A stretch of DNA of 35,815 nucleotides from a virus. Both the position numbers and the translations under genes were made by a program. The stretch is taken from positions 1 to 35,815 of the IMG/VR virus record IMGVR_UViG_3300020439_000032; one strand, given 5' to 3'. Position 1 is the first letter of the stretch; each line of letters opens with the position of its first letter. The notes beneath the pieces were generated by a model. It searched no databases, was not told the DNA's origin, and was given only the letters and a program-made list of their open reading frames with translations. Shown in pieces: positions 1-35,815 of the stretch.

Positions 1-72
1 TATATTGGGAGATGTCAAGGATTTTTTTCGATTTTTCTGCGAACCCACCCACTGAGAGACCCCTCTGAGACC

Positions 73-105
73 CTCTGAAACCCCTATGGCTGCAACGTTT
101 CAGAG
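73..105 (+). other. 9-bp hairpin
   Basis: CTCTGAAAC (73-81) pairs perfectly with GTTTCAGAG (97-105) across a 15-nt loop. There is no U-run after it, so it is not an obvious terminator. Function unknown. Confidence 0.45.
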
Positions 106-123
106 CACCTCAGACGCAGGATA

Positions 124-157
124 GTGCTATGCAGAGCGACACATCATGTCGTAGCAC
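124..157 (+). other. bulged stem-loop
   Basis: GTGCTA (124-129) pairs with TAGCAC (152-157), and CGACA (137-141) pairs with TGTCG (147-151). Together they form an 11-bp stem with a 7-nt one-sided bulge and a CATCA loop. It is followed by A-rich rather than U-rich sequence, so it does not look like a terminator. It may be a small RNA or a processing site. Confidence 0.4.
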
Positions 158-200
158 CACAAAAGAACAAAAAAAGAACAAAAAAAACTTTAAAAAAAGC

Positions 201-230
201 TTGACAATGACCCACTAAATCGGTTAGCCT
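201..230 (+). promoter_or_regulatory. TTGACA-N18-TAGCCT promoter, copy 1
   Basis: TTGACA (201-206), an 18-bp spacer and TAGCCT (225-230), followed by TATAAT. This is one of four copies of the same element (the others begin at 551, 14016 and 14839), sharing TTGACARTGAC and TTAGCCT. A start codon (GTG 237) lies exactly 36 nt after the first T of TTGACA, as in the other copies, and opens a peptide of 12 codons or fewer ending at 275. An alternative reading takes TATAAT at 231-236 as the -10, but the 24-bp spacer then argues against it. Confidence 0.7.
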
Positions 231-307
231 TATAATGTGATGATAACAAAGGAGAAGAACGGACTAATAAAGTAACGGTGTAGAGTCGAATATCGATAGA
301 CATTAAC

Positions 308-357
308 CCAATCCCTCGTAGATGATAGAAGTGTTCGCAACCTTCCGAGGGGATTGG
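308..357 (+). promoter_or_regulatory. two-tier leader hairpin with UUCG loop
   Basis: CCAATCCCTCG (308-318) pairs with CGAGGGGATTGG (346-357), 11 bp with one bulged G. Inside it GAAG (328-331) pairs with CTTC (342-345), capped by a GTG-UUCG-CA mini-stem (tetraloop 334-337). It ends 21 nt before the ATG at 379 and leaves the GGAG ribosome site (about 370-373) outside the stem. It could be an attenuator, an mRNA stabiliser or a protein-binding site. Confidence 0.5.
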
Positions 358-378
358 TGTATCTAAACGGAGTGATTT

Positions 379-582
379 ATGGTAAAAATGTATGATTTAA
401 ACAAGGCAAAGACGGTAGCAGAGTCTATTTCCACGTTAAATAAGGGTGAAATAGAGATGCTCGCAGAGATAATGGTCGCAAATAATATCGCAGATGACCT
501 AGAATTCTACTTAAATGCCAGTAAATTTGATAAAAAAGTCACAAAACTACTTGACAATGACCCCTCTTTTGGTGTAGCCTAG
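379..582 (+). CDS. hypothetical protein, 67 aa
   Basis: Not recognised. A small, mostly helical and acidic protein with no membrane segment, signal peptide or known motif. The start is supported by a GGAG-type Shine-Dalgarno a few bases upstream. It is the first gene after the folded leader and the promoter at 201. The last codons (LLDNDPSF) are written with TTGACAATGACCC, so the end of the gene doubles as the -35 part of the next promoter (551-580). Confidence 0.7.
   Translation: MVKMYDLNKAKTVAESISTLNKGEIEMLAEIMVANNIADDLEFYLNASKFDKKVTKLLDNDPSFGVA
551..580 (+). promoter_or_regulatory. TTGACA-N18-TAGCCT promoter, copy 2
   Basis: TTGACA (551-556), 18-bp spacer, TAGCCT (575-580), inside the end of the 379-582 gene. 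The next ATG (587) is exactly 36 nt from the first T. The first 13 bases are identical to copy 1. Unlike the other copies it has no TATA-like hexamer just before the start codon, which favours TAGCCT as the true -10. Confidence 0.6.
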
Positions 583-586
583 CAGT

Positions 587-757
587 ATGAATGGGATAAT
601 AAACGCAATAAAAGACTATCATAACCTATCAGAGAGTGAACAGGCACATGTTGATGCAGCTCTAGATAGTCTAGAAGATAGTCAAGAAGAAGGCGTATGC
701 GTGTGCGGTGCTAAGGACTGCCCCGAAGAATACGTACATACGACCAGTGGCTATTAA
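587..757 (+). CDS. small cysteine-containing hypothetical protein, 56 aa
   Basis: Not recognised. The N-terminal half is an acidic helix (SESEQAHVDAALDSLEDS). The C-terminal half carries CVCGAKDC, three cysteines that could bind a metal. There is no Shine-Dalgarno; the ATG lies where a transcript from the 551 promoter should start, so translation may be leaderless. It begins 5 nt after the 379-582 gene and its end overlaps the next gene out of frame. Confidence 0.55.
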   Translation: MNGIINAIKDYHNLSESEQAHVDAALDSLEDSQEEGVCVCGAKDCPEEYVHTTSGY

Positions 758-914
758 TAGATTTAAGTTAGAGACGTGGTATGACCCCGAAGGGGAACCA
801 ACGGTGGAGTATTTTACGTCTCTCAAAGAGTGCTCTCAGTTAGCGGCCAGTCGCTCTAAAGAGGGTTTGACCGTAGTAATAGAAAGAGTCGGAGAGAGTC
901 AAGAAACCTTTTAG
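747..914 (+). CDS. hypothetical protein, about 55 aa
   Basis: Not recognised. The reading frame is open from GTG 708, but GTG 747 is preferred because it overlaps the preceding gene by only 11 nt; neither has a clear ribosome site. The protein looks like a short beta-rich domain (KLETWYDPEGEPTVEYF) followed by a helix. No motif supports a function. The start is uncertain. Confidence 0.5.
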   Translation: MAINRFKLETWYDPEGEPTVEYFTSLKECSQLAASRSKEGLTVVIERVGESQETF

Positions 915-1043
915 GGCTCCTGTGAGGGTCTCAGAGCAGTGTTTTGGGACTCCTATAAAGAAAACAAATGGGGTCATGCACCCACCCTGAAAGTTGGCGA
1001 AGATTATATGATTAACCAGTGAAAAATTTTTTCGGGCAAAAAT

Positions 1044-1226
1044 ATGAGTGAAAACGAATTTATGATTGAACAAGATAAATGGAATGCGATTCTTGATACA
1101 CTGCGTGAGAGCGGTGCTATGAATATGTTTGGTGCTCCCCGTTACCTTAACGAAGAGTTTGGCATTCCCATGCACCAAGCAAAAGAGATATTCATGGCAT
1201 GGACTTTGACTTACACTAAGGAGTAA
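1044..1226 (+). CDS. hypothetical protein, 60 aa
   Basis: Not recognised. A short, mainly helical soluble protein; the second half (APRYLNEEFGIPMHQAKEIF) could form a helix-turn-helix-like pair, but this is weak. It heads a run of tightly coupled small genes through 1818. The 129 nt upstream hold no gene but include an inverted copy (924-936) of a sequence at 63-75. Confidence 0.65.
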   Translation: MSENEFMIEQDKWNAILDTLRESGAMNMFGAPRYLNEEFGIPMHQAKEIFMAWTLTYTKE

Positions 1227-1229
1227 ACT

Positions 1230-1346
1230 ATGTACGATATATCTGAAAAAGGTGAGAAACAATATAAACGTGTGAAGTATTTAATTTATGGTCTGTACGT
1301 ATTCATACCATTGGTTATGATATTCTTCACTAATGGGGCACACTAA
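1230..1346 (+). CDS. tiny single-pass membrane protein, 38 aa
   Basis: Residues about 15-35 (YLIYGLYVFIPLVMIFF) form one strongly hydrophobic helix after a short charged N-terminus. AAGGAG (1218-1223) lies 6 nt before the ATG. The stop overlaps the next start (TAATG). Function unknown; tiny phage membrane proteins can affect lysis timing or exclude superinfecting phage, but nothing here points to either. Confidence 0.65.
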   Translation: MYDISEKGEKQYKRVKYLIYGLYVFIPLVMIFFTNGAH

Positions 1347-1669
1347 TGAGTAATATATTCTACGGTTCAATGACTCATTCTTACAACGGTAAGAAACGTA
1401 AGACCACAGCGTATAGGCGTAAAAAGTCTGTTCCACCCTTGAGTGGTAAACCTTTACAAGTTCCTGACCATGTGTTGGAGCGTCAAGAGGCGGCACGTAA
1501 ACACCGTGAACAGTACCCTTCTCTCGGCGTAGGTACGTCCAAGTATGTACCCCAAGAGTCGCAGGACTATAAGAAAGAGATAAGTAAACAGTACACAGTC
1601 GCACCAGCGTACAACAAAGGTGCGTACCAAGTGATTAATCCCGATAACATTGTTGATATAGGTAAATGA
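1346..1669 (+). CDS. basic hypothetical protein, 107 aa
   Basis: Not recognised. The N-terminus is rich in Lys/Arg and Tyr (NGKKRKTTAYRRKKS), and the rest is low in hydrophobic residues, so it is probably largely unstructured and able to bind nucleic acid. It is coupled to the membrane protein before it (TAATG) and to the one after it (ATGA). The composition resembles short basic proteins of T4-like marine phages, but no family can be named. Confidence 0.65.
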   Translation: MSNIFYGSMTHSYNGKKRKTTAYRRKKSVPPLSGKPLQVPDHVLERQEAARKHREQYPSLGVGTSKYVPQESQDYKKEISKQYTVAPAYNKGAYQVINPDNIVDIGK

Positions 1670-1818
1670 TAGAACTCGCAATACAAATAACTTTGGTGTT
1701 ACTTGCAGGTGCCTTTGCAGTCGGTTCCGTCTTAGTGTATGCTGACATGAAAGCAAATAAGACGGGTAAGTTTGATAAGCAAGGTCAAGTCAAGTATACC
1801 AAAGGTGATAATACGTAG
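1666..1818 (+). CDS. small membrane-anchored protein, 50 aa
   Basis: An N-terminal hydrophobic helix (residues about 3-25, ITLVLLAGAFAVGSVLVY) is followed by a lysine-rich polar tail. Overlaps the previous gene by ATGA and the next by TAGTG. There is no lipobox, so it is probably an uncleaved anchor. Function unknown. Confidence 0.6.
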   Translation: MIELAIQITLVLLAGAFAVGSVLVYADMKANKTGKFDKQGQVKYTKGDNT

Positions 1819-2513
1819 TGACTGAACATATTACGTTATTCCCCACGACCATTCTCAAGCAACAGGTAACAGTGTCTGCGGAAGAGAAGGATTTGTGGTT
1901 TACTTTATTCCTGAAGCATTCCAATGCTCACGGTGAGTCCAGTGATTATATTGGTTACGAACAATTACACTTGGAAGAGTGTGTGGCAAATTTTTATTAT
2001 GACACCCTACAAAAGGCAACTCACGAATATTTAACTATGTTGTCCATCTCTGATGCCAGTAATCTGAATATCTATCTGACCAAGTCATGGTTTAACGTGA
2101 CCAATCGTGCAGGCATTAATCGACACAATCATGCGGAACACCATATCTCGTTTGTATATTATCCGCACGTCCCTCAAGACAATAACGCTGGTCTGATTCT
2201 TGAACACAGCGGTAAGCACCCGAATGAACCCTACGAAGGTTTTCTGCAAACCAACACCTTTGAACAAAATCAATTCAATGCAGTGACGTGTAACCTTCCT
2301 GTCAGTGAAGGTATTTTATATTTGTATCCTTCCGATTTGTATCATTACATTGACGCTGACTATCAACCCATTCAAGGGTTTCACAATAAACAGGATTTAA
2401 GTAATGCAAGAGTTTGTGTTGCAGGAGATATGCTGTTGACTGCACAACACAGTACGTATCAACGAGCACTTCCGCCGTTGGAAAAGTGGCAAAAACTAAA
2501 TGGAAATATTTGA
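1818..2513 (+). CDS. 2OG-Fe(II) oxygenase-like protein
   Basis: 231 aa, starting at GTG within the preceding stop (TAGTG). It resembles the putative 2-oxoglutarate/Fe(II) hydroxylases of the TIGR02466/PF13759 type. Residues 102-116 carry the HNH-x5-ISFVYYP signature with likely metal ligands at H103/H105. A distal His (H176 in YLYPSDLYHYID) is followed by R198, the expected 2-oxoglutarate-binding Arg. Such proteins are common in marine T4-like phages; substrates are unknown, and a protein or nucleotide could be hydroxylated. The window also encodes an IscA-like protein, but no direct link is shown. Family assignment is fairly safe, function is not. Confidence 0.7.
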   Translation: MTEHITLFPTTILKQQVTVSAEEKDLWFTLFLKHSNAHGESSDYIGYEQLHLEECVANFYYDTLQKATHEYLTMLSISDASNLNIYLTKSWFNVTNRAGINRHNHAEHHISFVYYPHVPQDNNAGLILEHSGKHPNEPYEGFLQTNTFEQNQFNAVTCNLPVSEGILYLYPSDLYHYIDADYQPIQGFHNKQDLSNARVCVAGDMLLTAQHSTYQRALPPLEKWQKLNGNI

Positions 2514-2658
2514 TTTTATATGGGTACTGCTGAGTATCGGCATTACCATTGGTATCGTGATAATAGCAGTCACTGCTTTTATCCGTGTGGGTTGGGTACT
2601 GGCAAAATGGTTAGCACCCTTACTTTTGATTATATACATAATCGCAAACTGGGTATAG
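2500..2658 (+). CDS. two-helix membrane protein, 52 aa
   Basis: Two hydrophobic helices (about residues 5-27 and 33-51) with a short RVGW turn containing one Arg. It overlaps the end of the oxygenase gene by 14 nt in another frame. A hairpin topology with short ends is compatible with a small holin-like or exclusion protein, but this is a guess from shape only. Confidence 0.55.
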   Translation: MEIFDFIWVLLSIGITIGIVIIAVTAFIRVGWVLAKWLAPLLLIIYIIANWV

Positions 2659-2670
2659 GAGAAAAAACAA

Positions 2671-2913
2671 ATGAATGAACAAGGTGAACTCTTTGGTGTC
2701 TACGACTGGGAGAATGTCGAGAAAGCAAACAAGTATGCAAAAGGTATTACCTTTATCGATTATAAATTTAAACGCAAGGGCGATTATATAATTTTCGATA
2801 AGGAACTTAAACTGGAAAATCTTGGCATGAAAGAAGGTGACGTATTGGACGTAAAACTTTCTGACACCAATCAGGTATTCTTTGCAATAAGGAAACCTGA
2901 CAATGCAATTTGA
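2671..2913 (+). CDS. hypothetical protein, 80 aa
   Basis: Not recognised. A soluble mixed alpha/beta protein with a compact C-terminal beta segment (GDVLDVKLSDTNQVFFAIRK). TAGGAGA upstream (2656-2662) supports the start. The end overlaps the following gene by 11 nt, so the two are probably translated together. Confidence 0.65.
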   Translation: MNEQGELFGVYDWENVEKANKYAKGITFIDYKFKRKGDYIIFDKELKLENLGMKEGDVLDVKLSDTNQVFFAIRKPDNAI

Positions 2914-3115
2914 AATCAATGAACTGGAAGAAGCACTCTTACAAGACGGACAAGTTGTCCCTGTGGACATACGCAATCGTCTCAATGTCTTACGTGACTT
3001 TGCACGTACCTATGACGCATTGCTGGAGTTGGTGCAAGTTGCACTGCCTCACACTTATGCAGTCATGTTTGAGGACGAAGGCGAACTAATTATAGCGGAC
3101 GATGAAGACGATTAA
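2903..3115 (+). CDS. acidic hypothetical protein, 70 aa
   Basis: Not recognised. Mostly helical with a strongly acidic C-terminus (EDEGELIIADDEDD). Overlaps the preceding gene by 11 nt with a ribosome-site-like AAGGAAA before it. An acidic tail of this kind could mimic nucleic acid or bind a basic partner; no motif confirms that. Confidence 0.65.
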   Translation: MQFEINELEEALLQDGQVVPVDIRNRLNVLRDFARTYDALLELVQVALPHTYAVMFEDEGELIIADDEDD

Positions 3116-3143
3116 AAGAATTCAATTATATCTAAAAACCCTC

Positions 3144-3173
3144 TTGTCAAAGACAGGGTCGATAGATTATAAT
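3144..3173 (+). promoter_or_regulatory. sigma70-like promoter
   Basis: TTGTCA (3144-3149), 18-bp spacer and a perfect TATAAT (3168-3173). The predicted start lies about 25 nt before the ATG at 3207, leaving room for its AAAGGAGA ribosome site. This is why the shorter start was chosen for the downstream gene. Confidence 0.65.
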
Positions 3174-3206
3174 GAATACTCAATAAGCAAACCAAAAGGA
3201 GAAAAT

Positions 3207-3464
3207 ATGGCAGCTCGATTGACTAAAAAGCAGAAGGTACTAAACCTTCTATCAAAAGGTAACAACGTGGCGTGGACTACAATCCGCAACAGGTTTGACC
3301 TTACATCACCTAGAGCAATGATTGACACTTTGAGAAGTGAAGGTCATGTAATCTACGTGAACACCGTTGGTGGAAAAACCTTCTACAGGTTAGGAACACC
3401 TTCAGCAGCGATTATCCAAGCGGGTATCGATGCGGTTCTTGGTACTGAACAAGCATACGCTTAA
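3207..3464 (+). CDS. winged-helix DNA-binding protein
   Basis: 85 aa. Starts LTKKQKVLNLLSKG then WTTIRNRFDLTSPRAMIDTLR, a helix-turn-helix, followed by GHVIYVNTVGGKTFYRLGTP, the expected beta wing. I recognise the same layout from short conserved proteins of T4-like cyanophages. The frame is open back to 3102, but the ATG at 3207 has a strong AAAGGAGA site and its own promoter (3144-3173). Alone between a promoter and a terminator, it forms a one-gene unit, fitting a regulator of phage or host transcription. The DNA target is unknown. Confidence 0.7.
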   Translation: MAARLTKKQKVLNLLSKGNNVAWTTIRNRFDLTSPRAMIDTLRSEGHVIYVNTVGGKTFYRLGTPSAAIIQAGIDAVLGTEQAYA

Positions 3465-3569
3465 TCAGTGACTGGGTTAGGGGATAAGGGATACGAACAT
3501 CACCAAGTCCACAATTTCTTTCACGACATGAGTGAGAGTGATATCCACCCCCTAGAAGGTTGACTAAAT
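3465..3569 (+). other. structured 3' untranslated stretch
   Basis: About 105 nt between the winged-helix gene and the terminator. TAGGGG and GGGATA near its start can pair with TATCC and CCCCTA near 3543-3554, closing a large loop. No gene is seen. It may be a stabilising 3' end or a small RNA released with the transcript. Confidence 0.35.
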
Positions 3570-3603
3570 AAAGGGTAGGCGGTCAAACGTCTATCCTTTT
3601 TTT
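3570..3603 (+). terminator. rho-independent terminator
   Basis: AAAGGGTAGGCG (3570-3581) pairs with CGTCTATCCTTT (3588-3599), a 12-bp stem including two G-U pairs, with a 6-nt loop and a run of T that extends to 3603. It ends the transcript of the winged-helix gene. Confidence 0.85.
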
Positions 3604-3615
3604 ATGGAGTATAGT

Positions 3616-3765
3616 ATGACAGAGTATGACACAAATGAAAAGTTTTTGACAATCATTACCTTATTCAATTCATTGCCCCTAGAGGATAGATTATCCCTAC
3701 TCAAATTATTGAAACAACATCATAAGGACGCAATTGCGAATCCAGTTTTACTGAGCGAAGAATGA
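3616..3765 (+). CDS. small hypothetical protein, 49 aa
   Basis: Not recognised. Mostly helical, leucine-rich (LPLEDRLSLLKLLKQHH), soluble. GGAG at 3606-3609 supports ATG 3616; an in-frame ATG at 3604 lies in the terminator tail and has no ribosome site. The stop overlaps the carbamoyltransferase start (ATGA), so it is probably co-translated with that enzyme and could be an accessory or regulator of it. Confidence 0.6.
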   Translation: MTEYDTNEKFLTIITLFNSLPLEDRLSLLKLLKQHHKDAIANPVLLSEE

Positions 3766-4970
3766 AAGTAATAGGTATTAATACATCACACGACACTGCT
3801 ATCTGTTCGATGACAGACGGTAAGATAGATTTTTATCACGAAGAAGCACGTTGGTGCCGTAACAAATGGTTTAGTCCTGATTGGAATCATGAGAATAGTC
3901 AATTTAATGATACCAATTTTAAATCATTGGACTATGCATTTGGTAAGGACGGCGAAAAAGTTGAAGAGTATGACACGATAGGTTTTGTGTCTTTTGATAG
4001 ACGTTTCCATGACTTAGATTTTTATTACAAAGACGAAGAAGACAAAGACGTTATCTTTAATTATCTCGAAGATAGATTCCTCGCAGAAGACATACGTAAC
4101 TTTATCGTAGCAGAACCCATTACAAGAGAACGTGTTGACGAATGTGCTGAAACATTTCGTGAACACTTCACTCCTAACAAAGGGCGAATCGTACACCAAA
4201 AAGATAATGACACAAATGATATCATACTGAATGATAAAATTATTGAACCCTACGGTATTACCAGTTATGACTTCTTACAGAATGAACACCACCTGTTTCA
4301 TGCAATGGGAGTCTTGTATCAATCACCATTCAAAGAAGCACTGATATTAGTTTGTGACGGTGGCGGTGCAAAGTTTTTCCATGACCAGTTTCCAAACTAT
4401 CAAGAAATGGAATCTATGTTTTATCTGAGTGAACAAGACATTACTCCATTGTACAAACACTTATCTAATTCACGTGCAGTTGCAACAATGGATATCCAAA
4501 CATGGGACTCAGAATACTTTGCACACCCACAAAGATTTGGTCTTGACGATGCTGGATTTGACGTTGAGTTAAGTTCTGCTATAAGTGAAGGACAGAAGTT
4601 TAGTGCCCTTTCATCGTTATTAGGTTATGACCAGCATGGACGAGCTGCTGGTAAGGTTATGGGTATGGCAAGTTACGGACTAGAAAAAAGAACAGACGCT
4701 TACACGTCTCAAGACTTAGCAGGTAGACTGCAAACAGAAACAGTTCAACATACTCGTAAACTTATTGAACGACTTGTTGAATATAAACCTGAATGCAAAA
4801 ACATTTGTTTGAGTGGTGGATATGCATTGAACTGTGTGGGTAACTATCAGTATCTTGACATGTTCCCTAATCATAACTTCTTTATTGACCCTTGTGCTCA
4901 TGACGGTGGAACTGCAATTGGGTCGTGTGTTAAAAATACTTTTTATAAAGACACGGGATACACATTATGA
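3762..4970 (+). CDS. carbamoyltransferase, N-terminal (Kae1-like) half
   Basis: 402 aa. Matches the N-terminal domain of NodU/CmcH/TobZ O-carbamoyltransferases (PF02543). It has the opening GINTSHDTAI (5-14), the metal-binding HHLFHA (176-181), LVCDGGG (196-202), GKVMGMASYG (297-306), LSGGYALNC (350-358) and HDGGTAIG (380-387). This domain makes the second step, passing carbamoyl from carbamoyl-adenylate to a hydroxyl group. The C-terminal domain is a separate downstream gene overlapping by ATGA. Related phage enzymes are known to carbamoylate 5-hydroxymethylcytosine, so DNA modification is possible, but no hydroxymethylase is visible here. The substrate could also be a sugar or nucleotide. 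Confidence 0.85.
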   Translation: MKVIGINTSHDTAICSMTDGKIDFYHEEARWCRNKWFSPDWNHENSQFNDTNFKSLDYAFGKDGEKVEEYDTIGFVSFDRRFHDLDFYYKDEEDKDVIFNYLEDRFLAEDIRNFIVAEPITRERVDECAETFREHFTPNKGRIVHQKDNDTNDIILNDKIIEPYGITSYDFLQNEHHLFHAMGVLYQSPFKEALILVCDGGGAKFFHDQFPNYQEMESMFYLSEQDITPLYKHLSNSRAVATMDIQTWDSEYFAHPQRFGLDDAGFDVELSSAISEGQKFSALSSLLGYDQHGRAAGKVMGMASYGLEKRTDAYTSQDLAGRLQTETVQHTRKLIERLVEYKPECKNICLSGGYALNCVGNYQYLDMFPNHNFFIDPCAHDGGTAIGSCVKNTFYKDTGYTL

Positions 4971-5671
4971 TTACAGAAAACGTACATGGTATAGAAGAAG
5001 AGAATGCAATTGAGTTTGCGCCAGGCAAATATGTTATTCGTACTCAAGACGAAGCAGTCCGACAACTTGCTAATCAACAAATCGTTGGAATCTTTCAGGG
5101 TGAGTCAGAAATTGGCCCACGTGCATTGGGCAATCGTTCTATATTGTTTGACCCGACTAATCCTCATGCAAAAGAAATTGTTAATCAAATTAAAGAACGT
5201 GAAGAGTTTAGACCTTTTGCTGGTTCTATGTTGTTAGAATACTTTGACGAATACTTTATAACTTCTACTCTTAAAGAATCGCCTTACATGAGTTATGCGA
5301 TTCCAGTTAAGAAAGAAAAGGTGCAAGAGATAAGTTCTATTGTTCACCATGACTTTACTTGTAGAATCCAAACAGTTACCGAAGAACAGAACAAGAACTA
5401 TTACAATCTAATCAAAGCATGGCATGAAGAAAGTAACTGCCCGATTGTCTTTAACACTTCATTCAACCTAGGTGGTGAAGCAATGGTTGAAACTATTGAA
5501 GACGCAATGGATACTTGCAAAAGGTGTGATATCAATTTTATCTACATACCCGAAGACCAAGACATAGAAGTAAAGGAAATGTCTAAGGAAGATTATGTTG
5601 AACTTACTAAAGATGACACTTCTACTGAAAAACTTTTAAGTGCAGATAAGGGTGCATTTATAAATAGTTGA
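4967..5671 (+). CDS. carbamoyltransferase, C-terminal (YrdC-like) half
   Basis: 234 aa. Matches the C-terminal domain of the same family (PF16861). FQGESEIGPRALGNRSIL (43-60) and FRPFAGSML (81-89) are the classic core, and NTSFNLGGEAMV (163-174) is the nucleotide-binding signature near the end. In TobZ this domain makes carbamoyl-adenylate from ATP and carbamoyl phosphate. The usual enzyme is one chain of roughly 550-600 aa; here 402 and 234 aa are linked by an ATGA overlap, with both halves carrying intact motifs. That looks like a stable two-subunit enzyme rather than a broken gene. Confidence 0.85.
   Translation: MITENVHGIEEENAIEFAPGKYVIRTQDEAVRQLANQQIVGIFQGESEIGPRALGNRSILFDPTNPHAKEIVNQIKEREEFRPFAGSMLLEYFDEYFITSTLKESPYMSYAIPVKKEKVQEISSIVHHDFTCRIQTVTEEQNKNYYNLIKAWHEESNCPIVFNTSFNLGGEAMVETIEDAMDTCKRCDINFIYIPEDQDIEVKEMSKEDYVELTKDDTSTEKLLSADKGAFINS
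5659..5666 (+). promoter_or_regulatory. T4-type late promoter box TATAAATA
   Basis: A perfect TATAAATA, the sequence recognised by the gp55/gp33/clamp late RNA polymerase in T4. It lies inside the end of the carbamoyltransferase gene and exactly 5 nt before ATG 5672, so transcription should begin at or next to the start codon. Confidence 0.65.
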
Positions 5672-5989
5672 ATGGAACTAACCAATAAAGCAATAGGAAA
5701 ATTAATTGAGAAAACTGCTGGAAAATATAACACTGTACGTGTTGGGCTCACTGGTGGGGGTTGCGCTGGTATGGAGTATGTATTTAAGTATAACGAACCC
5801 ATTGACAATGACCCAACCGATACCGTGCTTGACTACGGAAAATTTACAATACGGATTGATAGCAAGTCCCTACCCTTCTTACAAGACGCAACCCTCGACT
5901 ATGTGGTGCGTGGAATCAACGAATCATTTGAAATCATCAACCCCGCCGAAGAATCAAGATGCGGTTGTGGAGTCTCGGTGATATTTTAG
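5672..5989 (+). CDS. IscA/HesB-type iron-sulfur protein
   Basis: 105 aa, the normal length of the family. It has the three conserved cysteines: C31 in GGGCAGMEY, and C97 and C99 in SRCGCGVSV near the C-terminus. A-type proteins hold or deliver Fe-S clusters or iron. Homologues occur in marine T4-like phages. The ATG directly follows the preceding stop, with no ribosome site, and is placed 5 nt after a late promoter box, which suggests late expression. The client protein is unknown. Confidence 0.88.
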   Translation: MELTNKAIGKLIEKTAGKYNTVRVGLTGGGCAGMEYVFKYNEPIDNDPTDTVLDYGKFTIRIDSKSLPFLQDATLDYVVRGINESFEIINPAEESRCGCGVSVIF

Positions 5990-6004
5990 AAAAAGAGGTA
6001 TATT

Positions 6005-6199
6005 ATGAAATGGTGGGAAACATTATGGAAGCAGGACGTAGAAAAAGATACGTGGCAAGAACCTGACCCTGCAGAGGTGACAATCGATAATGCTTATAAG
6101 ACTCGCTGGATATGGTATCATACCATTCTTGGAATTGGCATTTTCATGGTTAACATATTATTGATTGCCATTCTAATTGTGCTGGCAATAAAATTATGA
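6005..6199 (+). CDS. single-pass membrane protein, 64 aa
   Basis: A charged N-terminal half of about 35 residues is followed by one long hydrophobic helix (about 38-63, TILGIGIFMVNILLIAILIVLAI) ending in K-L. Preceded by AAGAGGT. The likely topology is a C-terminal anchor. It overlaps the nuclease gene by ATGA. Function unknown. Confidence 0.7.
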   Translation: MKWWETLWKQDVEKDTWQEPDPAEVTIDNAYKTRWIWYHTILGIGIFMVNILLIAILIVLAIKL

Positions 6200-6531
6200 A
6201 ACCTTCAAGTGCAAAAGCAAAAGGTAGATTACTGCAGAAATGGTTTGCTAATTTACTCGTAGAAAAACTTGACGTTGACCCCGAAGATTTAGAATCACGT
6301 CCTATGGGAAGTGGTGGTGAAGATATTATTATGGGAAAACAGACTAGGAATATTTTCCCTTATAGTATAGAATGTAAGAACCAAGAGGCAGTTAACGTAT
6401 GGAAAGCATACGAACAGGCACAAGACAACTGTAAAGGATACGAACCTTTAGTTGTAATTAAACGTAATCGTTCTAAACCTTTAGTGGTCATGGACGCAGA
6501 AGCATTTGTAAAATTACATGACAAAACATAA
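6196..6531 (+). CDS. PD-(D/E)XK nuclease-like protein
   Basis: 111 aa. The pattern GSGGEDIIM (39-46) followed by YSIECKNQE (56-64) gives D43, E59 and K61 as the expected metal and catalytic residues of a PD-(D/E)XK fold. A short basic N-terminal helix precedes it. The size and layout resemble small resolvase-type or VRR-NUC-like nucleases of T4-like marine phages. It probably cuts branched or damaged DNA during recombination or packaging; no specific substrate can be assigned. Confidence 0.65.
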   Translation: MKPSSAKAKGRLLQKWFANLLVEKLDVDPEDLESRPMGSGGEDIIMGKQTRNIFPYSIECKNQEAVNVWKAYEQAQDNCKGYEPLVVIKRNRSKPLVVMDAEAFVKLHDKT

Positions 6532-6552
6532 CCTATTCCTAAATACAAACAC

Positions 6553-7938
6553 ATGAAGACATTTAGCGAAATAACAGAAGCAAAAGAAGACAGTTCTAAA
6601 AAACCGTTTCGTTTAGTCGTGCTTGCAGATAGACCTAAAACAATTAAGGAGAATGCAAGTTCAACTAAACTAATCAAAGCGGCTGAGAAGGCAGGACTGG
6701 ACGTATACAATTGCCGTGCTAACGGTGCTTTTGTTATGCGTGACCAAGACTCAGGAGAAGTGACACTGCACAATGCAGGAGACCAAAAAGGTTTTGTCTT
6801 GGACGCTGACACACTGGTTATAAATCGGGGCAGTGTAACACGTAAAGATTCTTATCTTGATTTGATTTCGCAGATTGAACGCTACGGTATTGCAACAAGC
6901 AATTCACGTGAGTGTATTGAAGTGTGTGCGGATAAGTTTAGAACTTATCTTAGACTTCAAGAGATTGGTATGAACCAACCACGAACTGTTTTGATTCCGA
7001 ATGACGAACCTGAAACAGTAGACATAGCACACGAAGCATTAGACAATGAATTCCCTATGGTGTTGAAGACACTGCAGGGCTCAAAGGGAGTGGGCGTCAT
7101 ACTGATTGAAACTGAACGTTCACTCCAATCTCAAGTAAGTTTGATTTATAAGATTGACCCTTTCTGTGATATTCTTTTACAGGAGTATATCGAATCAGAC
7201 TTTGACGTTAGAGTTGTGATTGTTAATCGTGAGATTATCGGTGCAATGAAACGTAATAAAATAACTGGTGACTTTAGAAGTAATATGTCACAAGGTGCTA
7301 CGGGAGACGAAGTAGAACTTACGGACGTAGAGAAAGACGCATGTCTCAGAGCTGCTAAGGCAGTGAATGGACAGTGGGTTGGTGTTGACTTTATTCCTGC
7401 AAAGAATAGAGACAAAGACGAACCGTATATTCTCGAAGTTAATCATTCGCCTGGCACCGCAGGTATCAGTAACATTATAAAGCAGAACGTTTCTGAAATG
7501 GTCATAGACAAATACATGGACAGAGACATTTGGAAATACTCACCTAAAGAGTGTGGTGTCTTAGAGACCATGGAAGTAGACGGTGAAGAAATGACTGCTA
7601 AATTGGACACAGGTAACAACACTTCGGTTTGTTCTCTTCACGCAGAGGATTTAAAAGTCGTAGGTAAGAAAGTTACTTGGACAGGTTGGCACGGAAAGAA
7701 ACACAGTGCTAAGTTAGTACGTATGGTTGAGTTAGTAAAACCAGCAGAACAAAGACCTGTAGTGAGCATGAAGGTGAACTTTTTGAATACAGAATACGAA
7801 CAAGAAGTATCACTAGATAAACGTAACTTTATTCCTTTTCTAGTCAACCGTGACTTTATGAAAAGGGCGAACTTAATGATAAATCCAGCGAGGAAGTTTT
7901 TGTTAACTAATAAAAGAGATGATTCAACCGAAGAGTAA
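6553..7938 (+). CDS. RimK-like ATP-grasp ligase fused to RimB-like retropepsin
   Basis: 461 aa, two domains. Residues about 90-325 are a RimK-type ATP-grasp: VLKTLQGSKGVGV (170-182) for ATP, DVRVVIV (218-224), FRSNMSQGA (241-249) and the metal-binding LEVNHSPG (294-301). Residues about 335-455 match the retropepsin-like RimB family (PF05618), with the catalytic AKLDTGNNTS (349-358). In bacteria RimK adds glutamates to ribosomal protein S6, and RimB, a neighbouring protease, tunes it; here both sit in one chain. The phage target could be S6, another protein or a small molecule. The end overlaps the next gene by 20 nt. Confidence 0.8.
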   Translation: MKTFSEITEAKEDSSKKPFRLVVLADRPKTIKENASSTKLIKAAEKAGLDVYNCRANGAFVMRDQDSGEVTLHNAGDQKGFVLDADTLVINRGSVTRKDSYLDLISQIERYGIATSNSRECIEVCADKFRTYLRLQEIGMNQPRTVLIPNDEPETVDIAHEALDNEFPMVLKTLQGSKGVGVILIETERSLQSQVSLIYKIDPFCDILLQEYIESDFDVRVVIVNREIIGAMKRNKITGDFRSNMSQGATGDEVELTDVEKDACLRAAKAVNGQWVGVDFIPAKNRDKDEPYILEVNHSPGTAGISNIIKQNVSEMVIDKYMDRDIWKYSPKECGVLETMEVDGEEMTAKLDTGNNTSVCSLHAEDLKVVGKKVTWTGWHGKKHSAKLVRMVELVKPAEQRPVVSMKVNFLNTEYEQEVSLDKRNFIPFLVNRDFMKRANLMINPARKFLLTNKRDDSTEE

Positions 7939-8620
7939 ACCCTCTATTCAGGAAAGGTGTCGTGAAAAAGCTTTAGATGCGTGGGGAGACGTAGAAGAAG
8001 CAATCGATAACTGGCCTAAGAAATTTGATATGTACAAGTGGTTAAACCAGTTGGGTTATAGTCCTATGGTTGTTAAGTACATGAGTGGTCTCAATGAAAA
8101 TACTATCTACGAAATCAAAAACGAAGAAGGTTGTGAACAATTAGCAGAAGGTTACAATTGGTTAAAGACACCAAAGCAAAAACAAAAGTATCTAGACTTC
8201 CATATAAAAATAGAATCTGATATCCAAGAGTGGTTGAAGAACAATAAGATTGTACGGAAGAAAAGAATCCAAACACCAGCACAGAAGGTAAAGAAACTGA
8301 ACTATTTACAATCAGGAGAAGGATTGACAAGTATAGACCCAGTTGAAATCATTCGTGCCAAGAAACTATTTACATACAATGTGAAGAGCAGAAAGTTGAG
8401 GTGCTACAGTTCATACGGATTGAACGTAAAAAACACGTCAATAACTTCATGCGATAAAGTTGAAGAAAAGACCTTGACAGATATTAAGTTGCTTGATAGG
8501 CTTATTAAAGGTGGCAATATTATTGCAAATGGTTTCATGGACGAGTTGAGAACTAAGTCTAAAACGCCAGAAAATAATCTTGTTAATAAAAATTGTATAT
8601 TAGTGAAAGTTGTTAAATGA
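7919..8620 (+). CDS. conserved T4-like hypothetical protein, 233 aa
   Basis: Function not recognised. Starts PSIQERCREKALDAWGDVEEAIDNW, then a Lys/Arg-rich middle (KKRIQTPAQKVKKL) and a beta-rich C-terminal part. I recall proteins of the same layout immediately before RNase H in T4-like cyanophages, but none has a known role. Overlaps both neighbours (20 nt and ATGA), so it is probably co-expressed with RNase H. The basic middle would suit nucleic-acid binding. Confidence 0.7.
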   Translation: MIQPKSKPSIQERCREKALDAWGDVEEAIDNWPKKFDMYKWLNQLGYSPMVVKYMSGLNENTIYEIKNEEGCEQLAEGYNWLKTPKQKQKYLDFHIKIESDIQEWLKNNKIVRKKRIQTPAQKVKKLNYLQSGEGLTSIDPVEIIRAKKLFTYNVKSRKLRCYSSYGLNVKNTSITSCDKVEEKTLTDIKLLDRLIKGGNIIANGFMDELRTKSKTPENNLVNKNCILVKVVK

Positions 8621-9453
8621 TACTTATAGATTTTAGTCAGACCATAATCGCTGGTCTAATGGCACAGTTAAAAGTAAATGACGGAGAAATGAGTGAAGAC
8701 TTATTACGTCATATGATTATTAACTCTTTGCGTAACTATCAAAAAAGATACGCAGAAGAGTATGGGGAAATAGTATTGTGTACAGACGCAGCTAATCCAT
8801 GGAGACGAGACTTCTATCCCAACTACAAAGCAAACAGAAAGAAAGCAAGAGACAATGACGATATGGATTGGACTCTTATCTTTGATACATTACATAAAGT
8901 AAAAATGGAAATCAAAGAGAACTTCCCCTATCGTTACATGTACGTAGAGAATGCAGAAGCAGATGATATCATTGCTGTTCTTTGTAAACAAGCAGATGAA
9001 AAGGTTTTGATTGTAAGTGGTGATAAAGACTTTCAGCAACTGCATAAATATGATTATGTAAAACAGTGGTCGCCTAATCTAAACCAGTTTGTAGTGCAGG
9101 ATAGACCCGAAGAGTTTTTAAAAGAACATACACTGCGAGGTGATAAGTCGGACGGTATTCCGAATATCCTTTCAAACGATAACTGTATGGTTGAAGGTAT
9201 CAGGCAAACGCCATTGCGTAAACCTGTCTTTGACGCATACATGAGAATGACGATTGAAAGTGACGATAAATACTATAGGAACTACTTGAGAAATCAAACT
9301 CTTATTGACTTTGATTTTATTCCCAAAGATGTGGAGAGTAGAATATTACAAGAGTATGAGAAGACAGAAGTCGTACAAGGCAAAGTCTTTGATTACTTGA
9401 GAACTCATAGGTTAGATGACCTATTAACTAATGTCGAGGATTTTAGATTATGA
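8617..9453 (+). CDS. rnh: RNase H (T4 Rnh, FEN-1 family 5' nuclease)
   Basis: 278 aa, close to the T4 protein. Acidic metal-binding clusters are visible in order: LIDFSQT (3-9), the WRRDFYPNYKANR arch-region segment, VENAEADDIIAVL and VSGDKDFQQL. These are the FEN-1/T4 RNase H hallmarks. GDKSDGIPNIL is the later H3TH-type motif. The enzyme removes RNA primers and short DNA flaps from lagging-strand fragments, working with gp32 and the clamp. The start overlaps the preceding gene by ATGA. Confidence 0.9.
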   Translation: MILIDFSQTIIAGLMAQLKVNDGEMSEDLLRHMIINSLRNYQKRYAEEYGEIVLCTDAANPWRRDFYPNYKANRKKARDNDDMDWTLIFDTLHKVKMEIKENFPYRYMYVENAEADDIIAVLCKQADEKVLIVSGDKDFQQLHKYDYVKQWSPNLNQFVVQDRPEEFLKEHTLRGDKSDGIPNILSNDNCMVEGIRQTPLRKPVFDAYMRMTIESDDKYYRNYLRNQTLIDFDFIPKDVESRILQEYEKTEVVQGKVFDYLRTHRLDDLLTNVEDFRL

Positions 9454-9959
9454 CAGAGAAGAAACGAGGAAGAGGTAGACCTAAAGGGGCACCAAACAAA
9501 CCCCTAATGGATTTGCCTACTGAGAGAACTAATCTCACAGCAAACGCAGACGTTTATGAAATACTAGGACAAGCAAACCTAGTAGAAGAAGTGGACAAAC
9601 AAGCACATGGTTTGAAAGTCTACAACGAAAGAAACGGTGCAGTAAGTAAAGTGTTGAAGTGGGTATTTGACAAGAATATTAATTCGACTCTACCCGAAGG
9701 GCCAACACCGTATGGTAAAAACGAATCACCTGCTACTGACCTGACTGAAACGTCACTACGATTTGAACATAAACTGTTCAAGTATTTTGTAACAGAAGAA
9801 TTACCCAATCTCAAAAGAGAACAAATGTGGGTAGGAATGTTGGAAGGTATCCCTGCTAAAGAAGCAGAAATGATGGACTTGATTCATCAAGGTAAATTCC
9901 CATTCAAAAATATTTCAGAGGAAGCGGTCAAAATGGCCTTTCCTGAACTTTTAGGATAG
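9450..9959 (+). CDS. conserved T4-like phage protein (DUF6433-like)
   Basis: 169 aa. Begins with a basic AT-hook-like tract, KKRGRGRPKGAPNKP, which could bind the minor groove of AT-rich DNA. The rest resembles a conserved marine T4-like family that I associate with DUF6433 (memory only): an EILGQANLVEEVDK helix, then KVLKWVFDKNINSTLPEG and a final helical block. Overlaps RNase H by ATGA. Role unknown; the hook suggests DNA association. Confidence 0.65.
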   Translation: MTEKKRGRGRPKGAPNKPLMDLPTERTNLTANADVYEILGQANLVEEVDKQAHGLKVYNERNGAVSKVLKWVFDKNINSTLPEGPTPYGKNESPATDLTETSLRFEHKLFKYFVTEELPNLKREQMWVGMLEGIPAKEAEMMDLIHQGKFPFKNISEEAVKMAFPELLG

Positions 9960-9966
9960 ATAAATA
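9959..9966 (+). promoter_or_regulatory. possible late promoter box GATAAATA
   Basis: One mismatch from TATAAATA, in the 106-nt gap before the 10066 gene. It would give a leader of about 95 nt. Weak, because similar one-mismatch boxes also occur inside coding sequence. Confidence 0.3.
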
Positions 9967-10065
9967 TTTTCAGTAGACCGAGACTATACATAGACAAAAG
10001 AGTATGCATTGTCGCTACTCAGTAAAGAAACTTAATAGTCGTGTTCTACTCCATGGAGTTAAATT

Positions 10066-11202
10066 ATGAATGATAAATTTGAATCAGAACCTTTTCAGTT
10101 ACCAACTGAATTACAAAACGTACCCTCAAACTACACCATGTCTCATATCACATATGAAGACGTTAATGGTATTCTATCATTAGTAGAGATTGCCCTCGCA
10201 AGAGGTTCTATTAAAGGTGACGAACTTGCAATTCTAAATCAAATCAGAAACGACTGTTTACAGGAAGTTCAAGACTATCAAGTTTGGGTTCAAAACCGTC
10301 AACAAATTATGGCGCTTGAACAACAGATTGAGAACGAGAAAAAGAAAGCAGAACAAGCCAAAGAAATCGAAAGTATCAAGGCAACTGCTGACGCAAAAGT
10401 TCAGGCAGCTCAAGACGCTTCTAGGATTCTACAAAACAGAGTTAACGAATTAGAGAACCAAGCAAAAGCACGTGGGATTACCCCAGTCAATTCTGAACAC
10501 AGTGACGAAGAACTTAACGTTGCAATGAAACCTGTTAATATGGGTGCACCAAGTAAGTCATGGGAGAATGCAAGAGCACAGAATCCAGTTCCTACAATCA
10601 CTAATCAACCAACTGAACCAGTCACGGTTGAAGAGGAAATAGATAATATTAGTAATCAAATGCAAAACGCATGGAACAATATTGATGTCGAAGTCGAATT
10701 TGATAAACCGAATGAGGTGGACGAGGTGTCTGCCTCGGAGGCTGTAAAACCAATGTTTGAAATCAAAATGGGACAAGACGGTAACGTTCCATTAGGACAA
10801 CAAGTCACAGAAGAAGACGTTAATATGAACGTCACAGAAATGGACGACTTTGAACCTATCCAAGGTGACGGTGAAGTAGAGATTGAATTACAAGAAGACC
10901 CTGAATCAATTGCAGACGTTCAAGCAATGAAAGAAGCAGTTGAAGAAGAGTACGAAGAAGTTGTAATTCCTAACTCTATGGAACTTCAAAAAATGACCAA
11001 AGCAAAAATTAAAGAAGTTGCTGACAGTATTGGAATAACTGTTTCTGATAATCAAACAAAGGGTGCCATGATAAAAGACTTTGAAGAAGAGTCTTGGAAC
11101 TTAATTAAAGAAGCAGAAGAAAGCGAAAACGCAACGGTGCATACTGATGAAGACATCATTAGAGACGGTGGCTATTTCGGAGACGACAACGACTCTAAGT
11201 AG
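10066..11202 (+). CDS. acidic coiled-coil protein with C-terminal SAP/Rho-N-like motif
   Basis: 378 aa, function not recognised. Residues about 70-145 are a charged coiled coil (QQIENEKKKAEQAKEIESIKA). The middle, about 150-310, is low-complexity and very acidic. Near the C-terminus MTKAKIKEVADSIGI with TKGAMIKDFEEE looks like the short helical fold of SAP or Rho-N domains. GGAG (10055-10058) supports the start. The protein may be a scaffold or a DNA-associated protein; calling it structural would be speculation. Confidence 0.65.
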   Translation: MNDKFESEPFQLPTELQNVPSNYTMSHITYEDVNGILSLVEIALARGSIKGDELAILNQIRNDCLQEVQDYQVWVQNRQQIMALEQQIENEKKKAEQAKEIESIKATADAKVQAAQDASRILQNRVNELENQAKARGITPVNSEHSDEELNVAMKPVNMGAPSKSWENARAQNPVPTITNQPTEPVTVEEEIDNISNQMQNAWNNIDVEVEFDKPNEVDEVSASEAVKPMFEIKMGQDGNVPLGQQVTEEDVNMNVTEMDDFEPIQGDGEVEIELQEDPESIADVQAMKEAVEEEYEEVVIPNSMELQKMTKAKIKEVADSIGITVSDNQTKGAMIKDFEEESWNLIKEAEESENATVHTDEDIIRDGGYFGDDNDSK

Positions 11203-11698
11203 TCCCGCCCCTCATAATCCAAACTACGATATTCCCAAGGGACACTTTAGAGTGAACATACCTTGGGAATGGTCATGTCGTATGGGATTCAATGGTGACT
11301 TAGACTATGCATTGGTCTACAAAGTAGAAGACGATATTGTGTTGTCAGCAAACCTAATGGACGAAGACTTTTACGGAGAAGTAAAACTTTACTACCACAA
11401 AGAGAATGGTAATCCTAAATCTACAAACGTAGATACAGTTTATGATTCTCAATTCATAACCTTGCCAGAAATCGACTTTACAAACTACAGTGTGGGTGAT
11501 ACCATTAATATGGAATACATTAATCCTGCACCAAAGAATGCTTACTTCTTATATGAGCATGTGAGTATGGACGATGTATTAGAAGGTGAGAGACACATAC
11601 GGTTATCCAAAGGAGAAGAAAATGGATTGGACACTACCGACAACCCAAGTGATGGGCAAATTCAACGAGTGGAAGGAGAAGGACACAGCACTGTTTAG
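11147..11698 (+). CDS. hypothetical protein, up to 183 aa
   Basis: Not recognised. The conserved-looking body starts at HNPNYDIPKGHFRVNIPWEWSC and is a beta-rich acidic domain. The first ATG (11147) overlaps the preceding gene by 56 nt; GTG 11168 or another non-ATG codon may be the true start, and no ribosome site decides. The C-terminal 30 residues are low-complexity and overlap the next gene. Confidence 0.6.
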   Translation: MKTSLETVAISETTTTLSSPAPHNPNYDIPKGHFRVNIPWEWSCRMGFNGDLDYALVYKVEDDIVLSANLMDEDFYGEVKLYYHKENGNPKSTNVDTVYDSQFITLPEIDFTNYSVGDTINMEYINPAPKNAYFLYEHVSMDDVLEGERHIRLSKGEENGLDTTDNPSDGQIQRVEGEGHSTV

Positions 11699-11906
11699 AA
11701 CTGCTCTGTCTAAAACTGGACAAGTAATAATTCAGATTCAGGCCTCCGAAGAAGATTACGATAAACGCAAAGTAAACGTAATTGAAAAACTGACAGAAGC
11801 AGGGTTTTATCACCAACATGAATTTGAGGTTATGCAAGTACCTAATGTTATTCACTTAGCATATACACCAAATAAAAATTACATAGTTGAGAAGATTTCT
11901 ATATAA
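11622..11906 (+). CDS. hypothetical protein, 94 aa
   Basis: Not recognised. ATG 11622 has AAAGGAGA just upstream and was preferred to an in-frame codon at 11586. It overlaps the previous gene by 77 nt, unusually much for this genome. A small alpha/beta protein (TGQVIIQIQASEEDYDKRKVNVIEKL) with no known motif. Its last codons carry the TATAAATA box of the next gene. Confidence 0.65.
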   Translation: MDWTLPTTQVMGKFNEWKEKDTALFRTALSKTGQVIIQIQASEEDYDKRKVNVIEKLTEAGFYHQHEFEVMQVPNVIHLAYTPNKNYIVEKISI

Positions 11907-11909
11907 ATA
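11902..11909 (+). promoter_or_regulatory. T4-type late promoter box TATAAATA
   Basis: Perfect match, spanning the stop of the upstream gene and exactly 5 nt before ATG 11915. Predicts a leaderless or nearly leaderless transcript. Confidence 0.65.
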
Positions 11910-11914
11910 ATAGT

Positions 11915-12163
11915 ATGAGCATAGAATACAACGACTTCGGTTTTACCGCTATGGACGCAGACGAACTTGCGTCTGTAGATACTAAAATCGTAGAAAAAAC
12001 AACAACTGCTACAGAAGTTATCAATAAACTAGATAACTTTATCAGACCTCTATTGGAGAACCTTGCAAAGGATTCTGATAAAGACTATATCTACTGGCCA
12101 AAAAGAGTCGAGATAATCAATAAGAAAATTGAAGAACTTGATTTAATTCAAAAAAATATTTAA
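11915..12163 (+). CDS. hypothetical protein, 82 aa
   Basis: Not recognised. A helical acidic protein; DNFIRPLLENLAKDSDKDYIYWPKR, followed by a helix, resembles short conserved T4-like phage proteins that I cannot name. It has no ribosome site and sits 5 nt downstream of a late promoter box, so it is probably a late, leaderless gene and perhaps part of virion assembly. Confidence 0.65.
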   Translation: MSIEYNDFGFTAMDADELASVDTKIVEKTTTATEVINKLDNFIRPLLENLAKDSDKDYIYWPKRVEIINKKIEELDLIQKNI

Positions 12164-12171
12164 AAACCCTA

Positions 12172-12201
12172 TTGACGATGACGGCTGTTATGGCCTATAA
12201 T
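12172..12201 (+). promoter_or_regulatory. sigma70-like promoter before the DUF262-HNH unit
   Basis: TTGACG (12172-12177), 18-bp spacer, TATAAT (12196-12201). It shares the TTGACRATGAC start of the leaderless promoter family but has a canonical -10 and no start codon at +36. It gives a leader of about 100 nt before ATG 12305, which contains a small ACGC-ATA-GCGT hairpin (about 12238-12248). Confidence 0.65.
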
Positions 12202-12304
12202 AGACGTACTAGTTGAGAAATCAACGGTGGCTTCAGGACGCATAGCGTAGAAGTCTAGATTAACGCACCCCATTTATTTGGACGTGCATAACTAAAAAAA
12301 ACTT

Positions 12305-12460
12305 ATGAATATTAAAGATGTGATTAAGTCTTTAGCGAAGTCAAAAGACTCTAAACCAGTGGCTTCACTCGAACCTTTCTTTTCTGAAAGGAAAAAAAAT
12401 GCACCCTTGGTGTTGAACCTAAACAACAAGGAGGCAGTCAATGTTAGTACAACTAAGTGA
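12305..12460 (+). CDS. small hypothetical protein, 51 aa
   Basis: Not recognised. A Lys/Ser-rich N-terminus (MNIKDVIKSLAKSKDSKP) is followed by SLEPFFSERKKNAPLVLNLN. It overlaps the start of the DUF262-HNH gene by 20 nt, and its end contains that gene's AAGGAGG site. It could be a regulator or immunity partner of the nuclease, but context is the only evidence. Confidence 0.5.
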   Translation: MNIKDVIKSLAKSKDSKPVASLEPFFSERKKNAPLVLNLNNKEAVNVSTTK

Positions 12461-13757
12461 TTTGCTTGACGGCAAAGTATTTGCACAAAGAGTATTCTTT
12501 ACGAATAAAGATTTGTGGAATATGAGAGAGGAGATAGAAGTATCACCTGATGCATATCAGAGATTCTTCCATGCAGATTATGATTGGCAACAATTGTATA
12601 TTGCTTCTTTCTTTAACCCTATGGTTGTAATCCCTGAGATTGCATTAAGAGTTGGAAAGAATATTCCTAGTAGAAGTGGCGAAGTCATGGACGGTTGTCA
12701 ACGTGTATCTACTGGATTCGCTTTCAAAACAGGTGACTTAGCATTACCTGAGATTGATTCTTTAAAGTATTGGATAGACAAAAACGAAAGTCACCATGAC
12801 TTACGTGGTAGACGTTGGAGAGATTTACCAAGAACTGCAAAAGATACTTTTGAAGATTATCAAATGGCTGCTCAAGTCTACAAAGATTTGACACCTGAAC
12901 AAGCAGGGTGGACATTCGTTAGTGTATTAAACAATACCAACACACTGAATGCTCAAGAGAAAAGACAGGCAATATCTTCTGATATGTCTAGAACTGTACA
13001 ACAATGGGCAAGATTAAACCCACTTGGAATGTTTGATACTACAGACGGAATGACTTTAGATTACATTGCAGGTGCGGAACACAAACGTCTTGACGTTGAT
13101 AAGACTCTTGCAGAATTGTGTTACATGTTATCTACAGACGACTTCCTTAAGACAGGAACAACTGGTAAGACAATTGATTTGTTCTACAGGGAACAAGCAA
13201 GAGATTGTCAGAACAAGTTTCCAGCAACTAAGATTACTAAAGAAGTATTGACGTTTGCGGAACAAAGTTTCAAAGGTTTTCCAACTGCAAAAACTATTGC
13301 ATTGAAACCATGGAGAAACTATTGTTATCTTGTTTCTAAGTTTCTTAAAGCAAAGATTACCATAGACCCAATTGAGTTTATCAAGGTCTACAAGACTGCG
13401 GTCAAGAATCTGAAAGACAAGAGTTTATTACAAGACGGTTTGACTGGTACACCATACGAGTTACGTATGAGAGGTAACGGTGCTGAAGATACTAGAGTTT
13501 CACTAGAAATGCTTGAACTTGAAATGTCAAAAGTAAATTTCAAGCAAACAAAACTGGACTCGAAGAGAACATTCACTAGAGAAGAAGTCGCAAATGCATA
13601 CGAAGAACAGAATGGTAAGTGTGCTATCTGTGGTGAAGACCTAGGTGAGTTCAATGAAAACGTACATGGTGACCACTTCCTTTTATACAAGGACGGACAC
13701 CCAACTACCCCTGATAACTGTGACGCTGTACATGCGTCCTGCAACTGGAGAAAATAA
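12441..13757 (+). CDS. DUF262-HNH protein, GmrSD-like nuclease
   Basis: 438 aa with a strong AAGGAGG site (12428-12434). The N-terminal half is DUF262-like: MDGCQRVSTGFAF (83-95) corresponds to the DGQQR nucleotide-handling motif but has Cys for the first Gln. WTFVSVLNNTNTLNAQEKRQAI matches the later F-x-x-(L/I)N...LN-x-x-E motif. The C-terminal 50 residues are an HNH nuclease: C394/C397, D411-H412, N426, H431 and C434. GmrSD-type enzymes restrict DNA with modified cytosines. In a phage, this could cut competitor or host DNA, or act like a homing nuclease. It has its own promoter and a small partner gene. Confidence 0.75.
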   Translation: MLVQLSDLLDGKVFAQRVFFTNKDLWNMREEIEVSPDAYQRFFHADYDWQQLYIASFFNPMVVIPEIALRVGKNIPSRSGEVMDGCQRVSTGFAFKTGDLALPEIDSLKYWIDKNESHHDLRGRRWRDLPRTAKDTFEDYQMAAQVYKDLTPEQAGWTFVSVLNNTNTLNAQEKRQAISSDMSRTVQQWARLNPLGMFDTTDGMTLDYIAGAEHKRLDVDKTLAELCYMLSTDDFLKTGTTGKTIDLFYREQARDCQNKFPATKITKEVLTFAEQSFKGFPTAKTIALKPWRNYCYLVSKFLKAKITIDPIEFIKVYKTAVKNLKDKSLLQDGLTGTPYELRMRGNGAEDTRVSLEMLELEMSKVNFKQTKLDSKRTFTREEVANAYEEQNGKCAICGEDLGEFNENVHGDHFLLYKDGHPTTPDNCDAVHASCNWRK

Positions 13758-14032
13758 TGGAAAGGAGTATTTACGATAGTAACGAAGCAGTCAAAAAGAT
13801 TGTTGAGATTGGGCGTAACATGATTACTGCCTGTGAGAAGAATGTCTTTTATCCGCAAGACGATTATATGTGGAACACTGCTGTAGTAGCAGGTAACAAA
13901 TTGACCACATTAGGTACGACTTGGGGACTTAAATCTGTCAAGGATTTGTCCAAGTCTGAATCGAAAGCGGTACAGGACTTCCTTAAAAATAAGGAAAAAA
14001 TAATGAAACTAGCTGTTGACAGTGACAGCTAA
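13757..14032 (+). CDS. hypothetical protein, 91 aa
   Basis: Not recognised. A helical soluble protein coupled to the DUF262-HNH gene by TAATG, with GGAG upstream. The final codons (AVDSDS) overlap the next promoter: TTGACAGTGAC at 14016 encodes VDSD. The tight coupling suggests shared expression with the nuclease. Confidence 0.6.
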   Translation: MERSIYDSNEAVKKIVEIGRNMITACEKNVFYPQDDYMWNTAVVAGNKLTTLGTTWGLKSVKDLSKSESKAVQDFLKNKEKIMKLAVDSDS

Positions 14033-14045
14033 AATCGGTTAGCCT
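14016..14045 (+). promoter_or_regulatory. TTGACA-N18-TAGCCT promoter, copy 3
   Basis: TTGACA (14016-14021), 18-bp spacer, TAGCCT (14040-14045); ATG 14052 is exactly 36 nt after the first T. The -35 lies in a short hairpin, TAGCTGT (14010-14016) against ACAGCTA (14025-14031). The run ATCGGTTAGCCTTATA is shared with copy 1. Confidence 0.7.
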
Positions 14046-14051
14046 TATAGT

Positions 14052-14498
14052 ATGAATAAGAAAGTAATTATCTTCGATGTTGACGGGACTATTGCAAACG
14101 TTGAACATAGGAGACATTTTGTAAATCAAAAACCTGCAGACTGGAAGTCGTTTAGAGCAGAAACTGTAAACGATACCCCTGTTGAACATGTTTGTGACAT
14201 TGCAAAAAGGTTCATTGCCCAAGGTGATGAGGTTGCTTTCTTTTCTGCTAGGAATGAGTCTGAAAGAGAGGTTACTGAGAAACAAATTTCTGAGTGGATT
14301 GGAGACGGTCACAAAGGATTGTTCTTAAGACCTGACGGTGATTTCAGACCTGATGAAGAATTCAAATCCGACTTAGCCGATAAGTTTGAAGAGTTGGGTG
14401 GTAAAATTGACTTGGTCTTTGACGACAGAAACAAAGTCGTTGACATGTGGAGACAAAGAGGAACCACTGTTGTCCAAGTCGCAGAAGGAGATTTTTAA
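14052..14498 (+). CDS. HAD-family 3'-phosphatase like the Pnkp C-terminal domain
   Basis: 148 aa. HAD motifs: DVDGT (D9, D11), FFSAR (S65), K105 and VFDDR (D124, D125). The end, DDRNKVVDMWRQRG...QVAEGDF, strongly resembles the C-terminus of T4 polynucleotide kinase/phosphatase. The kinase domain is absent: the protein begins directly at the phosphatase. It probably removes 3'-phosphates from RNA or DNA, so host or phage ends can be ligated or degraded. There is no ribosome site; the ATG sits at the predicted start of the transcript from the promoter just before it. Confidence 0.8.
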   Translation: MNKKVIIFDVDGTIANVEHRRHFVNQKPADWKSFRAETVNDTPVEHVCDIAKRFIAQGDEVAFFSARNESEREVTEKQISEWIGDGHKGLFLRPDGDFRPDEEFKSDLADKFEELGGKIDLVFDDRNKVVDMWRQRGTTVVQVAEGDF

Positions 14499-14827
14499 TG
14501 GAAGATAAAGTAAAGAAACTAAACGAACTTGAAAACCTAAAATGGGAAATGGAATCCTTGATTAGGAGAGTCAACGAAAAGACTCGACAAATTAAGTACA
14601 TGGACACGCCTTCTGAAATCTACATGAAAGTCGAGAGTTGGGCAGAAGAAAACGGTATCGACTCAGGCGACATGGAGTGGAAAGTTAAAGATGTTCGTGA
14701 AAAGGTCAATGAACTTGAGAGTGCTATCTATGAGTTAGTAGAACCCTTTGAAGAAAAACTAAGGGATATCGAGAACGAATACGATGAACTCGAATGGGAA
14801 ATTGAGGAAATAAAGGAGGCAGGTTAG
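14498..14827 (+). CDS. coiled-coil hypothetical protein, 109 aa
   Basis: Almost entirely helical and charged (VKKLNELENLKWEMESLIRR and later LRDIENEYDELEWEIEEIKE), with two predicted coiled-coil stretches. AAGGAG (14485-14490) and TAATG coupling support ATG 14498. The stem of the following terminator begins inside its last codons. Function unknown. Confidence 0.65.
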   Translation: MEDKVKKLNELENLKWEMESLIRRVNEKTRQIKYMDTPSEIYMKVESWAEENGIDSGDMEWKVKDVREKVNELESAIYELVEPFEEKLRDIENEYDELEWEIEEIKEAG

Positions 14828-14860
14828 ACTTATAACGCTTGACAGTGACCTGCCTTTTTT
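14817..14860 (+). terminator. rho-independent terminator overlapping a promoter
   Basis: AGGCAGGT (14817-14824) pairs with ACCTGCCT (14848-14855), followed by five more T (14856-14860). The 23-nt loop holds the -35 box of the next promoter, and the T-run lies in that promoter's spacer. Confidence 0.75.
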
Positions 14861-14868
14861 GTTAGCCT
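14839..14868 (+). promoter_or_regulatory. TTGACA-N18-TAGCCT promoter, copy 4
   Basis: TTGACA (14839-14844), 18-bp spacer, TAGCCT (14863-14868); an ATG (14875) is exactly 36 nt after the first T. It is nested in the terminator of the upstream gene, so one operon ends where the next begins. Confidence 0.7.
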
Positions 14869-14898
14869 ATACACATGATGAGAAAAAAAGGAGACAAT

Positions 14899-15276
14899 AT
14901 GAAAGTATCAGAATTAGTAAACGAAGTAAACCAAGAACAAGAGTTGCTTCAATTGTGCGATAAACTGTGTGAGGATTTACTCAAAGTACACCTTAAAGCA
15001 TTCCCTAGTCTTGACTGGTACGGTTATCGTTACAAGGTTGCTAACAAATATATCAAAGTCATTACCACTGAACATGGTGAAGACAGGTCTGTTTGGGGAT
15101 TCATAAACAGGAAGAAGTTTCAGAAAGGTGCTACGGGTGTCACATTTGAATGTGGTGACGTTCTAAAAGCCGCTGGTTGGAGAACACCAGCTTTGAATGC
15201 CCCAAGAGGTAACTTATTCAATGGGTATGACGTGTCTGTTGGTAACAGAAAATACGGCCCTGATTATTTAATATAG
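14899..15276 (+). CDS. conserved phage hypothetical protein, 125 aa
   Basis: ATG 14899 has a strong AAAGGAGA site; an in-frame ATG at 14875 lies at the predicted transcript start and would add 8 residues. The body, YRYKVANKYIKVITTEHGEDRSVWGFINRK, followed by GDVLKAAGWRTPALNAPRGNLF, belongs to a layout common in marine phages: a small beta domain ending in an 'A-x-W-x-x-PA-x-N-x-x-RGN' motif. Function unknown. Confidence 0.7.
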   Translation: MKVSELVNEVNQEQELLQLCDKLCEDLLKVHLKAFPSLDWYGYRYKVANKYIKVITTEHGEDRSVWGFINRKKFQKGATGVTFECGDVLKAAGWRTPALNAPRGNLFNGYDVSVGNRKYGPDYLI

Positions 15277-15284
15277 GAGAAACA

Positions 15285-15593
15285 ATGAAACTAGGTAATG
15301 CTGAAATAGTAATGTCAAAAGAAGGGAAAATGGATTCCCTTAAAGTGTCCGAGTTCTTAAAGAACGTTGTCGGTTTAAATTTAGTCCCAGTACGTGGTCA
15401 ATACAACTCGTACTGGTTAAGTGGTAAAGACGGTCATGACATGATAGACGGTAACAAGTATTACAAGTTAACATTGAATGATTACGGGATAGAGATTAAT
15501 TGTGCTGGTGATTACAATGCATTCAGCATACAAGGTTCTTTAATTAAATGGATTAAAGAAGGATTTGAAAAAGTAAAACTTGAGAAGGAGTAA
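15285..15593 (+). CDS. hypothetical protein, 102 aa
   Basis: Not recognised. Mixed alpha/beta soluble protein. TAGGAGA upstream supports the start, 8 nt after the previous gene. The length and paired position with the preceding gene suggest the two are expressed together. Confidence 0.65.
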   Translation: MKLGNAEIVMSKEGKMDSLKVSEFLKNVVGLNLVPVRGQYNSYWLSGKDGHDMIDGNKYYKLTLNDYGIEINCAGDYNAFSIQGSLIKWIKEGFEKVKLEKE

Positions 15594-15595
15594 TT

Positions 15596-15835
15596 ATGCC
15601 AGCTAGAGTAGAAACAGCAATCCAATTGTTAAAAAATAACATTGAGATTCAAAACAAACAAACCGAGGTCAACAATCAAATCATTGACCTTTTAGAAAAA
15701 TTAGCAGACAAGATTGATTATTTGGATTCTCAAATCAATACACTTGACTCTACTGCAGACAGTATTAGTTCTGCTGTAAGTAGTTTGGAATCTGATATCA
15801 GTAACTTGTCCAGTGAAGTATCATCGTTACAATGA
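15596..15835 (+). CDS. coiled-coil protein, 79 aa
   Basis: Regular heptads of Ile/Leu run nearly the full length (IIDLLEKLADKIDYLDSQIN, then SSAVSSLESDISNLSSEVSS). This predicts a long parallel coiled coil, probably a trimer or dimer. GAAGGAG supports the start. Overlaps the next gene by ATGA. Could be an oligomerisation or fibre-like part, but no partner is evident. Confidence 0.65.
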   Translation: MPARVETAIQLLKNNIEIQNKQTEVNNQIIDLLEKLADKIDYLDSQINTLDSTADSISSAVSSLESDISNLSSEVSSLQ

Positions 15836-16023
15836 GTTACACGTATCTAAAAGAAATCACCGATTGGGGTGAATACAAAGTTAAGAACCATACATATATC
15901 TTCAATGAGAAGGGACAGAATGTTGGTTATATCAAAACAGGAACAACGGAAGAACTTTTTTACAAGACACCTTCCAAGTTGTTTTCCAAAGCAAGACGTA
16001 AGTTTATCAAGTTAAAGAAATGA
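15832..16023 (+). CDS. basic hypothetical protein, 63 aa
   Basis: Not recognised. The N-terminal half is beta-rich, and the C-terminal third is strongly basic (KLFSKARRKFIKLKK), suggesting nucleic-acid or membrane-surface contact. Overlaps both neighbours by ATGA. Confidence 0.6.
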   Translation: MSYTYLKEITDWGEYKVKNHTYIFNEKGQNVGYIKTGTTEELFYKTPSKLFSKARRKFIKLKK

Positions 16024-16562
16024 ACATATTCTATTTACATGAAGACCCAGTAAGGTCTGCTCAATTACACTGCGACAAACACGTGGTCAAAATGATTATT
16101 GAGTATGCTCAAATGCTATCCACTGCTCATAGAATGTTGGACGGTACACAATATATCGACCAATCCAGTGGTAGACGAATCAAAAGGTGGCGACTAGATA
16201 ATTCTAATATGGACGGAGTCTTATACAAAGCAAGTCATATCAATCACCCTTCTGCTATATGGGTGCGAGAGAATGCAATCCAGTATCAATACATGTACGA
16301 TTTGTTTGTTGCATTGTGTGACGAGTATACGTATCGATACGGTAAAGTCCATATGACGGACGATAAACTCAGGGAACTGCTAAACGTTCTTCCTCAGAAT
16401 ATCAAACTAGGAACATGGAGACAACCACCACCTGCAATGCCTGATTATTGCAAACACAAAGACTCCATTATTTCGTACCATAAATACTATGCAAACGAGA
16501 AGAAAGGTTTTGCGAAATGGACTAATAGAGAACGTCCTGCATTTATGGAACAATATGCCTAG
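16020..16562 (+). CDS. conserved phage protein, possibly Pyr_excise-like
   Basis: 180 aa. MNIFYLHEDPVRSAQLHCDKHVVKMIIEYAQML and the middle HINHPSAIWVRENAIQYQY are hallmarks of a family widespread in large phages. Some members are annotated as pyrimidine-dimer glycosylase-like (PF03013), but T4 DenV does not share these motifs convincingly. Conserved D, K and H residues near the N-terminus could form an active site. It may be a DNA repair or modification enzyme; treat the function as unknown. Confidence 0.6.
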   Translation: MNIFYLHEDPVRSAQLHCDKHVVKMIIEYAQMLSTAHRMLDGTQYIDQSSGRRIKRWRLDNSNMDGVLYKASHINHPSAIWVRENAIQYQYMYDLFVALCDEYTYRYGKVHMTDDKLRELLNVLPQNIKLGTWRQPPPAMPDYCKHKDSIISYHKYYANEKKGFAKWTNRERPAFMEQYA

Positions 16563-16863
16563 ATACGATTTTTATAATACTGAAACTGGTGAATTGGTTG
16601 AATACACAATGTCATGGCGTGACCTTGACGATTTCAAACTAAACAATCCCCACCTTAAACAACAAGTATCCGCACCACAAATAGTTGGTGGTACGGGTGA
16701 CCGAGTCAAGACTGATGCTGGTTTTAAGGAAGTGCTATCCAAAGTTGGTAGCAAGTTCCCCGACAGCCCGCTTGACAAACGATACAACAGTCAATCTGTC
16801 AAAGATATCAAGACAAGAGAGATTGTTAAAAAGCATGTAGACATACAGAACAAAAAGAAGTAA
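16555..16863 (+). CDS. FmdB-like phage regulatory protein without zinc ribbon
   Basis: 102 aa from ATG 16555, the start that overlaps the preceding gene by 8 nt. The opening MPRYDFYNTETGELVEYTMS and middle VSAPQIVGGTGDRVKTDAGFKEVLSKVG resemble the FmdB-type putative regulators of T4-like cyanophages. Those usually have a CxxC zinc ribbon; this one has no cysteines at all. A role in regulation is by similarity only. Confidence 0.6.
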   Translation: MPRYDFYNTETGELVEYTMSWRDLDDFKLNNPHLKQQVSAPQIVGGTGDRVKTDAGFKEVLSKVGSKFPDSPLDKRYNSQSVKDIKTREIVKKHVDIQNKKK

Positions 16864-16872
16864 AATAATATT

Positions 16873-17550
16873 ATGACAGAAGTGAGATTATCCACAATGG
16901 ATATTACTGATTTAGAATCACTAGATTTAAAAACAGTATCAGAAAATGGCCAACGTTTTTACGTTGACGATAAGGGCGATAAGTATCCAAGTGTCACAAC
17001 TGTTGTAGGATTAGAATCAAGAGAACAGATAAAACTGTGGCGTAAAAGAGTTGGTGAAGAGAAAGCAAATCAGATTACAAAGTCTGCTACTTCACGTGGA
17101 ACGACCATGCACCAACATGTCGAAGACTATTTACGCAAAGAAAAAGATTTCATAGAGTTCGATAATCTAATACATGAAGGTATGTTCAAAGGCATACGTC
17201 CAGTGTTAGACGAGATTATCCCATTAGCTTTAGAAGCACCCATGTATTCAGACAAACTGAAAATGGCAGGACGGGTTGATTGTATTGGATTCTTAGATGA
17301 CGCTTTGTGCATAATCGACTTCAAGACTTCAAGTAAGTTTAAAGAAGATTACATGGCAAGGCCATGGTTCTTACAAATGACTGCTTATGCTATCATGGTT
17401 GAAGAACTAACAGGAAAGAAGATAGAAGAAATCGTTGCATTGGTTATGTTAGAGAACGGTCACTTCCAAATCTTTACAGCAAACCATGAAGACTACATTG
17501 ACGACTTATGTGCGGTGAGACTTCAATACAAAAACTTATACGGAATATGA
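16873..17550 (+). CDS. RecB/MGME1-like PD-(D/E)XK exonuclease
   Basis: 225 aa. Motif order fits the RecB-Cas4-MGME1 nucleases: GTTMHQHVE (H80), E121, GRVDCIG (D136), CIIDFKTSSK (D149, K151) and WFLQMTAYAI (Q168). MGME1-type enzymes digest single-stranded ends and flaps. Here it lies directly before gp33 and gp59, inside the replication and recombination block, so it probably processes replication intermediates. The ATG lacks a clear ribosome site; a partial AAATA-N5-ATG match to the late box is noted but weak. Confidence 0.75.
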   Translation: MTEVRLSTMDITDLESLDLKTVSENGQRFYVDDKGDKYPSVTTVVGLESREQIKLWRKRVGEEKANQITKSATSRGTTMHQHVEDYLRKEKDFIEFDNLIHEGMFKGIRPVLDEIIPLALEAPMYSDKLKMAGRVDCIGFLDDALCIIDFKTSSKFKEDYMARPWFLQMTAYAIMVEELTGKKIEEIVALVMLENGHFQIFTANHEDYIDDLCAVRLQYKNLYGI

Positions 17551-17777
17551 TATCAAAAAAAGAATTTACAGAACAAGTAGAAGTTCTACTTAGTAAAGGT
17601 GCTAGTGTTATGGACGCAATCATTAAGGTATGCGACAACAACAAAATAGAACCTGAATCAACAAAGAGATTGCTTAGTGACCCACTCAAAGAAAGATTGG
17701 AAGCAGAAGCAAAGAAACTTAATATGGTGAATCGTGGAAGTAATTCACAAGCAAGTTTAACAACATTTTTTAAGTGA
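17547..17777 (+). CDS. 33: gp33-like late transcription coactivator
   Basis: 76 aa, starting inside the preceding stop (ATGA). MISKKEFTEQVEVLL...DAIIKVCDNNKIEPE...LKERLEAEAKKLNM matches the gp33 homologues of T4-like marine phages. gp33 links RNA polymerase to the sliding clamp at late promoters with gp55. The C-terminus, QASLTTFF (68-75), is a QxxLxxFF clamp-binding signature, expected for this function. Its presence agrees with the TATAAATA boxes in the window. gp55 is not visible here. Confidence 0.75.
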   Translation: MISKKEFTEQVEVLLSKGASVMDAIIKVCDNNKIEPESTKRLLSDPLKERLEAEAKKLNMVNRGSNSQASLTTFFK

Positions 17778-17784
17778 GGTAATT

Positions 17785-18081
17785 ATGAAGAATGGAGATA
17801 TAGTCACAGTCATTACTGTGAGTGGTGAATACGTAGGTAAACTTACACACCTTGACGGTGGTAACGTGTCTATCGATAAACCTAGAATGATATTACAAAA
17901 CCCACAGTCAGGTGAAATGGGTTTTGCGAGAGGGATAGCAGTCACTGGTGCTGAGAATCCCGAAGAAGTTACATTTCAAAGTGTAGTATTTGTAACACCA
18001 ACAAACGAACAGGTGCAAAAAGCATGGCAAGAAGCAACCAGTTCAATCGTCACTCCTACTAAACCGACATTAGTTAAGTGA
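17785..18081 (+). CDS. small beta-barrel (Sm-like) hypothetical protein
   Basis: 98 aa. MKNGDIVTVITVSGEYVGKL and NVSIDKPRMIL, followed by VTFQSVVFVTPTN, form a five-strand pattern like a small Sm/LSM barrel. Similar proteins occur beside gp33/gp59 in T4-like marine phages. GAGGT lies upstream. RNA binding is a reasonable guess but not shown. The end overlaps gp59 by GTGA. Confidence 0.55.
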   Translation: MKNGDIVTVITVSGEYVGKLTHLDGGNVSIDKPRMILQNPQSGEMGFARGIAVTGAENPEEVTFQSVVFVTPTNEQVQKAWQEATSSIVTPTKPTLVK

Positions 18082-18671
18082 CCTCTAGAGAAGGATTCGA
18101 TGCATATCAGTTGTACCTTGGAATCAAATTACATTTTCATTCCAAGGATTACGACTTTGTCAAATACAATGGTGTAGTCAAAGCAGAACTACCGTCCTTC
18201 TTAAAACGTAAAGATAAATTCCACTTTGGTAAACTATCAAGAACATATAAACATGAACTCAAAGATTTTTTCATTGCAAATCTTTCCGAGAAAGACTATT
18301 GGGTAGGTGACTTGTTAGATAAAGAAGCAGACCGAAGATATAAGAAGTGGAAGAACAATCGACAGAAACAAGCATACCTATTCAATACAGAAGTAAGTGA
18401 CCTGCTTAAAACATACAAGATAGATACCATATTGAAAGTGACAGACGGACAACACCCAAGACTTTTAAAATCTCTTATGAGTAAAAAAGTATCTTTGGAA
18501 ACAGTTTGTATCATGGACGCTATTATAGGATTCACAAAAGATTGGGAACGACTGATTACAGAGAAGGTAGTCTATCCCGATATACACATTAAGATTAACA
18601 AGTATAAGTCATTCATACAGTATGACCATGACGCATACAAATCAAAACTAATAGAACTATGCTCACTATAG
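18078..18671 (+). CDS. 59: gp59-like helicase loader
   Basis: 197 aa, GTG start inside the preceding stop. FDAYQLYLGIKLHFHSKDYDFVKYNG is the characteristic start of T4 gp59. The all-helical body, with many Lys/Arg, and C-terminal KYKSFIQYDHDAYKSKL agree. gp59 binds forked DNA and gp32 and loads gp41 helicase at forks and recombination intermediates. gp32 is two genes downstream, as expected for a replication cluster. Confidence 0.8.
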   Translation: MTSREGFDAYQLYLGIKLHFHSKDYDFVKYNGVVKAELPSFLKRKDKFHFGKLSRTYKHELKDFFIANLSEKDYWVGDLLDKEADRRYKKWKNNRQKQAYLFNTEVSDLLKTYKIDTILKVTDGQHPRLLKSLMSKKVSLETVCIMDAIIGFTKDWERLITEKVVYPDIHIKINKYKSFIQYDHDAYKSKLIELCSL

Positions 18672-19369
18672 TAGGGAATGGAACAAACAGAGTTATGCCT
18701 ACTTATGGTGAAGATAGGTTTTGGGGTTGCAATGCATTCTACCGAGACGCAAATCCTGAGATTCTTTTTACTGTAGACATACCTATGCAAAGGGAAGTAA
18801 TAGAATGGGGATACGCAGAAGCAAACAAAGTTGCGGTAGGGAATTGGGAAATACTACCGATTGATATGATTGAACCATTGAAAATGGGATTCGGGAATAC
18901 AAAGATAATAGAATCGATTTCGCCCGATAGTGAGTATTTGGTAGTACAAGGGGACGATGAAGTGACCACGTTTCTTGGCTTAAGCAGCCCCCAAATGAAG
19001 AACATTATTATGTATAATAATCCTGAGCTCAAGAACCTCTTTTGTGGAATGAGTGCATTAGGATATGCTATGCTTAATGGTGAAAAGGAAATCACATTGA
19101 CTGGATTCAATGCCCTCGAAGACGATAATTGGTCAAATAATTATGAGGGAACACAGAACTATTTGCATAAATATAGTAGTGATAGCAGAGTATTAAATGC
19201 TCAGCGGTCACAGTTCATTGCTCTACTAGAAGAGTTTGAAGACGTTAAAGTTTATTTCAAAAACCCTCTTACGGGAACTGTAAAAGTGGAGTATAATGAA
19301 TTATATTACTATGAAGATAGTGAAAGGTGGATTCTTGGCGAAGGTCTTGAATCTGATACAATGCGATAA
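18659..19369 (+). CDS. conserved hypothetical protein, 236 aa
   Basis: Begins MLTIVGNGTNRVMPTYGEDRFWGCNAFYRDAN, a nucleotide-binding-like start seen in an uncharacterised cyanophage family that recalls DUF115/MptE or sialyltransferase-like proteins. The later FCGMSALGYAMLNGEKEITLTGFNA fits the same fold. It overlaps gp59 by 13 nt. The reaction is unknown; glycosyl or nucleotide-sugar chemistry is a guess. Its last codons form the first repeat of the gp32 operator. Confidence 0.6.
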   Translation: MLTIVGNGTNRVMPTYGEDRFWGCNAFYRDANPEILFTVDIPMQREVIEWGYAEANKVAVGNWEILPIDMIEPLKMGFGNTKIIESISPDSEYLVVQGDDEVTTFLGLSSPQMKNIIMYNNPELKNLFCGMSALGYAMLNGEKEITLTGFNALEDDNWSNNYEGTQNYLHKYSSDSRVLNAQRSQFIALLEEFEDVKVYFKNPLTGTVKVEYNELYYYEDSERWILGEGLESDTMR

Positions 19370-19406
19370 AATGCGATACAATGCAATACAATAGGAGAAT
19401 ACAATG
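19356..19406 (+). promoter_or_regulatory. 10-nt tandem repeats over the gp32 start, candidate operator
   Basis: Four back-to-back decamers: ATACAATGCG (19356), ATAAAATGCG (19366), ATACAATGCA (19376) and ATACAATAGG (19386). A partial fifth ATACAATG (19399-19406) contains the gp32 start codon; the ribosome site AGGAG lies in and after repeat four. In T4, gp32 represses its own translation by binding an unstructured repeat tract at this position. The sequence differs, but the layout matches. Confidence 0.65.
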
Positions 19407-20300
19407 TCAAATGCATCGTTAGAAAAACTGAGAGCAGCTATGGAATCTGCATCAGCGCCTGGCACAGGAGAAAAAAAGTCCTATTCCGATGATACTATGT
19501 GGAAACCCGAACTTGATAAAACAGGTAACGGTTTTGCAGTAGTTCGTTTCCTACCAACACCCGAAGGGGAAGAAATGCCATGGGTCAGTTATTTTGACCA
19601 CGGTTTTCAAGGCCCAGGCGGTTGGTACATTGAGAAGTCTTTGACTACTCTTAACAAGAAAGACCCAGTGTCAGACTACAACTCTCAGTTGTGGAATACT
19701 GGTGTTGAAGCAAACAAAGAGATTGCAAGGAAACAGAAGCGTAGACTTCATTATGTTTCTAATGTCTATGTTGTTTCTGACCCTAAAAATCCTGACAACG
19801 AAGGTAAGGTTTTCAAATACCGTTATGGTAAGAAAATCTTTGAAATGTTGAAAGAAGCTATCTCACCTGCATTCGCAGACGAGAAAGCAATTAATCCTTT
19901 TGACTTAAGGGGAGAAGGTGCAAACTTTAAAATTAAAATCAGAAAAGTTGACGGTTACTGGAACTATGACAAATCTGAGTTTGATTCACCAGCACCTTTA
20001 TTTGCAGAAGAAGAGAAACTAGAAGAAGTTGTTTCTTCTCTACATTCTTTATCTGCTATTATTGCACCCGAAGAGTTCAAGTCTTATGAAGAACTTAAAG
20101 AAAAGTTCGACAGAGTCTTAGGACTAACTGGTGCAACTTCAACCTCTACTGCAGAGTCCGTTGCTGAAGACCTTGACGAAGTGCCTTGGTCAGACGTAAA
20201 CAAGGAACCCGTTGCAGAGGAACCTGTAATCCAATCTGCTGATTCTAGTGATTCAGAAGACGCAATGGATTACTTCAAGAAGCTTGCTTCTGACTCGTAA
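19404..20300 (+). CDS. 32: single-stranded DNA-binding protein gp32
   Basis: 298 aa, like T4 gp32 (301 aa). N-terminal basic/LAST-type start (SLEKLRAAME), OB core with VVRFLPTPEGEEMPWVSY, RRLHYVSNVYVVSDPKNPDNEGKVF and FKYRYGKKIFEML, and an acidic C-terminal tail ending EDAMDYFKKLASDS. It coats single-stranded DNA and organises the replisome. The zinc site of T4 gp32 (His and three Cys) is missing: there is no cysteine, and the CPV-type site reads KDPVSDYN. Translation is probably controlled by the repeats over its start. Confidence 0.92.
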   Translation: MSNASLEKLRAAMESASAPGTGEKKSYSDDTMWKPELDKTGNGFAVVRFLPTPEGEEMPWVSYFDHGFQGPGGWYIEKSLTTLNKKDPVSDYNSQLWNTGVEANKEIARKQKRRLHYVSNVYVVSDPKNPDNEGKVFKYRYGKKIFEMLKEAISPAFADEKAINPFDLRGEGANFKIKIRKVDGYWNYDKSEFDSPAPLFAEEEKLEEVVSSLHSLSAIIAPEEFKSYEELKEKFDRVLGLTGATSTSTAESVAEDLDEVPWSDVNKEPVAEEPVIQSADSSDSEDAMDYFKKLASDS

Positions 20301-20303
20301 GCA

Positions 20304-20490
20304 GAAGTAAACTTCGGGGGGTAGTGACTATTTTATGTGTCCTTGAGTGCACTACCCAGTTGAACTAAGACCGTGGATAAAAATCTGAGGGGGTACTTAG
20401 TTAGGGAAAGGCAAACAGCTAATAAAAGAAAGCGGGTTTGTCCGTAAAGAGCGGGACTGCAGTAATGCGAGGGGCGACTTTACACTTTTT
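20304..20490 (+). ncRNA. candidate structured RNA between gp32 and methyltransferase
   Basis: A 196-nt gene-free stretch with more G than its surroundings and several hairpins. GAAG-TAAA-CTTC is at 20304-20315, and GGGTAGTG (20319-20326) pairs with CACTACCC (20350-20357). AACTAAG (20363-20369) pairs with CTTAGTT (20396-20402), with ACC/GGT and GAT-AAAA-ATC inside. GTCC (20440-20443) pairs with GGAC (20454-20457). None has a T-run, so they are not plain terminators. It could be a small RNA, a 3'-end structure of gp32 mRNA, or a leader of the methyltransferase. No tRNA features. Confidence 0.4.
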
Positions 20491-20496
20491 AAGAAT

Positions 20497-21387
20497 ATGA
20501 AAAGCGAATACTACAAAAACATATTACCATTCAATGAGAACGAAAGAGTGGTTGACCAATTTGGTTGGACTCCTCTATCAGTCATAACACCAACAAAGTC
20601 TTCTAAATCCAATTGGGAAGACGCTTACTTGACTGCATACGAAGAGAAAAGAGGCGAATGTCCTAGACTACCAAACGGTTTAATGATGTCTGAATTTCAT
20701 GCAGGATTGTGTGAAAACATTGTTCATTATTGGAGTATGGTTGGTGATACAATTGTTGACCCATTTGCAGGCAGAATGACAAGAGCATTTGTATCTGCTT
20801 CATTAGGAAGAAACTATTACGGGTATGACGTATCACCTACAACAGTAAGCAAAGTTAAAGAAGAAATGGGAAGGCATTCCTTTGACGGTCATTATGATAT
20901 TATAGAAAGTGACGGTTGTGAAATGTCTCATACAGATGACGAAAGTGCAAACTTAGTTATGACTTGTCCACCTTATGGTGATATTGAAAAATACGAAAGT
21001 GCAGACGGACAGTTATCAGATATAAGAAGTTACACTGAGTTTCGTAATCGTATAGAAGTATGTGCCCAAAACATAGAAAGAGTTTTAGTGCCTGGCGGAT
21101 TTTGTGTATGGGTATGCGGAGATTGGAGACGGGACGGTGAATACGTACCTTTCCATTCTGACTGTATAAATATGTTCACAATGGCAGGTCTGAAACTTCA
21201 TGACGTTATTGTTATGAAGAACGACACCATATTTGCAGCTTTACAAATGGGTAAATGTGCAAGTAAAAGATATACTAGTAAAGTACATGAGTATGTTCTA
21301 GTATTTCGCAAACAGGGGGAACTAGTTTATAGTTCTGATAAAGTAAGAAATAAGGAGCAGTCAACACTGACTGATTTTTTTGAATAA
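20497..21387 (+). CDS. DNA methyltransferase (N6-adenine or N4-cytosine) with clamp-binding tail
   Basis: 296 aa. SAM motif [27 protein letters not shown] (86-111) precedes catalytic motif [10 protein letters not shown] (155-162), an amino-methyltransferase. [20 protein letters not shown] is the next conserved block. The final residues QSTLTDFF (288-295) form a QxxLxxFF signature like sliding-clamp ligands, so the enzyme may ride with the replisome. It could protect phage DNA from host restriction. There is no strong ribosome site; the upstream structured stretch may act in its control. Confidence 0.82.
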
Positions 21388-21394
21388 TAATATT

Positions 21395-21646
21395 ATGCCA
21401 CAAGTAACACCAAGACACGATAAAAAAAGGAACAAGACAGAATCCTTTGACCAAATGCTTAGACGTTTCAAAAAGAAATGTGAAAGGGCAGGTATCGTTG
21501 CGGAAGTACGTAGTAGAGAATACTATGTAAAACCCAATCAAAAAAAACATGAGGATAATCAGAAACGTAAGAGACGTAATTACCTTGATAAGGTAAGAGC
21601 AGAACAAGCAGAAGAACGTAGAAAACTTACGTCAAGATTTTATTAA
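21395..21646 (+). CDS. rpsU: ribosomal protein bS21 homologue
   Basis: 83 aa from ATG 21395. [36 protein letters not shown] is a clear bS21 core, followed by the basic arm [21 protein letters not shown], with the usual Tyr C-terminus. bS21 sits by the 3' end of 16S rRNA near the Shine-Dalgarno helix and affects initiation. Phage-encoded bS21 is known in marine viruses. Incorporation could bias host ribosomes toward phage mRNAs. Lies 7 nt after the methyltransferase, with no clear ribosome site. Confidence 0.9.
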
Positions 21647-21649
21647 ACC

Positions 21650-21820
21650 ATGTCCAAAAGAATCCCACAAAAGCCCAAACCTAGGGCACATAAAGAGTTG
21701 TTTCAAAAAGACTCACCTTATGGTCATAAGGTACAAAGGGATAGAACCAAATATAAAAGGAAAGACAAATATCCTATGCCTAACTACGAAGGCCCTTGGA
21801 GTAAAGATTTAGGTTATTAA
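21650..21820 (+). CDS. basic hypothetical protein, 56 aa
   Basis: Not recognised. Rich in Lys/Arg/Pro (SKRIPQKPKPRAHKELF, then HKVQRDRTKYKRKDKYP), probably unstructured and RNA- or ribosome-binding by charge. It starts 3 nt after the S21 gene, so the two are probably made together. Its stop overlaps by 4 nt the stop of the convergent minus-strand gene. Confidence 0.6.
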   Translation: MSKRIPQKPKPRAHKELFQKDSPYGHKVQRDRTKYKRKDKYPMPNYEGPWSKDLGY

Positions 21821-23784
21821 GCAGGAACTGCTGATAGTCTAGAACCAGTTGGGTCTGTATCTCTTGGAGTTGGGTTCGTACTTCTAACTGTAGTATTAGC
21901 CGCATTAGTTGTTTGATTATTAATTGTAGTCACTACTGCCTGATTAGTTGCTGACCTATTAGCTTCTGCAGCTGCTTGATTTTCCGCTTTCAATTCAGCT
22001 GCCCTTGTCGGGTCTGCCATCATTATATCTTGAGCAGTCGAACCAGTCGCAGTACCTGTGAATCCACCACCACTTGTTACACCTTCACCTCTCAATACGT
22101 CCATATACTTATCAGTGCTTTCATACTGAACCATTTCTTTTCCGTCTTCGCCTGATACCATGGTTGCTTGAGCATAACCCAACTTAACTTGTTCTTCAGC
22201 TGATAGATTATCAATCTGTTCTGAGGATAATGATTGTTGAGAACCACGTTGCATTGCTTCAGCATTTGGTGAAGCTTCACCGAATAGTCTATTGACTAAC
22301 CAGCCAGGCAAAATCTTTTCTGCCATACTTCTTAACATTTGACCGATATCAATATCAAATACACTTCTAAAGAAATCACCGATTGCCCTAAACGGTGTTA
22401 ATATTATATCAAAAAGACCACTGAATATATCTTTAACTCCTTGGAACATTCTCTCGAAGTCCCCAGTAAATAAACCAACAAAGAAGTCATAAAATCCACC
22501 AAAGATACTTCCAATCGATGATATAATGTCCATGAAGTAACCCACTACTGTATCGATAACAGCTCTGAATCCTTCCGATTCATTGTATAGATAAATTGCA
22601 GCTCCTACTAGTAATGCACCAACAGCAATAATTAACAATGCTGGCAATCCAAACAAAGTAGCTCCAGTTAACAGACCAGCTGCACTTGCGACAAGTGATG
22701 CACCAGCAGCTAACAATCCAACTACAAATGTTCCTGCTTGAAGAAGGAAAGTCTTAGCTCCTCTAAGAACACTCATTGCACCTTTTCCAAAAGCTACAAA
22801 TCCTGCTTTTAAACTTTCGACACCTTTATTAAATCCTGTTTTAATTCCCTTCATCATATTACCAGCACCTTCTTTCATGCTGTTCCAAACTGCACCAAGG
22901 TCGCCATTTAATTTTTCAGTTACTGCACTGAGTCCACCTTCTTTGAATGTTTCACCAAGACCACTGAAATAAGTTCCAGTTGCTTTGAGTCCACTCATGA
23001 TACCAGCACTTACAGTTTGTATTCCTGACTTCAATCCACTTGCAAGATTTTGTATTCCACCGACAACGTCACCAAATAAGTCTTGATTACCAAATAGTAA
23101 ACCAACACCGTTTATCTTTGATACGACAGAATCAAAAGTATCCATAAGGTCGAAACCTGTAAGTTCTTTTAATCCATCACTAAAATCACTTAATCCTTGA
23201 GCGGTTTCATTTAAAGTACCGTCAAGCATTTTATCAAGTTCTGATTGGTATTCGTCTCTTTTTTCTTTTTCTAATTCGATTGCTTTATCGAATGTTGCAG
23301 TAATCTCAGCTGCTTTATTTGCACGTTCTGATTCTAATGCTTCTCTTTTTGCAACAAGTTTGTTAAGAGCTGCACCTTGGAGTGTGCCGTCCTTAGCACC
23401 TTGGATTTCCTTCTCTTTGAGTTTACGAAGTTCTGAATCCATTTTACCTAGAACATTACCTGACTTTTCTGCTGTTGCAAGTCTATCAGCACGTTTCTGT
23501 TCTAGTTCATTAAGTTCGTCATTAACTTTTTTGAATTCACCAAAATCGATATCACCTAACTGTCCTTGACCTGTCTTCAATCCGTCTGCTACTTTGCCAA
23601 GAGTGTCCCTCACCTTTTGAGCTGCGAGTGCACCCTTAAAAGAATCTCTTGAAGTATTTCTAAAGTTAGCTGCTGAAAGAGCTATCTCTTTATTGTTTTC
23701 TGCAAGAGAATCTACAATTTCTTTGAATGCAGGTTTAAGAGACTTACCCGCCTCTTCTAACTGTTTGCTAATATCGTCTGCCAT
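21817..23784 (-). CDS. tail tape measure protein
   Basis: 655 aa. The N-terminal third is a charged coiled coil (LNELEQKRADRLATAEKSGN and similar). Residues about 335-480 hold several strongly hydrophobic segments (GTFVVGLLAAGASLVASAAG, LPALLIIAVGALLVGAAIYL). The C-terminus is Thr/Asn/Ala-rich. This is the usual tape measure plan, although T4 gp29 is not strongly hydrophobic. It is the last gene of a minus-strand tail cassette, after the gp26-type and small chaperone genes, which is where a tape measure is expected. The protein sets tail length and probably passes into the host membrane. Confidence 0.65.
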   Translation of the reverse strand: MADDISKQLEEAGKSLKPAFKEIVDSLAENNKEIALSAANFRNTSRDSFKGALAAQKVRDTLGKVADGLKTGQGQLGDIDFGEFKKVNDELNELEQKRADRLATAEKSGNVLGKMDSELRKLKEKEIQGAKDGTLQGAALNKLVAKREALESERANKAAEITATFDKAIELEKEKRDEYQSELDKMLDGTLNETAQGLSDFSDGLKELTGFDLMDTFDSVVSKINGVGLLFGNQDLFGDVVGGIQNLASGLKSGIQTVSAGIMSGLKATGTYFSGLGETFKEGGLSAVTEKLNGDLGAVWNSMKEGAGNMMKGIKTGFNKGVESLKAGFVAFGKGAMSVLRGAKTFLLQAGTFVVGLLAAGASLVASAAGLLTGATLFGLPALLIIAVGALLVGAAIYLYNESEGFRAVIDTVVGYFMDIISSIGSIFGGFYDFFVGLFTGDFERMFQGVKDIFSGLFDIILTPFRAIGDFFRSVFDIDIGQMLRSMAEKILPGWLVNRLFGEASPNAEAMQRGSQQSLSSEQIDNLSAEEQVKLGYAQATMVSGEDGKEMVQYESTDKYMDVLRGEGVTSGGGFTGTATGSTAQDIMMADPTRAAELKAENQAAAEANRSATNQAVVTTINNQTTNAANTTVRSTNPTPRDTDPTGSRLSAVPA

Positions 23785-23788
23785 TTAA

Positions 23789-24169
23789 TTACTTCTTCTG
23801 ATTGTCTGAGTCGTGTTCTTTAGCTGCACTGTTCACGTATAGTCCGAACCATGCGGCCCCAGCACCAACTAGAATACTAATAAGACCTGATTGTTCCATT
23901 GAAGGTTCGGGTAGTTCCATAAACCAAATAGCCGCATAATACACCAAGAATATGTAAACACTTAAAAATGCTCTTGGCCATATTCTCCAACTATCAACTG
24001 CCTTTGCTAGGTGAATCCACTTTTGCCACGGGTTAATTGTGTCGTTTGCTTTAAGGTCTCGAATTTCATCTTTGAGAGCTGCATTCTCTTGAATCATTTC
24101 CATGAACTTAGATAAGTCCATTTCAACTTCGTTACGAGACATATCTCCACTGAATCTTTCGTCTGCCAT
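23789..24169 (-). CDS. two-helix membrane protein, candidate holin
   Basis: 126 aa from the ATG with an AAAGGAGA site. N-terminal acidic coiled coil (FMEMIQENAALKDEIRDLKA), then two hydrophobic helices: about 66-86 (AFLSVYIFLVYYAAIWFM) and 96-117 (SGLISILVGAGAAWFGLYVN). The C-terminus is charged. Two membrane helices and a polar tail suit a class II-type holin, and I recall similar proteins in marine T4-like phages. No nearby endolysin was found, so the role is tentative. It sits between the chaperone-like gene and the tape measure. Confidence 0.6.
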   Translation of the reverse strand: MADERFSGDMSRNEVEMDLSKFMEMIQENAALKDEIRDLKANDTINPWQKWIHLAKAVDSWRIWPRAFLSVYIFLVYYAAIWFMELPEPSMEQSGLISILVGAGAAWFGLYVNSAAKEHDSDNQKK

Positions 24170-24171
24170 GT

Positions 24172-24321
24172 TTATCTCCTTTGCGATTTCATTTTCGCTT
24201 GTTCTGCTTTGTGCCTTTCTTGTTCTTCCTTCAAGAATTGCATGAGTAACATGATATAGATTTCCCTTTCCCATGGCATCATATTTTCAAGTTCGTGTAA
24301 ACTATAATTATGATGTTGCAT
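24172..24321 (-). CDS. small tail-assembly (gp51-like) protein, 49 aa
   Basis: MQHHNYSLHELENMMPWEREIYIMLLMQFLKEEQERHKAE, a helical protein with the 'WE-x-x-x-Y-x-x-x-L-x-x-x-L' pattern of tail assembly chaperone tails. It follows the gp26 homologue and precedes the tape measure by one gene, the order of the G/GT chaperones in siphophages and of gp26/gp51 in T4. The end overlaps the next ribosome site. Identification rests on position and one motif. Confidence 0.5.
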   Translation of the reverse strand: MQHHNYSLHELENMMPWEREIYIMLLMQFLKEEQERHKAEQAKMKSQRR

Positions 24322-24374
24322 CAACTGAAAGTTAGTATTGTAATAATTAACTACACTTTCATGAGAAAGGCAAA

Positions 24375-25091
24375 TTAAAAAAAACTTTGGAGGCCCTCCA
24401 TGGTACGAGTCTGCTGTGTGTTACATGTGCTACATGTATACTCAGCGTCATAGAACACTTTCGGCATATCGTCAAAATAGGAACCTAGTTTTTCTATTTG
24501 TGGGAACGTTAAGTTATCCACAAAGTCACCAAGTTCTTTGGTTGATACGTCATCTGTAGTATATACATTTTCCGCATCAAATATTTCAACAATACACTTT
24601 TTCAACATTTCAATTGGTTGTTCATTAACAGGTATCTTTTGTACACTTTCCATTGTGTTCCAATCAGGATACCTTAATATAACACCCAGTTCATCAGTAA
24701 TCATAATCTTGGGTTCTACGCCCTCAGGTTTAGTTGTCTGTATTTCATCTAAATTTACAGTAACTTCTCCTGTACCATTGCACCCTTCTTCTTGACAAGT
24801 CAAATTAATTTTAACTGTTTCACCAACTGATACTGCTCTTATTTTTATGAACAAGTATTCAATATCGAACATTGGAAGTTTTTCAACGTCCAACCATTCA
24901 TTCTCTTGATAAGCAGTTACGCTTTTAATCATTGACTTGATAGAATCAAGTGACCTCTTTTGGTCTTCACCCTCTTTCGCAATTACTAAAGTCTTTTGTT
25001 CTTTTACAAGAAAAGGTCTGAATTTAACTTCTTCCCCATTACTTGGTAGCACGCACGTATACGTAGGTGCCGACTGTATTGGTAATGCCAT
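24375..25091 (-). CDS. 26: gp26-like baseplate hub assembly protein
   Basis: 238 aa. VLPSNGEEVKFRPFLVKEQKTLVIAKE is the signature start of the T4 baseplate family (PF12322). IKIRAVSVGETVKINLTCQE with a C-x4-C pair and, later, CSTCN suggest a bound zinc. In T4, gp26 is needed to assemble the hub, probably as a chaperone for the tape measure. It heads the block gp26, gp51-like, holin-like, tape measure. The start follows AGAGGATAAATT. Confidence 0.8.
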   Translation of the reverse strand: MALPIQSAPTYTCVLPSNGEEVKFRPFLVKEQKTLVIAKEGEDQKRSLDSIKSMIKSVTAYQENEWLDVEKLPMFDIEYLFIKIRAVSVGETVKINLTCQEEGCNGTGEVTVNLDEIQTTKPEGVEPKIMITDELGVILRYPDWNTMESVQKIPVNEQPIEMLKKCIVEIFDAENVYTTDDVSTKELGDFVDNLTFPQIEKLGSYFDDMPKVFYDAEYTCSTCNTQQTRTMEGLQSFF

Positions 25092-25112
25092 AATTTATCC
25101 TCTAATAATATA

Positions 25113-25862
25113 TTAACCGTTTCCACCGAATACATTGTTAATCTTACCAAGATTAGAATCCAGTCGTCCCAGTTTTCCAAGAAGTTTCTCACCTTTGCCA
25201 CCAAATCTAGAAGCGACTGATAGTCCTTCCATGACAGCATTAAGTGCTCTCCTTCCTTTATTTAGTCCTGATAGTTCAGGTGGTTGCGTATATTCTACGT
25301 CCCACCCACGATACGCAATGGTGCACCCAAACTTCAATATACTATCAGGAGTGTTTGAGTCTAATGCCATTGGGTCAAATGTTTTTGGATAACATTCATA
25401 TAACTTATATTTCATTGCAGAGTTACCGTCAACCCTGTATTGTGTTATATGAACTTCACCTATGTAATCGTTATAGTATGCGAAGGTAGGTTGTAATTGA
25501 TTACCTTCCCCTGCAGTGTATACTAAAGACTGCCATGCTTCGATTATTAATCTGTCAGCGAATGTTTGGTCGCAGAAAAAAGAGAATGTTGTTTCACCGC
25601 CGTCATTTACTGCGTGAGGCATTGACCTCTTTTGACCATACTCACCCCACATGGTTCCTTCTATTGTTCTGCCTGGCAATGAAGCAGAGTCACAACGTAA
25701 ACCTTCTAAAGATAACCCCATTGGGCCGAAGAAGTCTGCTTGGAATCTATTTGCTCTTGCACCGATATCAAAGTTTGCTTTGAACTTGTCGATTGCAGTT
25801 CCTTTATCGCTTCCACTTAAAAAGTTAGAAACACCTTTTTGTAATACGTCTTTTAGTGCCAT
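25113..25862 (-). CDS. tail-tube-fold baseplate protein, gp54-like
   Basis: 249 aa. ANRFQADFFGPMGLSLEGLRCDSASLPGRTIE followed by FSFFCDQTFADRLIIEAWQSLV and the beta-rich YIGEVHITQYRVDG have the form of the gp19/gp54 tail-tube fold. The likely role is tail-tube initiator at the top of the baseplate hub, but it could be a gp48-type or other tube-like protein. Its start is coupled to the upstream gene (AGGAAGA before ATG). Confidence 0.6.
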   Translation of the reverse strand: MALKDVLQKGVSNFLSGSDKGTAIDKFKANFDIGARANRFQADFFGPMGLSLEGLRCDSASLPGRTIEGTMWGEYGQKRSMPHAVNDGGETTFSFFCDQTFADRLIIEAWQSLVYTAGEGNQLQPTFAYYNDYIGEVHITQYRVDGNSAMKYKLYECYPKTFDPMALDSNTPDSILKFGCTIAYRGWDVEYTQPPELSGLNKGRRALNAVMEGLSVASRFGGKGEKLLGKLGRLDSNLGKINNVFGGNG

Positions 25863-26413
25863 TAAATTCTTCCTAGTGATTCTGCGTATACTGTATTCGC
25901 ATTCACGTTAAATTTGGTTGTTGGTAACATGGATATTAAATCGTAATATTGAGAGTCCACTTTCTTTATGTAACTCTTAAAGTATCCATATTGATATTGT
26001 TTTACACATGGTTTTGCCCACCTTAGTTTTCCGACTGACTTTACCATTGCGTAATTCACGTCAAATACACCTTCTGAGACATACTCATACATAGCGTCCA
26101 GTAATCTAATTCTATATCTTGGTGCTAAGTAATGTAGGTTCAATCCCATGAAACCATTTTTATATTTCTTAATAGGAATGCATAAAGGAAAGTAGTCCCA
26201 ATATGGGAGTTTGTCCTGTGTCTTTGCGTCATAAAAGAACATATACATTTGTCCTAGTTGAAGCGCTCCCTCAGTATCAAATTCGTCCATTAAGGAAGTA
26301 GACCGCACTCTTATTTGTCTTAAATTATTACGGAACCAGTTCATGGAGTCGATACTTCTTGCTCTTAGTTCAGCAGGTTTCTCGTTTTGTAAATCGTCCA
26401 ATAGTTGTCCCAT
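25862..26413 (-). CDS. conserved T4-like structural-cluster protein, 183 aa
   Basis: SMNWFRNNLRQIRVRSTSLM, YMFFYDAKTQDKLPYWDYFPLCIPI and NGFMGLNLHYLAPRYRIRLLDAM belong to a family that is well conserved in marine T4-like phages, next to gp4. I cannot fix its role; it may be a baseplate or DNA-end protein. No ribosome site: the ATG lies exactly 5 nt after a minus-strand CATAAATA box, so expression is probably late and leaderless. Confidence 0.65.
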   Translation of the reverse strand: MGQLLDDLQNEKPAELRARSIDSMNWFRNNLRQIRVRSTSLMDEFDTEGALQLGQMYMFFYDAKTQDKLPYWDYFPLCIPIKKYKNGFMGLNLHYLAPRYRIRLLDAMYEYVSEGVFDVNYAMVKSVGKLRWAKPCVKQYQYGYFKSYIKKVDSQYYDLISMLPTTKFNVNANTVYAESLGRI

Positions 26414-26418
26414 ACAAC

Positions 26419-26426
26419 TATTTATG
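26419..26426 (-). promoter_or_regulatory. late promoter box CATAAATA, minus strand
   Basis: On the minus strand CATAAATA-GTTGT-ATG, one mismatch to TATAAATA, with the same 5-nt distance to the start codon as the three perfect plus-strand boxes. The spacer GTTGT resembles GTTGA at 5667. Confidence 0.6.
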
Positions 26427-26429
26427 CAT

Positions 26430-26864
26430 TTAAGTCAAATGGTCTTCCGTTAATATTCTAAATTTTAATCTTCTTTCTTTGCAGTATGATTCAGCAGCTT
26501 TGAACTTTGCCTGATTGACTGCATATGTCTGTGCTTCCATAAGATATCTTTTAGAAACTCTATGTTGAGGTTTTGCAGGCGGTTTAAGTTGTTTCTTAGG
26601 TTTGACTTCTATAATTTCCCGTACAGTTTGTCCCGAAGCATTTACATACTTGATATAAAAGTCAGGGAAGTATCTGTGAGGTTTTCTATCTAAGGGTGAT
26701 ATGTAAGGAATAACTATTTCTTCCGAACCCCATTCAATGATATTGGGATTTGAATCAGCGTACACCATGAATCTACGTTCCCATAATGAACGATAGAAGA
26801 TTTTCGTAGGGTTTCCCTTATATTTTTTATAGTTCTTAGGTTTAAACTTTCCACTGTAAGACAT
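26430..26864 (-). CDS. 4: head completion protein gp4
   Basis: 144 aa from ATG 26864; an in-frame TTG at 26882 is less likely. MSYSGKFKPKNYKKYKGNPTKIFYRSLWERRFMVYAD is the typical gp4/gp50 start. The YFPDFYIKY...EIIEVKPKKQ segment fits a PD-(D/E)XK-like core (D, E-x-K), a feature known for this family. gp4 finishes the filled head so a tail can attach. It is the first gene of the minus-strand block and is divergent from gp48. Confidence 0.82.
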   Translation of the reverse strand: MSYSGKFKPKNYKKYKGNPTKIFYRSLWERRFMVYADSNPNIIEWGSEEIVIPYISPLDRKPHRYFPDFYIKYVNASGQTVREIIEVKPKKQLKPPAKPQHRVSKRYLMEAQTYAVNQAKFKAAESYCKERRLKFRILTEDHLT

Positions 26865-26869
26865 AAATA
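26862..26869 (+). promoter_or_regulatory. possible late promoter box CATAAATA for gp48
   Basis: One mismatch to TATAAATA, 35 nt before ATG 26905. A GAAGGT ribosome site follows, so this transcript would have a normal leader. It lies within the divergent start region of gp4. Confidence 0.4.
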
Positions 26870-26904
26870 GATATATTACCAATTAATAATTAACGAAGGT
26901 ATTT

Positions 26905-27975
26905 ATGGCAATAAGCAAACTATTAGATAAAGTCAGTCAAGCGAAGTCTGCTGTAGAGTCTGTAAAAGGTATCAAGACCAAACTCAAAAACATTGATAAG
27001 ACAACTGTACTTGACCAATTAGGTGAACAAGCAGAAGAAGCTAAAAGAACTTTAGAAAAGAGAAGGACATCTTTAGAAAAAAACCTTGACGCAAGAAACA
27101 AAGGTAAGGCAGTTGCAAAGTCAACACCTTCAACTGCAGATATAGATTTAATTTATCCACTGTATGACCAACTAGACAACTACATTGTTTTCCAAACTAG
27201 AGCACGTGAAGCAAGAGACGGGAAGAATGGAAAGAATTTACTATCCAAAGATAATGTAGAAATAGCATTGTACGTTAGACCCGAACATTTAGCAAGTAAC
27301 TTTACAGTTAACTATAAGACTCAAGGATTCGGTGCAGGTATTCGTGGACTCGCAGATATGTTTGACGGTGGAGAAACAGGAAACTTTTTCGGTGAAGGTG
27401 GTTCACTGGAACAATTTGCTGGCGAAGTCAAAAACATAGCAGGAAATGCCATAAACAAACTTATGAATTCTGCTACAGGAGATTTTGTAAACTTTAGTGC
27501 TGGACGAGCAGTTAATCCAATGGAAGAACAAATGTTAGAGGGAATAGGTTTCCGCTCTTTCTCATTCCAATATGAATTCTATCCACGTTCAGAAGAGGAA
27601 GCAGATATGGTACAACAAATTATGTACTATTTCAGAACTGCAATGTTACCTGATACCTATGGTAGTTCAGAAGTAACAGAAAACGAAAACTTTTTTAACT
27701 ATCCAAATGTGTTTGACGTGTCATTTGATGGCCCAATCGCAGAAAGACTAGACGGATTTCTGCCTATGGTTTGTACTGGTTGTGATGTCCAACATGGAGA
27801 TACAGAATTAGGTTTCTTTGAAAACGGACAACCGACAAAGTCTGCTATGAAATTAGACTTTACAGAAATTAAAATTGTTACTCAAGAAAACTTCCAACAA
27901 ATTTCACCAATCGGTGATAAGAGTATTACACCTGCTGATTATAGTATCACAGATAGAAGAACGAGGGGAGATTAA
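26905..27975 (+). CDS. 48: gp48-like baseplate tail-tube cap
   Basis: 356 aa. N-terminal coiled coil (about 1-65), a glycine-rich middle, then IGFRSFSFQYEFYPRSEEEADMVQQIMYYFRTAMLPDT, the tail-tube-fold signature of gp48/gp54 proteins. The C-terminal beta domain includes MVCTGCDVQHGD. gp48 caps the baseplate hub and starts tube polymerisation. It overlaps gp53 by one base (TAATG), heading the forward baseplate cluster. Confidence 0.75.
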   Translation: MAISKLLDKVSQAKSAVESVKGIKTKLKNIDKTTVLDQLGEQAEEAKRTLEKRRTSLEKNLDARNKGKAVAKSTPSTADIDLIYPLYDQLDNYIVFQTRAREARDGKNGKNLLSKDNVEIALYVRPEHLASNFTVNYKTQGFGAGIRGLADMFDGGETGNFFGEGGSLEQFAGEVKNIAGNAINKLMNSATGDFVNFSAGRAVNPMEEQMLEGIGFRSFSFQYEFYPRSEEEADMVQQIMYYFRTAMLPDTYGSSEVTENENFFNYPNVFDVSFDGPIAERLDGFLPMVCTGCDVQHGDTELGFFENGQPTKSAMKLDFTEIKIVTQENFQQISPIGDKSITPADYSITDRRTRGD

Positions 27976-28709
27976 TGGCAAACGAACTATTTAAAAACTT
28001 TCCCGAAGTAAGATACACACTCAGTAATGGGAAGATTGTTACAATCAAAGACTTCTTTCGTAAAGCAAAGTTAGAAGGAACACAACTTAATCAAGTAATT
28101 GATTATACACTTTATGAACTCCAAGAAGGCGAAAGACCTGATGTAGTTGCGAGTAAGTTATATGGTAATGGTGATTTGCACTGGACATTATTTCTTGCAA
28201 ATGAAATTACTAATTATTATGATTGGTATATGGATACTCCTACATTTGAAAATTATATAAAATCTAAGTATCCTGGCCAATTTTTAGTTGCATCTACGAG
28301 TACAGATATAGTATCTTCGACTTCTAAATTTTTAATTGGTGAAGACATAACTCAAGGGGCAAGTAAAGGTAAAGTTTTAAAAGTTGACCCAACTTATAAT
28401 AGAATTTTAGTAGAAACAACAAACGGGCGAAAATTTGTGGCCAGCCAGGCGGTTACAGGTACGAGTAGCACTAAGAGTTTTACACCTAGCAGTGTAGCAG
28501 ACGGACGAGACGGTGTTGCATATTACTATGACCCTAACGCAATCGATAAAGGTTTTAGATATAACAACAATACTACAGGAACCTATCTACCAAGAACGTA
28601 TTACACAAAAGAATACGAAGACAACGAAGCGAGAAGAAAGATAAAAGTTATCAGACCTGAGTTCATACGAAGAGTAGTATCTGAGTTTGAACGTATAATG
28701 AGTGTATAA
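27975..28709 (+). CDS. 53: baseplate wedge protein gp53
   Basis: 244 aa. The end of the N-terminal half carries RPDVVASKLYGNGDLHWTLFLANEITNYYDWYMD, the signature of T4 gp53 ('A-x-x-x-YG-x-x-x-x-x-W-x-x-x-x-x-N'). Compared with T4 gp53 (196 aa), it has an inserted beta-rich domain of about 45 residues (about 105-165), and RKIKVIRPEFIRRVVSEFERIM closes it. gp53 joins the wedges around the hub. Confidence 0.82.
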   Translation: MANELFKNFPEVRYTLSNGKIVTIKDFFRKAKLEGTQLNQVIDYTLYELQEGERPDVVASKLYGNGDLHWTLFLANEITNYYDWYMDTPTFENYIKSKYPGQFLVASTSTDIVSSTSKFLIGEDITQGASKGKVLKVDPTYNRILVETTNGRKFVASQAVTGTSSTKSFTPSSVADGRDGVAYYYDPNAIDKGFRYNNNTTGTYLPRTYYTKEYEDNEARRKIKVIRPEFIRRVVSEFERIMSV

Positions 28710-30190
28710 TGACTGAAAAGAAAAACATGCAGGGTGGTGTATTCACCATTGACGCAATTAATCTAGTAAATCAAGAAGGCGAGTCTGTAGACATACAGGG
28801 TCTTGTCTTATCTTTTCGTCTTTATGAAAGTATCTATAATAAGTTTGTTACGGGTGATATCAATATCATAGACGGTCTTGACCTGTTAAAGAATTTCAAA
28901 ATTACGGGTGACGAATACATACGTGTCGCAGTCAAGCAAATTGAAGGTATGGGAGAAGAAGCTTCCAAAGAGTTTACCATAGACAGAGACTTGAAAGTCT
29001 ATAAGATAAATGCAGTTAACAGAGTAGACCAAGCAACACAAGCTTATGTTTTAAAAGTATGTGACCCAAGAATGTTCACAGTAAGAAATTCTAGAGTATC
29101 TAGAGTCATGCGTGGGTCATATGATAAAATGTTACAGAATGTTCTTATTAATGAAGGACATATGTTAATAGACGAGTTTGTACATTGGGAAGATTCAAAA
29201 CCTGACAATCAACAAATGGTTGTACCCAACTGGACGATTGATAAGTTTATAGACTTTACAGTCAACAATGCAGATAAAGGATTAGAAGATAAGGCAGTAT
29301 ATAGAAATGGTATGTTCTTTTACCAAACACTAAACGGTGGATTCTGTTTTAAAAGTATTGACACAATGTTTCAAGATGAGTTTCCACTTACATTTTCATA
29401 CGGTTCAAGACAAGCAGATACAGATACTGCAGATATAGACGCAAATGCTGAAGGTGGTGTTAATACGGTTATTGAAGCAATCGAAGTTCCACAAAGAGCA
29501 GATACATTGAGAGGAATGGTTGGTGGTGCGTATGCGTCAACACAGATAACTTATGACCCGATAAGAAAGGTAGAAGAAATAGACTTATATTCTATTGACG
29601 AACTATTCAGTAGAAATGCGGAGAATCATTTATCAGGTTTCCCATTAATTAGAACAGGTGATGAGAATGAAGTCTTTGAAAAAGTATTTACAACAGAGAA
29701 TGTAACGGACGCAAAAGTATCTCCGCCAGTTACAGAAAAAGATGTTGATACTAATTTAGGTCACAAATATGATTCATTGAAAATCTATGATACTAAAATG
29801 GTACATTCTTTTGACAATGCAGATAAGTTGGACACCGAAGAATCATTCAAAGGTTGGTCTGCTAAAGTTGATACTGGTAAATTAGAACGTAGAGCAATGT
29901 TAGAGATACTACAACAGAACAGAATCATAATCACAATACCTATGAGAACGGATTTAAGTGTAGGTACAGTTATAAAACTAGATATACCACCACCACAATC
30001 TTCAACAGGTGGTGTGGATATTTCAGATAAAATGAATGACAATAGATACTTAATTACAGACATATGTGTTAACGGTGTCCCTGCTGATAAAGTGGGAAAA
30101 TGTTTTGTTGAGTGTGTTAAAGAAAGTTACGCTAAAAAGATTGCAGACTACACACCATTAGATAATACAGCAGCTCCGAGGGAAGTATGA
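28709..30190 (+). CDS. baseplate hub protein, gp27-like
   Basis: 493 aa. The N-terminus (GGVFTIDAINLVNQEGESVDIQGLVLSFRLYESIYNKFVTGDINIID) matches hub proteins that carry the spike in T4-like phages. Long beta-rich body with a final PMRTDLSVGTVIKLDIP and YLITDICVNGV barrel-like part. It lies two genes before gp5, the spike it should hold. Longer than T4 gp27 (391 aa). Assigned by position and general layout. Confidence 0.65.
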   Translation: MTEKKNMQGGVFTIDAINLVNQEGESVDIQGLVLSFRLYESIYNKFVTGDINIIDGLDLLKNFKITGDEYIRVAVKQIEGMGEEASKEFTIDRDLKVYKINAVNRVDQATQAYVLKVCDPRMFTVRNSRVSRVMRGSYDKMLQNVLINEGHMLIDEFVHWEDSKPDNQQMVVPNWTIDKFIDFTVNNADKGLEDKAVYRNGMFFYQTLNGGFCFKSIDTMFQDEFPLTFSYGSRQADTDTADIDANAEGGVNTVIEAIEVPQRADTLRGMVGGAYASTQITYDPIRKVEEIDLYSIDELFSRNAENHLSGFPLIRTGDENEVFEKVFTTENVTDAKVSPPVTEKDVDTNLGHKYDSLKIYDTKMVHSFDNADKLDTEESFKGWSAKVDTGKLERRAMLEILQQNRIIITIPMRTDLSVGTVIKLDIPPPQSSTGGVDISDKMNDNRYLITDICVNGVPADKVGKCFVECVKESYAKKIADYTPLDNTAAPREV

Positions 30191-30426
30191 TAATAAGATT
30201 CTTAAAGACACTTAAAAATTGGGTAGACCCAAACTATTGGGCAAACAGAATAGGCGAGAAAAGTGGTGCGTATGATAAAGCACGAAACAGTAAACTCAGA
30301 CAATGGGTAGATAGTTTAGAAGGTTGGCATTGGTGGGCATGGCAATTAGGCCCATGTCTATTGCTATTCATATTATTAGAGTTGGGTTTGAATCAACTTG
30401 GTATGACAATGTTGCCTTGGAGATAA
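30187..30426 (+). CDS. small membrane protein, 79 aa
   Basis: A basic amphipathic N-terminus is followed by GWHWWAWQLGPCLLLFILLELGLNQLGM, one membrane helix rich in Trp at its start. Overlaps the hub gene by ATGA and sits directly before gp5. It could help in entry or lysis, but there is no direct evidence. Confidence 0.6.
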   Translation: MIIRFLKTLKNWVDPNYWANRIGEKSGAYDKARNSKLRQWVDSLEGWHWWAWQLGPCLLLFILLELGLNQLGMTMLPWR

Positions 30427-30427
30427 A

Positions 30428-31804
30428 ATGAAATTTTGGTACGGGATAGTAGAAGATAGACAAGACCCATTAAAGATTGGTCGTGTACGTGTACGTGTAC
30501 ACGGAGTGCATACTCATATCAAAGACCAAATCTCAACACCTGATTTACCATGGGCGCAAGTATTACTTCCAACAACAGAAGCAGGACTCTCAGGATTCGG
30601 AAGAGGTAACGGTCTCGTAGAAGGGTCTACGGTATTCGGTTTTTGGAGAGACGAAGATTACATGCAAGACCCAGTGGTTCTTGGTGTAGCAGCTGGAATG
30701 CCTGCACAGGGTTCTCGTATTACAATCAAAGACGAACTGATACAGAGAAAGATTGAAGAAGGATTCAATGACCCAAGACGATTGACAGTAGCAGACTATG
30801 CTGAAACACCTGATGGAGAAACACCCACACATGATAGGACTAGAACTTTTGGATTGACTACTGCATTAGATACCGCACCAAAACACGTTAAGTCTCTTAC
30901 GCTGAATTATGACGGAACAGGTTCAACAATAGAAGAAGTAGAACTTACGGAAGACGATTTACCATATTATCCAAAATACTATGATGCTTCAGATTTAAAT
31001 GATAACACAACAGGTATCGCAACATATACACATAGAAGTTTTACAAAAGTTGTAGACGATAAAGTTGAGAATCTAAAACATGTAAACACAAAAGAAATTT
31101 TTACAGACAATACAAAGAAACGAGCAGTAGACGAAGAATGGGGATTCCCAGTATCACCTGCTAAACCAGTATACCCATATAACAAATCCATGACTACAGA
31201 GTCAGGACATATCGTTGAGATAGACGATACTCTTGGTGTAGAAAGAATGGCAATCGAACATAGAAGTGGAACGTTCCATGAGATACACCCTGATGGTTCA
31301 GAGGTAACTAGAATTGTAAATGATAATTATACTGTAGTTGCAAAAGACAATAAACTAATTGTCGGTGGTGACGTAGACGTGTCTGTCGAAAAGGGTAACG
31401 TTAGAATCGCAGTAGCAACAGGTAATGCAGATATCTATGTAGCGGGTAATGCTGACTTAATGGTAGATAAAAATATAACCGCAACAGTTGGTGAAAATGT
31501 AACTGCAACAGTCGGTGGAAATTTACAAGCAGACATAACAGGAACAACAGACGTAACTTCGGACGGTAAAATTACTATAACAAATACAATGAGTGCGAGT
31601 GAAGACGGAGAAACAGATACTGGTATTGAATTAAAAGCTGCTGAAATATTAATGACAGGTAATGTCAACATAACAGGAACAACACACTCTAAGGGTGACG
31701 TATCAACCGAAGCTGAGAATGCTCCGACACTTGGAACACATACACACTCACAGAACGATGGTAATGATTTAGGTGGTGGTGTAGATACAAAGAAACCTAG
31801 TTAA
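30428..31804 (+). CDS. 5: baseplate spike gp5 without lysozyme, with HxH tip
   Basis: 458 aa. N-terminal OB fold: WYGIVEDRQDPLKIGRVRVRVHGVH and VFGFWRDEDYMQDPVVLGV. The C-terminal part is a repeating beta-helix (VGENVTATVGGNLQADITGT). The segment between them, about 100-290, lacks the lysozyme motifs of T4 gp5. The very end, GTHTHSQNDG (H438, H440), has the HxH motif that binds iron at the tip of P2 gpV-type spikes, so a separate PAAR tip may not be needed. GGAGATAAA precedes the ATG. Confidence 0.85.
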   Translation: MKFWYGIVEDRQDPLKIGRVRVRVHGVHTHIKDQISTPDLPWAQVLLPTTEAGLSGFGRGNGLVEGSTVFGFWRDEDYMQDPVVLGVAAGMPAQGSRITIKDELIQRKIEEGFNDPRRLTVADYAETPDGETPTHDRTRTFGLTTALDTAPKHVKSLTLNYDGTGSTIEEVELTEDDLPYYPKYYDASDLNDNTTGIATYTHRSFTKVVDDKVENLKHVNTKEIFTDNTKKRAVDEEWGFPVSPAKPVYPYNKSMTTESGHIVEIDDTLGVERMAIEHRSGTFHEIHPDGSEVTRIVNDNYTVVAKDNKLIVGGDVDVSVEKGNVRIAVATGNADIYVAGNADLMVDKNITATVGENVTATVGGNLQADITGTTDVTSDGKITITNTMSASEDGETDTGIELKAAEILMTGNVNITGTTHSKGDVSTEAENAPTLGTHTHSQNDGNDLGGGVDTKKPS

Positions 31805-31808
31805 GTTG

Positions 31809-31816
31809 TATAAATA
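31809..31816 (+). promoter_or_regulatory. T4-type late promoter box TATAAATA
   Basis: Perfect match in the short gap after gp5, exactly 5 nt before the gp25 ATG. There is no ribosome site between them. Strong because gp25 is a late gene in every T4-like phage. Confidence 0.75.
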
Positions 31817-31821
31817 GAAGT

Positions 31822-32241
31822 ATGGCAGACTTAAAATCACAGGGACAAAACGTTGCAGAAACAAAACTATATGCAGATATAGATTTTAGGTTTAAACCGC
31901 ACCCAGTTACTGGTGACGTTACTATCAAATATGATACAGACGCTATCAGACGTGCAGTTAGAAATATCGTTCTAACTAATTTTTATGAGAGACCCTTCAA
32001 ACCAAGTTTAGGGTCTTCGTTGAGGAATCAACTTTTTGAATTAAACACAGATAGGAAAGTAAGAAGACTTGCGAAAAGAGTTCAAAAGATTATAGAAGAC
32101 TTTGAACCGAGAGTAGAAAATGTAAAAGTCTTACTAGGTGACGTATCGGATAGAAATGAAATGAACGTTACTATTTTCTACAACATAAAGAATAGCACCC
32201 AAGGACAGGAACTAGATTTTACTGTTAACAGGGCAAGATAG
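31822..32241 (+). CDS. 25: baseplate wedge protein gp25
   Basis: 139 aa, GPW/gp25 family (PF04965). DIDFRFKPHPVTGDVTIKYDTDAIRRAVRNIVLTNFYERPFKPSLGSSL is the classic core, and the end reads ELDFTVNRAR, like the family's 'ERTR' close. gp25 links gp53 and gp6 in the wedge and starts the sheath. The ATG has no ribosome site and lies 5 nt after a TATAAATA box. Confidence 0.92.
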   Translation: MADLKSQGQNVAETKLYADIDFRFKPHPVTGDVTIKYDTDAIRRAVRNIVLTNFYERPFKPSLGSSLRNQLFELNTDRKVRRLAKRVQKIIEDFEPRVENVKVLLGDVSDRNEMNVTIFYNIKNSTQGQELDFTVNRAR

Positions 32242-32251
32242 AGGACACTAA

Positions 32252-34126
32252 ATGGCAGTTAAAAGTTCATCACTAAATGTAACTGATTTAGACTTTGACG
32301 ATATAAGTCAAAATCTGAAAAGTTATTTAAAAGGACAAGATAGTCTAAAGGATTATGACTTTGAAGGTTCAACACTTTCAATGTTAATAGACTTACTTGC
32401 GTATTCATCACATATCGGGGCAGTAAATACAAACATAGCTGCTTCAGAACTATTCTTAGATTCCGCACAGATGAGAAAGAACGTTGTATCACGTGCAAAA
32501 GATTTAGGTTTTACTCCTGCTTCAGAAACTGCCTCTACAGCAATTGTTGACCTAACTATGAATAACGTGAGAAATGCAGACGGTACATATCCAAGTGCAA
32601 ACGATATGACCATATCAGCTGGAACAAGATTCTCAACTCAGTATGACGGTAAAGCATATAACTTTGTTGTAAGTTCAGGTGTAACACCTCAAGCAAATGG
32701 AAAAAGTTTTACTTATACAAATGTTAATTTAAAACAGGGAACAAATGCAAGTGATGTTTTTGTTTATGATAGACAAGTTGCAAACCCTAAATTTGTATTA
32801 AGTCAACCTAGAATCGATAGAAGTGCAATGACTGTATCTGTAAACTCAAGTGGTACAAGCACAGCATACGCACTTGCAAGTGATATATCAAATATCCTTT
32901 CTACCAGTGAAGTATATTTCACACAAGAGAACGAAGACGGATATACAGAAGTATATTTTGGTGACGGTAGTATTGGTAGAGAATTAAATGACGGAGATAT
33001 CATTACTGTTCAATATACAATTGTAGACTTGACTCATGCTAATGGTGCAAACACATTTAGTCTTTTAGATAACATTAACGGTTTTTCAGATTCAACAGTT
33101 GTAACTACAAGTATCGCACAAGGTGGTGCGGAAAAAGAAAGTATTGAGTCAATTAAATTTAAAGCAACGAAGTTTTATTCTTCACAAAACAGATTAGTAA
33201 CATTGAATGACTATAAAGCAAAAGTGTCAGAGTATTATCCAAATGCAGACGCAGTTGCAGTATGGGGTGGAGAAGACAATGACCCACCTGAATATGGTAA
33301 AGTTTTTGTTGCAATCAAACCTTTAAACAGTGATTACTTATCAGACGTAGAAAAAAATCAAGTCAAAACAAATCTAAACAGACTAAATGTACTCACAGTT
33401 AGACCTGAAATAGTAGACCCTGAAATTATTAAGATTATGCTTTCAACTACATTTAAATACAATGAAAAAGCAACAGATTTAACAAGTGGTGAAATAGAAA
33501 CTTTAGTTAAGGACGCTATCATTAAGTATGACGCAGATAACCTTAACAACTTTGATAGTATTTTCAGACATTCAAATCTTCTAAAAATTATAGACGATGT
33601 TGATAGTTCTATTCTATCAAACATAACTAACGTGAGATTAAAACTCAAGAAAAAGATTTTGTTACTAGGTCAAACTGCTGGAATAACAGTAGACTTTGGT
33701 AACCCGTTGTATAACCCACACAGTGGACACAATAAACACGCTGGTGGTATTACTTCGACAACAGGATTTTACATTAGTGGCGATGCAACCAATATCATGT
33801 ATTTCGATGATGACGGTGAAGGTAATATTCGTAGGTACTATCTATCAGGTTCGGTAAGAGTCTATCAAGATAGTCAAGCGGGTACTATCGCATACGGTAC
33901 TGGTAAAATATCAATCAATGCTCTAAATATAACTTCAACAGTTAATGCAGACAATACGATTGATTTCACTTTAATACCTAATTCAAATGATGTTATTGCT
34001 AAGAGAGGTTCGTTAATCGATATCTCTTCAGCTGATATCAAGGTCACAAGTGAATTGGACACCGTAGCAAGCGGTGAATCGAGTGCTGGTGTAGGATTTA
34101 CTCCAACGTCAACCTCGACTTATTAA
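32252..34126 (+). CDS. 6: baseplate wedge protein gp6
   Basis: 624 aa, near T4 gp6 (660 aa). LKGQDSLKDYDFEGSTLSMLIDLLAYSSHIGAVNTNIAASELFLDSAQMRKNVVSRAKDLGFTP is the characteristic N-terminal block of gp6/gpJ proteins. GGAEKESIESIKFKATKFYSSQNRLVTLNDYKA is the second hallmark. gp6 forms the ring of baseplate wedges. GAGGACACTAA upstream. Confidence 0.92.
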   Translation: MAVKSSSLNVTDLDFDDISQNLKSYLKGQDSLKDYDFEGSTLSMLIDLLAYSSHIGAVNTNIAASELFLDSAQMRKNVVSRAKDLGFTPASETASTAIVDLTMNNVRNADGTYPSANDMTISAGTRFSTQYDGKAYNFVVSSGVTPQANGKSFTYTNVNLKQGTNASDVFVYDRQVANPKFVLSQPRIDRSAMTVSVNSSGTSTAYALASDISNILSTSEVYFTQENEDGYTEVYFGDGSIGRELNDGDIITVQYTIVDLTHANGANTFSLLDNINGFSDSTVVTTSIAQGGAEKESIESIKFKATKFYSSQNRLVTLNDYKAKVSEYYPNADAVAVWGGEDNDPPEYGKVFVAIKPLNSDYLSDVEKNQVKTNLNRLNVLTVRPEIVDPEIIKIMLSTTFKYNEKATDLTSGEIETLVKDAIIKYDADNLNNFDSIFRHSNLLKIIDDVDSSILSNITNVRLKLKKKILLLGQTAGITVDFGNPLYNPHSGHNKHAGGITSTTGFYISGDATNIMYFDDDGEGNIRRYYLSGSVRVYQDSQAGTIAYGTGKISINALNITSTVNADNTIDFTLIPNSNDVIAKRGSLIDISSADIKVTSELDTVASGESSAGVGFTPTSTSTY

Positions 34127-34141
34127 CCATGGATAAAGTGG

Positions 34142-34156
34142 TCAGGAGTCCCCTGA
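34142..34156 (+). other. small hairpin before 34199 gene
   Basis: TCAGG (34142-34146) pairs with CCTGA (34152-34156) around a 5-nt loop. A short TTT follows later, but not directly. It may be a weak processing or termination site after gp6. Confidence 0.3.
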
Positions 34157-34198
34157 GTAGTTTACCATTAAATTGGATTACAATAGGAGAAAATTCAA

Positions 34199-34678
34199 AT
34201 GGCAGATAAGAAAATATCAGCGTTAACTGCAGTAGCAGACGCAGACATCGGCGGTGATGATTTACTTCACATCGTTGACAACCCTGGCGGTACGCCAGTA
34301 AACAAAAAGATGACAATTGCTCAACTTTTTGAAAATATCCCAACTCACTTAGCAGTTGACGATATTACAACCGTAACAGCAACTGCAAGTAACCTTGCTT
34401 CTTCATTCGCAACTGCGATTGATTTATCAGGTGCTTCAGGTGATGTTGCATTTACGTTAGACAACGGAACAGACGTTGGTCAGTTAAAATTGATTTATCA
34501 AAAAACTGAACCTGCAAGTTCTCATGCGGCTAACATTACTGTCACTAGTTTCGGAAGTGGAACAAGTTCAAGTAACCAAATCTCTCAAGATACTTTGGGT
34601 GATGCAGTTATCTGTGTTTGGGACGGTTCTAACTGGTACATTCTAGCAAACTTCAATAGTACAGTAACACTATCTTAA
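34199..34678 (+). CDS. small virion structural protein
   Basis: 159 aa. MADKKISALTAV...GGDDLLHIVDNPGGTPVNKKMTIAQLFENIP is a domain common at the start of tail-fibre and decoration proteins in T4-like marine phages. Here it is a stand-alone protein with a beta-rich C-terminal part (VICVWDGSNWYILANFNSTVTLS). TAGGAGA lies upstream. Probably a baseplate or fibre attachment component. Confidence 0.65.
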   Translation: MADKKISALTAVADADIGGDDLLHIVDNPGGTPVNKKMTIAQLFENIPTHLAVDDITTVTATASNLASSFATAIDLSGASGDVAFTLDNGTDVGQLKLIYQKTEPASSHAANITVTSFGSGTSSSNQISQDTLGDAVICVWDGSNWYILANFNSTVTLS

Positions 34679-34679
34679 T

Positions 34680-35815
34680 ATGAGTGGAATTCAGGGAGTT
34701 GACAAATTATTACCTAGACTTAATAGTCTAGTACCCGACTTTGTTCAGGCAGAGTCGCCAGAATTTGTCGCCTTCCTGAAAGCGTACTTTGAGTTTCTAG
34801 AACATGAGACAGTAGTTCTCAAAAGTCAATCGACTATTGATAACTTAGGAATGGAAGATGGGAGTAGTTTACTTTATGAAACTGCAACCATCTCTCCTTC
34901 TACAACTGCAGAAAATAAAATACTATTAGAACAAACAGTTGATAATCCAAATACAGCAGCTGACCCATTTACTGTAGGTGAGTATCTTGTTGGTAATACA
35001 TCTAAAACAGTTGCAAAAATTAATGTCGTTAACGGAAATCAAATGTTCGTTAAGACTATTTCAGGTTTTGGTTTTAAAAATAATGAAACTGTAACTGGTA
35101 GAACAAGTGGACAAACTGGTATTGTTTCCACATATAAAGAATCTAGTATTCGTGCAAATAATAAAATCTTAGAATACTCAGACGTAGATAAAACAACGGA
35201 AGCATTCTTAGAATATTTCCAAAAAGATTTCATGCCCTCTCTTGATGCGAGTTTAAATTCAAACAAGAGAAGTACAATAAAACATATCAGAGACCTTTAT
35301 CAAAAGAAAGGTTCACCTGATTCATTAAAGTTCCTTTTAAGACTTCTATACGGGCAGGAAGCAGAGGTATCGTATCCATACGATAATACAATCAAGTCAA
35401 GTGATTCTTCTTATGCTTCAGAAAGAAGAATGGTTGTTAATATTCCTATAGAAAAAGATAGACCACAAGCAACAGATACCATAACTGAATATGACGGTGG
35501 TGTTGTTTATGCACAGGGTATTGTTAATATTGTATACCCAGTGGTTGGTTCTGACACATTGTTTTCACTTGATATAACAAACATAGCAAGTAAAGAATTT
35601 AGACAAGGTTCTGATATAGAACTTGTAGACAGAGATACTAAAGTAAAAAGAGCAGGAACAGTATCAGGTATCATTTCAACATTTAATGATAGTGATTGTT
35701 CAATATATCTTGCACATGATGATGACGGAGACATTCTTCTAGAAGACGGTGGTGGTCTGTTATTAGAAGCGAGTAATGCTTCAGTAGGTTCTTTATATGC
35801 AATAAATGATGATAT
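34680..35815 (+). CDS. large virion structural protein, cut by window end
   Basis: Open from ATG 34680 through the last base, with no stop seen (378 complete codons, partial). The N-terminus, VPDFVQAESPEFVAFLKAYFEFLEHE, and the later FLEYFQKDFMPSLDASLNSNKRSTIKHIRDLYQKKGSPDSLKFLLRLLYGQEAEV, are the signature of a large baseplate-associated family in T4-like cyanophages (gp7/gp10-type position after gp6). A beta-rich insert of about 75 residues separates the two. Starts 1 nt after the previous stop. Confidence 0.75.
   Translation, partial: MSGIQGVDKLLPRLNSLVPDFVQAESPEFVAFLKAYFEFLEHETVVLKSQSTIDNLGMEDGSSLLYETATISPSTTAENKILLEQTVDNPNTAADPFTVGEYLVGNTSKTVAKINVVNGNQMFVKTISGFGFKNNETVTGRTSGQTGIVSTYKESSIRANNKILEYSDVDKTTEAFLEYFQKDFMPSLDASLNSNKRSTIKHIRDLYQKKGSPDSLKFLLRLLYGQEAEVSYPYDNTIKSSDSSYASERRMVVNIPIEKDRPQATDTITEYDGGVVYAQGIVNIVYPVVGSDTLFSLDITNIASKEFRQGSDIELVDRDTKVKRAGTVSGIISTFNDSDCSIYLAHDDDGDILLEDGGGLLLEASNASVGSLYAINDD

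Follow-up and report, generated by a model that had tools for sequence, protein, structure and literature searches.

Comparison of a 35,815-nt stretch of viral DNA with its relatives led us to an overall explanation that we consider very likely: phages of this clade appear to use sigma70-type promoters with a Y-R-T initiator, and the AUG at the 5' end of the resulting mRNA would often be the start codon. The promoter anatomy, the fixed spacing, the absence of Shine-Dalgarno (SD) sequences and the frame relations between starts can be read directly from the compared sequences. The whole stretch is referred to below as the window, and all features given for it lie on the + strand.

Promoter copies in the window and their phage

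The record, a 35.8-kb virus contig, carries T4-type gp32, gp53, gp5 and gp6 genes. Its gp32 and the Methylophilales phage Melnitz counterpart share 61% identity, and in a clade member the DNA polymerase reaches no more than 47% identity with the best-ranked isolates, which suggests that the phage comes from a deep branch of marine T4-like phages without cultured members. A search of phage records with window positions 1-20000 retrieved no near match. When bacterial genomes were searched for the polynucleotide kinase gene (pnk), the single match (L336, JAAXIF010000078.1; 80% identity) came from a bin labelled Sphingobacteriales and is probably a misbinned phage contig.

The motif TTGACARTGAC-N13-TAGCCT occurs in the window at 201, 551, 14016 and 14839, and these are its sole matches at up to three mismatches. 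Shuffled sequences gave a chance expectation of 0.14, and four copies were reached in 0 of 100 shuffles. As the original prediction had stated, TTGACA and TAGCCT are 18 bp apart in every copy and an RTG begins 36 nt after the first T (GTG 237; ATG 587, 14052 and 14875). Its claim that the starts at 587 and 14052 lack an SD was also confirmed, with none found upstream of either.

Promoter 2 (551-586; TTGACA 551-556, N18, TAGCCT 575-580, N6) overlaps the 3' end of an ORF at 379-582 and is followed by a 56-aa ORF (587-757) that begins at the predicted +1 without an SD and is predicted to be leaderless. Promoter 3 (14016-14051; TTGACA, N18, TAGCCT 14040-14045, N6) precedes pnk (14052-14498), which encodes a HAD phosphatase domain, has no SD and is likewise predicted to be leaderless. 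Homology supports the start codon of both genes: homologs of the 56-aa protein in relatives align from residue 1 with 54-58% identity, and the pnk start at 14052 is fixed by the N-terminal DVDG motif. Promoter 4 (14839-14874; TTGACA, N18, TAGCCT 14863-14868, N6) precedes a DUF7717 gene (14875-15276) with two in-frame starts, the 5'-terminal AUG 14875 and, 24 nt downstream, an AUG at 14899 led by a good SD in the intervening AAAGGAGACAATATG.

Promoter 1 (201-236; TTGACA 201-206, N18, TAGCCT 225-230, predicted +1 at 237) is followed by no comparable ORF at +1, as GTG 237 opens 12 codons only. We read this GTG as an initiator and not a start codon, and the initiator alone explains it; leaderless starts require AUG and are inefficient with other codons (PMC3616915), which fits this assignment. 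Promoter 1 would instead drive a predicted structured leader or small RNA (237-357) that includes a hairpin at 308-357 with GTTCGCAACCTTCCGAG. The RNA is conserved over ~120 nt (a TCGTAG...GATAG-GTTCGCAACCTTCCGAG hairpin whose stem shows compensatory changes), and an alignment of five sequences indicated that the predicted hairpin keeps its pairing through changes on both sides. Besides the window copy (237-357), the element was found in L013 (13894-14040), L332 (243-375), L333 (4009-4141) and L335 (242-375). In L332-L335 it follows another promoter, ends with a GC-rich hairpin and a T run, as an intrinsic terminator would, and lies just before a tRNA-Asp. An Rfam search with the 201 leader or RNA gave no family match.

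A fifth, related site at 12172-12207 reads TTGACGATGAC-N13-TATAAT (TTGACG, ATGAC, N13, TATAAT 12196-12201; predicted +1 at 12208) and has no start codon at +36. The leader 3' of this promoter (12208-12310) begins near GTTGAGAAATCAAC and carries a hairpin with a GAAA loop, and the leader sequence differs at the counterpart of this promoter in L005.

Promoter anatomy and clade-wide spacing

An IMG/VR scan for the exact motif retrieved 52 stretches, which together with the window represent 33 distinct variants. With TTGACARTGAC fixed (one mismatch at most), TAGCCT, TAAGCT, TATAAT, TATACT, TAGGCT, TAAAAT or GATAAT occupied the slot 18 bp further on. Because this slot varies among relatives as a sigma70 -10 does, the earlier reading of TAGCCT as the -10 is supported. 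The motif has the sigma70 form (TTGACA, a spacer within 16-19 bp, TANNNT) and does not match the T4 late promoter (TATAAATA, with no -35). An RTG after TTGACA and a T-tract in the spacer (CACTTTTTTG; e.g. 207-224 and 14845-14862) recur across lineages, and a plain sigma70 promoter gives no obvious reason for either.

The region around the predicted transcript start was compared in 83 distinct promoters of less than 80% mutual identity, pooled with and without a gene start. Position 36 was a purine in 77/83, position 37 a T in 72/83 and position 35 a pyrimidine in 73/83, giving a conserved Y-R-T at +1 with ATG at about half of the sites. CAT is the textbook initiator of transcription, and since Y-R-T at positions 35-37 resembles it, we place +1 at position 36. 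That transcription starts where the start codon begins, as originally proposed, is thus most likely. After AT at +1/+2, G outnumbered A by 43:13 (P ~2e-9, too small a value because the sites include related sequences and are not phylogeny-independent), and base composition predicts the opposite. This G excess and the conservation of Y-R-T indicate that the fixed spacing stems from transcription initiation, with ATG as a selected extension. The original prediction had held the rigid spacing hard to explain other than by leaderless mRNAs, a view that is not supported, as the spacing is fixed even without a start codon, through the conserved Y-R-T.

The spacing was also counted in the window and seven larger clade contigs, taking all TTGACA-spacer-TANNNT sites with downstream sequence ignored in their selection. 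With an 18-bp spacer, ATG lay at offset 6 in 28 of 62 sites (mean at offsets 14-57, 1.68); at other spacer lengths this peak was much weaker or absent. A TATAAT-like box ended exactly 6 nt before the ATG of 43 clade genes (called by a simple longest-ATG rule), against a background expectation of ~8, which puts TANNNT ~12 bp before the start codon. Among such genes of at least 90 aa with a TTGAC-type -35, 0/18 had an SD, versus 48% of 859 others; those started in this way without an SD include pnk, a CobT-like peptidase (phrog_459), a deoxyribonucleotidase and DNA polymerase gp43. Neither a six-base excess (9 genes, ~12 expected) nor ATG-offset enrichment at TTGACA-N18-TANNNT was found in Melnitz, Mosig, HTVC008M, Syn9, S-PM2 and T4, and the strict motif is absent from Melnitz and Mosig, the nearest isolates.

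A second class of promoters, with TATAAT-N6-ATG and a weaker -35 (AACCC-N-CTAGAC, CTTACA or CTAGTTA), precedes gp55 (the late sigma factor), UvsY and some polymerase genes. In G001, G013, G014, G016 and G017 it lies ahead of gp55, UvsY, primase-like genes and others. A candidate in the window (16861-17550, promoter and gene) has TAAAAT at 16861-16866 and, after six bases, ATG 16873 of a 225-aa PD-(D/E)XK nuclease gene with no SD. It is possible that this class represents an activator-dependent middle promoter.

Uses of the 5' AUG and competing explanations

We classified 82 distinct promoters with enough downstream sequence by start type. In 30 of them the 5' AUG opens an ORF (30 aa or longer) with no SD-led alternative, and in 26 the 5' AUG is followed by an SD-led AUG, either in frame (16), overlapped as ATGA by the TGA that closes a 5' mini-ORF (7), or in another frame (3). 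A further 16 have an SD-led AUG only, and 10 have neither start. Because many copies serve SD-led genes, leaderless use is not the defining purpose of the promoter, and the general statement that it was built for leaderless mRNAs is not supported. The gene at 587 illustrates both uses, being predicted to be leaderless in the window and SD-led in L227. By start type, 551 and 14016 in the window are probably leaderless, 14839 dual and 201 neither; for 587 and 14052 this agrees with the original assignment, as both lack an SD and the spacing is kept in relatives.

The DUF7717 relatives suggest that the 5' AUG of this gene is translated, because its two AUGs lie 18, 21, 24 or 27 nt apart, a multiple of three whenever the 5' AUG is present; in relatives without it the corresponding distance is 21 or 22. 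At several dual sites the mini-ORFs have 8-13 codons (MMRNK...) and a TGA overlapping the SD-led ATG (L008 11556, L010 6560, L014 12974, L021 6591, L257 10171 and L270 5108), and they are candidate leaderless coupling peptides.

These counts bear on a simpler account, in which Y-R-T-R is needed at +1, the RTG is a by-product, and translation is SD-led or coupled to the upstream gene. R-T at positions 36-37 in most sites, including the gene-less site 201 and sites with ATA or GTA, is what this account would expect, as are the 16 sites that serve SD-led starts exclusively and the promoter-less pnk orthologs that adjoin an upstream stop. We nevertheless consider it unlikely, since it does not account for the excess of G over A at +3 (43:13), nor for the 30 sites whose ORFs have no SD-led start, among them conserved 800-aa and 148-aa proteins that end N-terminally at the ATG. 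The frame bias relative to SD-led starts, moreover, is seen only where AUG is present, with frame 1 found in 4/46 cases with a 5' AUG versus 16/30 without (P 3e-5, again too small for sites that are not phylogeny-independent).

Orthologs of pnk allowed the spacing to be followed across lineages. We compared 80 loci with 76-100% amino-acid identity, using the pattern TTGAN-N17/18-TANNNT-N6-ATG, in which the six bases are preset and a spacer of 17 or 18 is allowed. The pattern was present in frame at 54/80 loci, representing 27 distinct promoters, all of which have a spacer of 18 although 17 was permitted, and which carry nine different -10 hexamers. These promoters differ in their six bases and in the codons that follow, and the N-terminus before DxDG has 6, 7, 8, 9 or 15 residues. 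Most of the other loci lack such a promoter, and several of these adjoin the upstream gene; at L109, L110 and L138, ATGATG lies four bases 3' of the -10. The 36-nt spacing to the start codon is therefore kept in relatives, both in the pnk promoters and in the clade contigs, as the original prediction required.

That the distance stays constant while the sequence changes favours function over a copied cassette, in which promoter and first codons were duplicated together and the spacing kept by descent. Such copying could explain the spacer sequence common to sites 201 and 14016 (TAAAATCGGTTAGCCTTATA-like) and the recurrence of ATGATGAGAAA at many loci, but it is very improbable and largely refuted, as the spacer, -10, six bases and first codons of pnk all differ at a distance of six, and second-class promoters keep the same six bases with another -35. 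Scarcely credible is a repressor operator, or a true -10 at the TATAAT/TATAGT that sites 201 and 14016 carry within the six bases (231 and 14046, 24 bp from TTGACA). As to the -10, this hexamer reads AGCAGT, ATACAC, AGCCGT etc. elsewhere and relatives place TATAAT in the TAGCCT slot; the TATAAT at 231 was rejected as a -10 because it is not conserved in relatives.

Proposed arrangement and known systems

Under the preferred explanation of sigma70-type promoters with a Y-R-T initiator, host RNA polymerase would read a promoter with TTGACA as the -35 (RTG follows in most cases), 18 bp of spacer containing a T-tract, and TANNNT as the -10 (TAGCCT in the window). The R of Y-R-T, 7 nt after the -10, would be +1, and where +3 is G a CAT or TAT initiator would yield an AUG at the 5' extremity of the mRNA. 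Leaderless mRNAs would thus arise for pnk, the CobT-like peptidase, the deoxyribonucleotidase, DNA polymerase and the 56-aa gene at 587, and gp55 and UvsY would be leaderless through the second -35 type. A further group has its 5' AUG 18-36 nt upstream of an SD-led AUG, in frame or ATGA-overlapped, and here the two starts are probably coupled or both in use. Copies without AUG would serve SD-led genes or, at 201, the structured RNA. We infer the exact transcript start, the host polymerase, leaderless initiation and timing from these comparisons, with gene content as the one basis for the "early or middle" timing of the promoters. If transcription reads through from promoters further upstream, the same genes could also have leadered mRNAs. 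It is also conceivable, if rather doubtful, that 5'-terminal AUGs of early and middle mRNAs, alone or joined to an SD-led AUG in frame or through ATGA overlap, support two modes of translation of one gene set, through 70S (leaderless) and 30S (SD) initiation, perhaps with a shift during infection as ribosomes are altered.

The arrangement should help to correct start-codon calls in the marine T4-like clade. It also provides a natural series of orthologs switching among leaderless, dual and SD-led starts, and makes the joint use of a 5' AUG and an SD-led AUG testable.

Like the T4 early promoters and the BPROM-predicted early promoters of Melnitz and cyanophages (PMC9004378, PMC3037559), those described here are sigma70-type promoters of T4-like phages, but Melnitz, Mosig and T4 lack the six-base coupling to ATG, and Melnitz and Mosig favour a 17-bp spacer. 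Earlier descriptions of marine T4-like promoters used general predictors and, in the portions available, give no start-codon spacing; we found no reports of leaderless genes in T4-like phages in the open-access literature. In the late promoters of phiKZ (cited in PMC5312081) the motif, TATG, also overlaps ATG, but these promoters use a phage-encoded polymerase, lack a -35 and start at the G, unlike here.

Leaderless genes of bacteria are marked by TANNNT ~12 bp before the start (PMC3160421), and the promoters here resemble them in that TANNNT begins exactly 12 bp before the ATG and no SD is present; they differ in belonging to lytic T4-like phages, in having a -35 that is strong and conserved and a spacer of 18 bp, and in serving, among others, genes for replication and sigma factors. 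In phages, leaderless mRNAs have mostly been presented as isolated cases; they have been proven for PY54 cI and cro (PMC4488713). There and in lambda cI, as here, a host-type promoter is placed so that the mRNA begins with AUG, but those are single repressor genes with RACE-mapped starts, whereas the arrangement predicted here from sequence recurs genome-wide: a whole marine T4-like lineage seems to place transcript starts at the start codons of core genes, among them those for the late sigma factor and DNA polymerase.
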